Positions 1 to 56,150 of a stretch of DNA of 56,150 bases are shown here, in pieces. Every line of letters starts with the position of its first letter. Within the stretch, counting starts at the first letter, position 1. Below the pieces are notes generated by a model. The model was not told the origin of the DNA, searched no databases, and worked only from the letters and a program-made list of their open reading frames with translations. The stretch lies in IMG/VR virus record IMGVR_UViG_3300044858_006017, positions 1-56,150 of that record. One strand, written 5' to 3'. This DNA is from a virus. The translations under genes were made by a program, and so were the position numbers.

Positions 1-230
1 TGTCTATTAAGTAGTCAAAAGCACATAAATGTGTATATAAAGTAGACAAAATAGGGATAAAAGTGTCCATTTCTTGTCCGTATAACATATAACATATTGA
101 TTTCATTATGTAATATAATGTCCGGTCATGTCCGATTAACATTAGACACATGTCTATTTTATAGACAGTAGATAGATTGTTTACAGGTGTGTATAAAGTA
201 GTCGGCTAAATAATAGACACCTGTCTAAAA
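1..230. promoter_or_regulatory. AT-rich array of TGTCTA/TAGACA dyads, operator or origin candidate
   Basis: This non-coding leader is dense in repeats. Perfect half-site pairs lie at 143-156 (TAGACA-2-TGTCTA), 151-167 (TGTCTA-5-TAGACA, sharing a half with the first) and 214-227 (TAGACA-2-TGTCTA). Single half-sites lie at 1-6 and 43-48. An 8-base inverted pair ACAGGTGT/ACACCTGT overlaps the last dyad. The phrase AAGTAG(T/A)C recurs as direct repeats near 9, 40 and 196. Regular dyads upstream of a promoter suggest binding of a dimeric repressor; the direct repeats and high AT would also suit a replication origin. The sequence does not decide between them. Confidence 0.55.
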
Positions 231-239
231 AAATAACAT

Positions 240-266
240 TAAAGTTTTTCTGCGGAGCTCCGATAA
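240..266 (+). promoter_or_regulatory. Sigma-28-type promoter for the methyltransferase operon
   Basis: TAAAGTTT (240-247), an 11-base spacer and TCCGATAA (259-266) match the FliA consensus TAAAGTTT-N11-GCCGATAA except for the first -10 base. It lies 26 bases upstream of the first methyltransferase start and just downstream of the TAGACA dyads, so a protein bound there could control it. Confidence 0.75.
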
Positions 267-291
267 GGAACGTAGAACCAAAGGAGGTTTT

Positions 292-783
292 ATGGGTAAT
301 CCTCTCGTGCCGAATAGCGGGAATGATAATGTTTACACACCTTTACAGACCGCAATAGAAGCGGTCTCTTTACTCCCTGTGCGCGGGCACGTGTTAGATC
401 CTTCATGTGGAGAAGGTGTTTTCGGGGAGGCTATCCGACAAGTTCATCAAAGTGCGGAATTAACTGAATACGATATAAAAGACGGCTTAGACTTTATGAA
501 CGAGCGTTTTTACTATAACTGGGTCATCACTAATCCGCCTTGGTCTAAATTTAAAGAGTTTCTTATTAAAGCTATGCAATGTACGGATAACGTAGCATTT
601 TTAGTGACCATCACACATTTTGTAACTAAAGCTCGGCTAAAACTTCTATGCGACCACGGGTTTTATTTAAAACAGATACACTGCATTGATACCCCACCTA
701 AACCGTGGCCCCAATCTGGTTTTCAGGTTGCAATGGTATGGTGCTCAAAAGAACCTTCGGAGGAGGTAAAATGGATTTATTAA
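292..783 (+). CDS. SAM-dependent DNA methyltransferase (N6-adenine type)
   Basis: This 163-residue protein has the two hallmarks of amino-methyltransferases. A glycine-rich SAM-binding motif, DPSCGEG, lies at residues 36-42, and the catalytic NPPW lies at 81-84. It is short and shows no target-recognition domain, as in many phage orphan methyltransferases. AAAGGAGG precedes the ATG. It is the first gene after a sigma-28-type promoter. No restriction enzyme is adjacent, so protection of phage DNA from host restriction, or epigenetic control, is the likely role. The family call is firm; the exact base and recognition site are unknown. Confidence 0.85.
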   Translation: MGNPLVPNSGNDNVYTPLQTAIEAVSLLPVRGHVLDPSCGEGVFGEAIRQVHQSAELTEYDIKDGLDFMNERFYYNWVITNPPWSKFKEFLIKAMQCTDNVAFLVTITHFVTKARLKLLCDHGFYLKQIHCIDTPPKPWPQSGFQVAMVWCSKEPSEEVKWIY

Positions 784-1157
784 GGATACATTACAGAGAG
801 GTCGTTACTCCGTTAGGAGTAGATTTGTTGTACGACGGAAGAACCTTAGTTTTTATGTGTAGGCAGATTTTACTGAAAACAAAACAGGCCATTATAGACC
901 AGGATGATGTTTTAGTGGTAGAGGGTGCCCGTGTTCTTTTAAGAAACCTCCCTAAATCCGGAAAGATAGACTTAAGTCCTAGTTTTAGTAAAGGTCACGG
1001 GCGTGCTTTCCAGCCAGAAACACAACAGGAGTATCTACAAACATTTGATTTTCTTGGTGTCTGCTCTATAGAAAATGAGGATATCGTTATCACGTTAGAG
1101 GTATTACCTGGGCACGGTCATCGGTGGTTTAACGCAAAAACAGGGAGATTCCTATGA
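771..1157 (+). CDS. Hypothetical protein between two methyltransferases
   Basis: This 128-residue protein has no recognised domain. The ATG at 771 is chosen because AGGAGG precedes it at good distance; the frame stays open further upstream to 705 but without a ribosome site. The start overlaps the end of the first methyltransferase, and its own end overlaps the next gene by four bases, so the three are probably translated together. Confidence 0.7.
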   Translation: MDLLRIHYREVVTPLGVDLLYDGRTLVFMCRQILLKTKQAIIDQDDVLVVEGARVLLRNLPKSGKIDLSPSFSKGHGRAFQPETQQEYLQTFDFLGVCSIENEDIVITLEVLPGHGHRWFNAKTGRFL

Positions 1158-1666
1158 ACATTCAGCATTCATCCAGAACGGACAGATGGTATACCCCACT
1201 CTACATAATCGAAATGGTTAAGGAGGTGTTGGGTGAAATTGACCTCGACCCCGCGTCTGAAGAACATGCCAATGAGGTAATCGGGGCACGGGAATTCTAT
1301 ACCCGGAATGCATTAAATGAAACCTGGGTAGCAAACAAGGTTTTCTTAAATCCTCCTGGAACCAAGATTGGAAACCAATCCCAATCAGCACTTTTCTGGG
1401 AAAAGCTCGTTTATCATTTTGATCGGGGACATATAGGAGAGGCTATCTTCATGGCATTCAGTGCTGAGCTGTTAGCTGTATCTCAGAAATATGGGCCTAA
1501 AAGCCTTTTGGATTTTACCGTCTGCATCCCTAAGAACAGAATTAGGTTTGTAGATCCATTAAGTCCTGGGAAATCAGCACCGAGCCATTCCAATGTGATT
1601 GTGTATTTAGGTGACAATGTAGATAAATTTAAACAGGTGTTTTCAAGAATAGGAGCTTGCAAATGA
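1154..1666 (+). CDS. Phage Dam-like N6-adenine methyltransferase
   Basis: This 170-residue protein fits the phage DNA N6-adenine methyltransferase (Dam_phage) family in length and motifs: WYTP near residue 12, DLDPAS at about 30-35 and the catalytic LNPPG at 65-69. It should transfer methyl groups from SAM to adenine in DNA. Its ATG overlaps the stop of the preceding gene, so it is translationally coupled. Two different methyltransferases side by side suggest modification of more than one site. No cognate nuclease is seen. Confidence 0.85.
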   Translation: MNIQHSSRTDRWYTPLYIIEMVKEVLGEIDLDPASEEHANEVIGAREFYTRNALNETWVANKVFLNPPGTKIGNQSQSALFWEKLVYHFDRGHIGEAIFMAFSAELLAVSQKYGPKSLLDFTVCIPKNRIRFVDPLSPGKSAPSHSNVIVYLGDNVDKFKQVFSRIGACK

Positions 1667-2088
1667 ATTTAGAAGAATATTTAGCAGACGGGCCGAAAAA
1701 GATGTTTTCCTTGCTGGAGGGGATTGTTACTGTGGGACTAATTAACTGCCACTTTTACCCTTATATTTTAGGGGCTAAATTTAGTTATATCGATGACGGT
1801 ACACGCCCGTCATCTAAATATCGAGTTTTACTAACCCTTGAAGAAGCCGCACAACTCGGGTTTGTAAAGAGGGTGGAGAGGGTGGAGCGTAGAGTTAAAT
1901 TTAGAAGCGCCTCTAACAAAGTGTTTATAACCGGAGCCGAGTATTTAGATAAAGCTGATTTTGAAGGGCACTTTCATCACGTAAGTGCAAAAGATGGGTT
2001 TATCTCGTTCGTGGATGATGAGTTAAACGAATGTCCGCCTCCGTCCGAGGAATGGGTAGAAACAATGCCCGAATTTATGAAAGTGTAA
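1663..2088 (+). CDS. Hypothetical protein, member of a three-copy phage family
   Basis: This 141-residue protein is of unknown function. The ATG at 1663 follows AGGAG; an in-frame TTG at 1657 is the alternative. The C-terminal phrase ISFVDDELNECPPP recurs almost unchanged in the product of 40239-40646, and the middle (tLEeAaqLGfVkr) matches it and the product of 40643-41083. The three are dispersed paralogues more than 38 kb apart. The family seems to be a small beta-rich fold ending in an acidic Trp-containing tail (EEWVE). Confidence 0.75.
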   Translation: MNLEEYLADGPKKMFSLLEGIVTVGLINCHFYPYILGAKFSYIDDGTRPSSKYRVLLTLEEAAQLGFVKRVERVERRVKFRSASNKVFITGAEYLDKADFEGHFHHVSAKDGFISFVDDELNECPPPSEEWVETMPEFMKV

Positions 2089-2102
2089 AAGGAGTTGATT
2101 AA

Positions 2103-2879
2103 ATGAAAGATATTTTTGAAGGGGTAAATTTGGACCGATTTAGTTTCCCCCTGTCCTTTTCCGAACCGACAGATCGAATAATGTACTCCCTTTTCAATAA
2201 ATATTTTAAACACAGAGATGACCACCGGCCTGGCTATTATTCCTTTGATGACCGTTTAGTAGACGATATTACTAAAGGGTTTCGTTGGTATTTTCCCCTC
2301 ACTTTACGTGAGAATGCTACTGAAATGGAAAAAATACTTTTTAGCGGTATTTCTGCCCAGGTACATCTAGCTTTTGTCTTAGGGTTTAACAGCTACTGTT
2401 TTTTTAAGGGCTGGGTTTTTGACGATGACCTTGATTTCCCCGGATCGCCTGATTTCCTAGATGGTTTGACTATCGTCGGTGTTATGGATTTTTTACGGAC
2501 GCAACCCCTTAGTTACGGTAAATTTAAACGTAAGTATAAAGAAGGGCCTATAAACACCGCAGCTGTGCTGGTTCGCCCTTTTAACATAAAATATGTTCCT
2601 GATGAGGAACTTACCCAGGAACTGTGTGACTTGGCCTACAGTCTAGAACCCCGCACGGCATTCTATATCCCTGAACGATTTGGAAAAAAAAAATACCCTC
2701 CCCCTCCCCCATGTGGCCCTCTTGCCCTCTACGTAACTGACCCTTTTGCTTTATTAAAAGTACGCGACCCTTCAAAAAATAACCTGCCTACCTTTTCCGT
2801 AAACGGATATAAGGTAACCGATTATATTACAGCCGCGGGTATAAGAAGGGAAATGCGGGTGTCTGGTCTTTGGGAATAG
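2103..2879 (+). CDS. Hypothetical protein, 258 residues
   Basis: No family is recognised. The protein is rich in aromatic residues and has a Pro-rich stretch (KKKYPPPPP) near residue 200. That stretch is encoded by a run of ten A and then C-rich DNA, a place where slippage or sequencing error could occur, although the frame stays open to the stop. AAGGAG lies upstream of the ATG. It is the last gene of the first plus-strand operon, and a terminator-like hairpin follows. Confidence 0.65.
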   Translation: MKDIFEGVNLDRFSFPLSFSEPTDRIMYSLFNKYFKHRDDHRPGYYSFDDRLVDDITKGFRWYFPLTLRENATEMEKILFSGISAQVHLAFVLGFNSYCFFKGWVFDDDLDFPGSPDFLDGLTIVGVMDFLRTQPLSYGKFKRKYKEGPINTAAVLVRPFNIKYVPDEELTQELCDLAYSLEPRTAFYIPERFGKKKYPPPPPCGPLALYVTDPFALLKVRDPSKNNLPTFSVNGYKVTDYITAAGIRREMRVSGLWE

Positions 2880-2886
2880 TTGGCCA

Positions 2887-2925
2887 CCCGGCCAGTAAAG
2901 TCAGAAAAAATGGCCGGGGTTTTCC
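2887..2925 (+). terminator. Intrinsic-terminator-like hairpin after the methyltransferase operon
   Basis: CCCGGCCA (2887-2894) pairs exactly with TGGCCGGG (2911-2918) across a 16-base loop, followed by GTTTTCC. An overlapping smaller hairpin TGGCC-4-GGCCA starts at 2881. The stem is strong but the U tract is short, so efficiency is uncertain. Confidence 0.55.
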
Positions 2926-2947
2926 AAGGTGCCTATAATCATAATAA

Positions 2948-2981
2948 CCCCCCCCCCCTCCGGAATACCCCCCCCCCCTCC
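2948..2981. repeat. Twin C11 tracts (G11 on the minus strand)
   Basis: Two runs of eleven C (about 2948-2958 and 2968-2978) lie nine bases apart, each flanked by AATA and TCC. They sit between the converging ends of the 258-residue gene and the minus-strand 64-residue gene. On the minus strand, runs of eleven and fourteen purines dominated by G could form a quadruplex. Homopolymer lengths may be inexact. Confidence 0.7.
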
Positions 2982-3014
2982 CAGGTCAGCATATTCAAAG
3001 GCTTACTCCCCCGT

Positions 3015-3209
3015 CTACCCCTCCCATCCATGGGTTAACCTCTCTCTCTCCAAAGCCTCCAGCTTTCGGAGTATAGACCAAAAATCTGGCCTATCCATAA
3101 TGGGGAGGCAGTACGCCTTCCCGTCCCTGGGTTCTATGAACAAAGTATCCGAAATGTGCTCTCTCTCTCCTCTAATGAATAACTCATCTCCAATTCTATA
3201 TGAAATCAT
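3015..3209 (-). CDS. Small hypothetical protein driven by the repeat-borne promoter
   Basis: This 64-residue protein of unknown function is the only minus-strand gene among plus-strand neighbours. Support is strong: GGAGG sits six bases before the ATG, and a sigma-28-type promoter lies 20-46 bases upstream inside the 110-base inverted repeat. The sequence is charged, with an Arg/Glu-rich helix near the C-terminus (LRKLEALERERL). Confidence 0.7.
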   Translation of the reverse strand: MISYRIGDELFIRGEREHISDTLFIEPRDGKAYCLPIMDRPDFWSILRKLEALERERLTHGWEG

Positions 3210-3219
3210 AAATTACCTC

Positions 3220-3329
3220 CTATAACACCTATCGGAACATAGACGGAATACTTTAATTTAATGGAAGAGGTTGAAAGAAAAGAATAAAGGAAGAAATTAA
3301 AGATTTTCTGGGAAATGACGAAGAGGATA
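3220..3329. repeat. 110-base inverted repeat, copy A
   Basis: This copy is identical base for base to the reverse complement of 56041-56150; identity stops at 3330. It carries an outward sigma-28-type promoter pointing left. On its right side it includes ATGACGAAGAGGATA, the first codons of a frame that closes after eight codons here but stays open for about 300 codons in copy B. Confidence 0.95.
3229..3255 (-). promoter_or_regulatory. Sigma-28-type promoter inside inverted-repeat copy A
   Basis: Read on the minus strand: TAAAGTAT, 11 bases, TCCGATAG. It is followed by GGAGG and the ATG of the 64-residue gene. The exact copy at 56115-56141 points rightward off the end of the window. Confidence 0.7.
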
Positions 3330-3364
3330 GTAAGGGAATGAACCCACAAAGAGGAGAATAGAAA

Positions 3365-3619
3365 ATGAAAACAATAAAAGAAGTTTTAAAAAGCCACGGA
3401 ATCGAAAGCACGTCCTACATGGGGGCAGAAATCCTCTTTGTCTTGAATAGTCATGGACAATGGGAAAACGGTGACAACAACGGAGACAGGTATGCTTTTT
3501 TTCTGAAAAACAATAAAATTTATATAGAGAAAAAAAGCATAGGTTCCTACCAATGTATCCCCGTCCCCTGGAAAGGGGAACGGCCAGAGGACATGAGTTT
3601 TGAGTACTACCGGTACTAA
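3365..3619 (+). CDS. Small hypothetical protein
   Basis: This 84-residue protein has no recognised family. GAGGAGAATAGAAA precedes the ATG. A closely similar leader (AGGAGAATAGAAA, then ATGAAAAC) precedes the next gene, suggesting duplicated initiation regions or shared ancestry of the 5' ends. A long antisense frame over both genes lacks a ribosome site and was discarded. Confidence 0.6.
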   Translation: MKTIKEVLKSHGIESTSYMGAEILFVLNSHGQWENGDNNGDRYAFFLKNNKIYIEKKSIGSYQCIPVPWKGERPEDMSFEYYRY

Positions 3620-3636
3620 GGAAAGGAGAATAGAAA

Positions 3637-3885
3637 ATGAAAACCCAATACGGTAACCAGGCGATTGATTTTGAAGAAGTGTTCACGGCAACTAAAGGTT
3701 GCTGCGAGCCGATTGAAATCGCCAGAATCTTAAAAAGAGCAGAGGTTTTCACTCTGCTAACAGATGAGCAAATAATTCGAGGCCTAAAAAAGGCCGGTGT
3801 GTCATTGTTAATGATAGGTTTGGTACCACAATACCGAGATAGAGATCTCGACTTACCTCGTGCTCGAAAAAGGAGAAAGAAATGA
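3637..3885 (+). CDS. Small hypothetical protein with basic C-terminus
   Basis: This 82-residue protein is of unknown function, ending in a strongly basic tail (RARKRRKK) that could contact nucleic acid. The middle looks helical (EIARILKRAEVF, EQIIRGLKKAG) and could be a small DNA-binding fold, but no clear helix-turn-helix is visible. Its leader is nearly the same as that of the gene before it. About 85 bases of purine-rich DNA separate it from the converging ejection operon. Confidence 0.55.
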   Translation: MKTQYGNQAIDFEEVFTATKGCCEPIEIARILKRAEVFTLLTDEQIIRGLKKAGVSLLMIGLVPQYRDRDLDLPRARKRRKK

Positions 3886-3971
3886 AAAGATTGAAAAAAG
3901 GATCGGAAACGGGCCGGGTGGGGGGTTATGAATTTCAAGGTTTTTGAAAAGTTAAAACGAGGGGGGCGGGG

Positions 3972-4727
3972 TTAAATATCTCCTATTTTATCTGCTGCAT
4001 AGGCTTCCGCTATCCTCATCTTGGAATTAGATGATGGAGGTGCAATTTTCTGTTCATCTTCTTTTGGCTTTTGTAGTAAGGACTGCAGGCTGGAATCCAC
4101 GGGATATGTTCCCATGAACACATGCATTTGTTTCTTCTTTTGCCACGGCAAGTCGTAATCCTCATCCTTAGCCACAGAGGCAATCAGCCTCTCAGTAAAC
4201 AAAGACTGGTATTGTTCGTACAATTCCGGATAAACCTCTCCCAAAATCTTTACCATTGTCCTGGCTAAAACTCCTTGCTCGAGCGCGTAAACTATTTCAA
4301 ATGGGCTGTTCACAACTATCCATGTTCTCATGAACAAAGACTCTACGGTATCACTTGGCTTTTTACCTTTAGGGATATTGGGAATAAGTCTCCGCATATA
4401 TTCCAGACAGCCTCTGACTTTGTTGTTCAAAGCAATGACCAGTTCCTCATCCTGAAAGTCTGTCTTTATGGTGAATTCCTCGTCTAAACATTTGACAATA
4501 AGGTCAATAGTCTTCCTTAAATCTGGGTATTCCGGTAGGTTTACGGGCTCGAATCCTTCTTCATTGAAGAATCCTTTCATGAACTTATCTAAACGTTTCC
4601 CGAGCTTGAGGGCTTTGTCTAAATCCTTCCTGTATACACCTTTCTTTAAAATGTGTTCTAAGGTTAAGGAGGCAATGATGACGTCTTCCGTTGGGAGTTC
4701 GTCATTGATTAGAGGTGTTGTCATCAT
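3972..4727 (-). CDS. Hypothetical virion-associated protein at the end of the ejection operon
   Basis: This 251-residue, mostly helical and charged protein has no recognised domain. Its ATG overlaps the end of the 599-residue ejection protein gene by 26 bases, so translation is probably coupled. As the last of four consecutive minus-strand genes for large helical proteins it may be a further internal virion protein or a chaperone for them. That role is inferred from position only. Confidence 0.55.
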   Translation of the reverse strand: MMTTPLINDELPTEDVIIASLTLEHILKKGVYRKDLDKALKLGKRLDKFMKGFFNEEGFEPVNLPEYPDLRKTIDLIVKCLDEEFTIKTDFQDEELVIALNNKVRGCLEYMRRLIPNIPKGKKPSDTVESLFMRTWIVVNSPFEIVYALEQGVLARTMVKILGEVYPELYEQYQSLFTERLIASVAKDEDYDLPWQKKKQMHVFMGTYPVDSSLQSLLQKPKEDEQKIAPPSSNSKMRIAEAYAADKIGDI

Positions 4728-6501
4728 TTACAGAATATCCTTGTTTTTTGAGTATTTCGATTGCAGTCTTTTCAGGTATTCCTTTATCGACCAGCTTGTC
4801 TACAAAAGATTTAAAGCCTCCTGAGGTCAGAGTTCTATTAACTCTTAGAGCAAGGCTAGGATTATTACGGAGTCCTCCTAAAATGGCTCCTGTAGCTGCA
4901 CCAAAGCCGCCTAGCTCCGAATCCACAGAGTTTCCTAAAAGGTAGCCTACTGAACCAGCTCCTATTGCATTTCCAGCCTGTTGACCTAAGTTTCTATTCG
5001 TAGCTACAGATATAGACTGGAGTTCGTTGGAAGTTTTTAACGGATCTCTCTTGTTAAGGAAGTCTCTCACTTCTTTTGCTATCTCGAGTTCGTCACCATA
5101 CTTATCGGCAAACTTTTCTAAAGACTTTACTCTTGCCTCAATGTCCAAAACTTTTCCTGATTGTCCTTGAGGATTGAGGAACGTTTGAAGTTTGGCTTGG
5201 CTAACATTCCCATCTTTATCTAAAAGAAGTTTCTTAAGTGCAGGTTTAACTAGAGAAGCTTCCGTAAAGAGCTTATCCGCTTTTACTAAATCGGGATCCT
5301 GTTTCACTAACCCTTGAATCTTATTCTTAGCTTCGGTTAAGAGAGTAATATCTCTATCTTTCATTTCCACTTTAAACTTTTGTTTTAAAAGAAAGTCTAT
5401 CTGTTTACGGGCTTCAAGCAGTCCGGCCACATCTTCAATTTTACCTTTTTCTTGCCACGCAGATAGCTGTTTTACTACCTTTTTAGCAGCATTCGAGTAA
5501 TCTTCAGGGTCGGCTGCCACCGCATTTTTTAGAGTTGAAACAACCTCCTGCCCCACTTTTGGGGCTTCTTTATTTAAAGCTGAATTAGCTATCGCCTTTT
5601 GGTAGCCTTCTCCATACTTTTCACTGACTTTGGCACCTACTTTTTCAACCATAGATTTAGCTTCAGGTGCAGCTCTTTGCAATAGAGCAGGGAGCTCTTC
5701 TAGTTCCTTTTCAGCCTGATCCATTAACTTAGGATTATTTAAAAACTTTTGGTAGGAAGCTTTCTCTTTAGGTGGAAGGTCAGCCATCTTTCCCGCGATA
5801 GCCCTTCCAGTTTTGGTAGCAGCTTGCCCTAATGCACTGAGTCCTCCACCTACAAGAGCTCCTGTTTTAGCCGCGTCTGTGGCTTTACTGACCACGTCTC
5901 CTGGGATATCAGATAGCTTTTCAGCCTCACCCACAGCACGGATAGAGGCATCCGTTGCAGCTAGGATTCCCCCTTGAGCGGCCGCACCTAAAACTTTTCC
6001 TGAAGCTTTGGCTAAAGTTCCCCCGCCTAGTTTGGCGGCTGCTGCTGTAGCGGCTTTAGTCCCTGCTTTTGCAGCTAATCCTGCGCCTGGAGCTATAGCG
6101 AAAGAGGCTAAACCGCCGAATACTTGACCCGTGGTAAACACTCCAGGACGGCTGGCCTCAGCTTGTTTTTCTTTAGCTAAATACTCTTCTTTACCTGCTT
6201 GGAAGCCTTTTCCGGATATCATTCCACCTACACCAGCTATCTTATCTGCAAAACCAAAGGTTAGCTCTTTGGCTGCACCACGAAATAAAGCCTCCCCTAC
6301 ACCTACAGGAGGAGTTTCGTTAGGGTCTATAAGACCATCCGCCTTAGCCTCTTCAATACGCGCTGCGGGGATACTGTAGGAAGCTCCTGAGGTATCTGTC
6401 ATTTTCACCACACGCTGTAAACCATCGGCTTCGGCTTCGGCTACCCGCTCATCAGGAATAGTGTAATATTCCCCTTTGGAATCTATCATCCTAGTAGGCA
6501 T
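4702..6501 (-). CDS. Ejection/internal virion protein with two N-terminal repeats
   Basis: This 599-residue protein starts with two tandem copies of a motif of about 25 residues (YxIPxxRxxEAxADGL, near residues 13-28 and 41-57). It continues with Gly/Ala-rich, probably membrane-interacting segments (about 95-230), then a long helical region, then another Gly/Ala-rich stretch near 510-545. This composition is typical of podovirus proteins ejected with the DNA to build a channel across the cell envelope (P22 gp16/gp20 or T7 gp15/gp16 class), though sequence identity to them is not evident. It overlaps the upstream gene by one base. Confidence 0.65.
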   Translation of the reverse strand: MPTRMIDSKGEYYTIPDERVAEAEADGLQRVVKMTDTSGASYSIPAARIEEAKADGLIDPNETPPVGVGEALFRGAAKELTFGFADKIAGVGGMISGKGFQAGKEEYLAKEKQAEASRPGVFTTGQVFGGLASFAIAPGAGLAAKAGTKAATAAAAKLGGGTLAKASGKVLGAAAQGGILAATDASIRAVGEAEKLSDIPGDVVSKATDAAKTGALVGGGLSALGQAATKTGRAIAGKMADLPPKEKASYQKFLNNPKLMDQAEKELEELPALLQRAAPEAKSMVEKVGAKVSEKYGEGYQKAIANSALNKEAPKVGQEVVSTLKNAVAADPEDYSNAAKKVVKQLSAWQEKGKIEDVAGLLEARKQIDFLLKQKFKVEMKDRDITLLTEAKNKIQGLVKQDPDLVKADKLFTEASLVKPALKKLLLDKDGNVSQAKLQTFLNPQGQSGKVLDIEARVKSLEKFADKYGDELEIAKEVRDFLNKRDPLKTSNELQSISVATNRNLGQQAGNAIGAGSVGYLLGNSVDSELGGFGAATGAILGGLRNNPSLALRVNRTLTSGGFKSFVDKLVDKGIPEKTAIEILKKQGYSVNDDNTSNQ

Positions 6502-8051
6502 TATTTAGCTCCATCTTTATAGGATCCCCATTTATTCTGGGTTTCGGGTACAGTTGGTTTAGATTTTTCAGATTCTTTTTGGACAGGTAAACTAGACTCA
6601 CCTTCCCTTTTCACAGGACTAGTTAAAAACCTACCTTTAGCGTTGAGTGGGGTATCCTCAATCTCATTTTCAAATGAAGTAAAATAACCAGCTGGTAACT
6701 GTAATTCAATTTCCTTTTGTTTGGCTCGTGTTAAAGCCTTTTCTGCATCTTTTTTAGCTTGTGCTGTGTTAGCAAGCATTGACTCCCTGATTTTCTTAAC
6801 ATCATCAATATCATAAATTGATCCTGTCCCTAAACTAGAAAGTTTAGTTTTAAACTTTTCAAGAACAGACTTACCCACAAGCATGTTTAGACCTTCCTGG
6901 CCTATGGAGCCCTGTCCTGCACCTTCAGCACTGGCTATATAGTTTAACATTGCCGCAGCATCTGCCCCTCTTTTTAAGAGAGAATCAAACTTTCTCATAA
7001 ATACTAAAGTTTTATAGTATTTGTCATAGGATTTATTGGCTTGTAACTCGTCCTGTATTTCTTTTACACGTTTATCTTTTATCGCGGCAATTTCTTCTTT
7101 AGCTTTTTCGCTATCTGTAGGGCTAACTTCCTTCATGGAAGTTTGTTCACCTTTGGAAAGACTGCTTGTCACATTAGCTCTAAGACTTTCTTGAGTTTTC
7201 TGTTGGGCTTCAAGCTCTTTCTGTTTTAGATCTAGTATCCTAGAATCTTTGCTAATCTGTTCCGCTGTTAGTCCTTGCTTAGCAAGCTGTTGTTTATAAA
7301 GTAATCCGGCCTTCTCATAGGCCACAGCTTTGGATGCATCTAGCATCGTGGAGGCGCGATTATACTCCTCCAGTAAATCTGACCTATCTCCTTTAGAAGC
7401 TGCTACAGCATCTTTTAGTTTACTTAAGCTGGCTTGCTGTTTAACAAAATCCATCTCAATGGCACTATTTAATACTTTATAAGCTGTGTTTTCCCTTCCA
7501 GTTAAAGCAGCTCCATACTCACCAATACCTACAGCGATAGCGGCTAAAGCTTTTGCAGCCAGCCCTTTATCTTGAAAAAAATCTTTAAACTGAAACTCTT
7601 TTACGGCTTTTACGGATTCGGCAATCTGGGATGCCTTTTCCTGATACTGCCTATCAAACTCCTGCTGTTTCTTGATTCTCTCCTGTTCATAAGCAATCTG
7701 GGCATCAACCTCAGCCTGAGCCTTTGCTTGAGCAGCTTTAACCTCCTCTTGTCTAAGCTGGAAAGATTGCTCCTCAAGTTCAATACGTTGTTCCGTATTC
7801 TTTTGTAGGCCTTCTTGAATGCCCGCTTCTTTTTCTGTCGGAACCTGACGGGTAGTAGAGCTCCCTGTCTGAACCTGTGAGGAACTACTTTCTAAGGAAG
7901 TAGGTAAAGAGGTAGGAGCGGGAGCTGAAACGGGTTCTGGTGCGGGAGCTGGTTGAGGTGGTGCCACAGATTGAGTAGGGGCAGGTGGAACTACTGACTG
8001 AGCAGTAGGATTAAGAATGTCTTCTTCTTTTAGAGGGTTTAAATTATCCAT
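6501..8051 (-). CDS. Internal virion/ejection protein, Pro-rich N-terminus and coiled coil
   Basis: This 516-residue protein opens with a Pro/Ala-rich, probably disordered segment (residues 15-50). A long Gln/Glu/Lys-rich coiled coil follows (about 75-150), then an Ala/Gly segment near 165-185 that could insert into a membrane, and more helices. One-base overlaps with both neighbours mark a tightly coupled trio. Large size, helical character and position argue for a structural ejection protein. A tail-length ruler is unlikely given the short-tail gene set. Confidence 0.6.
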   Translation of the reverse strand: MDNLNPLKEEDILNPTAQSVVPPAPTQSVAPPQPAPAPEPVSAPAPTSLPTSLESSSSQVQTGSSTTRQVPTEKEAGIQEGLQKNTEQRIELEEQSFQLRQEEVKAAQAKAQAEVDAQIAYEQERIKKQQEFDRQYQEKASQIAESVKAVKEFQFKDFFQDKGLAAKALAAIAVGIGEYGAALTGRENTAYKVLNSAIEMDFVKQQASLSKLKDAVAASKGDRSDLLEEYNRASTMLDASKAVAYEKAGLLYKQQLAKQGLTAEQISKDSRILDLKQKELEAQQKTQESLRANVTSSLSKGEQTSMKEVSPTDSEKAKEEIAAIKDKRVKEIQDELQANKSYDKYYKTLVFMRKFDSLLKRGADAAAMLNYIASAEGAGQGSIGQEGLNMLVGKSVLEKFKTKLSSLGTGSIYDIDDVKKIRESMLANTAQAKKDAEKALTRAKQKEIELQLPAGYFTSFENEIEDTPLNAKGRFLTSPVKREGESSLPVQKESEKSKPTVPETQNKWGSYKDGAK

Positions 8052-9730
8052 TATTTTTTCCCTTCAATTTTCTTATTAAGATAAGCAAGCCCTGCAAGTG
8101 CTGCCTGTAAAGCCTTATCCGTGTCTACTTTTAAATACCCGGTGGTTTCGTCTTTTGAAACCATTTCTTTCCCGAGGTCAGATTTAGCAATATCTTGGGC
8201 CATTACCCCAGTTCGAGATTGCCCGCCTACACCTGGAACATCTTTCTTGTAGGAATAGTCATACTCATTTAAAGCGTTAACAAAAGCCCCGATTTTCTCT
8301 GAGCTTTGGACATTTTCTTTTGCACTCTCGTCAGAGAATATTGAGGCAGCGGCCGTCCCAATAGCTGATAGAGCGCTACCTACTGCTCCTGATTTGTTTT
8401 TAGCTAAGGCAATATGGTGTTCATCCTCAGCTTTTTTGTACTGGAAGTCTCTATCAGCAGCAGCCGAGGAAGCAGCTAACAATGCCTTTAAGGATTCCAT
8501 TTCCAGTCCCATTTTCTTGGAGGCTGCATCAAGATTCATTCCTTGCGCTTGTAGGTCGGCTGCTTGATTAGCGATATCCGCTCTAAGTTTAGCGTCCGTA
8601 GCAAACCTAGCCATTTCATCTTTAGCTTTTGCGTTGAACTGATCAACATTAATTCTATTCAAGCTATCCTGAATTCTGGCTTGGAGGTTAGCTGATTGGT
8701 TGGCTTGTTTGGCTTTCATAAAAGTATCGGCTGTAAACTTATCCGCGTCCAATGCTAAAGCCGCTTGGGTTTTAGCTAAATCAGCATCAAGGTCAGCCTG
8801 TTTTATAAGTCCTCGGTTAACTTGTTCGGCTGCTGTCATCCCTTCAGTAGATGACAACTGGGCTTGGCTGGTAGCTAAACCAATATCCTGGCCACGGGCA
8901 CCTTCCGTCACCTGGCCTAATAACTGTCGGGCTTGGAGCTGTTCCGCGAGTCTTAACTTCGCACTTTCTTGAGCATTCTGGGCTTGGATGTTACCGATAT
9001 TCTGGGCAGCTGCTCTACTGGCAAGAGCTGGGTTGATACCTCGTTGGGAGGCTGCCTGAGCCATTTGGGAGGCCACAGCAGCTTCGTTTGCCTGTTGTAG
9101 CTGCGCTTGGGCTAGGGAGGGGCCTTGACCGGATGCCTGCATATTTAAGGCATTAACAAGAGCCATCTGCTGATTTCTAAAGGCGGCTTGCTGTGTGGGG
9201 TCAATAGTAGTCCCGGTGTAAGTTTGCATCGGTCCTAACTGGGTTCGAGCTATCTGTTGGGCCGTAACTCTTTCACCTGTGATAGGATCAACCATAATCT
9301 GGCCGGGCTGGGCTATTTGGGTAGCTGCTCCAGGGTCTTGAACCCCAACTTGTTGGGCGTTTACCGTAGGTAAAGATTTAGCTAAAGCTGCCGCGAACTG
9401 AGGAGCATAGACAGCTTGAGGGTTTCTGGCTAAATACTGGGCCTGAGCCTCCGCGGCTTGTCTGGCAGCTGCATCAGCCTCGGGGGCGCTGGTTATGGCT
9501 CCCGGTTTCTCTTGACCCCTGCTCTGTTGGGCTTCAGTCTGGGCATTCTTTTCGGCTGTGGTCATCCCAGGGTTAGGGTTGCCATAATCCTTAGCTTCCT
9601 GCACCTGTCGATCATTTTCCGCCGCAGCTGCTTGATTAGAAGCCTCATTTTCTTTTAGTTTATCTAAGGTTTGCCCCCCCAAAGATTTTTCATTTCCGTC
9701 ACTATCCCCGTCACTGAACCAACCCGGCAT
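8051..9730 (-). CDS. Ejection/virion protein with C-terminal S74-type chaperone domain
   Basis: This 559-residue protein is rich in Ala and Gln (about residues 60-440), with long helices. The last 90 residues start with SDESAKENV and continue through YSYKKDVPG and GVMAQDI. These are marks of the endosialidase-type intramolecular chaperone (Peptidase_S74), which trimerises the chain and then cleaves itself off. Such domains occur at the ends of tail spikes and also of podovirus head-tail proteins. It is the first gene of the ejection operon, directly after the dNMP kinase gene. Confidence 0.7.
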   Translation of the reverse strand: MPGWFSDGDSDGNEKSLGGQTLDKLKENEASNQAAAAENDRQVQEAKDYGNPNPGMTTAEKNAQTEAQQSRGQEKPGAITSAPEADAAARQAAEAQAQYLARNPQAVYAPQFAAALAKSLPTVNAQQVGVQDPGAATQIAQPGQIMVDPITGERVTAQQIARTQLGPMQTYTGTTIDPTQQAAFRNQQMALVNALNMQASGQGPSLAQAQLQQANEAAVASQMAQAASQRGINPALASRAAAQNIGNIQAQNAQESAKLRLAEQLQARQLLGQVTEGARGQDIGLATSQAQLSSTEGMTAAEQVNRGLIKQADLDADLAKTQAALALDADKFTADTFMKAKQANQSANLQARIQDSLNRINVDQFNAKAKDEMARFATDAKLRADIANQAADLQAQGMNLDAASKKMGLEMESLKALLAASSAAADRDFQYKKAEDEHHIALAKNKSGAVGSALSAIGTAAASIFSDESAKENVQSSEKIGAFVNALNEYDYSYKKDVPGVGGQSRTGVMAQDIAKSDLGKEMVSKDETTGYLKVDTDKALQAALAGLAYLNKKIEGKK

Positions 9731-9740
9731 CTTAACTCCC

Positions 9741-10424
9741 TCATGAACCGTGAACCGGCTCCATTAATTTGAATATTCTATCTAACTGTTCATCTTCATT
9801 CGTTAAAAGTTTGGATTTCTTTAATATCAAATCCGCTCTATGTCTAAAATACCCTCTATGGGACTGGGAAGCATGGATTACATCTTCAGGGGCATCGACA
9901 TCATTGTCTATATACACAAGAAAAACCTCATGTTTTTTTACTAAAGCTTCCCACTCGTTGGGGAAGTTTACATCATCTGTCCATACAAAATCAAGTGTTT
10001 CACAGGTGTCTTCAAGTAATCTGATAAATCCCACAAACATTTTTGTATGTGCGAGTTCGTCATAATCCCGGATGACTTCCGTTCCTAAGAACTGCATAGC
10101 GTGTCTAATCGAATGGAGGTAAAGCCCTTCAACACGTTCCAATAAAAAGTCCATCGGTATACCAAACTTATAGTTTATGAGTTCACAGTCTTCTTTTGTA
10201 GCCACGATCCGGTAGTTTACCATGTCTTCTTTGATTTTGAGATTGTTTAAAAGGTTTAGAGATAGGTTAAATCCGTGGTTCGTATAAATATCACATACAA
10301 GCTCTTTCAAAGGAGCAGCCACAGACACTTTCATCCCAAAAAGATGATTGTATTTTTTCTCAAAACTATACCCTGTAGTTGTTTTACCCGCTCCGTGAGG
10401 GCCTGTGAATACTAAAACTTTCAT
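9741..10424 (-). CDS. Deoxynucleoside monophosphate kinase
   Basis: This 227-residue P-loop kinase has Walker A GPHGAGKTT at residues 8-16 and the family phrase QFLGTEVIRD near 114-123, as in the T4 gp1-like dNMP kinases. These convert dNMPs to dNDPs for phage DNA synthesis. It completes a nucleotide supply set with the ribonucleotide reductase, dUTPase, dCMP deaminase and thymidylate synthase near 34-43 kb. GGAG precedes the ATG, and three bases separate it from the upstream gene. Confidence 0.75.
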   Translation of the reverse strand: MKVLVFTGPHGAGKTTTGYSFEKKYNHLFGMKVSVAAPLKELVCDIYTNHGFNLSLNLLNNLKIKEDMVNYRIVATKEDCELINYKFGIPMDFLLERVEGLYLHSIRHAMQFLGTEVIRDYDELAHTKMFVGFIRLLEDTCETLDFVWTDDVNFPNEWEALVKKHEVFLVYIDNDVDAPEDVIHASQSHRGYFRHRADLILKKSKLLTNEDEQLDRIFKLMEPVHGS

Positions 10425-10427
10425 TAT

Positions 10428-10835
10428 CTACTCCGTTTTTGCTTTTGCCGCCCTCTTACTTTTCGGAGTTTTCTCCATTAACTTGATAGGTAGTGCCCAC
10501 TTTGGAAAGGAGGATAGTTGGGGGAGGATTTCCATCATGCTTTGAGCGAAAGTTTCTACAAGAGTCTCCTCATCTAAATGGGGGACGGAGGCTGGGCTTA
10601 AGGTTTCTAGAATAGCGTGGCTAATTTCGTGCCATAATATCAAGGAGATATATTCGGGGGTGGAATCTTTGGTGTAAACTGTGATTTTTTGTTTACGGAA
10701 ATCAGCTAAACCTACGAATTCAGTAGGTTCCTCGTGTTGGTTTGCTTCTACAGACCACTTTCGGCCTCTTAAAATAAAGTTAAAAGGCTCTAAACGCTTA
10801 TTATCATTGGGTGACCGTTGTCTATTAGCATGCAT
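10428..10835 (-). CDS. HExxH metallopeptidase-like protein
   Basis: This 135-residue protein carries HEISH at 69-73 (zinc-binding HExxH) and a downstream acidic helix (LDEETLVETFAQ) that could give the third ligand, as in small SprT/ImmA-like zinc peptidases. The tail is Lys-rich. Its proposed start lies inside the end of the phosphoesterase gene (46-base overlap) and lacks a clear ribosome site. A later start is possible, but the HExxH motif would be kept either way. Confidence 0.6.
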   Translation of the reverse strand: MHANRQRSPNDNKRLEPFNFILRGRKWSVEANQHEEPTEFVGLADFRKQKITVYTKDSTPEYISLILWHEISHAILETLSPASVPHLDEETLVETFAQSMMEILPQLSSFPKWALPIKLMEKTPKSKRAAKAKTE

Positions 10836-11440
10836 TTGTTAGCTACCGCCTTCCTTAAGCCTTTGTGGTATGAAAAAGCTACTGAAGAGGTGTCAATCAA
10901 GCAACCTGCCTCAGCCCCAAACACACTATGACCTAAAGTTTCCACGAACTCAATATAGCATTGGTGAGTATGCCCTTGAACCACTGATTTCCCTAATAAT
11001 TTTGCCTTATCTATAGCTTTCATGGGGGCAAAATCCCCGTGCATATAAATAACCTTATCGATTTCAAGAGGTTTATGGTGCCATGCCCATCCTTCAAAGT
11101 CAAACTCGTTCCATGGAGCTATCATATTCTGGTGTTTCGTGGGTAATCTGCCGATTTTAGCCGATTTAATCATCCGGTGGTCGTGATTCCCTACTAAAAT
11201 ATCCATTTCAGGGAATAATCTGTGCATTTTCTTCATGTTTTCGCACACTCGTTTATACTCGATGTCGGGAGCGTCATGGGATACTTCCTTTTCAAACCGT
11301 GACCAGGAATACCCATCGATGATGTCTCCAAGTTGAATTATCCTATCTACATTCAACCTTAAAGCCAGCTTAGCAACGGCTTGGAGCTTTACCCAGTTCG
11401 TAAAAGGAAGATGGATATCCGGTATAGCTAATACTTTCAT
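10790..11440 (-). CDS. Calcineurin-like metallophosphoesterase
   Basis: This 216-residue protein has the full metal-binding motif series: DIH at 8-10, GDIIDG near 38-43, GNHDH near 84-88, an HGD and GHTH near the C-terminal third. This matches the metallophosphoesterase fold, which in phages includes protein phosphatases and nucleases. The ATG overlaps the stop of the polymerase gene and GAGG precedes it. Its place beside polymerase suggests a DNA or nucleotide substrate; the substrate cannot be read from sequence. Confidence 0.8.
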   Translation of the reverse strand: MKVLAIPDIHLPFTNWVKLQAVAKLALRLNVDRIIQLGDIIDGYSWSRFEKEVSHDAPDIEYKRVCENMKKMHRLFPEMDILVGNHDHRMIKSAKIGRLPTKHQNMIAPWNEFDFEGWAWHHKPLEIDKVIYMHGDFAPMKAIDKAKLLGKSVVQGHTHQCYIEFVETLGHSVFGAEAGCLIDTSSVAFSYHKGLRKAVANKCMLIDNGHPMIISV

Positions 11441-12354
11441 TATTTTGCCTCATAAAAATTTTCACCTACCGAAAACCCCATGCCGATAGGAACAGACCAA
11501 TTCAAGACTTGATTAAGTTTGGCCACGGCAGCTTCTTTGGCCTGTCGTAGCAAATCCACTTTATCACGTGGGCACTCTAACACAACTTCATCATGTATTA
11601 CAGTGACAAAAATAAAAGGAACATTGAAAAGGGCGCACTGTTCTATTAAATAGCTGATAAACATATGTAAAAGACCTGAAACCGAACTTTGAATAAGGTA
11701 ATTACAGGCTTTATGGGTGGAATCAAACTCGCTACTGGTGTCAAACACCAACCTATATCCGAACGCATTAGAAAACCAGCCTCTTTTACCTTTTGCTTGG
11801 AGCTTATCGGCTAATTTTTTCACACCACTAAAAGTGTGCCAATAAGCCCTATAAATCTCTTGAGCTCCCTGGAATGAGATTTCCCTGTTGAAAGCTTCGT
11901 AACTCTGTTTCTGGAGCTTTTTTGGGCCTAATCCATACAATAAAGCTAACGCCACCATTTTGTAGTATTGACGGTCACTGTCTATTGGTTTTTTAACTGC
12001 TTTCGAGTCTTTGAGCCATTGGGTAACAAAATCACCTTCAGGAAATGTTTTACCCCAGAGTTCTTTTAAAAGAATCTTCCCCTCTTTCGTGGCACTCATA
12101 AACATTAAATAAATATCATCAATCATCAAAATGTTGTCAGAATCCCAAAAAGGAGGTTTTCCTACTCCATCTAAAGTAGCATACCGATAACGGATATCTC
12201 CACTATAATGCGCTGTAACTGTAGGTTCCCCCGCACAGCAGTCTATTGATATAATTAGGTTTTTTTCATCTGGTAGGAGGTAGGAGCATTGCCCCCCTAA
12301 ACCCTTTATCCCTTTATCCCTCCGAGCCAAACCTTGCACATTTAGTTTACTCAT
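11440..12354 (-). CDS. Family-A DNA polymerase, C-terminal catalytic half
   Basis: This 304-residue protein holds the palm and fingers of a family-A polymerase. Motif A is SIDCCAGEP (catalytic Asp and Glu with normal spacing), motif B is RQYYKMVALALLYG and motif C is HDE (VIHDEVVLE). It lacks the exonuclease and the first part of the polymerase domain, which the upstream gene encodes. It begins exactly where a normal polymerase would continue after TGR...N, with LNVQGLARR. GGAGGT, which also encodes Gly-Gly at the end of the upstream gene, precedes the ATG, so separate translation is credible. The two chains would have to associate to work. Confidence 0.85.
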   Translation of the reverse strand: MSKLNVQGLARRDKGIKGLGGQCSYLLPDEKNLIISIDCCAGEPTVTAHYSGDIRYRYATLDGVGKPPFWDSDNILMIDDIYLMFMSATKEGKILLKELWGKTFPEGDFVTQWLKDSKAVKKPIDSDRQYYKMVALALLYGLGPKKLQKQSYEAFNREISFQGAQEIYRAYWHTFSGVKKLADKLQAKGKRGWFSNAFGYRLVFDTSSEFDSTHKACNYLIQSSVSGLLHMFISYLIEQCALFNVPFIFVTVIHDEVVLECPRDKVDLLRQAKEAAVAKLNQVLNWSVPIGMGFSVGENFYEAK

Positions 12355-13385
12355 TGATTACCTCCCGCAAAACGTCCCGTGGAAGTCCCGGCAAGTTTTA
12401 GAGAAACATGCCAACGGCCGTCCTCTTCACTTAATTCCAATAGGTTTTCCAATTGGGCCATGACGATCTGTCTGTTCTTTCTTTTATCGAGTTTAGCTGC
12501 AGCCTCTCCAAACTGTTTTAAATGAGCTTTTTTCAAAGAAGGTTTCCCTTTAGGTGTGGTATATAGAGTAGGTAGCCCCATAACTTTGGTGAAAAGAATT
12601 TCTCGGTGAAGATTAGAATCAATGTTAAAAGGAACATGGGAAACTATTTTCTTTTTAAACCTAGCCTGCTCCTTTTCGGTGATAATTCTCTCCACTTCCC
12701 CAATTTCGGCCTGAAGAGTGGTCTTAAACTCTTCTTCATTCTCAGCTAGTTCTTCTTTAATAGCCTCCAGATACTTTTTAATCCCTTCCCTGTCCACACG
12801 TATCCCCCGTATTTGGGAGTCTACAACTTCTTTTGCGGTGGAGAGGTATTTAACATGATCAATACGAGGGTCAAACCCTATTCCGAAAAAGTAATCTAGA
12901 ATTAAATGGGTCAGTTTCAACGTAGCTACTGCGTCCCCGATATTATACCGCCGAAGAATATCTGGAGGTAGGCGGGATAACTCTGATTTTTTCATTTTAT
13001 TAGCCGCAAGATAAGAGTGTGCTTCGGCTTCCCATGAGAGATCTTCTTCAGAGAGAATTCTTTTTGCCGCGTCTTTAAGACCATAACTCATAATCTGGGG
13101 GCGGTTGTCATAATTTTGGACAAGTCTCATACAGTCCCAGACAATGTTTAAGGAATATTGCGGGAACTTACATTTAAGCACCATAAGCTCAAACCCTACA
13201 TTATAGACCACGACGGGATGTTGTGTATCATGGAGGTGTTTGAGTATTAAATCAATATTTTCGGGGGTGTTTGCATATTCAGACTGGATGTATACATCCC
13301 CCCAAGCAATAGCAATAGATGTTACTGAATGCTTGGGTGACCACATCTCTAGCCCTGTTGTTTCAAAATCGAGAGCTACAAGCAT
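12351..13385 (-). CDS. Family-A DNA polymerase, N-terminal exonuclease half
   Basis: This 344-residue protein has the 3'-5' proofreading exonuclease motifs: DFE at 6-8, NVGFE near 60 and YNIGDA near 147. It continues into the start of the polymerase domain and stops directly after STGRFAGGNQ, inside the conserved TGRxxxxNLQ segment that shapes the active site. Its stop overlaps the start of the catalytic half by four bases. Adding one base near the junction would restore a single chain of about 650 residues, so the split is either real or caused by a one-base deletion. Confidence 0.85.
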   Translation of the reverse strand: MLVALDFETTGLEMWSPKHSVTSIAIAWGDVYIQSEYANTPENIDLILKHLHDTQHPVVVYNVGFELMVLKCKFPQYSLNIVWDCMRLVQNYDNRPQIMSYGLKDAAKRILSEEDLSWEAEAHSYLAANKMKKSELSRLPPDILRRYNIGDAVATLKLTHLILDYFFGIGFDPRIDHVKYLSTAKEVVDSQIRGIRVDREGIKKYLEAIKEELAENEEEFKTTLQAEIGEVERIITEKEQARFKKKIVSHVPFNIDSNLHREILFTKVMGLPTLYTTPKGKPSLKKAHLKQFGEAAAKLDKRKNRQIVMAQLENLLELSEEDGRWHVSLKLAGTSTGRFAGGNQ

Positions 13386-13387
13386 AC

Positions 13388-14173
13388 TTACTCCTTTGTT
13401 CTTTTAGCATCTAAATACGAGTCAAACCGCTCTTTTGTTACAATACCTTTACCAATACAAAAATCTTTCAGTTTTAGAAGAGTGATGTCGACTCTGCCGG
13501 TCACTAAATGATATTGAGCTAATAACTCATTACCCTGTACTTCCCAGTCAATAGAGTCCCCTACATCTTGCGGGAGAACATCCACCACTACTGCCGGGGC
13601 GGGAGCAGGTGTAACAGGGAGCGCAAGAGCTGGGGCGGGAGGCTCCTCCTTAGCTTTTTTGGGAGGAGGTGAATCATTTAAAGCCTTCCCGTCTTCAAGC
13701 TCTTCTACGGTATATAACCCCCCGACAATATCGGCAAACATGAATCGAATTGCCTGGGAAGTTGCTCGGGCAAAAAGCATTGCTTTAGGCATTTTCTGCC
13801 AATTGGACTTGCCTAAAAGCCCTTGTTTGATTGCATCTTCCACACTAAATCGCGATTTATGTTTTCTTTCCCCACGTGTGATTTCGAGCTCGCATACTTT
13901 ATCCGTATGCTCCAAGACATCAATAGTCCCACCGTGTTTGAGGGCCAGGGCTTGAAGAGCTGCTGCGGATAGGCAAGGTTTCCCTTCAATCACATTAATT
14001 ACCTGGAGTGATTGCATTGGACTAAACCCTAAATCTGCTCCATAGGTACAAGCTACCAAGACGGATTCGGGTTTATTGTAAGTCTTAGGGACTAGCCCAG
14101 ACTTAATAAAAACCTCTGCTTTTGCTAACATAGATTCAAGGGACTGGTCAGAAAAAAGTGTCAAATTACTCAT
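13388..14173 (-). CDS. RecT-like single-strand annealing protein
   Basis: This 261-residue protein has a first half resembling RecT-type recombinases: GADLGFSPMQSLQ, then the W..MP.AML.ARA....R pattern and GLYTVEEL near residue 150. A Pro/Ala-rich linker (about 165-195) joins a small C-terminal helical domain. Such proteins pair single strands in phage recombination, usually with an exonuclease; the Cas4-like nuclease at 18000-18830 could be the partner. Family assignment is from motif pattern only and is moderately sure. Confidence 0.55.
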   Translation of the reverse strand: MSNLTLFSDQSLESMLAKAEVFIKSGLVPKTYNKPESVLVACTYGADLGFSPMQSLQVINVIEGKPCLSAAALQALALKHGGTIDVLEHTDKVCELEITRGERKHKSRFSVEDAIKQGLLGKSNWQKMPKAMLFARATSQAIRFMFADIVGGLYTVEELEDGKALNDSPPPKKAKEEPPAPALALPVTPAPAPAVVVDVLPQDVGDSIDWEVQGNELLAQYHLVTGRVDITLLKLKDFCIGKGIVTKERFDSYLDAKRTKE

Positions 14174-14468
14174 CGGAAGCTCCTTTTTTGTTTTCAGCTA
14201 AAGTGTCTAAGTATTTCCATTCAATAGTTCGCCAGTTAACCTGTTTTAACTCACAGATCCTCCTTAAAAGCTTTATGTCATGTTCAATTTCACCTAGAGG
14301 CTCACCGTATTGCATCCGCACATACTTTTGATGTGCTTCTATCTTTTCGTCATTTTTCTTCTCTTCCTTGAGATACCGTTGACGTTGGTAACAATCAAGA
14401 AGACGGTCTTTTAACTCATCCCCTGGAAGGGCAAGTAGCTGAGCTTCTTCAAATATCCGTTTTTTCAT
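14166..14468 (-). CDS. Hypothetical protein between RecT-like and helicase genes
   Basis: This 100-residue, highly charged, probably all-helical protein has no recognised domain. It overlaps both neighbours by a few bases (8 with the RecT-like gene, 4 with the helicase), so it is part of the coupled replication/recombination operon. A small accessory factor to one of them is plausible but unproven. Confidence 0.6.
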   Translation of the reverse strand: MKKRIFEEAQLLALPGDELKDRLLDCYQRQRYLKEEKKNDEKIEAHQKYVRMQYGEPLGEIEHDIKLLRRICELKQVNWRTIEWKYLDTLAENKKGASDE

Positions 14469-15976
14469 ATGATGAAAGCCTCTTTAAAATAGGGTGGAAT
14501 GTACTCTGTAGCGCGGGAACCTGCAAACCTCTTCACAGACTCTAAAACCCGGATGATCCCGGGGTCTAACAAATACGTTTTCGAATAATCGTCTGGCCCG
14601 CGTGTTGTTCTACCTGCTGCCTGTAATAGATGCAGCAAAGCGCATGACGCATACCAAAGGTTTCCATCAGGTTTACTCTTTCTTTTAACAACATACGGAT
14701 CCCCAAGGTAAGGATAGTGTAACTTGCATATAATATTAATTTCCCCAACATCTCCATATAAATCAATCCCTTCGCTCATTCCAGAAGCTATCAGCCATTG
14801 GAACTCTTTATTTTTAAAATCATCTAAAGTAGCTTGTTTTGTCTCTTTCGTATTGAACCTAACATCGAGCTTATCGGACAATTCTTCGTATAGTTTAGCA
14901 CCGAGGCTATAGGTTGTGTGGATTATCCCCTGTTTTCCTTTATTCTCCTTAGCTATCTCAATTATTTTTTTAGCAAAAACACTGGGGTCAGTGTCTTTAT
15001 TAATCGTGTCCGCGGCCGGTTTTAGAATAACCAGTCTCCGCTCCTTTGGGATAATTGAGGGCAAGGATAAATAAGCATAGGGAATATCCCCCACAATCTC
15101 CTTAATCATGGTAGGGAATAACGTCCCGCTCATTAACACAATTTTAGAGGATTTAAGGAAGTATTCCATGATTGCAGGGGGAGGAACAATAGATTCAATA
15201 TGGAGTTTTTTATGGCCTTTTGGGTCTTTCTCGATGTAAAAAAACCAATCACTTTTATCTCGTGAGCTTTCAATACCCCAACGGATTGTGTCCAAAGAAG
15301 TGATCAGACTGTCTTCTTTTTTCACGTTAGCTTTTGGGTTTTCCTTTAGTTTTGCACCTTTGAGGTCAGATATCAGCCTACCTTGGTATCTCAGCCAGGT
15401 GACCAGAGAGTCGAGGTCTTTCATATCCCCTGCTTTCCAGGAAGTGTCCGAAAAAGCAAACACCCCTGAGAAAATACTTCTAATAAAGCCACCGAGAGTG
15501 TGTGCCTCGTCCACCACCAGAACATCAGGATACTCTAAAATACCCCCTCTGATAGCCTGTATGAAGCTCATAGGATTAGCTGTAGTGGGGTCACCCATTT
15601 CAGCTCTATCACGTGCCTGGACATAGGGGCAGCCATTACAATATATCTTGAATTCGTTAAAACTATCTGCACAGTTTTCTCCAATTTTACAGCAGTAGCT
15701 GCCTCGTCCTTTTAACAAATTCATGTAGTTAAAGGAGTCCCCATACTGATTCACCAGTATGTTACTGGCTGTAATTATTAATGTTTTAGGGAAAACTTTT
15801 TGAATGGAGGCGGCTATATTAGATTTTCCGGTGGCAACCGGTGCATTAAGGCAAAAAACACGGTGACTATTCCAGTTATCGGCCAACCATCTCACTGCAC
15901 TCACTTGAGGTGATCTTGGGGGCTTTATCGCCTTTAGTTCGTTTAGTAGGCTTTCGTACAGCTCTTCTCTCGTCAT
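14465..15976 (-). CDS. DinG/XPD-like superfamily 2 helicase with iron-sulfur cysteines
   Basis: This 503-residue helicase has Walker A APVATGKS at about 45-52, DEAH box VVDEAH, motif III LMSGTLFP, motif V SEGIDL and motif VI QAAGRTTRG. Between motifs I and II the pattern CC...C...CxxC, followed by PY, matches the 4Fe-4S domain of XPD/DinG 5'-3' helicases. The ATG at 15976 follows AAAGGA; the frame continues 28 codons upstream without a ribosome site. No DnaB-like helicase was found, so this enzyme may serve fork unwinding or recombination in the phage. Confidence 0.8.
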   Translation of the reverse strand: MTREELYESLLNELKAIKPPRSPQVSAVRWLADNWNSHRVFCLNAPVATGKSNIAASIQKVFPKTLIITASNILVNQYGDSFNYMNLLKGRGSYCCKIGENCADSFNEFKIYCNGCPYVQARDRAEMGDPTTANPMSFIQAIRGGILEYPDVLVVDEAHTLGGFIRSIFSGVFAFSDTSWKAGDMKDLDSLVTWLRYQGRLISDLKGAKLKENPKANVKKEDSLITSLDTIRWGIESSRDKSDWFFYIEKDPKGHKKLHIESIVPPPAIMEYFLKSSKIVLMSGTLFPTMIKEIVGDIPYAYLSLPSIIPKERRLVILKPAADTINKDTDPSVFAKKIIEIAKENKGKQGIIHTTYSLGAKLYEELSDKLDVRFNTKETKQATLDDFKNKEFQWLIASGMSEGIDLYGDVGEINIICKLHYPYLGDPYVVKRKSKPDGNLWYASCALLHLLQAAGRTTRGPDDYSKTYLLDPGIIRVLESVKRFAGSRATEYIPPYFKEAFII

Positions 15977-16280
15977 TTGTTTTCCTTTTATGGCAGTCTT
16001 TACAAAGGATCTGCAAATCAGAGGAATGCAGCCTTTCAATAAACATCGGCAAATCTTCAAGAGATCTTAAGGAGCCTGCCGGTGTCTTATGGTCAACCTG
16101 ACGGTTTTTTGTGGTGATTTTAATTCCGCAGCTTTCACAGGCCTTTATTCTTTTAATAATTTCTTTCCGTGAGTCATCGTACCACATCCATATTTGGCGT
16201 AATTTGGAGCGTATTAGGCTGAAATGTTTACTTGATTTGAAGAATAATCCCTCTGATCTCGTCTTCAGTTTTTGTTTCAT
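15876..16280 (-). CDS. HNH endonuclease
   Basis: This 134-residue protein has CESCG, then QVDHKTPAG, then CKDCHKRK: the two zinc CxxC pairs flanking the catalytic DH of HNH nucleases. N- and C-terminal extensions are basic. It overlaps the helicase start by about 100 bases and the primase-like gene end by 53, an unusually deep nesting. It could be a free-standing homing endonuclease wedged into the replication operon or a functional repair/recombination nuclease. The start is uncertain since no good ribosome site is present. Confidence 0.7.
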   Translation of the reverse strand: MKQKLKTRSEGLFFKSSKHFSLIRSKLRQIWMWYDDSRKEIIKRIKACESCGIKITTKNRQVDHKTPAGSLRSLEDLPMFIERLHSSDLQILCKDCHKRKTNDERRAVRKPTKRTKGDKAPKITSSECSEMVGR

Positions 16281-17028
16281 TGCCTTCTAGCCCCCACTGT
16301 GTATTTATGCAGCTTACTAAAGCAGTTATCACCTCAATCTTATCTTCGGTAATAGGGAGATTTTCATATAGCTGCTGTGCATAAGACCATAATTTAATAT
16401 GCCTGTTACCCTTTCCAGGATAATCATGCATTAATGATACAGCTTTTTGTAAAAGTTGTAATGGGGTGCTCTCCCCTAAGAAGGAACCTCCCGTTAATCT
16501 GTCTTCAGGCATGTCTAAAAGGGGTATTTCGAGCCGCCTACCTTTTACCTTCTCTAAAATTTTCTTAACCCTGCCTGTTTTCTTATGTTTTGTCCCAAGT
16601 AGACGGTATTGCCCGTTGTAGTGGTAGAAACTAAGGTCGGCCCCTTCACCATATTTTTCAACAAAACGTTTTACGGAGTAGGGCACATTTTCACCGATAA
16701 TGGGAAAAATGGGCACGTGGAAATGGATACTGCGATTCCCGGAATCACATTTAAAGTGGGCCACGTGCAGGGAGTTAAGGAAGCTTTGAAAGTTTTCTGC
16801 TTTTTCAGGTTCATTGTCGAAATCAACCAAAAGAGTATCACAGTAAACAGGGTAAACCCCACCTTCAACGGAACCCCTTCGTATGTTATTTAGAGCGGCT
16901 TGAGTAGGGATTCCAAAGACAGATTGAAACCCTGTTAGGCGGGTGAGTTCGAAAAAAGGCACATAGGTAGGTGGGCCCGCTCTTTTGACATCACTACGGT
17001 ATTCCCAAAGGAAGTTAGAGCGGTTCAT
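16228..17028 (-). CDS. Primase-like protein of the archaeo-eukaryotic (AEP) type
   Basis: This 266-residue protein has features of AEP primases/primase-polymerases. TLLVDFDNE carries the DxD metal motif near residues 66-74, and SGNRSIHFHVPI, about 30 residues later, matches the conserved sGxxGxHxxx strand. The C-terminal part (GKGNRHIKLWSYAQQLYE onward) resembles the helical PriCT domain that often follows. It would synthesise RNA or DNA primers for the split polymerase. AGGGG precedes the ATG. No TOPRIM-type primase is present elsewhere, which supports the role. Confidence 0.6.
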   Translation of the reverse strand: MNRSNFLWEYRSDVKRAGPPTYVPFFELTRLTGFQSVFGIPTQAALNNIRRGSVEGGVYPVYCDTLLVDFDNEPEKAENFQSFLNSLHVAHFKCDSGNRSIHFHVPIFPIIGENVPYSVKRFVEKYGEGADLSFYHYNGQYRLLGTKHKKTGRVKKILEKVKGRRLEIPLLDMPEDRLTGGSFLGESTPLQLLQKAVSLMHDYPGKGNRHIKLWSYAQQLYENLPITEDKIEVITALVSCINTQWGLEGNETKTEDEIRGIILQIK

Positions 17029-17035
17029 ATATCCC

Positions 17036-17266
17036 CTATGTAACTAGAGCAGTTGAATAGACTATGTAGGTATCCGTGTACAGCTTCTCTTCTTCAAAAG
17101 AAGAAGGTATCATCGTGATTATATCATTATAGTCCCCACCCATTCTGTCACCCTGTGTAACCTCGAATCTGGCCCCACATTTTTCACTGGGGCACCTATA
17201 CCTAAATGTCCAGCTAGGTGCTATAAGCCTTTCTAGAGGCTTTCCGCATTTATTACAAAAATCCAT
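17036..17266 (-). CDS. Zinc-ribbon protein
   Basis: This 76-residue protein has CNKCG near its start and CPSEKC about 20 residues on, forming a CxxC...CxxxxC zinc ribbon. The C-terminal half has no known domain. The ATG at 17266 sits five bases after GAGG; the upstream in-frame GTG is less likely. It lies between the primase-like and SSB-like genes, so a nucleic-acid-binding accessory role is plausible. Confidence 0.65.
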   Translation of the reverse strand: MDFCNKCGKPLERLIAPSWTFRYRCPSEKCGARFEVTQGDRMGGDYNDIITMIPSSFEEEKLYTDTYIVYSTALVT

Positions 17267-17284
17267 AAACACCTCTCAGTTATT

Positions 17285-18007
17285 TTAAAGGTCTATGTCA
17301 TCTACCACTACCGAATGTGCATCTTTTTCACCGGAGGCTTTAATAAATACCACATAAGGCTTCTTTTCTAAGACTTTAGGGTAATCCACAACCTTGTTTA
17401 AATCCAGACTGTACCGGCTTAGAAGGGTTTTCAGGTGGTCTTTAGAGGCTGCTGATAGCACGATATTCTTTTCAAGAACCTCACCTGTTTCCGTCATTTT
17501 AGTGGCGCTAGGGATAACAACAGTTTCTCCTTTGCCATTAACCACCTTGGCTTCGAATTTATTGACATCAAGGGTAAAAGACCCTTCTTTAGGCCCATAT
17601 GCTACCCAGCATTTTTTACCCACCAGTTTTTCGGGTTTAGCAAAAACCTCTTCTAAAGCTTTCTTAGATTTTTCCCAGTTAATAGCTTGACCTGAGATTT
17701 TAGGTAGTCCTAAGGCTACAAGCCAGCTTTGGACATTCAGGAAAGGCAGGTTATTAGGCTTTCCTCCTTCCTTTTTATAAAGAGGGCGAACAGTCGGAAC
17801 TAACCACCATTCTTTAATGGAGGCGCCAGAAGGTGTTTTAAAAGACACCTTATAGTTTTTAAAAGTGGGATCACCAGGAGGAGTACTTTCCGCGATAGAG
17901 GTCAAGGTAACAACCCCTTTATATTCCTTCACATACTCTTCACGGACGCCACTTTCTTCCTCTTCGGAAAGAAAATCATCATCATTCAATAAATCAATAT
18001 CACTCAT
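17285..18007 (-). CDS. Hypothetical replication protein, possible single-strand DNA-binding protein
   Basis: This 240-residue protein begins and ends with acidic segments (DLLNDDDFLSEEEE and VVDDIDL). The last residues resemble the acidic hydrophobic tails with which SSB proteins recruit partners. The middle shows beta-strand-like stretches with scattered aromatics. The ATG at 18007 follows AAAGG and overlaps the Cas4-like gene end by eight bases. No other SSB candidate is visible in the genome. The assignment is inference from tail and position. Confidence 0.45.
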   Translation of the reverse strand: MSDIDLLNDDDFLSEEEESGVREEYVKEYKGVVTLTSIAESTPPGDPTFKNYKVSFKTPSGASIKEWWLVPTVRPLYKKEGGKPNNLPFLNVQSWLVALGLPKISGQAINWEKSKKALEEVFAKPEKLVGKKCWVAYGPKEGSFTLDVNKFEAKVVNGKGETVVIPSATKMTETGEVLEKNIVLSAASKDHLKTLLSRYSLDLNKVVDYPKVLEKKPYVVFIKASGEKDAHSVVVDDIDL

Positions 18008-18830
18008 AAAGTGCCTTTCTACATTGTTCGACGAAATCACCATTGATTTCGCCTCTATCAAGGGAATCACAAACTTTTTTAAACGGACAGAAAAAACACA
18101 TCCCGCCTTGGCTACGAATTGGGTAAGGAGTTCCTGTTTTAAGGGAATTCGTTACCACTCCTTGATGCCTTTCAATCGCAGAGACAGGGCAATGAAACTG
18201 GCCGTCGATTAATATATCGTCATTTTCTATCGTAACCTTGAATTCGGTTATATCTGGTGCCAGTTTTTCACCTAACTTCGCACGTGTCCCGGCTGTCATG
18301 TATTCTTTACCTACATAAGAAAAGAATCCAAACACGAGAAAGCCCTGTTTAGCCCCTGTGGCCAGCATATATGCTGCGCACTGACTGATATAACTATCTG
18401 GAGGATTTTTATTAATAAAAACCTTTTCAAAGGATGAGACGGAGCTTACTGATTTAAGCTCAAAAACAGTAGGTTCACCATCCAGATTAGCAAAAATATC
18501 AATGCTACCTCTAAAACCATATTTGCCCTCGACTTTCTTATCTTTCTCAAGATTTGAGATTCTTGGAGAGGTTTTTATTTTCTCAAATAGATTTTCCCAG
18601 CCAAAACCAACTTCCCATGTCATAAAGGAAGTTAGACTAGGTTTTTTAGAGACTCCCTGATACCTCAACAGAGCTACCCGTGGACAGGATTGCTCAGAGG
18701 AGCCGATGGGGGTGTCATCTGGAAGCAGACGCCCCGACATACCCCCACGAATGTTGGGGGTTTCTTCTTCCAACATCCTTTTTTCCAGCCAATTACCTAA
18801 ACACTCTTCATAAAGAATTTCTTTTAGCAT
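18000..18830 (-). CDS. Cas4/RecB-like PD-(D/E)xK nuclease
   Basis: This 276-residue protein has the catalytic D111, then E124-L-K126, then the QCAAYM motif near 150, typical of RecB-family nucleases. Cys49 plus Cys245, Cys248 and Cys254 match the split 4Fe-4S cluster of Cas4/AddB-type exonucleases. It would resect DNA ends and may partner the RecT-like protein. GGAGG precedes the ATG. A sigma-28-type promoter lies in the gap behind the PhoH gene, so this gene likely starts its own transcript for the replication operon. Confidence 0.75.
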   Translation of the reverse strand: MLKEILYEECLGNWLEKRMLEEETPNIRGGMSGRLLPDDTPIGSSEQSCPRVALLRYQGVSKKPSLTSFMTWEVGFGWENLFEKIKTSPRISNLEKDKKVEGKYGFRGSIDIFANLDGEPTVFELKSVSSVSSFEKVFINKNPPDSYISQCAAYMLATGAKQGFLVFGFFSYVGKEYMTAGTRAKLGEKLAPDITEFKVTIENDDILIDGQFHCPVSAIERHQGVVTNSLKTGTPYPIRSQGGMCFFCPFKKVCDSLDRGEINGDFVEQCRKALYE

Positions 18831-18846
18831 ACTGCCTCCAGTAGTC

Positions 18847-18874
18847 TTATCGGAATAAGTTTTAAAAACCTTTA
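18847..18874 (-). promoter_or_regulatory. Sigma-28-type promoter for the replication operon
   Basis: On the minus strand: TAAAGGTTT followed by TCCGATAA. The -35 box carries one extra G; spacing is 11 or 12 depending on alignment. It lies in the only gap between the PhoH and Cas4-like genes. Confidence 0.55.
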
Positions 18875-20005
18875 ATCTTCTATTTTAGAAAGGAACCTAG
18901 AGACAACAGAGGAGCGGTGGGATTCGGTGAGAGCCACATGGGCATACGCGGGATCATCTTTAAGGAGTTCCACGAGGTCTTGCAGCCCACCCCTAACCCC
19001 ACTGGGAAGGTCGGACTGTTTGGTGTCTCCGATTAGGATAACTTTAGAATTTTCGCAGATACGGGTAATAATGGCTACTATCTCTTTAAAGGAGAGGTTT
19101 TGAGCCTCATCTACCACCAAAATAGTATGGTGGAGACTTCTCCCCCGGATAAAGGAGAGAGGTTGAATATCAATCTTATCGGATTCTATAAAGTTTTCGT
19201 ATTCTGTGAGAGATTTCTGGCCTTTACCTTTCACTCTTTGATTAGTAAAAAGGAATTTTAAATTGTCATGGAAAGATTCCATCCAAGGGCCTAATTTTTC
19301 ATTGATATTACCTGGAAGGTAACCTATATCCTTGCCTCCAAGGGCTTCTAGTGGCCTTGAAATAAGCAGTTTGCTATATGAGCCATCTTCAATCTGATCC
19401 ATTACAGCAGCCAATGTGCAGAGTGTTTTACCTGACCCTGCAGGACCTGCCACCGTCATCACATTGATTGATGGGTCATTTAATAAATACATCAAAATGT
19501 TTTGTTCTGCGTTTTTAGGTTGCAGCCCAAAACAGGCATGCCCTTTAGTAAACTTTACATCTCGTTTAAAGAGAGTTCCCCAACCACCTTCAGTATCATC
19601 AAAGGAGTTATGATATTCCTCACCACGTCCTGAATAAGGTGGGTATTTTACAGCTAATTCTGAACTTAACCCGCATTTTCTGGCATAGGTATGGAACATT
19701 AAATCCGAGGTAAGCAGTGTTAGGTGGGGGTTTGCTCCAAGAGTTTCAAGAATACCTAAATCACCTGTATTTTCTGAGATATGGTCTAAAAGCTCTACTT
19801 TATCCGCCCATTCTTGGCAGAAAATACGGACAGCCCGTGATAACCCTTTAAGTTTTAGAGAGTCGAGCTCCCTAAAGACCTCGTGGCTTACAAAAAGCCC
19901 CCTATTTTCTGGTAAAAATAGATTAGGTAGGTCAATACAGGTGTTTGTATCAAGGAAGTATTGCGGTTTGGTGGGGGCTTTCTTAGCGGGTTTGTTCTTG
20001 TTCAT
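18872..20005 (-). CDS. phoH: PhoH-family ATPase with N-terminal PIN domain
   Basis: This 377-residue two-domain protein has an N-terminal PIN-like ribonuclease domain (FLDTNTCID near 17-25, with conserved acidic residues further on). A PhoH ATPase follows, with Walker A GPAGSGKT at 187-194 and Walker B ILVVDEAQN. This is the PhoH2 arrangement, in which related bacterial proteins act as RNA helicase/ribonucleases. PhoH is common in environmental phages; its phage role is not settled. The gene overlaps the small gene upstream by 23 bases. Confidence 0.8.
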   Translation of the reverse strand: MNKNKPAKKAPTKPQYFLDTNTCIDLPNLFLPENRGLFVSHEVFRELDSLKLKGLSRAVRIFCQEWADKVELLDHISENTGDLGILETLGANPHLTLLTSDLMFHTYARKCGLSSELAVKYPPYSGRGEEYHNSFDDTEGGWGTLFKRDVKFTKGHACFGLQPKNAEQNILMYLLNDPSINVMTVAGPAGSGKTLCTLAAVMDQIEDGSYSKLLISRPLEALGGKDIGYLPGNINEKLGPWMESFHDNLKFLFTNQRVKGKGQKSLTEYENFIESDKIDIQPLSFIRGRSLHHTILVVDEAQNLSFKEIVAIITRICENSKVILIGDTKQSDLPSGVRGGLQDLVELLKDDPAYAHVALTESHRSSVVSRFLSKIED

Positions 20006-20204
20006 TTTCGTCCTGGGCTAATTGCGCTTTTGGCGCAGGGTTTAAAGCTTGTTCGATTATAGAAACCAACTCATCATCAATCTGATTATCGGTTTTTTTA
20101 GCAACTTGCTTTAACGTTAGCAACAGAACCTTTTCTATAACAGAGGAGGTTAGCAACCTCAGGCCTAAATTAATCAATGTTGTTACAATAATACTCGGAA
20201 CCAT
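19983..20204 (-). CDS. Small protein with hydrophobic N-terminus in the lysis region
   Basis: This 73-residue protein has a start at 20204, favoured by AGGAGG; the frame extends further upstream without support. The first 40 residues are hydrophobic/amphipathic (VPSIIVTTLINLGLRLL, VIEKVLLLTL) and the tail is acidic and polar. It directly follows the endolysin gene, so a holin-like or anti-holin role is possible, but no strong transmembrane segment is certain. Confidence 0.55.
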   Translation of the reverse strand: MVPSIIVTTLINLGLRLLTSSVIEKVLLLTLKQVAKKTDNQIDDELVSIIEQALNPAPKAQLAQDENEQEQTR

Positions 20205-20214
20205 GAAACACCTC

Positions 20215-20607
20215 CTAGGGCAAATTACTCTCAAAATGACAAAATTCTTTAAAACTTTTCCACTTACCTGCCCACATTAAAGGCAGTTCCAAACCTTTTG
20301 CTAACTGTGCCAGCATTATAAACTTTCCAATACCCCAATCAGCTTTCTCATTTACCAAGAAAAACAGATCTACAGCTCTTCCGTGGTTATGGGCAGACCG
20401 TCCACCTTTAGCATTAGTTGCAATAGGCCCTGGTTTGCTCCGGCCTTGCTCAAATAAAGCGTTTTGTTCTTCAAATGAGCGGAATCCGGAAGCTACTTGC
20501 ACATTTAAACCTTTTGCATGGGCCTCTTTTAGTAACTTTTCAATAGCTACTTTAAAGCTAGGTTCTAGTTTTTTCAGTTTTTCAACTGAATACGGTTTTA
20601 AATTCAT
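20215..20607 (-). CDS. Endolysin, M15-family peptidase
   Basis: This 130-residue protein of the VanY/M15 type (L-alanyl-D-glutamate peptidase class, as in phage T5) has SGFRS at 40-44, the zinc motif SAHNHGRAVDL at 71-81 (His and Asp ligands) and a final CHFE near 124-127 supplying the third ligand. It cleaves the peptide crosslinks of peptidoglycan. GAGG precedes the ATG. The holin-like gene lies just upstream, giving a lysis cassette. Confidence 0.85.
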   Translation of the reverse strand: MNLKPYSVEKLKKLEPSFKVAIEKLLKEAHAKGLNVQVASGFRSFEEQNALFEQGRSKPGPIATNAKGGRSAHNHGRAVDLFFLVNEKADWGIGKFIMLAQLAKGLELPLMWAGKWKSFKEFCHFESNLP

Positions 20608-20861
20608 TACTTACCTCTCACAGAGATTTTTTCAATTTTAACCTCAGCATCGGAAATCCGTTTATCATGTTCTGTTAGTTTATTAACCACTACACGTAGG
20701 TCATTTCTAACCCCCTCAATACCGTTTGAGATATTATCCATTTTTTCCACGAGCTTTGCGCCGTGGGTGGCGACAATCTTCCATACCCCAAATAAAACAA
20801 TTAACAAAATCATAGAATTTGGGTCAAGTTTGTTAATAACGCTTAATGCTAGCTGTTCCAT
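20607..20861 (-). CDS. Holin-like membrane protein
   Basis: This 84-residue protein has one clear transmembrane segment (about residues 17-33, MILLIVLFGVWKIVATH) followed by a helical coiled-coil tail with basic end (ISVRGK). The topology resembles single-span holin or XhlA-like lysis proteins. It lies immediately before the endolysin gene, sharing one base. AGGAG precedes the ATG. Confidence 0.55.
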   Translation of the reverse strand: MEQLALSVINKLDPNSMILLIVLFGVWKIVATHGAKLVEKMDNISNGIEGVRNDLRVVVNKLTEHDKRISDAEVKIEKISVRGK

Positions 20862-20869
20862 GACATCTC

Positions 20870-21070
20870 CTATGCTTTATATACCGGATTTTGTTTTTTA
20901 TTTCGCACTTCTTTTTCACGACATTCCCGACATTCTTCTTCAGTTTTACAGTTAGCACATTTATCTATAGGGTCGTTGTCTACTTTTAGCTTTCTAGCAG
21001 GGAGTTCCATAGCGTTCCCCCCTCCAGAGGCAGTTGTTTTAAATCTTGAAAATGCTTCCTTTAATTCCAC
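20870..21070 (-). CDS. Small Cys-rich hypothetical protein
   Basis: This 66-residue protein starts with GTG after GGAGG. Its centre holds CANCKTEEECREC, four cysteines in two close pairs, which could bind zinc. It sits between the structural and lysis genes; its function is unknown. Confidence 0.55.
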   Translation of the reverse strand: MELKEAFSRFKTTASGGGNAMELPARKLKVDNDPIDKCANCKTEEECRECREKEVRNKKQNPVYKA

Positions 21071-21071
21071 A

Positions 21072-21926
21072 TCAGCCTCCGTCCAAAGTTACGTCAATTC
21101 TTTCACTATCTTGCATATCAGCCTCAACCCTGTTCTTGGTATCGGCCACATCTCTAAACGTCACTGTAGCACTTCCCCCGCCATTGTCCACAATATTTGT
21201 TTTTCCTGCTTGGACAGCCAGAATAATACGTAACACCTCTGCAGCTGTTAAACCGCTTTCTATCACCTCTAACCACGGGTTTGCCGCAGCTCCTGATGAA
21301 TTTAAAAGTTCCCCCATAGTTCCGGGTTCATCGTTATCAATCGCTAAGGCCCCCCATACAGCAGCTGCTAGAGAGTTTGGGGAAAGAGGGGTATTTGAGT
21401 TAATGTCTGCAGAGATAGAGGCTGTAGCAAAGTTATTAGCAGATAATAAGCCTGTCCCGTTTAAGTTAGCTAGCATTCCTACTATCGCACCTAATTGAGC
21501 TGTAGTAATCGTTCCTGAAGCAGTTATAGCAGCCTCTAGGGCAGCTACTGCAGCTAAGGTAGCGGTTGTGGTGGTAATAGAAGCAGAGATATCTGCTAAA
21601 AGGTTAACTATTTGGTCTAAATCCGCATTGGTTAATGCTATCGCGGCGTCTAAGTTCGCCGTAAGATTTTTTCCTGCGGCTAGTTGTGCTGCTTGGGTTT
21701 CAATAGAACTGGAAAGGTCAGTATAGGAAGCTACTCCCCCGCCTGTTCTAGCGGGGTGCCATGCCGTAGGGTGGGTAGTCCCATTAGGAATAGAGGCATG
21801 GTCATTGAACGATGCATTCCGTACTGCAGGGTGTAGATTCCAACCACACTGGTCATTGAGCAGGTTACCGCCCATATACCTGCCCACCACTTTGAATCTT
21901 GAGTCATAATTACCTAATAAAGCCAT
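21072..21926 (-). CDS. Virion structural protein with tail-fibre-type C-terminus
   Basis: This 284-residue protein has a middle rich in Ala, Thr and Asn and an end (LTAAEVLRIILAVQAGK ... VTFRDVADTKNRVEAD) matching a module found at the C-terminus of many phage tail-associated proteins. It is the last of a run of decoration/fibre-type genes. The start at 21926 lies three bases after the preceding stop; an in-frame TTG at 21935 is the alternative. Confidence 0.6.
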   Translation of the reverse strand: MALLGNYDSRFKVVGRYMGGNLLNDQCGWNLHPAVRNASFNDHASIPNGTTHPTAWHPARTGGGVASYTDLSSSIETQAAQLAAGKNLTANLDAAIALTNADLDQIVNLLADISASITTTTATLAAVAALEAAITASGTITTAQLGAIVGMLANLNGTGLLSANNFATASISADINSNTPLSPNSLAAAVWGALAIDNDEPGTMGELLNSSGAAANPWLEVIESGLTAAEVLRIILAVQAGKTNIVDNGGGSATVTFRDVADTKNRVEADMQDSERIDVTLDGG

Positions 21927-21931
21927 ACTTT

Positions 21932-23089
21932 TCAACCCCAGGCTGTGTCGAGATGCCCGAAAAAGGCTGAGTTAATGGGTGTGGCTGCTCCATGATATAT
22001 TAACCAGTACAAGGCGGCTCCATCATAAATTCTAGGCATACTCGGTAGCTGATTAATTAAATCCCGTTCACATGCTACCCCGAGAGACACCAAAGGCAAA
22101 GTTAGTAGAGGTTTAACTAAACCTACACTGAATTCTCCAGATACATATGAAACAGATAATTGAATCTGCTCTATACTTCTGACTCCACCATCCCCTGCAG
22201 CCAAAGGAACGAAAGGGCCATACTTACCTGAGCCCGTCCCTGAGTAGAGGATTAGCCCGTTGGCCGCGGCCGTCTTCCCGATCGGGAGCGTGGCCGGTGT
22301 TGCTTTTCCAGCTGTTGCTACTGAGTTTGTGTATGAAGGCGTTGAGAGGGACGGTGTGGCAGCACCCATCGGAGTAGCGTTATTGGCCCACATTATTACT
22401 TGCAGCCCTGCTCCATCTGTGTAACGAGGGAGAAGTGTGTTTATGGTATGGGTCCCAGTCCCTGCATCAGTGATATTTATTGCCGTTCCTGCCACCGCAT
22501 TTGCATAAGAGGTAGCCAGTTTACAGGTAGTATCCGTGACCTTAATCACAAAATAGTTCGTAGCTGCAGATAATCCGGCCGGGAGAGTGGTTGTGGTGGA
22601 GACTTGGACGGTTGTGTAAGGCATTAGATTAATGTTTGAGTGGGTCAGAATGTCTGTCCCTGCATCTGCCGTAAAAGTAGAGAAAGAAGATAAAGTGTTG
22701 GCGGTATTTTGAGCTGTGGTTGTTGTAACAGAGGTCACCCTATAAAAACCCACCAAGTCCACGAGCATTAGCACTGCAGGGGTAGCTGTAGCTGCCGCAG
22801 TAAAGGCTGAGGCGTTTGTCAAAACCTTATAGTCCGGGGATACGTTTCCGCCGTGTTGCATACAGTTAGCGTTGGTGGTTGTATCCGATACGGGTTGAAA
22901 GGTTAGGTTAGTTCCGGTATTAAATAAAGAATCCGCTCCAGGGTTACCTCCCCCACGTGCTAAAAAAGACCATTCCCCTGCCACCGCTGCAGTGGTAGGG
23001 AGCATATTTTTGTTCCAGTCGATTCTTTTAAATTTGCCATTTGCGCTCATCTCACTAATTAAATCGTCAAAACTTGAAAATCCTGCCAT
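21932..23089 (-). CDS. Virion structural protein, paralogue with inserted domain
   Basis: This 385-residue protein shares LPRYTDGxG, GPFxPLxxGDxGVRSIE, FxxxLVKPL and a closing GHLxTxW with the 288-residue protein of the next gene, so the two arose by duplication. It differs by an insert at about residues 125-218 containing TLPAGLSAATNYFVIKV and AINITDAGTGTHTI, a module recurrent in phage fibres. The encoded product is probably exposed on the virion. GGAG precedes the ATG. Confidence 0.6.
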   Translation of the reverse strand: MAGFSSFDDLISEMSANGKFKRIDWNKNMLPTTAAVAGEWSFLARGGGNPGADSLFNTGTNLTFQPVSDTTTNANCMQHGGNVSPDYKVLTNASAFTAAATATPAVLMLVDLVGFYRVTSVTTTTAQNTANTLSSFSTFTADAGTDILTHSNINLMPYTTVQVSTTTTLPAGLSAATNYFVIKVTDTTCKLATSYANAVAGTAINITDAGTGTHTINTLLPRYTDGAGLQVIMWANNATPMGAATPSLSTPSYTNSVATAGKATPATLPIGKTAAANGLILYSGTGSGKYGPFVPLAAGDGGVRSIEQIQLSVSYVSGEFSVGLVKPLLTLPLVSLGVACERDLINQLPSMPRIYDGAALYWLIYHGAATPINSAFFGHLDTAWG

Positions 23090-23098
23090 TTTAGCTCC

Positions 23099-23965
23099 TT
23101 ATGCCCATGATGTTTCTATTAGGCCGTGTATTGGTACTGTCGCTAAAGTTCCGTTAGGACAGCATATAAAACTTAGAAAAGCGTCATCTTGGATGACAGG
23201 TGCTTGTATAAAATCTTTGAAGTAGTCTAACTCTACTGGGCCTGTTGCGCTTCTGATTTGTGATTGCGCTAAAGGTTTAACTAAAACAAAAGTTAGTAGA
23301 CCTACGTCGGTTACTCCAGGGAAAGTGATGCTTTCTATGCTTCTAACCCCCGTGTCCCCTGATTGTAAAGGAATGAAAGGGCCCCCGTAGTTAGGAGTGG
23401 CCTTAGCTGATGATCCTAGAGTCCCTACCACCGTCTGTTCGATAGTCAAATCGACTAAAGGTGTTACCCTACCTGAAACACCGCTCTGATTGGTGTATGT
23501 GCAGGTAAACTGGACACCTGCGATAGCTGAGCCGGGCGCTACCACTACAGGCATAATCTTAACCCCTTCCCCATCTGTGTAACGGGGTAAAGTAATGGTG
23601 TTATCCATCACCTGTTCATCATTTGATGACTCGTCCACGAACGGGTAATAAAGTAGATAGTCACAAAGAATAATAGGCATTGGGGAGATAGTTGCGGTAG
23701 CGCATATTGTGGTGAATTTTCGTAACACTTTTTGTTTTGGTGAAACAGTTAAGCCGTGATTGATCCCACCATCGGTAGAGTATCTCAACTGTGTCGCCTT
23801 GAGCGGGGAAGCAGCGTAGTATATAGGGCTAGGATTCCCGGGTGAGAGAGAAATATCAAACCATACCCCTTGGACGGTGGTCTGTGAGGGTGTTTTTCTC
23901 CATGAGCTTATTTTTCTAAATTGCTCATCTGCTTCGACTATGTTTAGTACTTTTCTAAAAGGCAT
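23099..23965 (-). CDS. Virion structural protein, paralogue of the next gene
   Basis: This 288-residue protein is related to the product of 21932-23089 through LPRYTDGEG, GPFIPLQSGDTGVRSIE and FVLVKPL, but lacks its inserted domain. Its ribosome site is weak and lies in the last codons of the homing endonuclease gene just upstream, consistent with that gene having been inserted between two structural genes. A capsid decoration or fibre role is inferred. Confidence 0.6.
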   Translation of the reverse strand: MPFRKVLNIVEADEQFRKISSWRKTPSQTTVQGVWFDISLSPGNPSPIYYAASPLKATQLRYSTDGGINHGLTVSPKQKVLRKFTTICATATISPMPIILCDYLLYYPFVDESSNDEQVMDNTITLPRYTDGEGVKIMPVVVAPGSAIAGVQFTCTYTNQSGVSGRVTPLVDLTIEQTVVGTLGSSAKATPNYGGPFIPLQSGDTGVRSIESITFPGVTDVGLLTFVLVKPLAQSQIRSATGPVELDYFKDFIQAPVIQDDAFLSFICCPNGTLATVPIHGLIETSWA

Positions 23966-23966
23966 A

Positions 23967-24731
23967 TTATACTATTCCATCAAGTTTATTGGTATATTCA
24001 ATATAAGCATTAGATGCTTCTTCTGCAGTTTTAAAATAACCAAGATACTTTCTTTTAATTCCTCTACCAAAATTAACTACGGCATAGTATGGTTTTTTTG
24101 GACATCTTTTGTCAAAAAGAACTCCCCGATAACCACATCGTCCTTTAATATCTGTTCGAGCCTGAGCTTTTTTTGCCATTAACAATTTAGTGGTTTCTGA
24201 ATGATTTTTGCCAAACATGGGTTGTTTTTCAGTCGACAGTCCTTTATTCCACGGCTCAAATTTCTCACTTTGTTTATTTTCAGGTCTATCTATTATTTTA
24301 GATCTAATACCTATCTCTATTTCAGAGATTTTTTTTAAAGTTCGTCGAATATAAATTTTGAGTGATAATTTTTTTCCATATCTGGGTTGTTGAGTTTTTG
24401 GTAATCCTTTATTCCAAGCTCGTAACCCCCTATTACCAATATGTCCGCCAAATTGTCGATTATATCCTTTTTTTGGATTAGCGGAATCAAATTCTTTTAT
24501 TAATCTAGTTTCTTCTTGATCTAACGTTTTAATATCAGGACATTCTAAAATAACCTCAAATTCAAATGCCTCCTTTCCGTATTTATTATACGACGCTTGA
24601 AGGTGTTTATTTTGATGAGTATTGGTCCTCAATTTATCTTTATGCCCATTATCTATTCTCACTTTGATATTTAAAGTTTGACCGATATAAACCTTTTTGT
24701 TGACTAAATTTGTTATTTTATAAATAAACAT
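23967..24731 (-). CDS. GIY-YIG homing endonuclease with NUMOD and AP2 DNA-binding modules
   Basis: This 254-residue protein has a GIY-YIG catalytic domain (FIYKITNLVNKKVYIGQT near the start, followed by a conserved Arg and Glu). NUMOD3-like repeats follow (GKKLSLKIY, GKNHSETTK), then an AP2-type domain (GYRGVLFDK ... RKYLGYFKTAEEASNAY). The ATG at 24731 follows GGAGG; an open extension upstream is unsupported. It interrupts the structural operon and has its own sigma-28-type promoter. It is a free-standing mobile endonuclease; its probable target is the intron- or insert-free allele at this site. Confidence 0.8.
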   Translation of the reverse strand: MFIYKITNLVNKKVYIGQTLNIKVRIDNGHKDKLRTNTHQNKHLQASYNKYGKEAFEFEVILECPDIKTLDQEETRLIKEFDSANPKKGYNRQFGGHIGNRGLRAWNKGLPKTQQPRYGKKLSLKIYIRRTLKKISEIEIGIRSKIIDRPENKQSEKFEPWNKGLSTEKQPMFGKNHSETTKLLMAKKAQARTDIKGRCGYRGVLFDKRCPKKPYYAVVNFGRGIKRKYLGYFKTAEEASNAYIEYTNKLDGIV

Positions 24732-24750
24732 AAACGCCCTCCAATATTGC

Positions 24751-24777
24751 TTATCGGTAATATCAAAATAAACCTTA
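24751..24777 (-). promoter_or_regulatory. Sigma-28-type promoter for the GIY-YIG gene
   Basis: On the minus strand TAAGGTTT, 11 bases, ACCGATAA. The -35 box overlaps the stop codon of the upstream structural gene, and the ATG of the endonuclease lies 20 bases after the -10 box. Confidence 0.65.
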
Positions 24778-25182
24778 GTCCAAAACGAAGACCAGGGCAC
24801 CTGCAGCAAATTGCGGTTGAATACCGGTAGTTACACTAACTGAAGCTGTCAAAGCACCGGATACAATAATTGTTCCCGCACCTGAGGATGATGTAACGAT
24901 ACTTACGTGAGTACAAGTAGCTGAACCCGATGTGCAAACAGGAAACTGTTCGATATTTGCATTCTCAACAGTGGCCCCAGAGACTGTAAAATCGGATGCT
25001 CTGGTCATAGTTACCCTGGCATAACCGCCATAGGCAGCTTCGTTTGTAACTGCTGAGCCTGCCTCACCCGGATCAGACGTGTGAAGTGCAAGCCAAAGGT
25101 CGGTATTACCATCCCAGCTTACGTTTGTACCTTTAAAAATATAGTCGTTGATAGCGGTTTCCGCTGTATTACTGAAGCTCAT
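24775..25182 (-). CDS. Conserved virion structural protein
   Basis: This 135-residue protein has the phrase LWLALHTSDPGEAGSAVTNEA followed by GGYARVTMTRAS. It belongs to a widespread phage structural family usually encoded near capsid and tail genes; the exact role in the particle is not settled. AAAGGA precedes the ATG. Its stop codon overlaps the promoter of the inserted homing endonuclease. Confidence 0.65.
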   Translation of the reverse strand: MSFSNTAETAINDYIFKGTNVSWDGNTDLWLALHTSDPGEAGSAVTNEAAYGGYARVTMTRASDFTVSGATVENANIEQFPVCTSGSATCTHVSIVTSSSGAGTIIVSGALTASVSVTTGIQPQFAAGALVFVLD

Positions 25183-25203
25183 AAAGTCAATCCTTTCATA
25201 TAG

Positions 25204-25413
25204 TTACCACCCATTCGGAAAATACGAATTCCCCCCGCCTCCCCCACCTGCACTAGAAGCTAACCCCCAGGCAGAACCATCCCAATAATACAACTCCCCC
25301 GTTGATATTACAAGCCTTACATCACCTATTTCGTTATCTGTTGTAGGCAAGGAGACAACATTTGTAACCGGGGCTTTCCAATACTCTTCATCTGGAAGAT
25401 TAAAATTAGCCAT
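25204..25413 (-). CDS. Small virion protein
   Basis: This 69-residue protein contains GDVRLVISTGELYYWDGSAW, a short motif common in small phage head or tail accessory proteins, and ends in a Gly-rich run. GGGAGG precedes the ATG, and it abuts the upstream gene. Function is inferred from position behind the capsid gene. Confidence 0.55.
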   Translation of the reverse strand: MANFNLPDEEYWKAPVTNVVSLPTTDNEIGDVRLVISTGELYYWDGSAWGLASSAGGGGGGNSYFPNGW

Positions 25414-25755
25414 TTATCCTCCCTTTATATGGGCATAACAGTTCACGGAAGTAGCTCCTGATGTTCTGTTTAAAACAACTCGAAGATAAGGTGCGGGCTC
25501 GATTTCGGTGAAGGTGAAGCTAAGCGTCCCACTCGATCCACTGATTGTCCTATCAGCACCAATTGGGAAGGAGATTAGGGTTTCATTTAAATCTTCGTTC
25601 AAAACTCTTTCGACATTCAGTGTCCCTGTAATGGAAGATGCCCATTCCAGACAAACAATCCAGGAATAGCAAAATCTTACATCCAAGAGTTTAGAATAAT
25701 TGTTTCCTGATGAAAGAATCTCATTTTCAAAAAGTTTTACGAGTTTTGATCTCAT
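25414..25755 (-). CDS. Small virion protein, beta-rich
   Basis: This 113-residue protein is predicted to be mostly beta strands (TLSFTFTEIEP, YLRVVLNRTSGA) and resembles in pattern the product of 44169-44510: both end with residues that recall a YLRVxxxxxSGxxxxNxY pattern. A decoration or connector protein is likely. It is the first gene after the capsid terminator, so its transcript may depend on readthrough. Confidence 0.55.
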   Translation of the reverse strand: MRSKLVKLFENEILSSGNNYSKLLDVRFCYSWIVCLEWASSITGTLNVERVLNEDLNETLISFPIGADRTISGSSGTLSFTFTEIEPAPYLRVVLNRTSGATSVNCYAHIKGG

Positions 25756-25767
25756 TTTTCACTCCAA

Positions 25768-25802
25768 TAAAAAACCCCTAGGGCTCAAAGGCAACCTAGG
25801 GG
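25768..25802 (-). terminator. Intrinsic terminator after the capsid gene
   Basis: On the minus strand CCCCTAGG (25802-25795) pairs perfectly with CCTAGGGG (25782-25775) across a 12-base loop and is followed by six T. It lies 24 bases past the capsid stop. Partial termination here would make capsid and upstream mRNA more abundant than that of the fibre genes. Confidence 0.85.
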
Positions 25803-25825
25803 AGGAAACACCTATTTTAAGTTAA

Positions 25826-27052
25826 TTAAAAGGACAAAATTCCATTCCATCCCGGTGCGTTACACGCAAGGTTCCCATAGAAATACGCGTAGAAGTTAAC
25901 TGCGTCGTTAGGGGCATCGCGCAAAATTACTTTTCCATCTTCATCGAAGAGGGATACAGGTTCGCCGATGGAGTGGAGAGCCCAGGTGTCTAGAGTCAAC
26001 ATCCAAGCATAGGCATTAGGGCAGTTTTGGTCAGGAAGAACTTTGATAGGGCCACGAGGGCCATTAACCACCAATCCTCGGAAACCGATACCTTCCATAG
26101 GCTCTACATCACAGTAAACTACTTTAGAAGAAAGGGATTTTTCCAGTTCAGCGTATTTCTTGAAGCTCAAGAAACAAGTGTCAGGTTTTCCACCTTCACG
26201 GGCAATTTTAGAGGCAAGGTCAATCAAAGCTTCTTCGATAGTTTGAGCGGATCCATCATGGCGTAGACCACCTAGACGAACAGAGTCGACACTTCGGTCA
26301 ACACCGTAGAAAGCAGCTGCAGAGGGGGCGGATGGAGGGATCCAATCCAAAAGACCAGCCATTCTAACACCACGGTCACCAGCTAAGAAAATGTAGTCGT
26401 TAGCCGCGATAGTTCCGGAAGCGTTGTAGGTAGCTGCAACAGTAATAGTTCCAGCAGACCGGTCAACAGCTGAGATTAAAGCTCCAGTAACAGAACCATC
26501 AAAATTTCTTTGGGTTCCTGCTGAAACTGCAGACCAGATATTAACCTTTTGCCCAACTTCGAAGTTGACTACGTCTTCAGGTTCTTTCAAAGTGATTACA
26601 GTAGTAGCCGCTTCAGTAGGCTCGGCATTAACCTGTCCAATCCACCCCTCTCGGCTTCGAAAAAGAGATGTGGCAATAGACCTTTCCAATGCATGGATAA
26701 TTCCATCGGTCTCAAGTTTAAGTGCTTCAACGTAAGCTGAGCTGTTTCCACGAGAAGCTTTTAAAGTCTCATGCTGAACTGCGCCGAAAGCGTAATCCGA
26801 TACACGTGTTAGGTTGAAGTCTACCAGTTTAGAGCTGGCAGCAGCTACCTGGGCGGCAGCTTCGGATGAAGATGCAGAACGGCTTTGAGGATTACCGTAT
26901 TTCAAAGGGATTACTTTGTATTTTCCACCAAAGTTTTTGTTTTTGCTAACCATGGCGAAAAAAGGGTTAGAGGGGTAGATCATACCTTGAATCAATTCAG
27001 GGGTATAAATCTCTTTTAGGATACTTTCTGCGTTCGTGTTATTTAAAGTCAT
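25826..27052 (-). CDS. Major capsid protein
   Basis: This 408-residue protein is preceded by a scaffold-like gene and the terminase, and followed by a strong terminator, the classic capsid position. The N-terminal helix (ESILKEIYTPELIQGM) and phrases such as NPFFAMV, KVIPLKYGNP and the late GVDRS...LRHDG region fit HK97-fold capsid proteins. There is no signal or membrane segment. AAGG precedes the ATG. Role is inferred from position, length and motif pattern; homology is not computed. Confidence 0.75.
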   Translation of the reverse strand: MTLNNTNAESILKEIYTPELIQGMIYPSNPFFAMVSKNKNFGGKYKVIPLKYGNPQSRSASSSEAAAQVAAASSKLVDFNLTRVSDYAFGAVQHETLKASRGNSSAYVEALKLETDGIIHALERSIATSLFRSREGWIGQVNAEPTEAATTVITLKEPEDVVNFEVGQKVNIWSAVSAGTQRNFDGSVTGALISAVDRSAGTITVAATYNASGTIAANDYIFLAGDRGVRMAGLLDWIPPSAPSAAAFYGVDRSVDSVRLGGLRHDGSAQTIEEALIDLASKIAREGGKPDTCFLSFKKYAELEKSLSSKVVYCDVEPMEGIGFRGLVVNGPRGPIKVLPDQNCPNAYAWMLTLDTWALHSIGEPVSLFDEDGKVILRDAPNDAVNFYAYFYGNLACNAPGWNGILSF

Positions 27053-27070
27053 TCTTTTTACCTTTTTAAA

Positions 27071-28012
27071 TTATTTCCAGCCGGTCATGGCGGATAGTTT
27101 TTCAATAGCTCGATTCACACCTTCTTGTTCGTTCACACGTTTTACCAACATTTTAATAGGCTCAGCGGTTCCGACTAAGGTGGTTCTAAGAGTTTTTGCT
27201 TTCGCGGGAGGTGTTGTAACTTTTACCTCAGGCTGTTTGTTGACGTCAGCCTTTGAAGTCTGGGGAGGAGCCTCTTTTACTCCTGTTCCTAGCTTCTGCT
27301 TTAACTTTTCTGTCTTCAAAAAAGCCATAGCCTGTGATTCGAGGTAACTTTCTACTTTTTCTAAAGCCTTGTCAAGAGGAATTATACTTCCTGTTTCAGA
27401 AAAATAGTCAGAAACCACATCAAAAACCATATCATAGGATTCAAGAGAGGAAATAAACTCATATTTTCCGTTACTTGAGTCTACTGCTGATTTAATTGAA
27501 GATTTAAAGGTATCAATTGTTTTTTGTGCTTCAGATTGTAGTTTAGACTCTTGCTCAGCCTTCAACTTCTCCTGGAGCTCCTGTTCGGCCTTATCTTTAG
27601 CTGATAACTTCTCCTCGAGCTCTTTTAGCCGGAGCTCAATAGGGGATAGCTCAGGTTCCGGTTCGGCCACGTCTTCCCCAAGAATAGACTCCAAAATATC
27701 GGAAGCATCCGCACCAAAATGTTTTAGGATCTTTAATGCGTTTGCCTTCGGGTCTTTTTTATATTCATTAATGGCATCCAGTTCCGATTTAGCTGGGTCA
27801 ATCTCCTGTTTAAGAGCCCGGAGCTCCTTTTCTTTCTGCATAAGCTGCTGTAGAGATTTATGAACCTTCCTTTCATAGGGGGCAGGCTCTTCTACAGGAG
27901 ATGGTGGAGCCTCTTCCTTTATCGCAACTACCGAGGATTCCTCGGCAACTGGGGCAGCTACTTCAGGCACAGAAACTTCACTAACTTCAGCAACTTGACT
28001 CTCTACAGTCAT
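27071..28012 (-). CDS. Capsid scaffold-like protein
   Basis: This 313-residue, very acidic protein is rich in Glu, Lys and Pro. Extended N-terminal disorder (residues 1-50) is followed by a long coiled coil (about 55-75 and 130-170) and a basic C-terminal tail, the usual build of podovirus scaffolding proteins. It lies directly before the capsid gene. The ATG at 28012 follows AGGAG; codons upstream to 28039 overlap the terminase end. Confidence 0.65.
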   Translation of the reverse strand: MTVESQVAEVSEVSVPEVAAPVAEESSVVAIKEEAPPSPVEEPAPYERKVHKSLQQLMQKEKELRALKQEIDPAKSELDAINEYKKDPKANALKILKHFGADASDILESILGEDVAEPEPELSPIELRLKELEEKLSAKDKAEQELQEKLKAEQESKLQSEAQKTIDTFKSSIKSAVDSSNGKYEFISSLESYDMVFDVVSDYFSETGSIIPLDKALEKVESYLESQAMAFLKTEKLKQKLGTGVKEAPPQTSKADVNKQPEVKVTTPPAKAKTLRTTLVGTAEPIKMLVKRVNEQEGVNRAIEKLSAMTGWK

Positions 28013-28020
28013 ACATACTC

Positions 28021-29415
28021 CTAAACTTTTTCCCACCATTGGGAATCGTCTGTTTTGTTGTTTATACCTTTATCCAATCTATTGAAGAACCTCTTAACAG
28101 GGTCAAGTTCTTCCTCTTCTTCCTCTTCATACAGGAAGTTATAGCAAAACCTCCAAGCATACAAGAAACTATCTGTGCAATGGTTTGCACATCCTGGGTG
28201 TTCCTTTCGTTTCTCGGCCCTCTCATCGTAGATCAGACTTCTCATTTCTTCAAGCAGAGGTTCCGTCTGCTGTGCCCAGATTTTTACCCGGCCTAAAACA
28301 AGCTCCGTATTTAACACATCGATAAACTTAAATTTATCAGTCTTTTCAGCAGAACGAAGGGGGATTCCATAACGCTGTTTGAGATCTTCCACCACCTGTT
28401 TTGATGCAGGGTCAGTGATGATAGCAAAGGGATTGTAGATTTTCTGGTAGTACTTAATACGGTTTGCCACGTCCTCCACGTTCATTTTAGGCTTTTTGTA
28501 TGCCTCCACTACGTGTAAAAGCTTGTCTGTATACCCCAATACCACAAAAGCGGAATCATCATTGTATCCTAAGTCCACCCCTAGAACATAGTTCTCGAAC
28601 TCAGGGGGTTCTTTAGGCTCCAGGTTTTTATCCGACATGTGATAAATCAATAACTCATCATTTATAACCCATTCAGCCAGATACATACGCCGAAAGGCTG
28701 GTGTTTCCACGATTCTGGGATTGGCTGCTATCATAGACTCCATGTCTTCTTTCCAGTTTGCGGCCATGTAGGGGTTGTCTGTAGTATTCCATTTATGTAG
28801 TGACCACACACGCTCCTTTTCCAACCCTAGGGTGATATCGTAGAATAGGCCTTTAGCGACATCTCCAGGAGTCCCTGTGAGACAGATTGTTCCTTTCTCA
28901 TCCGTGGTGGCTGGGAATAAAATCTGGTAGACAATCCGCCTTAAATCCTGCCTAAAAGAGGCAGCCTCATCGATTGCCACGAGTTTATACTTAGCCCCCA
29001 GATATTTTTCAGTCTCCTCCTCGGAGTCATCAGCCCCTGCAAGTCGGATCACCGACCCATTAGGGAGGGTAGCTGTCAGTTCCGTCCCATTAAACTCACA
29101 TCGAAGATTAAACTTTTTGTTGAGGTCTTTTAAAATATCTTTCCAAAAGATGTTTTTTACTGACCTTCTAGTCAAAGCCAGAATCAGAATATTGCATCCA
29201 GGAAAGTCTAAAGCCGTCTGATAGGCTAACCTACCGACACTACTCGATTTTCCAGCTCTGCGACTGCAGAATGCTGCTTTTAATCGGGAAGGGTCTTTAA
29301 TGAAGTTAGCTTGGGCTGGAAACTTTTCGTCTACCAGGCTTTTGGTCTGGGGGGACTGAATTACTATCCTGTTTTTCTTCTCGGTCTGGATTAGCTGCTT
29401 TACATATACATTCAT
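28021..29415 (-). CDS. terL: Terminase large subunit
   Basis: This 464-residue packaging motor has a Walker-A-like CSRRAGKS at residues 50-57, Walker B LVAIDEA near 145-151 and the coupling motif LTGTPGD near 179-185. The nuclease domain begins with GVDLGYNDD near 279-286, then ITDPAS, then CTDSFLYAW. It would cut and pump DNA into the prohead using ATP. It overlaps the small gene upstream by about 110 bases. The portal gene lies 16 kb away on the far side of the early region, which is uncommon. Confidence 0.9.
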   Translation of the reverse strand: MNVYVKQLIQTEKKNRIVIQSPQTKSLVDEKFPAQANFIKDPSRLKAAFCSRRAGKSSSVGRLAYQTALDFPGCNILILALTRRSVKNIFWKDILKDLNKKFNLRCEFNGTELTATLPNGSVIRLAGADDSEEETEKYLGAKYKLVAIDEAASFRQDLRRIVYQILFPATTDEKGTICLTGTPGDVAKGLFYDITLGLEKERVWSLHKWNTTDNPYMAANWKEDMESMIAANPRIVETPAFRRMYLAEWVINDELLIYHMSDKNLEPKEPPEFENYVLGVDLGYNDDSAFVVLGYTDKLLHVVEAYKKPKMNVEDVANRIKYYQKIYNPFAIITDPASKQVVEDLKQRYGIPLRSAEKTDKFKFIDVLNTELVLGRVKIWAQQTEPLLEEMRSLIYDERAEKRKEHPGCANHCTDSFLYAWRFCYNFLYEEEEEEELDPVKRFFNRLDKGINNKTDDSQWWEKV

Positions 29416-29596
29416 TATTAAAATCCTCTAAAGAAAGAGGGGAAGCAAACACAATATTATTGTCAGGAACCCAGGTTTCGTTATCAAGGAGAAATCCTCC
29501 TTTAACTCTTTCAATCCTAATTGGATGTTTTGAAGAGTTAAGTTCAGTATATGTACCTTTTCGGTGAAATATCCCAGCATGAAACTTAATATGCAT
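29306..29596 (-). CDS. Hypothetical protein overlapping terminase
   Basis: This 96-residue protein starts at 29596 after GAGAGG. The last 37 codons overlap the terminase start in another frame and encode a polar, Lys/Arg/Pro-rich tail. The N-terminal half (IRIERVKGGFLLDNETWVPDNNIVF) looks like a small folded beta domain. It is possibly a packaging accessory, judging only from place. Confidence 0.5.
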   Translation of the reverse strand: MHIKFHAGIFHRKGTYTELNSSKHPIRIERVKGGFLLDNETWVPDNNIVFASPLSLEDFNNECICKAANPDREEKQDSNSVPPDQKPGRRKVSSPS

Positions 29597-29609
29597 GTCA
29601 ATCCTCTCA

Positions 29610-30149
29610 TTAAATACCTGATAAAAATGGATTAAATCTAAAAAAGTGAGGATGATCCTCGGGGCCACATTGTCTTTGAGGTTTGTTCTTTTCCATATAA
29701 GACTTCACCGCAGGAGACATGTGGGTAATCTGCAAACCATCTTTTTTAAGGCCTGTAGCATTCACCAACAAGTTGGCTATCCCGTATCCCCTAAACACGT
29801 CTTTAACATAGAGGTAATCCACAAACCCCCCTAATTCTTGGGAGTAGATGATGTAGCCTAGAATGTGGTCGTGGTCTTCTTTGTCCACAGCCAATAGAAC
29901 TTTCCTCAGAGGGTTTGATAACCACTTCCTGATTTGAAGCTCTTTACAACGGAAGTAGGTTTGGTGGGGGATTGCCCAATTGCCTTCACAGTTCCGGTGA
30001 GATCTCATCCAGGAATTCAGGATGAAGTTGGTATCACTTGCAATTAATGGTCTGGTCATTAGGACAGTTGTAGGGAGGGGGGTAGCCTCTGCCTTCACAT
30101 ACGGTTCATATTTTGTCTGTCCGCGATCTTTCATGAAATTTTTACTCAT
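29610..30149 (-). CDS. GNAT-family acetyltransferase
   Basis: This 179-residue protein has the acetyl-CoA-binding motif of GNAT enzymes, VDYLYVKDVFRGYGIANLL (the RGYGIA loop) in its second half. The start at 30149 follows GGAG and overlaps the end of the small gene upstream. GNAT proteins are often encoded next to terminase in podoviruses; the substrate is unknown. Confidence 0.65.
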   Translation of the reverse strand: MSKNFMKDRGQTKYEPYVKAEATPLPTTVLMTRPLIASDTNFILNSWMRSHRNCEGNWAIPHQTYFRCKELQIRKWLSNPLRKVLLAVDKEDHDHILGYIIYSQELGGFVDYLYVKDVFRGYGIANLLVNATGLKKDGLQITHMSPAVKSYMEKNKPQRQCGPEDHPHFFRFNPFLSGI

Positions 30150-30387
30150 TGTCGTTCTCCATTTTGGAAAGGTCACTGTCACTAAGGTCTTTGAGGTCTT
30201 TGGTGAAGAGCTTTGCAACATCTAAATCATGTTTTTTTAGTTGGATTAGGGAGGCTATTATCTGTGCTGCAATTTTGGTGTGATTGGCATCTAGTTCATC
30301 TGATGAGGCAATAGCTGCCTTGAGGGAGGTGGTCTGGTCTTCTAAGACCTCAATCAGGTCCTCGAGGATTTGATCCTTTTTGTCCAT
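30142..30387 (-). CDS. Small helical protein, candidate small terminase
   Basis: This 81-residue all-helical acidic protein is the first gene of the packaging/head operon, directly behind a strong sigma-70-type promoter. The start at 30387 follows AGGAG; codons upstream to 30438 run through the promoter. Position and helical content would suit a small terminase subunit or an adaptor, but it is shorter than most and has no visible DNA-binding motif. Confidence 0.45.
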   Translation of the reverse strand: MDKKDQILEDLIEVLEDQTTSLKAAIASSDELDANHTKIAAQIIASLIQLKKHDLDVAKLFTKDLKDLSDSDLSKMENDNE

Positions 30388-30426
30388 TGTATAACTCCTA
30401 GTGGGAATAACTGTTTCCCTACTCTG

Positions 30427-30454
30427 AGTATAGATCACGGGGTGTATGTGTCAA
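30427..30454 (-). promoter_or_regulatory. Sigma-70-type promoter for the packaging/head operon
   Basis: On the minus strand TTGACA (30454-30449), 16 bases, TATACT (30432-30427). It lies about 40 bases upstream of the first gene of the operon. The -35 box matches consensus perfectly and the -10 differs at one base. Confidence 0.75.
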
Positions 30455-30574
30455 CTTTTTTACTGTTTCCTGCTCTCGGACCGACGTCCGGCTACCTCAA
30501 AGCAAAGCTCCCCCTACCCCAGGCCTACTCTTACGAGCAGATCTAGATAAATAGTCCACCATGGGGCGGAAGGA
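30455..30574. other. Intergenic stretch with hairpins upstream of the packaging operon
   Basis: No gene is seen. CTGCTC (30470-30475) and GAGCAG (30535-30540) could pair over 59 bases, enclosing a small hairpin CGGAC-4-GTCCG (30477-30490). It is higher in GC than its surroundings. It could be a structured RNA or attenuator on the transcript entering from the 100-residue gene; a tRNA fold does not fit. Confidence 0.35.
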
Positions 30575-30582
30575 CTATTTAC
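30555..30582. repeat. Perfect hairpin overlapping a stop codon
   Basis: TAAATAGTCC and GGACTATTTA form a 10-base stem around a 14-base loop. On the minus strand the stem contains the stop codon of the 100-residue gene. There is no T run behind it, so it is a weak terminator at best; an operator or RNA-processing site is possible. Confidence 0.55.
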
Positions 30583-30877
30583 CTAGACGCCGCAGCTCAG
30601 AGTAAGCCCTATTCCCTAACATTACCCACAAGCCGCTCTCGGAACTATGTATTTGAGAGTTTGTTTGGGCAAGCCGCCAGTTTTTATTCCAGTTTGGAGT
30701 AGCTTTGCTGTACGGTCTTACGTACGTAGCACTGTCGTCACGACATGACACTTCAGAATAAAAAAGGTGTGATCTCAGGTTTTTCCGGGTTATTAGACAC
30801 GGCTGATCCACTGTGCGGAGGGAACGCAAAGAAACAGAAAAAGATGGTTTATTTAGTAATATGCTAATTTTTTTCAT
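30575..30877 (-). CDS. Hypothetical basic protein in the divergent control region
   Basis: This 100-residue protein is of unknown function. The ATG at 30877 follows AAAGGAGG, one of the best ribosome sites in the genome. The product is basic and rich in Ser, Arg and Leu with no familiar domain. It is placed first on the minus side of the divergent region, under its own sigma-70-like promoter, and could be an early regulator; a structured leader RNA using the same bases is an alternative. Confidence 0.5.
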   Translation of the reverse strand: MKKISILLNKPSFSVSLRSLRTVDQPCLITRKNLRSHLFYSEVSCRDDSATYVRPYSKATPNWNKNWRLAQTNSQIHSSESGLWVMLGNRAYSELRRLGK

Positions 30878-30953
30878 CTTTCCTCCTTTCTTCGCGCGCA
30901 AGGGTACGGTTTGCACGTTCTTGCTTGCTTCAGCCCACTAGGGGCCTACACTA

Positions 30954-30974
30954 CCTCTATCCTTTCGATAGGGG
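30954..30974. repeat. Hairpin in the divergent control region
   Basis: CCTCTATC (30954-30961) and GATAGGGG (30967-30974) pair over a five-base loop, with one G-T pair. It lies just inside the divergent sigma-70-like promoters and could be an operator or an RNA hairpin in the minus-strand leader. Confidence 0.4.
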
Positions 30975-30982
30975 CATTAAAC

Positions 30983-31010
30983 AGCATAACGGATTTTTTT
31001 AACATTTCAA
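30983..31010 (-). promoter_or_regulatory. Sigma-70-like promoter toward the 100-residue gene
   Basis: On the minus strand TTGAAA, 16 bases, TATGCT. The -35 box overlaps the -35 of the divergent plus-strand promoter, so the two may compete. Confidence 0.45.
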
Positions 31011-31028
31011 TAAGGGTTGTGGTAGTAT
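30999..31028 (+). promoter_or_regulatory. Sigma-70-like promoter toward the early plus-strand genes
   Basis: TTAACA (30999-31004), 18 bases, TAGTAT (31023-31028), about 35 bases before the ATG of the 98-residue gene. Confidence 0.4.
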
Positions 31029-31062
31029 GTTTAAAGTAGATATCCACTAAAAGGTTAACATC

Positions 31063-31359
31063 ATGAAAAATAAAGGGCTAGCTTCGAGAGAAAGACAGGA
31101 ACGGTTCAATACGGTAGAAGCCGGGTGGTCAACTATACCCACCTTTCTAAGATCCCAAGGGATCACGGGATCAATAGATTCTAGAGAGACTTATTTGAGA
31201 TTGTATGCCGTTTTGTACAAATTAGGTAGTGATATGAATCGAAAAGCATACACATACGAAGGAAGAAATGTTTTTTCTACTGTTTTCCGGACAGACTTTC
31301 TTTTAAAACATAAAAAAGAAATCTTTGACTTTTTAAGGGGAAAAGTAAAATTCTCTTAA
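31063..31359 (+). CDS. Small hypothetical protein, first gene of the plus-strand early block
   Basis: This 98-residue basic protein is probably helical and has no recognised family. AAGG precedes the ATG at a slightly long distance. It stands alone between the divergent promoters and a sigma-28-type promoter, a place usual for an early regulator or host-takeover protein. Confidence 0.55.
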   Translation: MKNKGLASRERQERFNTVEAGWSTIPTFLRSQGITGSIDSRETYLRLYAVLYKLGSDMNRKAYTYEGRNVFSTVFRTDFLLKHKKEIFDFLRGKVKFS

Positions 31360-31369
31360 ACAAGAGGCC

Positions 31370-31396
31370 TAAAGTTCCTATAAAAACTTCCGATAA
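31370..31396 (+). promoter_or_regulatory. Sigma-28-type promoter ahead of a putative small RNA
   Basis: TAAAGTTC (31370-31377), 11 bases, TCCGATAA (31389-31396). Transcription would start near 31403 and meet an intrinsic terminator about 65 bases later. Confidence 0.75.
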
Positions 31397-31401
31397 GGAA
31401 A

Positions 31402-31473
31402 ATGAGGGGTGAAAGCCTCTCATGACTTCTCCTTAGACTTTACCCCGGGTAATCTGCCTGGGGTTTTTCTTTT
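31402..31473 (+). ncRNA. Putative sigma-28-driven small RNA
   Basis: From the predicted start, the transcript would fold at once into ATGAGGGG-6-CCTCTCAT (31402-31423, eight pairs with one G-U). A single-stranded stretch of about 18 bases (31424-31441) follows, then a terminator hairpin. Promoter, 5' hairpin, short linker and terminator make a complete small-RNA gene of about 70 nucleotides with no open frame that has a ribosome site. It could alternatively be an attenuated leader of the Rha-like gene, but that gene has its own promoter just downstream. Confidence 0.55.
31442..31473 (+). terminator. Intrinsic terminator
   Basis: ACCCCGGG (31442-31449) pairs with CCTGGGGT (31457-31464) over a seven-base loop, followed by a T-rich run. 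It separates two successive sigma-28-type promoters. Confidence 0.85.
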
Positions 31474-31484
31474 CAAAATACCTC

Positions 31485-31511
31485 TAAAGTTTGCCCGTAG
31501 AGTTCCGATGA
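31485..31511 (+). promoter_or_regulatory. Sigma-28-type promoter for the Rha-like gene
   Basis: TAAAGTTT (31485-31492), 11 bases, TCCGATGA (31504-31511). It lies directly after the terminator and about 40 bases before the ATG. Confidence 0.7.
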
Positions 31512-31552
31512 GACTAGAGAGGAATGATCCTCATAGTCTTAAAGAGGCACCA

Positions 31553-32521
31553 ATGACTGATTTAGTACCGTCCCAATTCGTTTCCCCCTCCCCACGTCCT
31601 GAGCTCAATGGTGAGTTAGGCTTGGATTTGCACGAGATTGCAAAGAGTCTGGGTGTAGATTTTAAACACGTGAAAGAGAAATACCTTCGTATGGAAAAAG
31701 CCAATAGAATCAAAGGAGCCGTATATACGGCTACAATAGATTCAGGGACTTACACAGAGCGCACAATTGAGTCCTATGTCCTGGATTTAGACTCTGCCAA
31801 GTTCTTCGTTGCTAAATGGGACTCTGAAGTTGGGGACGCTTACACCCGATTCCTCATCCAATGTGAAAAGAAACTTGAGAGAACCCAATCCCAACTCGAA
31901 ACCCTTTTCACCGACCCGAGGAAAGGAGCCGAGTTTCTGACCAAGGTGGCCGAGCTTAAGGAAGAGAAGGACGCACTAGCTGCCCGAATCCCTCAATTGG
32001 AGTCGGAGAGAGACCATGCTATTAAAACAAAAGGCCAGATTTCCAGCAATAAAGCGGCAACTTCTATGGTTAGGTTAAGTAATCTGGTTCAGTATATGAG
32101 GAAAAGAGGTATCCCCATCCCTGCCTATGCGGAAATAGATAGTGAGGAGGGGGCTCTAGAGAGAGTTCGGGAACTTGAAGAACTGCTTAAAAAGCATGAT
32201 GCCGCTTTAGAGGCGTACCGGAGAAAAGAAGACCTCCAAGATGAAAAAAATCTAACCTACATCCCTACATCTAAGAACGGAACAGGGTTTAATGAGGTAT
32301 TGAAAAGATGGGGGTATATCCTCACAGTGGGGAATAACAGAGACATCAATAAAGTCATTAGGTGCTACCTGTCAAATATCGGAGGGGAAATTTTATGGGC
32401 AGATTCTACTTTCAAAGGTGCCCCCTCAAAACGGTGTCTTTGGCACCCACAGTTTTTAGATGAAAACAAAGGTCGTATTTTAAATTTTCTGACAAATGAG
32501 GGGTGGTTAAAGAAAGCCTAA
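31553..32521 (+). CDS. Rha-family anti-repressor-like regulator
   Basis: This 322-residue protein has an N-terminal part (LDLHEIAKSLGVDFKHVKEKYLRM ... RTIESYVLDLDSAKFFVAKW) following the pattern of phage Rha/anti-repressor domains, with a helix-turn-helix-like start and a core ending in a long coiled coil (about 105-160). The last 90 residues form a separate domain rich in aromatics. It likely controls phage gene expression. The start at 31553 follows GAGG; the frame is open upstream through the small RNA and promoter. Family identity is moderately sure. Confidence 0.55.
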   Translation: MTDLVPSQFVSPSPRPELNGELGLDLHEIAKSLGVDFKHVKEKYLRMEKANRIKGAVYTATIDSGTYTERTIESYVLDLDSAKFFVAKWDSEVGDAYTRFLIQCEKKLERTQSQLETLFTDPRKGAEFLTKVAELKEEKDALAARIPQLESERDHAIKTKGQISSNKAATSMVRLSNLVQYMRKRGIPIPAYAEIDSEEGALERVRELEELLKKHDAALEAYRRKEDLQDEKNLTYIPTSKNGTGFNEVLKRWGYILTVGNNRDINKVIRCYLSNIGGEILWADSTFKGAPSKRCLWHPQFLDENKGRILNFLTNEGWLKKA

Positions 32522-32545
32522 AGTTCTTCCCAAAAGTTCCGATAG
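32519..32545 (+). promoter_or_regulatory. Sigma-28-type promoter overlapping the Rha-like stop codon
   Basis: TAAAGTTC (32519-32526), 11 bases, TCCGATAG (32538-32545). The first three bases are the stop codon of the regulator gene. Confidence 0.75.
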
Positions 32546-32572
32546 GTTTTATAGAACGAGAGGAGAATGAAA

Positions 32573-32791
32573 ATGACTATATACACACACGAAAACTTTG
32601 CGACAGGCACCCGAGCAATTAGACTCGGGACACAAAAAGATGGCATTTTTATTGATTTTTATTCCGATGGAACCTGGGGCTATACTGTAATTAAAGACGG
32701 GAAGATAGTAATATCCCAAGATTTTGAGGATAGTGTGTCTTTTGAGGAAGTTAAAGCCGTGTTTATAGGTGAAAGGGGGAGTTTAAAATGA
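32573..32791 (+). CDS. Small hypothetical protein
   Basis: This 72-residue protein is beta-rich, with no recognised family. Of two in-frame ATGs, the second (32573) is preferred because AGGAG lies seven bases before it. First gene of a sigma-28-type transcript that continues to the DUF262 gene. Confidence 0.6.
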   Translation: MTIYTHENFATGTRAIRLGTQKDGIFIDFYSDGTWGYTVIKDGKIVISQDFEDSVSFEEVKAVFIGERGSLK

Positions 32792-33000
32792 TGACTTATC
32801 TGGAAATAGCTGAAATAACAGGTGTTAGCTCTAACTACCTACATCTATACTTGATTTTGAACGAACGAGAATGGTTGTTTAAAAGGGAGGGGACAGTTTT
32901 GGTTTTTGAAGATTTAGAGGCTCAAAGATTAATTCGAAGAGTGGATGAAATAAAGTCAAGGTTTGATTCAGGTCATCCGATAAGTATTATGGAATTCTAA
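32788..33000 (+). CDS. Small protein with possible helix-turn-helix
   Basis: This 70-residue protein has an N-terminal YLEIAEITGVSSNYLHLYL resembling a MerR/excisionase-like helix-turn-helix, followed by a short strand and an acidic helix. ATGA overlap with the upstream stop. It could be a small DNA-binding regulator, perhaps acting on the dyads at the left end; this is inference. Confidence 0.45.
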   Translation: MMTYLEIAEITGVSSNYLHLYLILNEREWLFKREGTVLVFEDLEAQRLIRRVDEIKSRFDSGHPISIMEF

Positions 33001-33019
33001 AACGAAAGGAAAATAGAGT

Positions 33020-34000
33020 ATGGGGCAGGTAAGATTTGAGTTTTCTGAACTAAGTGTTTACGAGATGATTGCTAGTTTAAATCGAGGAAGTATACAAATA
33101 CCTTTTTATCAGCGTAAATATTCATGGGTAAAGACACGCGCGGGGAAAGAGGTAGAGTTTATCAAGTTTCTCCATAGAAACCGATGTCTAACTTCTATGA
33201 TTATTTTAGACAGACAAGCAGATAATAAGGACACACGTTTCATCCTAGATGGAATGCACCGGCTAAAGTGCCTCCAGCGGTTTTTTAATTTAGAATTTGA
33301 AGTAGAGGGGGTAGTTCCAAGAGATATTGAGGGTATTTATATTAAGATAGTTACAGGGGTTTTTGAGAGCGACAGTGACAGACTAGAGATTTTTAATAGT
33401 CTAAACACAACCTCTACAAAAATGGAGACCTCTTTTGTCCAGTATGTAACTAATAATTTAACAGACACACACCCTACCCAGCCGGTATTTAAAGCTATAC
33501 GTGAAACAGAGAATACCCATACCCTTAACGCAGAGGAGAGGCATACACAGAGGCATGTTTTATACCAAAATCTGTGTCAGTTTTTATTATCCTATTCTGA
33601 AGGGGTGGTTAAGGAGAACCCTGAAATGTATTTTCCATATACCCCTAAAAAGAAAAATGATATGGAAAATATTGTTTATGACCTACCTGAATGGGTTTAT
33701 AAAGCTGTAGAGCCTGACATTTTATCTACTGTGCTAAAGTATTTAATACTTTTCCAGTCACCCTCTTATAAAAAATATATAAAAAACGCTGCAAAAGATA
33801 GTAAATCCCCGATAGGAAAGTATTTAGCTCTTCTACTCGGGAAAATTTTTTACGAAGGCCTCTATCAAAAAGATAGTTTGTCGCTTTCTGATGAGGCCGC
33901 TGTATTAAAAAGGTTGATAGAAAAAGCTTCTGCGAAAAAATATTATAAGGTTAAAGGGGCAAACCAACTACCTATGCTATTAAAAATGGTGTGGGAATAA
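33020..34000 (+). CDS. DUF262-family protein (GmrSD/ParB-nuclease-fold type)
   Basis: This 326-residue protein has an N-terminal IQIPFYQRKYSW near residues 25-36, then FILDGMHRLKCLQRFF near 75-90 and FNSLNTTSTKM near 125-135. These are the three blocks of DUF262, with DGMHR replacing the usual DGQQR. In bacteria the domain occurs in GmrS of the type IV restriction system and in other defence proteins, where it binds or hydrolyses nucleotides. The phage copy has no GmrD-like (DUF1524 HNH) part. A role in inter-phage competition or counter-defence is possible. Confidence 0.7.
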   Translation: MGQVRFEFSELSVYEMIASLNRGSIQIPFYQRKYSWVKTRAGKEVEFIKFLHRNRCLTSMIILDRQADNKDTRFILDGMHRLKCLQRFFNLEFEVEGVVPRDIEGIYIKIVTGVFESDSDRLEIFNSLNTTSTKMETSFVQYVTNNLTDTHPTQPVFKAIRETENTHTLNAEERHTQRHVLYQNLCQFLLSYSEGVVKENPEMYFPYTPKKKNDMENIVYDLPEWVYKAVEPDILSTVLKYLILFQSPSYKKYIKNAAKDSKSPIGKYLALLLGKIFYEGLYQKDSLSLSDEAAVLKRLIEKASAKKYYKVKGANQLPMLLKMVWE

Positions 34001-34016
34001 AAAGCTGCGGCAGCTT

Positions 34017-34043
34017 TAAAGTTTTCCTATATTCCTCCGATAT
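34017..34043 (+). promoter_or_regulatory. Sigma-28-type promoter for lipoprotein and ribonucleotide reductase genes
   Basis: TAAAGTTT (34017-34024), 11 bases, TCCGATAT (34036-34043). A near-perfect palindrome AAAGCTGC-1-GCAGCTTT (34001-34017) touches the -35 box and could be an operator or the end of the upstream transcript. Confidence 0.75.
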
Positions 34044-34060
34044 GTATTGTAGGAGGCTTT

Positions 34061-34333
34061 ATGAAAACACTTCTTTTACTTTTATGTATCTCTTGTGGAA
34101 CTATAAAACAAACAGCCGAAATACCGGCTGAATTACTAGTTTCGGCCTCCGAATCCGTGGAACAAGGTAAACAAGAGTCTTTTAAGGTAGTTGAAGGTTT
34201 GGTCGAGCCTTTAGAAAATTTCAGTGAAGATGCTGAGTTGCTGTTAACATATATTGAAACGGTAGAAGATATGAATAATGTTGAAAGAAATGAAGAATTC
34301 ACCCGCCTATTGACACACTTTAAAAATAAATAG
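34061..34333 (+). CDS. Small putative lipoprotein
   Basis: This 90-residue protein has an N-terminus MKTLLLLLCISCGT that fits a very short lipoprotein signal with cleavage before Cys12. The mature part is acidic and helical. AGGAGG precedes the ATG. It would be anchored in a membrane of the infected cell; exclusion of other phages is a common role for such proteins but is not shown here. Confidence 0.6.
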   Translation: MKTLLLLLCISCGTIKQTAEIPAELLVSASESVEQGKQESFKVVEGLVEPLENFSEDAELLLTYIETVEDMNNVERNEEFTRLLTHFKNK

Positions 34334-34367
34334 TAAACTCAAAATTCACCTTTTTTACGGAGAGAAT

Positions 34368-36206
34368 ATGGATAAAGGTTTGAAATTCTTGTCTGATTTA
34401 GTTTTTGCTCGAACTTATGCTGCCAAAAAACCCAATGGATACAAAGAAACGTGGGAAGAGGCCGTCCAACGTGTTATCGGTATGCATTGTGCTAAATTCC
34501 CCCACCTTGAGGCCGAAATCAGGGCCACAGTAGAAAAGCCGATGCTTGAAAAATGGGTTGTTCCTTCGATGCGTACTCTGCAGTTTGCTGGTGGTGGAGT
34601 GGAGAGAGAGAGCTTCCGCGCATTTAATTGCTCCTATTTGTCAATAAAATCATTTAGTTCCTTCGCAGAACTGTTCTATATTCTCATGAACGGAACTGGT
34701 GTGGGTTACTCGGTTAAAGCACACCATGTTGCACAATTACCAAAAATTCCAGACAAAGGTAAATTTAAGGTATTTCGAATTCCGGATTCCAAGGAAGGTT
34801 GGGCAGATAGTGTTTTAAAACTGTTTAAAAACCCTTGGCAGGTATTTGATTATTCCGCTATTAGACCTGCAGGAAGCCCTTTATCAACAGGTGGAACGGC
34901 AAGTGGGCCTGAAGCTTTGATGAAACTTCATGAGAAAGTGGGACGGATTCTCTTGGGTGCTCTCGGTCGTCAGTTAACCCCAATGGAGGCATCAGATATC
35001 GTGTGCCACATAGCTGATGGTGTTGTGGTCGGAGGGGTTCGAAGGGCTGCATTAATCTGTCTTTTTGATACAGTTGAGATGCTCACCTATAAAAGCGGTG
35101 CTTGGTGGGAAGAGAATCCTCAACGGGCACGAGCTAACATAAGTTTTGTTTTATTACGGGATGACCCTTGGGCTAAAGAAAAGTTTAGCAGCATTATGGA
35201 TGCCTGTTTTGCGTCAGGTAGTGGTGAACCCGGGCTGATATTTGCAAATGATATCGAGACGGGATGGAACCCGTGTGCGGAAATAACCCTACGGGATAAC
35301 GGGGTTTGTAATCTTACGGAGGTAGTTTGGCCAGCTGTTCGATACAACCATCAATTTTACACGGCTCTCCACGCGGCAATTGCTCTCGGTTGTTTACAAG
35401 CCTCCTACACCGATTTCGGGTATGTGAATCCTGAATGGAAAAGGAATGCTGACGATGAAGCATTACTCGGCGTGTCAATTACAGGTCAGGCTGAAGGGTG
35501 GGATGAACTCATTGCCACCATCGACGTCCCCAATTTTAAAGAAACTGTTGACTATTTAACTGATAAATGGGCCAAACTTGTAGGAATTAACCCGCCAAAA
35601 CGGACACTTACGACGAAACCCTCCGGAACAACGAGTGCTTTACTTGGGGTTACAAGTGGAATTCATGCGGCTCATTCCGAATTTCACATTAGGCGTGTTC
35701 GTATCGACGTTTCCCACCCACTTGCTATACACCTCGCGGGATTGCCCGAATTTAAGCCCTTCATAGAGCTTGATAAGTTCAATCCGAGTAATTATGTAAT
35801 CAGTATTCCTGTTCAAAAGGTTGGCGCCGTAACAAGATCACAGGAATCAGCCATTGATTTATTAAACCGGATGAAAAAGATTAATGAAGTTTGGGTTTCA
35901 AAAGGTCATTATGAAGGAAAAGATACACACAACGTCAGCCTCACCGTGTCATACAAACCCGAGGAAGAGGCGGGAATTAAAGAATGGATGTGGAACAACC
36001 GAAACGTATATTGTGGGATAAGCCTACTACCTTATGACGGAGGAACGTATGTCCAGGCACCTTTTCAAGAGATTGATAAAGAGACTTATGAGAGACTTTC
36101 TGCCGAGTTCCCACAAATTGATCTGTCTGGCGTGAATTTTGGCGCTACGGCTGATGAACGGATAGGTGAAGTTGCATGCGGGGCAAACGGCTGTGAGCTG
36201 GTCTAA
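34368..36206 (+). CDS. nrdJ: Adenosylcobalamin-dependent ribonucleotide reductase (class II)
   Basis: This 612-residue enzyme makes deoxyribonucleotides using vitamin B12 coenzyme. Visible marks are FNCSY (first active-site Cys), NPCAE and GVCNLTEV (radical and partner Cys/Glu region), KPSGTTS (phosphate-binding loop) and the C-terminal redox pair CGANGC. It is monomeric-type and somewhat shorter than bacterial RTPR. A class II enzyme needs no oxygen or second subunit, which suits hosts in low-oxygen or B12-containing settings. It is the core of the phage nucleotide pathway. Confidence 0.9.
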   Translation: MDKGLKFLSDLVFARTYAAKKPNGYKETWEEAVQRVIGMHCAKFPHLEAEIRATVEKPMLEKWVVPSMRTLQFAGGGVERESFRAFNCSYLSIKSFSSFAELFYILMNGTGVGYSVKAHHVAQLPKIPDKGKFKVFRIPDSKEGWADSVLKLFKNPWQVFDYSAIRPAGSPLSTGGTASGPEALMKLHEKVGRILLGALGRQLTPMEASDIVCHIADGVVVGGVRRAALICLFDTVEMLTYKSGAWWEENPQRARANISFVLLRDDPWAKEKFSSIMDACFASGSGEPGLIFANDIETGWNPCAEITLRDNGVCNLTEVVWPAVRYNHQFYTALHAAIALGCLQASYTDFGYVNPEWKRNADDEALLGVSITGQAEGWDELIATIDVPNFKETVDYLTDKWAKLVGINPPKRTLTTKPSGTTSALLGVTSGIHAAHSEFHIRRVRIDVSHPLAIHLAGLPEFKPFIELDKFNPSNYVISIPVQKVGAVTRSQESAIDLLNRMKKINEVWVSKGHYEGKDTHNVSLTVSYKPEEEAGIKEWMWNNRNVYCGISLLPYDGGTYVQAPFQEIDKETYERLSAEFPQIDLSGVNFGATADERIGEVACGANGCELV

Positions 36207-36210
36207 GGAT

Positions 36211-36237
36211 TAAAGTTCTTCTCAAAAGTTCCGATAT
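36211..36237 (+). promoter_or_regulatory. Sigma-28-type promoter for the dUTPase operon
   Basis: TAAAGTTC (36211-36218), 11 bases, TCCGATAT (36230-36237), five bases after the reductase stop. Confidence 0.75.
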
Positions 36238-36244
36238 GTAAAAC

Positions 36245-36270
36245 AGAGGCAATTTAGCCTCTTTTATTTT
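36245..36270 (+). terminator. Leader hairpin with T-rich tail, possible attenuator
   Basis: AGAGGC-6-GCCTCT followed by TTTATTTT lies within the first bases of the transcript predicted from the promoter just upstream, and before the ribosome site of the 96-residue gene. It may attenuate transcription or protect the 5' end; the stem has only six pairs. Confidence 0.45.
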
Positions 36271-36280
36271 AGGAGTAATT

Positions 36281-36571
36281 ATGGATATTTTTCATGTTGG
36301 TAAATTTTTCTGGCTTAAAGACGATCACTACGGAATCGTTAAGCAAGTGGGGCCTGTCCATTTTCAAATGGAAAATCTAGACAAACACTCCTATTTTAAT
36401 ACCCCGTATTGGTTGTTAGCCCCCGAAGAAACGGAGGAGGCTTTTGGGGTGAGGGTTTTAAACCCTACCTTAAAGCCAAAGCCGAAAAGAGCGGATGATA
36501 GGGAAAAATATATTCGAGAAGATAATGAGACTGTGTTTAGAACATGGGGAATAAAAAGGGATAAAAAATGA
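36281..36571 (+). CDS. Hypothetical protein upstream of dUTPase
   Basis: This 96-residue protein is of unknown function, rich in aromatics in the first half and Lys/Arg/Glu in the second. AGGAG precedes the ATG, and its stop overlaps the dUTPase start (ATGA). No domain is recognised. Confidence 0.6.
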   Translation: MDIFHVGKFFWLKDDHYGIVKQVGPVHFQMENLDKHSYFNTPYWLLAPEETEEAFGVRVLNPTLKPKPKRADDREKYIREDNETVFRTWGIKRDKK

Positions 36572-36981
36572 TGTATTTAAGAACTGCGAACTTAGAACCT
36601 GTTAAATATGCTACGGTAAAATCAGCAGGATTTGATTTTACCTCCTCAATCGAGGTGAACCTCATCCACGGGACTACCGTGTTAATCCCTACTGGGGTTT
36701 TCATCGAAAGTGCTGCTTTCGATGATTTCATTATGGTTACAAGTAGGAGTGGGTTAGCCCTCCAAGGCATAATCGTTAAAAATGCCCCTGGGGTTATTGA
36801 TGCAGATTACAAACAAGAGATTAAAATTATGCTTTGGAATACCTCCGAAAAATCCTTCAAGATTAATGTAGGAGATAGGATAGCCCAAGGTGTTGTAATG
36901 AAATTTAAACAAGCTACGGGCGACGTTGAGGTAAAAACTGCAGATAGAACAGGTGGTTTTGGTTCTACGGGGGTAAAATGA
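36568..36981 (+). CDS. dut: dUTP diphosphatase
   Basis: This 137-residue trimeric-type dUTPase shows all five motifs in order: SAGFDF, SRSGLA, GVIDADYKQEI, GDRIAQGV and the C-terminal RTGGFGSTG. It hydrolyses dUTP to dUMP, lowering uracil in DNA and feeding thymidylate synthase, whose gene lies 5 kb downstream on the same strand. ATGA overlaps couple it to both neighbours. Confidence 0.93.
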   Translation: MMYLRTANLEPVKYATVKSAGFDFTSSIEVNLIHGTTVLIPTGVFIESAAFDDFIMVTSRSGLALQGIIVKNAPGVIDADYKQEIKIMLWNTSEKSFKINVGDRIAQGVVMKFKQATGDVEVKTADRTGGFGSTGVK

Positions 36982-37163
36982 AAAAAGAAAATACCAAAAA
37001 GAAGAAAGTAGTTACTACTAAAAAAGCCTGCTTGAAATGTGATAAATCCTTCAATTCTGAAGGAAATTTTAATAGAATCTGCCCTGTATGCCGAGCTGAA
37101 ATTAGACGCCATTCCTCGTGGACGGTGGAGCACCGTATTCTGTTAGGGGGGGAGTCGTTTTGA
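36978..37163 (+). CDS. Small zinc-ribbon protein
   Basis: This 61-residue protein has a basic N-terminus and then CLKCDKSFNSEGNFNRICPVC, a compact CxxC...CxxC zinc ribbon of a type frequent in phages. A nucleic-acid-binding role is likely. It is coupled to dUTPase by a four-base overlap. Confidence 0.7.
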   Translation: MKKENTKKKKVVTTKKACLKCDKSFNSEGNFNRICPVCRAEIRRHSSWTVEHRILLGGESF

Positions 37164-37390
37164 AGAAATTCTACCACGAGATAAAACTCGACTCGGATTT
37201 AGTAGTGGTTTGTACCACACCTAAAATAAAACAGACTTTACTCTCAATTTCAAAAGACATTCGTATCTGGGATATAATTGAAGAGCTTAAGGAAGAATAT
37301 CCTGAGCTCCAAAAAGAAGACGAGGACTGGGTAATGCCTGCAAGGCTTATCACTTCAAAGTTTAAATATTTTATAGGCTCAGTGCCTTAA
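37160..37390 (+). CDS. Hypothetical protein with TTG start
   Basis: This 76-residue protein has no recognised family. The TTG at 37160 is chosen because a GGGGGAG ribosome site sits about six bases before it and it overlaps the preceding stop as neighbours do; the ATG at 37118 lies deep inside the zinc-ribbon gene. Confidence 0.55.
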   Translation: MKKFYHEIKLDSDLVVVCTTPKIKQTLLSISKDIRIWDIIEELKEEYPELQKEDEDWVMPARLITSKFKYFIGSVP

Positions 37391-37400
37391 GGAGTTCGAG

Positions 37401-37724
37401 ATGAAAGACAACGATGAAGAGTGGTTTGGTGTAGCCTACGCGTTCTCTCGGTTTAGCCTCGACCCGCACAGGAAGGTCGGTGCAGTGCTTGTCCGGGATG
37501 GGAAGTTACTTAGCTATGATTGGAATCGGGAACTTGCTGCATGGCCTATTCGAGACTGGGGTGATAGGGCGCATGTCAACGAGCGGATCCAGCATGCAGA
37601 AATTGGTGCGTTACAGGCTGATTCCCGTGGGTGCGCGCTCTACGTGACTAAGCAGCCTTGTGAAAACTGTGAAAAGGTGATTAAAAATCGTGGGGTTGTG
37701 GTTAAATGGAGAGAGATGCGATGA
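37401..37724 (+). CDS. dCMP/cytidine deaminase-like zinc enzyme
   Basis: This 107-residue protein has HAE at 65-67 (zinc ligand and catalytic Glu) and PCENC at 86-90 (two Cys ligands). The N-terminus SLDPHRKVGAVLVRDG is typical of deoxycytidylate deaminases. It would supply dUMP for thymidylate synthase. It ends soon after the zinc motif, so it is a minimal version lacking the usual C-terminal helices. Confidence 0.8.
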   Translation: MKDNDEEWFGVAYAFSRFSLDPHRKVGAVLVRDGKLLSYDWNRELAAWPIRDWGDRAHVNERIQHAEIGALQADSRGCALYVTKQPCENCEKVIKNRGVVVKWREMR

Positions 37725-37731
37725 ACGATGT

Positions 37732-37758
37732 TAAAGTTTTCCTGTGAATCACCGATAT
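37732..37758 (+). promoter_or_regulatory. Sigma-28-type promoter for the small-gene and lipoprotein cluster
   Basis: TAAAGTTT (37732-37739), 11 bases, ACCGATAT (37751-37758), in the gap after the deaminase gene. Confidence 0.75.
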
Positions 37759-37789
37759 GTAGTATAAAGGCAGAATAAAGGAGAATCCT

Positions 37790-38038
37790 GTGTATTTAGC
37801 AAAGAAATGTAAAGAAGATGCTACCGAGTTTCATTGTTCAGAAAGAGCTTTGTTTAAGCCTAAAGGACACCTAAATTTATATAGGGAGTTGTGTAAAACG
37901 GCAGCGGAGCACGGATATATGTCTTTGACGTTACCTGATACCTTAACCCGTGAAGAAGAATCACGGTTAATAAATGACGGGTTTCTTATTACCAAGACAA
38001 ACGGAATCATCCTTATCAACTGGGAAGGTGCCAAATGA
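37790..38038 (+). CDS. Small hypothetical protein with GTG start
   Basis: This 82-residue protein has a GTG start after AAAGGAG. Pattern hints: Cys and His near the N-terminus and a helical middle. No family is recognised. It overlaps the next start by four bases. Confidence 0.55.
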   Translation: MYLAKKCKEDATEFHCSERALFKPKGHLNLYRELCKTAAEHGYMSLTLPDTLTREEESRLINDGFLITKTNGIILINWEGAK

Positions 38039-38211
38039 AAGACACCTACAAAGTGCTTGCGTATGAAGAGCTTATTGACAACGTAGGTGAGAGGATCGAG
38101 TTAATTAAAGTGTTTATGTATCAGAGTTTCGACACGGATACAGGAACTCCAGCGGACGCGGTGTTGTATGCCCTGGACAAGATTTCGAAATTGTGCGAGA
38201 GGAGGGGTTAA
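38035..38211 (+). CDS. Small hypothetical protein, 58 residues
   Basis: An open frame from ATG 38035 to TAA 38209-38211 starts at an ATGA overlap and ends sharing a base with the next ATG. The product is acidic and helical (YKVLAYEELIDNVGERIELIK). The tight overlaps on both sides are the main support. No homologue family is recognised. Confidence 0.55.
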   Translation: MKDTYKVLAYEELIDNVGERIELIKVFMYQSFDTDTGTPADAVLYALDKISKLCERRG

Positions 38212-38384
38212 TGAGCGAGTATATGACGATATGTGAGGAATCTCCCTTAGCATTTGACTCAGTAATAAATAATTTGCTACGACAGGGGTGGGAATTGTAT
38301 GGTTACCCTTACACAGCAGTTGATGTAGGGAAGCACTTTTTTTGTCAAGCAATGGTTCGATACAAAAAGGAGGAGATTAAGTGA
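38211..38384 (+). CDS. DUF1737-like small protein
   Basis: This 57-residue protein resembles DUF1737 in pattern: a short N-terminal strand, then VINNLLRQGWELYGYPY and FFCQAMVRYKKEE. GGAGGGG precedes the ATG. Function of the family is unknown. Confidence 0.6.
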   Translation: MSEYMTICEESPLAFDSVINNLLRQGWELYGYPYTAVDVGKHFFCQAMVRYKKEEIK

Positions 38385-38458
38385 ACGACACCCGAACAAC
38401 CGCTACAATTTTAGTAATTATTCGGGTGGTTTTAGTTTTATGGTTACCAAATAAATAG
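38381..38458 (+). CDS. 25-residue membrane peptide
   Basis: A GTG at 38381, seven bases after AGGAGG, opens a frame for a peptide whose residues 7-22 (TATILVIIRVVLVLWL) are almost all hydrophobic: one membrane span. It overlaps the preceding stop by four bases. Such peptides in phages may modulate lysis or membrane proteins; no similarity is known. Confidence 0.45.
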   Translation: MNDTRTTATILVIIRVVLVLWLPNK

Positions 38459-38498
38459 CAATTTTAGGCAATTCCGCCTAATTATGATGGAGATGATT

Positions 38499-38843
38499 AT
38501 GAAATCATTAGTTTTATTAAGTTCCCTGGTTCTCGGTGCATGTGCTTCAACAAGTGGTGCACCCTTGCAAAACTGTGATGCGTTACTACAAAGCTTTATT
38601 CCTGTCCAGTGTCAAGAAGTTACGGGAGGGCTACTGTGTGTTAACGAGAATCAAAAATATTTATCGGTGCTTAGTGGTGAAAAAAATATCAAATTCCACC
38701 ACACAAAAGCAAAGGAAGCCGGATACGTAAAAAAACCCGTATCTACCCAATGTTCCGTGCCAGGCGTAGGTGAATTTGAGGCATCTTATTGGGAAAGAGA
38801 TAAGATGGCGTCAGCTCCTCGGTTGAATTATAAAACACTTTAA
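38499..38843 (+). CDS. Putative lipoprotein with cysteine pairs
   Basis: This 114-residue protein has the signal MKSLVLLSSLVLGACAS, with a textbook lipobox (LGAC) cleaved before Cys15. The mature part has several further Cys that could form disulfides in the periplasm. The start at 38499 follows GGAG; earlier ATGs are in frame but badly spaced. It is the first of three consecutive secreted-protein genes. Confidence 0.7.
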   Translation: MKSLVLLSSLVLGACASTSGAPLQNCDALLQSFIPVQCQEVTGGLLCVNENQKYLSVLSGEKNIKFHHTKAKEAGYVKKPVSTQCSVPGVGEFEASYWERDKMASAPRLNYKTL

Positions 38844-38864
38844 TTAACGTTTTAGGAGGTTCTT

Positions 38865-39248
38865 ATGAAATTCTTACTACTTCTCCCTTTTCTAACTTTC
38901 TGTGGTAAAGAAGTTAAAAACGAAATGAAAACTCAACCTGCACCTGCTAGAACGGAGGCTCCTACAAAAGTTATCGAAGTGACTATTTTTGTCCCATCAC
39001 CCAATGAAACAAATACTGTACCTCATTCTTGCCATACCCCTACCCCTACCCCTACCTCAATTCCAACTTATATTCCAACTCCGGTTAATACACCGAAACC
39101 TCAGCCTACTGCTACCCCCACCAACACACCAAAGCCCCAACCTACATACAGACCTACACCAAAACCAACCCCACCCCCAGTGCCTACCTATAAGCCTACC
39201 CCAACAAGCTGTTCTGCCGGATGCCATGAGCCGAGAACTAAAAAATGA
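38865..39248 (+). CDS. Proline/threonine-repeat lipoprotein-like protein
   Basis: This 127-residue protein has a short hydrophobic start MKFLLLLPFLTFCGK that fits a lipoprotein signal with Cys13. From about residue 60 it consists of TP, TPTP and PKPTPxP repeats forming an extended rod, ending in a CSAGC segment. Such rods span the periplasm or display a terminal group. The coding DNA is correspondingly C-rich and repetitive. AGGAGG precedes the ATG; the stop overlaps the next start. Confidence 0.65.
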   Translation: MKFLLLLPFLTFCGKEVKNEMKTQPAPARTEAPTKVIEVTIFVPSPNETNTVPHSCHTPTPTPTSIPTYIPTPVNTPKPQPTATPTNTPKPQPTYRPTPKPTPPPVPTYKPTPTSCSAGCHEPRTKK

Positions 39249-39610
39249 TAATGGAATACATAACTTTAGCTTCACTTTACGTCTCGACTACTTACGGATA
39301 TGGTGAGATGTATTGTGGGGATGAGAGCAACCCTGCCACATGTGATTCCGGGGCCACCACGGCTTCAGGATTACCTTTTAATCCTGATATGCCTTACGTT
39401 GCTGTCCCGGCTCCTGTAGGGCTTAGAATCGTCCCACAGACTATATTCTTTTGGTCAGATAAATACCAAAGTTGTATTCCTCTCCAAGTGGTGGATAAGA
39501 AGAACCAAAGATTTGTTGGTGAAGGTGGATTTGACTTTACTCCGGGCGCGCTAAAGAAATTAGGAATTGTTCCGAAAAGATATTGGAGCGGACGAGTGAA
39601 CGTTTGCTGA
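39245..39610 (+). CDS. Secreted RlpA/double-psi beta-barrel-like protein
   Basis: This 121-residue protein has the pattern TASGLPFNPDMPYVAVP, then CIPLQVVDKKN, then GFDFTPGALKKLGI, following the RlpA/double-psi beta-barrel plan (AxGxxFxxxxxxAxxP, V.V.D, D.S..A...L). RlpA-like domains bind or cleave peptidoglycan. The N-terminus has a weak signal-like stretch. It is coupled by ATGA overlap to the Pro-rich lipoprotein, suggesting they act together at the cell wall. Confidence 0.55.
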   Translation: MIMEYITLASLYVSTTYGYGEMYCGDESNPATCDSGATTASGLPFNPDMPYVAVPAPVGLRIVPQTIFFWSDKYQSCIPLQVVDKKNQRFVGEGGFDFTPGALKKLGIVPKRYWSGRVNVC

Positions 39611-39621
39611 GGAGGTTTTAA

Positions 39622-39984
39622 ATGAAACTAAATAGGCTAAAGAAACAATACGTAACGCTGAATGGGTGTAAGTGTGAAGGCACAAAAGAGCAGGTTTTGG
39701 CCTTGAAAGCCAAAATCAGCGAGTTTGTTCGACTCTACTGTGTTGGACTCTACTGGGGTAAAAACAATCAACTCTATTGGGATAAAAACAAGCGTGTAAA
39801 ACCAGCCATTATCAAAGCTATTGTATATGAGCTGTTTGACTTTCACCAAGACGAACCCAAGCGCATCATCGAGGAATTAACAAAAACAATGGTAAAAAAG
39901 ATAGAAGAGTTCAAAACTTCTTCCCCTTCTAAGGAAGAACTAGACCTCTATCCAACTCTATTCTGGGATGGGGATGGTTGGTGA
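39622..39984 (+). CDS. Hypothetical protein, 120 residues
   Basis: This mostly helical, Lys-rich protein has an aromatic acidic end (LFWDGDGW) and no recognised domain. The leader GGAGGTTTTAA before the ATG is the same as that of the gene after next (40027), a repeated initiation region. Confidence 0.6.
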   Translation: MKLNRLKKQYVTLNGCKCEGTKEQVLALKAKISEFVRLYCVGLYWGKNNQLYWDKNKRVKPAIIKAIVYELFDFHQDEPKRIIEELTKTMVKKIEEFKTSSPSKEELDLYPTLFWDGDGW

Positions 39985-40026
39985 GAAGAATTAAAATCGA
40001 CGAATGTCAACGATAGGAGGTTTTAA

Positions 40027-40242
40027 ATGAACGAGGAATGGTTTTATTGCCCTAAAAAACAACGAGATAACCAATTAATTCGAAAAACAATCCGCACCTT
40101 GAAATTAGACCTTAGTAGGGGGGTGTCTAACGATGATAATTTTTACGAAGATGGGTTAGAGATAGGGCCAGAAGACAAGGTTCACATTTCCAAGAACGAA
40201 AAAGGCCAATACAAGGTTTTTATATGGAAGGTCTCTAAATGA
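40027..40242 (+). CDS. Small hypothetical protein
   Basis: This 71-residue protein is of unknown function. AGGAGG precedes the ATG. The stop overlaps the start of the first paralogous family member downstream (ATGA). Confidence 0.6.
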   Translation: MNEEWFYCPKKQRDNQLIRKTIRTLKLDLSRGVSNDDNFYEDGLEIGPEDKVHISKNEKGQYKVFIWKVSK

Positions 40243-40646
40243 CTTTTAAGGCAGGCGATAAAGTTTACTTTTATAGCTACGGGGTTGCCGAACTGAGAAC
40301 GAATGACGACCCAGAGTACCCTCTAAAGGTAAGGGCAAACGGTACGACCACCCTTACACAATGCGGTAGAAGATACTCCGATGATAAATACCCTTCCATC
40401 ATTACCCTAGAAAAAGCGGAGAAAATGGGGTTAGTGAGGAAAAAGGGGGAACACTATAAAGGGTTGCGGGTTAAGTATTATGACAAAGCCACCGAGTCAT
40501 ATTTTATAGCACACGACCTCTACTACAGAAGTGAAGAGGAATTTGAGTTCGAACACCCTGAATTCCTACTCATCTCGTTCGTAGACGAGAAACTAAACGA
40601 GTGTCCACCGCCCCAAGAAAACATAGAATGGGAGGAGAATGTATGA
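40239..40646 (+). CDS. Hypothetical protein, three-copy family member
   Basis: This 135-residue paralogue begins like the following gene product (FKAGDKVYFYSYG versus FKPGDKVYSYRHG), shares YPSIITLExAEKxGLV with it, and ends with ISFVDEKLNECPPP nearly identical to the protein at 1663-2088. Function is unknown. The N-terminal GDKVY resembles SH3-like or KOW-type beta barrels. Coupled to both neighbours by ATGA overlaps. Confidence 0.7.
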   Translation: MTFKAGDKVYFYSYGVAELRTNDDPEYPLKVRANGTTTLTQCGRRYSDDKYPSIITLEKAEKMGLVRKKGEHYKGLRVKYYDKATESYFIAHDLYYRSEEEFEFEHPEFLLISFVDEKLNECPPPQENIEWEENV

Positions 40647-41083
40647 TTTTCAAACCGGGTGATAAAGTTTACAGCTATAGGCATGGCATTGTAACTCTTG
40701 TAGAAGTAGAGGATGCACTTACGTCTGAATTCTCTATAGGGATACAGACCGAGATAGGAATTGAAGGACATACGGCCGAGGGAAGATGTCTAACAATAGA
40801 CAAATTTCCATCCATCATTACCCTTGAATTTGCTGAAAAAAGGGGTTTAGTACAAAAAAGAAATGTGAGACATACGCGACGGCATGCGTACATAGACAAA
40901 AGAGATGACTCATTTCACATTACCACCAATTCGTATGGTAGATGGGCGGATAAATGGGATGATTATGACTATCCAGAGCCGGATTATTTAGAGTTTATGT
41001 ATTACGTGGACGGCCAAGGTAATAGATGTAAGTGGCCAGAAGATACCTTTGAATGGGAGGAGACTTTAAGGGTGCAAAGGTGA
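40643..41083 (+). CDS. Hypothetical protein, three-copy family member
   Basis: This 146-residue tandem paralogue of the preceding product shares the FKPGDKVYSY start, YPSIITLEFAEKRGLV in the middle and a Trp/acidic end (FEWEE). The LNECPPP segment is altered (NRCKWPED). The start at 40643 overlaps the upstream stop and follows GGAGG. Confidence 0.7.
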   Translation: MIFKPGDKVYSYRHGIVTLVEVEDALTSEFSIGIQTEIGIEGHTAEGRCLTIDKFPSIITLEFAEKRGLVQKRNVRHTRRHAYIDKRDDSFHITTNSYGRWADKWDDYDYPEPDYLEFMYYVDGQGNRCKWPEDTFEWEETLRVQR

Positions 41084-41131
41084 AACCGATTTAGAGTATA
41101 AAAACATCCGCGTTGTTATGGGGTTTGACTC

Positions 41132-41302
41132 ATGAATGAAGAATTAAAAAGGCAAATTGAGATACTACAACGGCAGGTCGTTCTACTGAGGTGCATTTTG
41201 CAGTCAGTGTGCCCGGCCAATAACAAGTATATAAACGAATGCTTAAAACAATTACGTGACCTAAGTTTACAACAGGCGCGTGACTTAGGGGGCTCTGTAT
41301 GA
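41132..41302 (+). CDS. Small coiled-coil hypothetical protein, 56 residues
   Basis: Open from ATG 41132 to TGA 41300-41302, overlapping the next start by four bases. The product is a leucine-rich coiled coil with two Cys (ELKRQIEILQRQVVLLRC). No good ribosome site is visible, so support rests on the overlap and composition. The 48 bases before it contain nothing clear. Confidence 0.4.
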   Translation: MNEELKRQIEILQRQVVLLRCILQSVCPANNKYINECLKQLRDLSLQQARDLGGSV

Positions 41303-41508
41303 AAGATTATCAAATAAAGAAATGGCTGGGTGAGTGGTGGTTGATCGGGGTTAGGGCAAAGAAGCCGACGATTAAGTTGAAAGATTTATCCGGGCTGTGC
41401 AGTGACCTCGGGCTCGATTTACGGGAAGCCGATAATTGGTTCCTTGAGTTGTTGAAAGAAGCTAAAATAGACGCATCTTTAGGAGAGAATGAAATTAAAT
41501 GGGACTGA
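41299..41508 (+). CDS. Small hypothetical protein
   Basis: This 69-residue protein is helical with many Trp in the first half (KKWLGEWWLIG) and an acidic second half. It overlaps the next gene by ten bases. Unknown function. Confidence 0.5.
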   Translation: MKDYQIKKWLGEWWLIGVRAKKPTIKLKDLSGLCSDLGLDLREADNWFLELLKEAKIDASLGENEIKWD

Positions 41509-41711
41509 TAACGTTGATTGTTGATACAGATGCGGTGGAGGATACCCGTAAGTTTTTTTCTGCAGTATTGGAAGGCAGTCATTTAGTCAGTTTGCATTTA
41601 GGGGACTACAATAAAACGCTCGGGGAGATTGAACAAGCGTGCGCGACAAAAAAGAATCCCAAGAAGACCATCGAACAAATACTTATTAATAGGAGTAAAC
41701 AAAATGAGTGA
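41499..41711 (+). CDS. Small hypothetical protein
   Basis: This 70-residue protein follows AGGAGAG at a somewhat long distance. It overlaps the following gene by eight bases. No family is recognised. Confidence 0.5.
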   Translation: MGLITLIVDTDAVEDTRKFFSAVLEGSHLVSLHLGDYNKTLGEIEQACATKKNPKKTIEQILINRSKQNE

Positions 41712-41919
41712 AAAGAGAAAAATAGTGGCGGAATTACCGGTTACAGGGATGGTGGTTTACGAGATTACTGCGCCTGATAATTGGGACGATCAGACAGAAA
41801 AAGAAAAGAGAGATTATTTTATAAAGAAAGCCCGCCCATTTTGGACTGAATCCCTTGAATACAGTGTTGATATTGATGAGTGGTCTATCAAAACAATTGT
41901 TTTCGAGGAGGAAAAATGA
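41704..41919 (+). CDS. Small hypothetical protein upstream of thymidylate synthase
   Basis: This 71-residue protein starts at 41704 after AGGAG; an earlier frame start at 41629 is not supported. It is predicted to form a small alpha/beta domain with an acidic end. ATGA overlap with thymidylate synthase couples the two. Confidence 0.6.
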   Translation: MSEKRKIVAELPVTGMVVYEITAPDNWDDQTEKEKRDYFIKKARPFWTESLEYSVDIDEWSIKTIVFEEEK

Positions 41920-42749
41920 GAACACAGGCAGATTACGAATATTGGCGGCTGATTGCCGAGACGATTGAAGACGGTGAAAAACTAACCACACGGAACCACG
42001 AGGTATTCCGTCAATGTGCACCAACACCCTCTATTTTCCACTCATTTCCATTGGTGACACTCAAAAAGACTGCGGTTAAGAAAGCGTTGCGCGAGATGGA
42101 ATGGTTCTTGTCTGGGAATAACAAGTGCCCAGACGAACTAAAGGATTGGTGGGCCGGACAACTTGACCCATCAGGGCGTCATTGGAGAGGGTATGCCGAC
42201 CAGTTAAGGTATTCGACTTCTGGTGATGACGCGTTTGACCAAATCGAATATATCCTTGATGGGATTAAAAATTCACCAAACTCCCGCAGACTTTGCATCT
42301 CCACGTGGAATACAGGTGATATGGCGAACATAACGAGATTCAATAATAATCCCAAAACACCCTCAAATTGCCATCTAAGTTTCGTGCAGTTTTTTGTGAG
42401 CGAGGACCAATTGAATATGTGGCAGTACCAGAGATCAGGGGACCTACTTTTGGGTGTCTGTCACAACTGGGCTCAACATTATGGCCTACTTACATACTTG
42501 GCACACAGAACGGGGTTGAAAGTTGGGTGGTATCAATGGCAAGGTGGTGATATTCATGTCTATAACGAACCGAGCCATATTGAATGTGCCGAAGCTATCA
42601 TTAACACGGGGAGTGAGAGTTTTGATGCGGTTCCACGGCTGATTTATACCCCGACAAGTGAAGAATTTTTAGCGAAGGATTTTAGCGTCGAGTGGGACGG
42701 TGTGGACATTCCAGAACCTGTAACAACGATAAGGCCGAAATTGCTTTAG
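41916..42749 (+). CDS. thyA: Thymidylate synthase
   Basis: This 277-residue enzyme of the ThyA type has FLSGNNKCPDEL, HWRGYADQLR, SRRLCISTWN, the catalytic Cys152 in PSNCHLSF, the phosphate-binding YQRSGD near 171-176 and the base-recognising Asn184. It converts dUMP to dTMP. Two usually fixed places differ: NCH instead of PCH at the catalytic Cys, and GVCHN instead of GLPFN before the Asn. The retained Asn favours uracil over cytosine as substrate. A hydroxymethylating variant cannot be excluded. Confidence 0.85.
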   Translation: MRTQADYEYWRLIAETIEDGEKLTTRNHEVFRQCAPTPSIFHSFPLVTLKKTAVKKALREMEWFLSGNNKCPDELKDWWAGQLDPSGRHWRGYADQLRYSTSGDDAFDQIEYILDGIKNSPNSRRLCISTWNTGDMANITRFNNNPKTPSNCHLSFVQFFVSEDQLNMWQYQRSGDLLLGVCHNWAQHYGLLTYLAHRTGLKVGWYQWQGGDIHVYNEPSHIECAEAIINTGSESFDAVPRLIYTPTSEEFLAKDFSVEWDGVDIPEPVTTIRPKLL

Positions 42750-42762
42750 AAATTTCCCGAAA

Positions 42763-42972
42763 TTACTTTAAGCCCATCCACCCAAACACTTTTTCCTTAT
42801 ATTCCTTAGATTCAATCTGCTTTTTCCGGGCTTCCTGAGCTGCCCTATACAGCCCTTCCAACAGCCCCACGTCTTTGGGGTTGACTGTGCAGTGGTTGCT
42901 AATCACCCCCTCACACGAGCCGTCACCGGATAGTTTTTTAAGTTGGGCGTTCCATTGTTCGTTATTGGTCAT
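42763..42972 (-). CDS. Small hypothetical protein at the end of the portal operon
   Basis: This 69-residue charged helical protein is preceded by GGAG. It converges on the thymidylate synthase gene, 13 bases away; a six-pair hairpin AATTTC/GAAATT lies between but has no T run. Unknown function. Confidence 0.55.
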   Translation of the reverse strand: MTNNEQWNAQLKKLSGDGSCEGVISNHCTVNPKDVGLLEGLYRAAQEARKKQIESKEYKEKVFGWMGLK

Positions 42973-42984
42973 TTATTCTCCAAA

Positions 42985-44166
42985 TTAAACACTCGTTCCT
43001 ATACAGACCCAACCACCGTTTGCCGATGAGTATATAAAAGTTGCGCACGGAATACGTCCAGAACCTCCCGTAAGGGTTAACGCTGAACCTGAGCCGATAA
43101 GAATTACCTGAAAACCCCCGGTATTGTTATTTATAGTCATAGTACTTGAACCCGCAGCATACATTATCACCACAATTTGCCCGTTGACCCCGTTTTGAAA
43201 TCCATTTAGGGTTGTGCCGGTCGCCGTGAATGTTATTAGCGTTTTGTTTGCAACGTCCAATCCATTATAGGTTCCACTGCTGCTTACCGTTGCTACCCCG
43301 TTCAATGCGATTGCACCGTTAACTGTCGCTGTGGCGCCGGAACTCGGCCCCAACGTCCACACACCCGCATCAGTAACTGAACCAATCTCTGTTCCGCTCG
43401 AATTGTTAAACCCTAGCCCGCTCGTTCCGCCTCTGAGCCTAAGCACGTTTGATGCAACATACATCGTGTTATTGGCGGCAGTCCCACCCGTAGCCGTGTA
43501 GGAAGCTGCGCTCATGTTGTTGGAGTCATCGATGGTTGCACCGCTGTTCTGCACCCCCTTCCCAGTAGTCCCATCAAATCGTGCGATGGCGTTGTCGGTT
43601 GCGGAGGCTGGACCGACCACTAAATCCGTTTCGAGCTTGGTGCCATCTTGTAAAAGTTTTCCTGTGGTGCCGTTATAGACCGCCACACGCCCACTTGTAG
43701 CAGAGGCTGGGCCACCTATCATATTAGGAACATACCCACCGATTACTTTCCAATCTCCAGCCGAACTGGAATACTGGAGAACCAGACATTCTCTGTTTAA
43801 TCTGATCACCTTGGTCAGAGATCCTTCGATCGTCTCAGAGCCATTGGCATCGATGGTGATATTGTTGGTGGAGGCATCACCCTTACCGTCTACGATGATG
43901 AAGATTTGCTTATCTGCCCCCGCAGGAAGGTTTACCGTGGATGCACCTGGCCCCGTCAAATCGACAATGATAGTGCAATCAGTAGAAGCTGAAACCGTCA
44001 CAGGGGTTGTAGTGGCTTTACGGACGGCTTGTTTTAGAAAAATATTAGTAGCGGCTTTATCAGCAAGGTCTTGTAAATACTGGGATAATTGCGTTTCCCA
44101 TCCAGACTCCGATCTCGTGTTAGGGATAGAATAAACAGTTCCTGCGAAAGTTTTATTAACACTCAT
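42985..44166 (-). CDS. Tail fibre/spike-like protein with sequence repeats
   Basis: This 393-residue protein is rich in Gly, Thr, Ser and Asn. Two units of GPASATxxxxARFDGTTGKxxQ type (about residues 152-175 and 184-210) and long beta-helical-looking stretches are typical of receptor-binding fibres. The N-terminal 60 residues may attach to the tail. GGAA precedes the ATG. The catalytic residues of a depolymerase are not apparent. Confidence 0.6.
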   Translation of the reverse strand: MSVNKTFAGTVYSIPNTRSESGWETQLSQYLQDLADKAATNIFLKQAVRKATTTPVTVSASTDCTIIVDLTGPGASTVNLPAGADKQIFIIVDGKGDASTNNITIDANGSETIEGSLTKVIRLNRECLVLQYSSSAGDWKVIGGYVPNMIGGPASATSGRVAVYNGTTGKLLQDGTKLETDLVVGPASATDNAIARFDGTTGKGVQNSGATIDDSNNMSAASYTATGGTAANNTMYVASNVLRLRGGTSGLGFNNSSGTEIGSVTDAGVWTLGPSSGATATVNGAIALNGVATVSSSGTYNGLDVANKTLITFTATGTTLNGFQNGVNGQIVVIMYAAGSSTMTINNNTGGFQVILIGSGSALTLTGGSGRIPCATFIYSSANGGWVCIGTSV

Positions 44167-44168
44167 TA

Positions 44169-44510
44169 TTAAGTTCCTTTTCCTACAACATAAGCGTTAA
44201 GTGTTCCAGTCCCCGCACTGTTTGTAGCTGTAAAACGCAAGAACTTATAAGGAAAAGCTTGAAAAACTGCAATACCGTTGCCGCCGTTTGATGTAGAGAT
44301 AGTAGGAAGAGTAACTGTATACGTCGACCACGTAGAGTCATCATTTGAAACCTGGCAGGCCAATACGGAAGACACACTGCTTCCAGTCCAAATAAATTGA
44401 ACCGATAGATTGTCTACAGAAGTACAGTCTACAGGTGTAGAGGTTATGACAGAGGTGCCAGTCATAACTCCGTTTGAAATAACACGGGATCTTAAAAATT
44501 GTTTACTCAT
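44169..44510 (-). CDS. Virion protein, beta-sandwich-like
   Basis: This 113-residue protein shows alternating hydrophobic strands with QFIWTGSS, ACQVSNDDSTWSTY and YKFLRFTATNSAGTGTLNAYVVGKG, a common layout for small phage head or tail decoration proteins. It resembles the product of 25414-25755. AAAGGG precedes the ATG; its start overlaps the nuclease gene upstream by four bases. Confidence 0.55.
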   Translation of the reverse strand: MSKQFLRSRVISNGVMTGTSVITSTPVDCTSVDNLSVQFIWTGSSVSSVLACQVSNDDSTWSTYTVTLPTISTSNGGNGIAVFQAFPYKFLRFTATNSAGTGTLNAYVVGKGT

Positions 44511-45247
44511 CGTGAAGCCCTTTCTATTATGTTATCCGAATCTATTGAAAATTCAAGTAAAGCTTTTTGATAAACTTCCGAAGCTTCTTCTTTGGTTTTA
44601 AAATAGCCTAAGTATTTATCACGCCCTTTAATTTTAATACGCGCCATCCATTTCTGTTTAGTTTTACAGAAAGTATACCCTTTTGTCCCTACTTTACGTA
44701 TAGATATACCTTTATTCCAGGCAATCCTTCCTTTTGATGCTTCTCCGATTTTTCTTTTGGTTTCATCAGAATGGGTTCGACCTCTTTGAGCAGCAGCTAT
44801 TCGCTCTTTTGCTTCAATTGAAAGAGGAGGGGGTTTTTTACCTTTATGTACTATACCTAATTTCATGCGATGTTCCAAGGTTCTTTCTGGCCGTTTTATA
44901 CCAACGGCCCCCTCACCTCCGTCAGTGAGATTTACTAAACACCCGCCTTTTGAGTCTCTTCGTCCATATAAGGCAATCCACTCTTTTTCCATCTTACACG
45001 CAGAAAACCACCCTAAATTTTTAGCCCAGATTTTAACTTCAGGTTTACCCAAAACGCAATGTTTTGATACGTAGCGGTACCAAAACCCACTTCTTCTGCC
45101 TTTTTCAAACTGATAGGGGCGTTTTTCGTTACCTATACCGATATAAAAAACCTGCCCGGAATCTGCATAATGGGCGTATACCACATATTTTAAGTGCTTG
45201 ATATTAGGTACTCCGTTATCTTGAATTTCTGTCAAGGGTTTAGCCAT
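44507..45247 (-). CDS. GIY-YIG-like homing endonuclease with NUMOD3 and AP2-type modules
   Basis: This 246-residue protein starts with YVVYAHYADSGQVFYIGIG, a divergent GIY-YIG motif, followed by conserved Arg/Lys and Glu (EKEWIALYG). NUMOD3-like (HSDETKRKIGEASKG) and AP2-type (GYTFCKTKQKWMARIK ... KYLGYFKTKEEASEVY) DNA-binding modules follow. The AP2 part is close to that of the nuclease at 23967-24731, showing shared origin. It is wedged between portal and small virion genes. No sigma-28-type promoter is seen here, unlike the other copy. Confidence 0.75.
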   Translation of the reverse strand: MAKPLTEIQDNGVPNIKHLKYVVYAHYADSGQVFYIGIGNEKRPYQFEKGRRSGFWYRYVSKHCVLGKPEVKIWAKNLGWFSACKMEKEWIALYGRRDSKGGCLVNLTDGGEGAVGIKRPERTLEHRMKLGIVHKGKKPPPLSIEAKERIAAAQRGRTHSDETKRKIGEASKGRIAWNKGISIRKVGTKGYTFCKTKQKWMARIKIKGRDKYLGYFKTKEEASEVYQKALLEFSIDSDNIIERASR

Positions 45248-45250
45248 AAC

Positions 45251-47146
45251 TTAAACTCCTTGAGGTTGTAAAGGCATTAAATCACTTTGGGGTAATGGTG
45301 CAGGGACAGCTAACGGGGGAGGGGCAGGCTGCTGCCCTACCGGAACCGTAGCCATTGTTGGTTTATCAATGTTAGAAAGTTCATGACAATCGTCAATAAA
45401 CCTCCTTAAAAGCTCTAATCTGTTCTCAGGAACCTTAGTAGTTCTTGCTTTTTGGTAGTAGGATTGAGCCATTTGAATAGCTAATTCCAAGTTTTGATAA
45501 GGCTCTGGGGTATCATAGACACCGTCATTTATAATGTTTTCAATAGTGTTCCTAACATCATCAACTTGGGCATTAGCGAGCCCAACGGCCTGCTCAAGGT
45601 CAGGGTAGTCCAAGAGAGATAGCCCAGCCTCACGCGATAACATCCCACCTTGAACGAGCTCTTGGACAGCTTGGAGCTTGCCTACAGGAGTAGTGGGAAG
45701 CAATGATGTGGGGAACACTCTCAAAAGGAATTTATCCTCCTCATAATTAACATCCTTCCATTCAATAGTTTCCATGTATTTATTAGAAGAGACTTTTACA
45801 GATAAGTCCTTATTCTTCGTATAAAGTTCATCAGAAAAGCTACAGACCATTTTAGCAATACTCATGAAAAAGGCCTCATAACGTTGAGCCACAAGAGCAA
45901 ACCGTTCGGTTTCAATGTCCTGATATTCACGGATTGCTACACCGGAGTCTAAACCAGATGGTTTTTTAGAAGATGCTGACAACTGAGATATTCCAGAGAT
46001 TTCATAGGCTTTGTTGTAAAGACGGTCAAGGTGCATATAAGCATCCGCATTCATTCCTTGAGCTGTTTCAAAGCTTGGCTTGGTTCCAGTGTATTTTACC
46101 ACCGAGCCAATCTCGTTTGATATGTGGTCAGTGTTAACCTTCGAGCCATTTTCAACAAAAACTCTTGGGATAGCTACTAAGTCATTGGCCCTTTGGATAC
46201 TCATTAAAAGTTTGTTAATAGCAATCTGGATTCCTACTAAGTCTTCACATAGACCTTGACCATAGAATCCTAACATCTTTTCCGACCAACGGAAAAACAC
46301 GAAAGGTAGATAGTCTTTGATGTAAGGTTCGGAGAACAGTGTAGCATTGCAAACACTTATCACATGTTTACCGTCAGAGCTGTTTTTGGATGAGGGGAGA
46401 TGCCAAGATTCGACCACGGCTACCATGTTTGTGCTCATCCTAGAGCCTGCGAAACTCTCCCCCGGCTTCCCGGGAGGGGTTTCTAGGAGCTTTCCAGCCT
46501 GTGCAGGGTAAAGTTCCATTAAGACATGCCGATCAACATATTTTATCTGGTGAATTTGGCGAGGAGATCCATAAATAGCTTCTTTTTGGTCAACTATGAG
46601 CTCCATAGGAAGCACTCGTTCAACGAAAACCGAGCCATTATCCTCATCTACACCTACTTTTACCGCGCCAATACCTGTAATACAGGAATCAACAAAGCAT
46701 TTTTGCCCTATCTCGTAGACATTGTTCTGGTCAAAGAACCCGTCGCAGTATTTGGTTAAGTTTTTTGCAGCTTTACTTAAGGTAAAATCTCCCCCAGAGG
46801 TCAGGAAATAGGCTCTTGGGCGACTTTTAGCTATCTTGGCTGCAGCAGAATCAATGCAGGATTTAATTACATTTAAAGTTAGCCTGTTGGAGTTGAGTAG
46901 ATGAGGGGAAGCACTCTGGGTGAACTGATAAAGCCCAAAACCAATGAAATCTTGGTTAGAGTATAGTCTAGCAAACTTGATAAAGTTTGAATAAAGAGAT
47001 GCGTTATCTTTATTTATCAGGTCGATAACCGCAAAAATAGATTCAAAGCTTTTAGAGTCTTCTAGACGCCACCAAGTTCGATCGTATTCCTCAATGGTCT
47101 GATATTTTTGATACATTTTAAATTTCATTACTGGTCTTTCGCTCAT
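45251..47146 (-). CDS. Portal protein
   Basis: This 631-residue protein is likely the dodecameric portal through which DNA enters the head. Length and features fit podovirus portals: RLTLNVIKSCIDSAAAKIAKSRPRA near 90, FSEPYIKDYLPFVFFRW and GLCEDLVGIQIAINKLLMSIQRAND in the centre, and a Pro-rich end. It starts in an ATGA overlap with the small gene upstream. It is transcribed away from the tail genes and lies far from terminase and capsid genes. Confidence 0.8.
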   Translation of the reverse strand: MSERPVMKFKMYQKYQTIEEYDRTWWRLEDSKSFESIFAVIDLINKDNASLYSNFIKFARLYSNQDFIGFGLYQFTQSASPHLLNSNRLTLNVIKSCIDSAAAKIAKSRPRAYFLTSGGDFTLSKAAKNLTKYCDGFFDQNNVYEIGQKCFVDSCITGIGAVKVGVDEDNGSVFVERVLPMELIVDQKEAIYGSPRQIHQIKYVDRHVLMELYPAQAGKLLETPPGKPGESFAGSRMSTNMVAVVESWHLPSSKNSSDGKHVISVCNATLFSEPYIKDYLPFVFFRWSEKMLGFYGQGLCEDLVGIQIAINKLLMSIQRANDLVAIPRVFVENGSKVNTDHISNEIGSVVKYTGTKPSFETAQGMNADAYMHLDRLYNKAYEISGISQLSASSKKPSGLDSGVAIREYQDIETERFALVAQRYEAFFMSIAKMVCSFSDELYTKNKDLSVKVSSNKYMETIEWKDVNYEEDKFLLRVFPTSLLPTTPVGKLQAVQELVQGGMLSREAGLSLLDYPDLEQAVGLANAQVDDVRNTIENIINDGVYDTPEPYQNLELAIQMAQSYYQKARTTKVPENRLELLRRFIDDCHELSNIDKPTMATVPVGQQPAPPPLAVPAPLPQSDLMPLQPQGV

Positions 47147-47337
47147 GATTGGCTACTCCAGTAAAGTTCTAAGTCTTCATCTACTACTTTTTGTTCGGGA
47201 AATGATGTCACTAGCTCCCCTTGCTCTTCTCTAAAGACTAGATGTAAATCCCCATGTTTGAAGACTGACACCCTGTTTTTGTTACATATTTTAAGTAGCT
47301 CATCGAACTTTTCTAAAGAGTCAACTAAATTTAGCAT
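47143..47337 (-). CDS. Small hypothetical protein before portal
   Basis: This 64-residue acidic protein is of unknown function and is the first gene of the portal operon. AAGGGG precedes the ATG, and its stop overlaps the portal start. Confidence 0.55.
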   Translation of the reverse strand: MLNLVDSLEKFDELLKICNKNRVSVFKHGDLHLVFREEQGELVTSFPEQKVVDEDLELYWSSQS

Positions 47338-47344
47338 TTATACC

Positions 47345-47400
47345 CCTTGATTTTTTACATCACTTTATGTATATACGTAACTTGAGCCTAAAAATCAAGG
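47345..47400. promoter_or_regulatory. Symmetric bidirectional sigma-70-type promoter
   Basis: One self-complementary -10 box TATATA (47370-47375) serves both strands. On the plus strand TTGATT lies at 47347-47352 with 17 bases between; on the minus strand TTGATT lies at 47398-47393, again with 17 bases. The outer ten bases CCTTGATTTT/AAAATCAAGG form an exact inverted repeat. It should fire the portal operon leftward and the tail operon rightward from one site. Confidence 0.75.
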
Positions 47401-47407
47401 AGTAAAA

Positions 47408-47818
47408 ATGGCTAAGTTTACACACCACCCCGTTAAAGCCCACGAAAAAGAAACTGTTCATTTGTATTTTCAGTTGGATATTGGAGCCTCTGGAGCAGTT
47501 TCCGCTTTTACTGGGGGAACAAAGCTTTCTGCAGTCAAAGAGGCAACCGCAGGACAGTACACCTTAACCCTCGACCAAAAATTTCATAAAGTATTGATGG
47601 TCAATGCCACCCCTGTTAAGTCAACCGCTACTACAGTAGGACAAGTTCAAGTTCTTGCCACCCCCAGTACTTTCCAGGCTTCGTTTAGAACAACTCCAGC
47701 TATCGTTATTCAATGTCTGGACTTTGCTGGCGCGGCTGTAAACCCTGCTTCCGGTGAATCCTTTTGGATTGAAGTAGTTGTGAGAAATACGGCTGTTGGG
47801 ACAAGACCAGGAGGTTAA
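47408..47818 (+). CDS. Virion structural protein
   Basis: This 136-residue beta-rich protein has a central motif with VLATPSTFQASFRT and IQCLDFAGAAVNPASGESFWIEVVV. It is the first gene of the tail operon. It is likely a small decoration or connector protein; no firm family is assigned. AAGGAG precedes the ATG, itself part of the symmetric promoter. Confidence 0.6.
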   Translation: MAKFTHHPVKAHEKETVHLYFQLDIGASGAVSAFTGGTKLSAVKEATAGQYTLTLDQKFHKVLMVNATPVKSTATTVGQVQVLATPSTFQASFRTTPAIVIQCLDFAGAAVNPASGESFWIEVVVRNTAVGTRPGG

Positions 47819-47819
47819 T

Positions 47820-48086
47820 ATGTTACCCCAAATGAAGAAAAAAGGGGTAGCCATGATTGTGGCTTCCCTTAAAAACGGTGGAGGAGAGGGCCAGGAATCA
47901 AAAGAGTCCTCCTCCAATGATAGTTGGAAAACGGAAGTGGGTGAAAAAAGCTCCGAGCTTTACGAATTAAAACGTGAAAAGAGACTCCTTCTTGCCGAAG
48001 GTGTTCTTGAAGCAGTTAGGACTAAAGATGCAGAGGCCTTGGCTGATGCTTTAGAATGGTTTTTTGAGTGCTGTGAGGAAGAATAA
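47820..48086 (+). CDS. Hypothetical protein in the tail operon
   Basis: This 88-residue protein starts at 47820 after AGGAGG. It has a basic N-terminus, a Gly/Ser linker, then a helical part (AEGVLEAVRTKDAEALADALEWFFECCEEE) resembling small phage proteins encoded near head-tail connectors. It may be a chaperone or an adaptor; its role is unproven. Confidence 0.55.
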   Translation: MLPQMKKKGVAMIVASLKNGGGEGQESKESSSNDSWKTEVGEKSSELYELKREKRLLLAEGVLEAVRTKDAEALADALEWFFECCEEE

Positions 48087-48088
48087 AA

Positions 48089-48763
48089 ATGGCTGTAACA
48101 CTTGCGAGCTTAATTACCCAAACACGTCAACGAGCTGATATTGAAAGCTCTCAAGTTGTTACTGATTCCGAATTAACTGGGTATATAAACTCTTCTATAA
48201 AAGAACTTTATGATATTTTAGTTTCTACCTACGAAGACTACTACCTATCCGAAACAACTGCTACAGTTACTACAGGCGATTCTATTACACTACCTACTGA
48301 TTTCTATAAACTTAGAGGATTAGATTATGCGGAAGGATCTGTTTATTACCCTGTCCTCCCGTTTAAATTCAGCCAAAGAAATCAACAAAATGTTGAACTG
48401 TTTTCCGCAACCCCCGCTGTAAAATCCCGCTACAGAGTTCAAGGGAGTGTTATTAAACTTGTCCCTGCCGCAGCAGCTGCGGGAACCTACCGTGTATGGT
48501 ATATCCCACGAGCCGCCGAACTGTCTTTAACCACCGATACCTTTGATGGGATAAACGGTTGGGAAGAGTTTGTTATAGTAGATGCGGCTATAAAATGTAT
48601 GATTAAACAAGAATTAGGAACACAGGAACTGGAAAAACAAAAAAAGGACTTAATACGTAGAATTGAAGCAATGGCCCCTAATAGGGATGCGGATGCACCA
48701 GCATGTATAAAAGACAACGATGAGCATATGTACTCCTTTCTGGATAGGCGAAGATGGCTGTAA
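48089..48763 (+). CDS. Head-tail adaptor protein
   Basis: This 224-residue protein starts TLASLITQTRQRADIESSQVVTDSELTGYINSSIKELYDI, followed by a strand-rich part (DSITLPTDFYKLRGL) and an ending of long helices. This pattern is widespread in podovirus adaptors (gp4-type connectors) that join portal to tail. Position after the portal operon supports it. Confidence 0.65.
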   Translation: MAVTLASLITQTRQRADIESSQVVTDSELTGYINSSIKELYDILVSTYEDYYLSETTATVTTGDSITLPTDFYKLRGLDYAEGSVYYPVLPFKFSQRNQQNVELFSATPAVKSRYRVQGSVIKLVPAAAAAGTYRVWYIPRAAELSLTTDTFDGINGWEEFVIVDAAIKCMIKQELGTQELEKQKKDLIRRIEAMAPNRDADAPACIKDNDEHMYSFLDRRRWL

Positions 48764-49071
48764 TACCGTTTCGTAAAGTCCATTTTAATGACACCGCTTT
48801 AATGCTTATGCAAGATGCAATAAGCCAGTCTATTGGTGCTTTAAATCAGAATGAAATTTTAAACTCAATCATAATAAAAGATATAGTAGTAACAGCCGGA
48901 ACCCCTAAGCAAATATCTCATTCTTTAGGGAGAGATTATATTGGATGGTCGGTTATTCGTAAAAATGCTGCATCAGATATATATGAAGCTTCCACTACAA
49001 ATCCCGCTCCAAATAGGTTATTATACCTAAGTGCCTCGAATGATGTGACTATAACAATTCTAGTATTTTAG
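48754..49071 (+). CDS. Tail-associated structural protein
   Basis: This 105-residue protein overlaps the adaptor gene by ten bases. The C-terminal half (GTPKQISHSLGRDYIGWSVIRKN ... LLYLSASNDVTITILVF) matches a short beta-sandwich module often found in phage tail proteins. Exact role is unknown. Confidence 0.6.
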   Translation: MAVIPFRKVHFNDTALMLMQDAISQSIGALNQNEILNSIIIKDIVVTAGTPKQISHSLGRDYIGWSVIRKNAASDIYEASTTNPAPNRLLYLSASNDVTITILVF

Positions 49072-49079
49072 GAGATTTT

Positions 49080-50534
49080 ATGACTACCACCGCGAACATG
49101 GGGTTATCCCTCCCCTCACCTGGAGTGGATGAGGGCCCTGGATGGGCAGAACAGCTTAACGACTCTCTTTCACTTGTCGACTTACATAATCACACGGCAG
49201 GGAAAGGGACTAAAATCCCTGTAGCAGGTCTAGACCTTCAAGCTGACTTGACCATCAATAGTAATAGCCATACAGATGTTAAATCTGTTAAATTCACCTC
49301 CCAATCTTCATCTCTAACGACTACAAATGCAGTTTATGTGGTAAACGGAGAGCTTTATTTTTCAGATAGTGGCGGGACGAATGTCCAGATAACCTCTGGA
49401 GGAAGTTTAAACCTAGCCTCTACAGGTACAATTGGTGGAGACTATGCGCAAGTAGGGGTAAACGCTACGGTTACTTATTCAGATACTACAAAAACCTATA
49501 GTTTTCTCCAAGCTGCGGGGTCTACCGCTAAAATGTATTCTGCTAAGATCTCTCTTGCTGATTCCGCTGGAGGGTCTAACGCGGTAGGTATCATTCCTCC
49601 TGTAGGATTAGCTTCAGGCTATGATTTAACTCTCCCCACAGCCGCTCCGGGGGCGGATCAGGTGCTCGCCTTTGCTTCAGGAGGTCAAGCATCTTTTAGA
49701 GATATAAACGGGACATCCGGCCAAGTATCTGTTTCAAAAACAGGCTCCGCTTTCACCGTAGGACTGCCTACAACTATAACACAGGACTTAAATTTTACTG
49801 GGAACATCACCGGACGGGGGATTATTCCCGTAGGTGGTATTATTGCCCTCAATACAAACTTGACAGGGGTGACTGCTGTAACAGCCACCACTGCGGCGGA
49901 CGCTAATGGGTTTGTTGTTTGTGGATCAGTTACACAGCCTCAAGTGATTGTAGATCCGACCTCCCCTATGAATGGCCAAACTATCCCTAACCTGAACGAT
50001 TCCTACTTCTTGATGGGGGCGTCCTCATCCGGCTCTACAGGAGGAGCAAATACCACCACTTTAACAACCACCCAACTTCCAGCTCACACACACACAATTG
50101 ACCACGGGCATTCAAACTCTTTCGCTTTAAGTAACAACACAGTAGCAAGCTCGAGCCATACCCACACTATTGCGCACGTACATCAAGTGGGGTATGCCTC
50201 TTTTGCCTCTAATAATGTACGAGCTCAAAGCTCTAGGGCATCTAGTACTTTAAGTTTTACTACAGGGGCTCAGGAGTATTTAAGCAACACGGGTCTAGCG
50301 GGTGGAGGGGAGTCCGCGGTAACAACATCTTATACAGGTAATCTGTACTCCGCAGGAGCAACAGATGATTCCGGTACAGCTGCAATTTCAGGGACACCTT
50401 CAGCGACGTCTACCGTAACTTTAACTGGCTCAGTAACCTCCCATTCAGGCTCAAGCGGAAGCTCAGGGACAGGAAGTAGCTATGATTCCAGACCGAAATT
50501 TTTTGCTGTAAAATATATCATGAGGATCAAGTAG
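49080..50534 (+). CDS. Tail fibre with collar-type C-terminal domain
   Basis: This 484-residue protein begins with TTTANMGLSLPSPGVDEGPGWAEQLNDSL, a fibre attachment type. A Gly/Thr-rich shaft follows, then a phage-collar-like domain from about residue 255: GIIALN, IPNLNDSYFLMGA, then TTTQLPAHTHTIDHGH and a second HTHTIAHVH, ending SRPKFFAVKYIMRIK. The His-rich repeats bind metal ions along the needle-like tip in related fibres. AGGAG precedes the ATG. It is the probable host-recognition fibre. Confidence 0.75.
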   Translation: MTTTANMGLSLPSPGVDEGPGWAEQLNDSLSLVDLHNHTAGKGTKIPVAGLDLQADLTINSNSHTDVKSVKFTSQSSSLTTTNAVYVVNGELYFSDSGGTNVQITSGGSLNLASTGTIGGDYAQVGVNATVTYSDTTKTYSFLQAAGSTAKMYSAKISLADSAGGSNAVGIIPPVGLASGYDLTLPTAAPGADQVLAFASGGQASFRDINGTSGQVSVSKTGSAFTVGLPTTITQDLNFTGNITGRGIIPVGGIIALNTNLTGVTAVTATTAADANGFVVCGSVTQPQVIVDPTSPMNGQTIPNLNDSYFLMGASSSGSTGGANTTTLTTTQLPAHTHTIDHGHSNSFALSNNTVASSSHTHTIAHVHQVGYASFASNNVRAQSSRASSTLSFTTGAQEYLSNTGLAGGGESAVTTSYTGNLYSAGATDDSGTAAISGTPSATSTVTLTGSVTSHSGSSGSSGTGSSYDSRPKFFAVKYIMRIK

Positions 50535-50536
50535 TT

Positions 50537-50806
50537 ATGACAAATATAATAGACTTCGGTGATAGATTAAAACAGAAAAATCTAAACACTCGTGCCGACC
50601 GGATGGTAACACTCTCGGCTTCTATAGATAAGTTACTAAACGGCTATATACACGACATGGGTGGACTAGATGACCGTGTAATAACTGAATTACTTACCTA
50701 TTTAAATTATGCATTTTTAAACTTAGAAGATATGTTAATGGATAAAAGACACGCAGAAATGGCACATGAGCTAGCTGTTAATGCTTTTTTGGAGAAAAAT
50801 AAATGA
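50537..50806 (+). CDS. Hypothetical protein between tail genes
   Basis: This 89-residue helical protein is acidic at its centre (NLEDMLMDKRHAEMAHELA), with no family recognised. It overlaps the next gene by four bases. Confidence 0.55.
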   Translation: MTNIIDFGDRLKQKNLNTRADRMVTLSASIDKLLNGYIHDMGGLDDRVITELLTYLNYAFLNLEDMLMDKRHAEMAHELAVNAFLEKNK

Positions 50807-51039
50807 ATATGCGTTATAAATTCTATTTTCGTCGTAAGTTTTTTTGGAAGTCTTTCACGGTTATTGGGCATAAATATGAAACCTCCGTGGACAAAATGTT
50901 ACTCTTTTTTGAAGATGGTGGGGTCCAAGAAATTAAAAACTTTAAGGACTGTGAAGTGAAGCTTAAGCAAGATTGGGTTTTAGCCCAGAAAAAATCCCTT
51001 GAAGCGCAAACAGGACAGCCCCTAAACATGGTGGTGTGA
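50803..51039 (+). CDS. Small basic hypothetical protein
   Basis: This 78-residue protein has an N-terminus rich in aromatics and Lys/Arg (RYKFYFRRKFFWKSF). GGAG precedes the ATG. No domain is recognised. One base separates it from the large tail gene. Confidence 0.55.
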   Translation: MNMRYKFYFRRKFFWKSFTVIGHKYETSVDKMLLFFEDGGVQEIKNFKDCEVKLKQDWVLAQKKSLEAQTGQPLNMVV

Positions 51040-51040
51040 T

Positions 51041-54000
51041 ATGGCTCTTCAGAAACAATTAGTTCAAGCTCCTTTAGGATTAGGAATAGATACAAAAACC
51101 GACCCGAAACAGGTAGCCTCCTCCGGCTTGCTTGAATTAGAAAACGGAATCATAAAGCAGACGGGAGAAATCCGAAAACGCTACGGAGTTGCTAAACTTA
51201 GTGGCGACATTCTTCAATCTGATTCTAATATCAGCTCCAGTTCTAAACTGGAAACCTATAATAACGAGCTACTTTTATTTAATCGGGATAATGTGTTCTC
51301 CTACGCAGAATCCCTAAATGCATGGGCCAATAAAGGACTTTTAAGTACTATAGATGGCTCCACCTCACCTATTGTTGCTAACAGTTATGAGCAAACAGGC
51401 GGAGATATTGCATCAACAAATGGCATAACTCTTTATGCATGGGAAGATAGCCGCGGAGGTGTTCGCTATTCTGTTATAGACCAAGCATCAGGGGCAGCAC
51501 TTGTTTATGATGCTCAAGTAAACATTAATGGTATGCGGCCGAGGTGTGTCGCAGTAGGTGCATACTTTTTCTTATTTTGCTACCAAACTTTTACCAACAA
51601 TTTAGAGGTTTACAGAATCTCTACTACCAGCCCAAGTTTAGGAGTATCCGCTACAGCGGCAGGAGATATCTCAACCACAGAACCTATTTATGATGTTACT
51701 GTGTTTGGCTCCCGTATGCTTTTAGCCTATAAAAATACATCAAACAAATTAAAATTTACTTACTGGTTACAGACAAATATCACAGGAAACCCTGCCTATG
51801 GTGTCCCCTCTGCATTAGAGATTACAGCTGAAACCCCTTCTCAGTGCCTAACTATTATTCAAGGGGAAGACTTTGGATCAACTCCTACTTTCAGCATTTT
51901 ATTTTTTAATAGCTCAACAGGACTCCGGCATTTAGCTTATTATGCAGATTTTACTGAGTACAAATCGGCTATCGTCGTAGACAACACTGTTTCCCCTATT
52001 GTCAGAAATGTGACCGCTGTAGCACATGGCGAAAAAATAGAATATTTCGCCGAATATGAGGCAGCTTCGGCTATCAATCGCTACATAAAACGAGGTGAAG
52101 TCTATCTTGCCCCTAACAGTGCGGCCAATGTGGCGGAATTCCAACGGGCAGGTGGACTAGTATCAAAAGCCTACCGTGTAAACGATGCTACGAAAGTACA
52201 TGTTAGCTACGAATCCACTGCGAACTTTCTCAATACTTTATTTGTTTTAGGAACAGCAGAGGATCGAAGTGGTGCCCTAGGGTGGGGGTACAACTGGGGT
52301 TATGATTGGGGAGGCATATCTCTCTATGCTGTGGTGGAAAGTAAACTCCTGACAGGTGTCCATGGAGGCCATAATTTAGAGGGGGCGGGTGGACTAGATG
52401 GGTCAAGCCCTTTACCCGGGGTTTGGTTTACAGCTGCAAATGAGGCTATCTCTTGCACTTCTAGAAGAACTAGAATAGTTGCCGACAATATCTCTACTTA
52501 TACCCTCCGTGGCTTGGATAAAATCGAAATTGATTACAATGCTGCCCGTGTAGGCCCTTCAGCGCAACTTGGTGAAAATCTCCATATACCTGGAGGTTTT
52601 CTAAGAGCTTATGACGGCGTTAGTGTAGTGGAACACGGATTCCACATGTTCCCTGACGCAATCCAGGTAGCTAACTCGGTTACAGCGGGTTCGGTGGCTA
52701 ATGGAACTTATCAATATGTGGCTGTGTATGAATGGATTGATGGAAAAGGCCAACTCCATAGGTCAGCTCCATCCATTCCTGTATCCCACACCGTCTCAGG
52801 AGGTCCTAAAGGCGTGGACATCACCGTCCCTACCTTAAGGTATACTGCAAAGCAAAGCCCTGAAAGGACAGCTCCTATTGTCGCTATTTATCGGACTACA
52901 AACGCGGGAACACTTTACTATAAAGTAAGTGATGATACGGATCCTTTATATAATCTAGTTAATGCAGATACTGTAACATTTGTAGACACCTTAGCGGATG
53001 CCTCAATCACTTCCAAACCGCTTCTTTACACCACCGGTGGAACTCTAGAAAATATTTCGGTTCCCGCCTGTAACATTGTAGCTTCCTTTGATAACCGTCT
53101 GTTTATCGCAGGATTAGAGCAACCTAATGACCTAATGTTCAGTAAACAATGGGTTGTAGATGAAGGAGTTGCCTTTAATGATTTCCTCCGAATTAATGTG
53201 AGCCCTACCGGAGGAGAGATTACCTCTATATTCCCAATGGATGACAAGCTCATCATCTTCAAACAAAACGCTATCTACTATCTTTCAGGGGAAGGCCCTA
53301 CAGATGTAGGCCAACAAAACCTCTACCGCATCCAACAGATAGCTTCAGATGTAGGTTGTTCCGTGCCTGAGAGTGTTTGTCTGATGCCTTTAGGTTTGAT
53401 GTTTAAATCCCTCAAGGGGATTTATCTCTTAGACCGAGCCTTGAATGCTGTCTATATCGGCTCCCAAGTAGAGGCCTATAACGGTTTGTCTATCACCGGC
53501 GGAAACTTAGTCCCCACCCAAAACCAGGTTAGGTTTACTTCGTCCGAAGGTAGGACGTTGGTGTTCGACTATTATTTCAAACAATGGTTCACATTTACAG
53601 GACAATCTGCATCCAGCTCTATTGCATGGAAAAACCAGTTTACGTATTCAGCCTCAGATGGAAGTGTTTTCTCTGAGGAGGATGGTAGATATGACGATAA
53701 TGGTTCTGTAATTTCAACCAAAATCACCACAGGCTGGCTATCTTTTGCAGGGCTTCAGGGATACAAAAGGGTGTATTTAGCCCAGCTTTTCGGTGAGTTA
53801 AAAGGTTCCCATACGTTAAGTGTTAAACTAAGCTATGACTTTAAAAACTCCTATAGTGAAGAGTTTACGGCGGCGCTTGATACAGGTGCAACCTATGGGG
53901 ACGGTTTATATGGGGATATAGGGGTTTACGGCGGGACAGATGGAACAATGCACTATGAGGTTCAACCTGCTAGACAGAAATGCACCTCTATAAAAGTGAC

Positions 54001-54130
54001 CGTCCAAGATTACTTCCCGGATTCCAGACCATCCGAAGGATTTAGAATAAGTGGGTTAAGTTTTGAGTTAGGTATAGAGCCTGGATTGAAGAGATTGAAC
54101 GGGAATAGAGGGATGACTAGTTTAGGCTAA
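51041..54130 (+). CDS. Large tail hub/nozzle-like protein
   Basis: This 1029-residue protein, the largest of the genome, is beta-rich throughout. Segments such as FDNRLFIAGLEQPNDLMFSKQWV, EITSIFPMDDKLIIFKQNAIYYL and GRTLVFDYYFKQWFTFTG follow one another like blades of a beta-propeller. Long podovirus proteins with this make-up build the tail tube or nozzle below the adaptor (T7 gp12 or P22 gp10 role). Position after adaptor and fibre genes agrees. Last gene of the operon, converging on the 54139 gene nine bases away. Confidence 0.65.
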   Translation: MALQKQLVQAPLGLGIDTKTDPKQVASSGLLELENGIIKQTGEIRKRYGVAKLSGDILQSDSNISSSSKLETYNNELLLFNRDNVFSYAESLNAWANKGLLSTIDGSTSPIVANSYEQTGGDIASTNGITLYAWEDSRGGVRYSVIDQASGAALVYDAQVNINGMRPRCVAVGAYFFLFCYQTFTNNLEVYRISTTSPSLGVSATAAGDISTTEPIYDVTVFGSRMLLAYKNTSNKLKFTYWLQTNITGNPAYGVPSALEITAETPSQCLTIIQGEDFGSTPTFSILFFNSSTGLRHLAYYADFTEYKSAIVVDNTVSPIVRNVTAVAHGEKIEYFAEYEAASAINRYIKRGEVYLAPNSAANVAEFQRAGGLVSKAYRVNDATKVHVSYESTANFLNTLFVLGTAEDRSGALGWGYNWGYDWGGISLYAVVESKLLTGVHGGHNLEGAGGLDGSSPLPGVWFTAANEAISCTSRRTRIVADNISTYTLRGLDKIEIDYNAARVGPSAQLGENLHIPGGFLRAYDGVSVVEHGFHMFPDAIQVANSVTAGSVANGTYQYVAVYEWIDGKGQLHRSAPSIPVSHTVSGGPKGVDITVPTLRYTAKQSPERTAPIVAIYRTTNAGTLYYKVSDDTDPLYNLVNADTVTFVDTLADASITSKPLLYTTGGTLENISVPACNIVASFDNRLFIAGLEQPNDLMFSKQWVVDEGVAFNDFLRINVSPTGGEITSIFPMDDKLIIFKQNAIYYLSGEGPTDVGQQNLYRIQQIASDVGCSVPESVCLMPLGLMFKSLKGIYLLDRALNAVYIGSQVEAYNGLSITGGNLVPTQNQVRFTSSEGRTLVFDYYFKQWFTFTGQSASSSIAWKNQFTYSASDGSVFSEEDGRYDDNGSVISTKITTGWLSFAGLQGYKRVYLAQLFGELKGSHTLSVKLSYDFKNSYSEEFTAALDTGATYGDGLYGDIGVYGGTDGTMHYEVQPARQKCTSIKVTVQDYFPDSRPSEGFRISGLSFELGIEPGLKRLNGNRGMTSLG

Positions 54131-54138
54131 TCTCCCTC

Positions 54139-54393
54139 CTATTTATTTTTAGGTTTCCATACCATTTTCATACAGTGCCTATTAGCAGTAGGGATTATCT
54201 CCCAACCGCGATTCAAATAAACAGTCACTTCAAGATCTGCACATGCAGTGTAAAATGTTGTTTGACCAGGCCGCTCTTGTTGGGCAGCCTCCGCTGCATA
54301 ATATTGTTCTCGATTACACCCACCTGCAGCTATTGCAAAAAAATATAAGACTGTAGCCCATAGAACTGCCATAATACTAGCAAATATATTCAT
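54139..54393 (-). CDS. Small secreted or lipid-anchored protein
   Basis: This 84-residue protein has an N-terminal hydrophobic segment (IFASIMAVLWATVLYFFAIAAGGC) ending in AAGGC, a plausible lipobox before Cys26. The remaining 58 residues carry two Cys and two Trp. GGAG precedes the ATG. An outer-membrane spanin subunit is one possibility, though it lies far from the lysis genes. Confidence 0.55.
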   Translation of the reverse strand: MNIFASIMAVLWATVLYFFAIAAGGCNREQYYAAEAAQQERPGQTTFYTACADLEVTVYLNRGWEIIPTANRHCMKMVWKPKNK

Positions 54394-54397
54394 CTTT

Positions 54398-54571
54398 CTA
54401 TTCTCCTAAATTCTTTGGTATCAACGTGACTACAACTTCTTCACCTACTATTTCTATTCGGAAAGATTCTTTTAATTCTTTATCATAGAAAAATACCACA
54501 TTGTTGGATGCAAGAACTCTGATATGGTATTCAGTCAATCTGTCAATAATGGTAGCTTCAAGCTCGTCCAT
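54398..54571 (-). CDS. Small hypothetical protein, 57 residues
   Basis: Open from ATG 54571 to TAG 54400-54398, overlapping the upstream gene end by 14 bases and leaving five bases before the next ATG. The product is acidic with strands (VVFFYDKELKESFRIEIVGEE). Its ribosome site is weak. It fills what would otherwise be a 160-base gap. Confidence 0.5.
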   Translation of the reverse strand: MDELEATIIDRLTEYHIRVLASNNVVFFYDKELKESFRIEIVGEEVVVTLIPKNLGE

Positions 54572-54824
54572 ACTTAGCCTGCAATCTCTCTGTCTCGGCC
54601 TGCAGAAATTTAAACCGCTCTTCGATTTCAGTTATCGCGGTAGGGATTTGCTCTTCCTTTTCCACCAGCCTCACAACGGCATGACCGTCAAACGTTCCTG
54701 TTACATAGATGCCGAGGTCGAACACTTCAATCTTAATCTTTATCTCTTTTTTTAATCTATCCTCCTCTGTTATTTCAGCACAAAGAAACTTTATCTGATC
54801 TAAATAAGTTATCTCGGGTATCAT
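54558..54824 (-). CDS. Hypothetical protein, 88 residues
   Basis: Beta-rich first part (KIKIEVFDLGIYVTGTFDGHAVVRLVE) and a coiled-coil end (ERFKFLQAETERLQAKYG). No family is recognised. AAAGGAG precedes the ATG. Confidence 0.6.
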   Translation of the reverse strand: MIPEITYLDQIKFLCAEITEEDRLKKEIKIKIEVFDLGIYVTGTFDGHAVVRLVEKEEQIPTAITEIEERFKFLQAETERLQAKYGRA

Positions 54825-54829
54825 TTTCT

Positions 54830-55093
54830 TTACTCCTTTTCTTCGCGATCTAGTAGTGCTAGTTTTCTTTCGAGACAGTATATAAAACGCTCTTTTACCT
54901 TATCTACTTTCTCCTTACGAAAAAACCAGGCTCCCTCAAGACCCGCGTTTTTTTCACGATTTTTTTCTATAAGTCGATGCCTAATCTCATCTAACCTTTC
55001 CACTTCAGATTCGTAGTCTCCCCGAGCATTCTCGATATCCTTATCGATCAGGTCGTGTAACATTGCTAATGTCTGTCGTCGTGATATCTGCAT
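54830..55093 (-). CDS. Coiled-coil hypothetical protein
   Basis: This 87-residue protein is almost wholly charged helix. The start at 55093 after AAAAGGAG is preferred over the open extension to 55165. Unknown function. Confidence 0.6.
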   Translation of the reverse strand: MQISRRQTLAMLHDLIDKDIENARGDYESEVERLDEIRHRLIEKNREKNAGLEGAWFFRKEKVDKVKERFIYCLERKLALLDREEKE

Positions 55094-55158
55094 TTTGTTT
55101 CTCCTTTTATTGAGCTGTATTGCTCTTATAATCCTTTTCGACACATTTTCAAAAAACT

Positions 55159-56013
55159 TTAGCACATATAGTCGGTATCTGTTTTTCTACCAGGGTCATC
55201 TTCTTCGGAGGCGTATCCCCAGATACCAAAGAAGTCGTGTGCTGCAATCCGCACCATATGTCGAAATTTTTTTGATGATATCACCCCTACACCTCTGTCC
55301 CTAATAAATAACTGCACTGCGTGGTCTTTCGGTATGTCATCAATATTGATACCCGGGTGTCTATTAGGGTCTCTTATGCCCCTAAAAACCCTTCTACCAT
55401 ATTCCTCCTCATCTGCTGGTCGATTAAAATTTTTTAGTTTTTTATCATGTTTCATAAAATGATCCTGTAAAAACAGGAATATGCTCCATGTATATGGTCT
55501 AACCAACTCACAGCTTTTTGTAAAATACTCCCTGTTTTCAGGAAGAAACATCCAGTCTTCATACTTCCTTGGTTCCTTCTTCATTTTTTCATAAGGTGTT
55601 AAACTGTCATCGGAATTTTTGATAAAAGGTTGATGAATGTACCCCAGGCCATATGAAGCCAGATGCAGCATTACATGCCTGTAGTCTAAAAAATTAGCTA
55701 TAGTTACATCCATACCAGATATCAAAGTCTGATTGATTTTATCGATTGTTAGTTTAATGTCTAATGCATGGTTTGTAGGTTCTTTATAATTTTTATGAAA
55801 AAACTCTATACACTTCTTTTTCCACTCTCTGTGCATTCTTAATGTGTATTGCTCATCAGTTTCGTCCCTATAATAAGATTTCATCCACTCGAACGGGCCA
55901 CGACTATACGGATCATTGAACAAAACATCAGGAAACTGCTCAGGCTCTAAACCAAAAAGCAATTTATTTACCACCATCATTGGGTATGTAAATGTTTCAA
56001 TAACACAGGGCAT
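55159..56013 (-). CDS. Hypothetical protein, 284 residues
   Basis: No family is recognised. It is rich in Tyr, Trp, His and charged residues and has no signal or membrane segment. AAGGAG, seven bases before the ATG at 56013, marks this start. The frame continues 14 codons upstream to an ATG inside the inverted repeat, where five codons are shared with an eight-codon frame at 3315 in copy A. First gene of the minus-strand right-end operon. Confidence 0.55.
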   Translation of the reverse strand: MPCVIETFTYPMMVVNKLLFGLEPEQFPDVLFNDPYSRGPFEWMKSYYRDETDEQYTLRMHREWKKKCIEFFHKNYKEPTNHALDIKLTIDKINQTLISGMDVTIANFLDYRHVMLHLASYGLGYIHQPFIKNSDDSLTPYEKMKKEPRKYEDWMFLPENREYFTKSCELVRPYTWSIFLFLQDHFMKHDKKLKNFNRPADEEEYGRRVFRGIRDPNRHPGINIDDIPKDHAVQLFIRDRGVGVISSKKFRHMVRIAAHDFFGIWGYASEEDDPGRKTDTDYMC

Positions 56014-56040
56014 TCTGATTCTCCTTATCAACCTACCTAT

Positions 56041-56150
56041 TATCCTCTTCGTCATTTCCCAGAAAATCTTTAATTTCTTCCTTTATTCTTTTCTTTCAAC
56101 CTCTTCCATTAAATTAAAGTATTCCGTCTATGTTCCGATAGGTGTTATAG
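56041..56150. repeat. 110-base inverted repeat, copy B at the end of the window
   Basis: Exact reverse complement of 3220-3329. The window ends with its last base, so the true repeat may be longer. Here the sigma-28-type promoter points off the right end and the minus-strand operon points inward. Confidence 0.95.
56115..56141 (+). promoter_or_regulatory. Sigma-28-type promoter in inverted-repeat copy B
   Basis: TAAAGTAT (56115-56122), 11 bases, TCCGATAG (56134-56141). No gene follows inside the window, so at least one further gene past the right end is expected. Confidence 0.65.

Follow-up and report, generated by a model that had tools for sequence, protein, structure and literature searches.

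Background

Known phages rely on the housekeeping sigma factor of their host or bring one of their own. The phage DNA analysed here (56,150 bases, the entire IMG/VR record, classed as linear, and called the window below) raises the question of whether a whole class of viral genes may instead be read by RNA polymerase carrying the flagellar sigma factor of the host, sigma-28 (FliA/SigD type). If true, such a regulon would make viral gene expression depend on the stage of the cell. An earlier reading of the sequence alone had listed ten distinct intergenic sites of this type and held that no phage with such a regulon had been described; this agrees with our searches of the open-access full-text literature, in which no phage with a sigma-28 regulon of this type was found.

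Promoter set of the window

Each site was scored by its number of matches out of 14 to TAAAGTTT-N11-nCCGATA. Ten sites in the window have at least 13 matches, corresponding to nine distinct ones because the site at 56115 repeats that at 3255. All of them fall in the noncoding part, which amounts to 3,558 of the 56,150 bases. First-order Markov sequence gave 0.05 sites at this score, and a set of 60 letter-permuted motifs gave a mean of 0.017. The tenth distinct site (18874, minus strand) has a score of 12, with TAAAGGTT as its -35 element and a spacer of 12. With the pattern TAAAGTTT-N11-nCCGATAnG, 10 distinct sites are found, 10 of 10 intergenic, where about 0.05 would be expected by chance. 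Every site on the sequence-only list was thus recovered, and the comparison of gaps with genes and randomised sequence that had been proposed as a check leaves the strong sites wholly in noncoding DNA and far above chance.

The set is uniform in its parts. The -35 element matches TAAAGTTT in 7 to 8 of 8 positions at all sites except 18874, the spacer is exactly 11 at nine of the ten distinct sites, as had been claimed, and the -10 core CCGATA is exact at nine of ten, with CCGATG at 31485. The base before CCGATA is T or A at all ten sites, not the G of the enterobacterial sigma-28 consensus, and the second base after it is always G. The window holds 30 TAAAGTT heptamers, six of which have CCGATA exactly 20 bases on, a position where no other hexamer recurs; in an offset scan the pairing of TAAAG with CCGATA was seen at 20 bases only. 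Just past the -10 core the sequence resembles TATAAT in having A as its second and T as its sixth base, the offset being fixed at +2.

The copy at 56115 lies in an inverted repeat of 113 bases, 99% complementary (3220-3332 and 56038-56150), at the extreme end of the contig. Since the last 113 bases are an inverted copy of 3220-3332, this site is likely to be an artefact of assembly. The coordinates of all features are given in Table 1.

Table 1. Promoters and associated features in the window
Position	Strand	Feature	Context
240..265	+	Sigma-28-type promoter, 14/14	Before methyltransferase operon 292-2879 (two methyltransferases); start codon 26 b past -10
3230..3255	-	Sigma-28-type promoter, 13/14	Before 64-aa ORF 3209-3015; start codon 20 b past -10
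18848..18874	-	Sigma-28-type promoter, spacer 12	Precedes operon for recombination and replication with Cas4-like nuclease (18830), helicase, RecT, split DNA polymerase A, dNMP kinase
24752..24777	-	Sigma-28-type promoter (TAAGGTTT)	Before GIY-YIG homing endonuclease gene 24725-23967
30427..30454	-	Sigma-70 promoter TTGACA-16-TATACT, 11/12	Before terminase/capsid operon; contrasts with the sigma-28 set
31370..31395	+	Sigma-28-type promoter	Candidate small RNA downstream: 73-nt transcript with two hairpins and a terminator
31403..31475	+	Candidate small RNA	Ends in terminator-like hairpin 31442-31464; fold z -3.7
31485..31510	+	Sigma-28-type promoter (CCGATG)	Before Ant-like anti-repressor gene 31553-32521
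32519..32544	+	Sigma-28-type promoter	Before small ORFs and GmrSD_N/DUF262 gene 33020-34000
34017..34042	+	Sigma-28-type promoter, 14/14	Before lipoprotein-like gene and B12-type ribonucleotide reductase gene 34368-36206
36211..36236	+	Sigma-28-type promoter	Before dUTPase and dCMP deaminase genes; transcript opens with hairpin 36245-36262
37732..37757	+	Sigma-28-type promoter, 14/14	Before operon of small ORFs, from 37790
56115..56140	+	Duplicate of the site at 3255	Within terminal inverted repeat; probably assembly artefact

Genes behind the promoters

The sites are placed as promoters would be: at eight of the nine sites having a downstream gene the start codon lies 18 to 44 b past the -10 element, and the ribosome-binding sites are purine-rich and usually GGAGG-like. 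The gene calls downstream (regulation, methylation, replication, nucleotide metabolism and a homing endonuclease), which take in most of the phage's genes for DNA metabolism and takeover, bear out the proposal that the sites serve one gene class, and judged from these calls the genes are likely to be expressed early or midway in infection. The promoter at 31370 has no start codon of its own nearby. It probably makes a small RNA, because the 73 nt that follow fold into two hairpins, of which the second resembles a terminator in its stem and run of T.

Terminase and portal/tail operons had been assigned sigma-70-type sites in the sequence-only reading. For the terminase/capsid operon this holds, the promoter at 30454 being near consensus; for the portal and tail operons it does not, as the gap before them (47338-47407) contains no sigma-70 site of comparable quality. 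Sigma-70-like matches in the window as a whole are not above shuffled sequence (27 versus 33).

The same promoters in other uncultured phages

IMG/VR was scanned with the exact motif having T before CCGATA and ending in AAG, which gave 63 stretches versus 9 for the version ending in TG. Many contigs found by the motif contain TAAAG-N15-CCGATA three to nine times, and a reversed control occurred once in all 50 records. Full scans gave 32 strong sites in G441 (120 kb), 17 in G001 (169 kb), 11 in G430, 8 in G434, 6 in G432 and 5 each in G412, G431 and G440, with 0 to 1 reversed control sites in each contig. These strong sites are mostly outside open reading frames and 20 to 30 b upstream of one.

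Relatives were also gathered by portal and capsid only, leaving the motif unused so as to remove motif selection. The resulting 151 loci (2.0 Mb), which span mostly the structural region, contain 24 strong sites versus 1 for the reversed control, distributed over about 20 loci. In the relatives the base before CCGATA is free (T, G, A or C). A DNA search of window positions 1-25000 against 50,697 phages gave no match, neither capsid nor tail proteins matched any of 50,697 cultured phage records, and an Rfam search of the window, the relatives and G441 found nothing.

The sigma-28-type promoter set is consequently not unique to the window, but is repeated in related and unrelated phages, and the proposal of a genome-wide set dedicated to one gene class is supported. 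The presence of such sets in many further uncultured phages suggests an entire phage group adapted to swimming cells.

G441 has a second, uniform promoter class of 24 to 27 sites in which the core is CCGTTA. Both of its classes have a near-perfect TAAAGTTT; the CCGATA class precedes genes of small proteins, a good number of which cluster at one end of the contig, and the CCGTTA class precedes replication and other genes.

Sigma factor reading the sites

The T or A before CCGATA had been taken as a hint of a slightly different sigma factor. We reject this: besides the variation among the relatives, the exact T-type motif precedes a Legionella flagellin gene and is conserved before three orthologous Bacteriovoracaceae regulator genes (GAF/sigma-54 activators), so this base does not define the class. 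In Pfam searches the window matched neither Sigma70_r2 nor Sigma70_r4, and G001 likewise gave nothing for Sigma70_r2; no sigma family, including the PHROG sigma family, was present among the window proteins scanned. A highly divergent sigma factor may have escaped Pfam. As no sigma domain was found and the argument from T or A fails, the simplest reader is the sigma-28 of the host, and we consider it quite likely that this factor reads the sites.

Host of the phage

Of 140 attack-phase promoters in Bdellovibrio bacteriovorus, roughly two thirds have the FliA-like site TTAAG-N16-CCGATA (PMC3627812), in agreement with a later promoter study (PMC12622784). There the non-flagellar genes of a whole life stage are under FliA, as is proposed for the phage genes, and the -10 element is likewise CCGATA; the difference is that this regulon resides on the host chromosome and has the above consensus, and that for the phage a host among the Bdellovibrio and like organisms is only a candidate.

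Among the matches listed for the T-type motif in genomes, 9 of 80 loci belong to Bacteriovoracaceae, Halobacteriovoraceae or Oligoflexales (Bdellovibrionota-type). Over 28 bases including the spacer, the 31370 promoter is identical to a promoter conserved in nine Bdellovibrionota genomes of widely varying GC content, an identity found post hoc for which chance is estimated at a few per cent. When a 20-kb piece of the window was compared with 369 Bdellovibrionota genomes for CRISPR-like or homologous DNA, short matches stayed at chance level except for five on this promoter. The terminase of G412, one of the phages with sigma-28-type sites, has its best match in a Silvanigrella phage; for the terminases of G001 and G441, Myxococcus phage Mx1 was the only match. 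As the portal has no close homologue in the 369 genomes, where two weak matches of 21% identity were seen, the link to a Bdellovibrionota host is circumstantial.

We regard a host among the Bdellovibrionota as the leading candidate, or else a similar predator with an attack phase run by FliA, but put this assignment forward tentatively. A flagellated host outside the Bdellovibrionota, in which sigma-28 is simply abundant and predation plays no part, has about an even chance: the motif is common to many phyla, and Nitrospirae, Chitinimonas and other genomes equal or exceed Bacteriovoracaceae in exact sites per genome, although the weak hints favour Bdellovibrionota or a neighbouring group.

The cultured tailed Bdellovibrio phages phi1422 and phi1402 have no strong sites, and nor does the Silvanigrella phage; the notion that all Bdellovibrio phages use a sigma-28-type set was rejected on account of the first two. 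Of other host markers, tRNA genes gave one tRNA-Ile in G001 and none in the window, and ribonucleotide reductase was dropped as being too promiscuous.

Alternative readers of the sites

In several relatives a full sigma-70 promoter is interleaved with the sigma-28 site, and the window keeps a TATAAT-like -10 element; sigma-28 may therefore not be the sole reader. According to this alternative the promoters are composite, early genes would be switched on under whichever of the two holoenzymes is dominant, and the sigma-70 half would have decayed in the window to its -10 element. Podovirus relatives read TAAAGTTTGACA..nCCGATAAG-TTATAAT, which contains TTGACA-N17-TATAAT, and TTGACA in the relatives matches at a mean of 4.1 of 6 positions, exactly 17 from TATAAT. 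Scored over the A and T cells (positions 2 and 6) of a -10 element at offset +2, agreement is 81% for the window and 93% for the CCGATA class of G441, compared with 41% at bacterial sigma-28 loci, and the TATAAT match over 127 viral sites exceeds 2000 shuffles. However, neither the window sites (2.5 of 6, the same as bacterial sigma-28 loci) nor the CCGATA class of G441 have an excess of TTGACA, and the fit is poor for G001 and for the CCGTTA class of G441. We consider it rather unlikely that the promoters are composite.

A sigma factor encoded or modified by the phage, with sigma-28-like specificity, is improbable. In its favour, host genomes have a far lower density of the sites, the CCGTTA class of G441 is what a modified specificity might give, and a homologue (34%) of a putative sigma factor of Mx1 is encoded by G440. 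Against it, the 150 kb of Mx1 that were scanned contain no strong site, the sigma domain searches above were negative and the motif is the consensus of host sigma-28.

Proposed course of infection

Taking host sigma-28 as the reader, the phage would enter cells in the free-swimming stage, which are rich in sigma-28 holoenzyme; in swimming predators the sigma-28 polymerase would be the dominant one. The sigma-28-type sites would then drive early and middle genes, namely the methyltransferases, the Ant-like regulator, the recombination/polymerase operon, nucleotide metabolism, one homing endonuclease and probably the small RNA, so that phage DNA would be copied under the sigma-28 regime. Particles would afterwards be made from sigma-70 promoters, with the terminase/capsid operon under sigma-70. 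This joint assignment, sigma-28 for early and middle genes and sigma-70 for the terminase/capsid operon, is probable on the evidence of promoter sequences and gene calls. If true, it would constitute a natural timer in which the sigma-28 stage stands for DNA replication and the sigma-70 stage for particles. Infection might then be restricted to motile cells, or flagellar RNA polymerase might be redirected by the phage, as the sequence-only reading had proposed.

A broader version is more speculative. Several unrelated uncultured phage lineages, with predatory Bdellovibrionota and allies as their probable hosts, might have put early and middle genes under the host motility sigma factor, thereby tying infection to the free-swimming stage; for G441 at least, the split between CCGATA and CCGTTA would represent two temporal classes and imply a phage factor that retunes sigma-28.

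Comparison with known systems

Like flagellar promoters of the FliA/sigma-28 (sigma-F/SigD) type, the window sites combine TAAAGTTT, an 11-base spacer and CCGATA just before genes. Unlike them, they are on a phage, where they would drive replication and takeover genes, and they differ in the base before CCGATA, in the fixed G two bases after it and in the TATAAT-like overlap. In T4, phiEco32/7-11 and T5, which have their own sigma factor or early promoters for host sigma-70, the promoter class sets the temporal gene class, as it probably does in the window, whereas the class-defining factor here appears to be the flagellar one of the host, no phage sigma factor having been found. Flagellotropic phages such as chi depend on motile cells, as the window phage would, but they need the flagellum as a receptor, and the link of the window phage would be transcriptional.

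The promoter signature could also help to detect, in metagenomes, phages whose hosts are motile or predatory bacteria. It has already been of use, as some contigs picked by the motif proved by protein to be relatives of the window phage: G445/L292, among the contigs chosen by motif alone, has a terminase (32%), a portal (36%) and a capsid (33%) in common with the window.

Promoters

Two promoter classes are present in a single phage, the uncultured 120-kb contig G441 (L327-L332); one is the CCGATA class, and the other, TAAAGTTT-N11-nCCGTTAAG, is found in 24-27 copies. Homing endonuclease genes of the GIY-YIG/NUMOD type carry a sigma-28-type promoter of their own in the window, in its portal relative L351 (near 1065) and at the locus L044 (near 6582).

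One promoter of the window is doubled by an inverted repeat with 99% complementarity, the second arm of which forms the extreme end of the contig. This repeat is likely an assembly artefact. The stretch preceding the 240 promoter is rich in repeats and palindromes, which may be operator sites or an origin.

Features of the window
Feature	Position	Description
Candidate sigma-28-driven small RNA	31403-31475	~73 nt, two hairpins
TGTCTA/TAGACA repeats and palindromes	1-230	
113-base inverted repeat	3220-3332; 56038-56150	
Homing endonuclease gene	23967-24725	GIY-YIG/NUMOD
DNA polymerase, family A	11440-13385	split over two adjacent ORFs (exonuclease part, polymerase part)
53-base stretch	1813; 40383; 40799	three diverged copies, located in paralogous small ORFs

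Bdellovibrionota-phylum genomes

A leader with the pattern TACGCAGCA...T[AC]AAGTTCCTATAAAAAnTTCCGA[TA]AAG...TTACGCA is kept in nine genomes of this phylum (L546-L554), where it precedes a short protein family for which no match was found in Pfam. One genome of the phylum, G245, has a weak portal-like match with three TAG codons in frame (L247), which may represent a phage that is recoded, or else a gene in decay.
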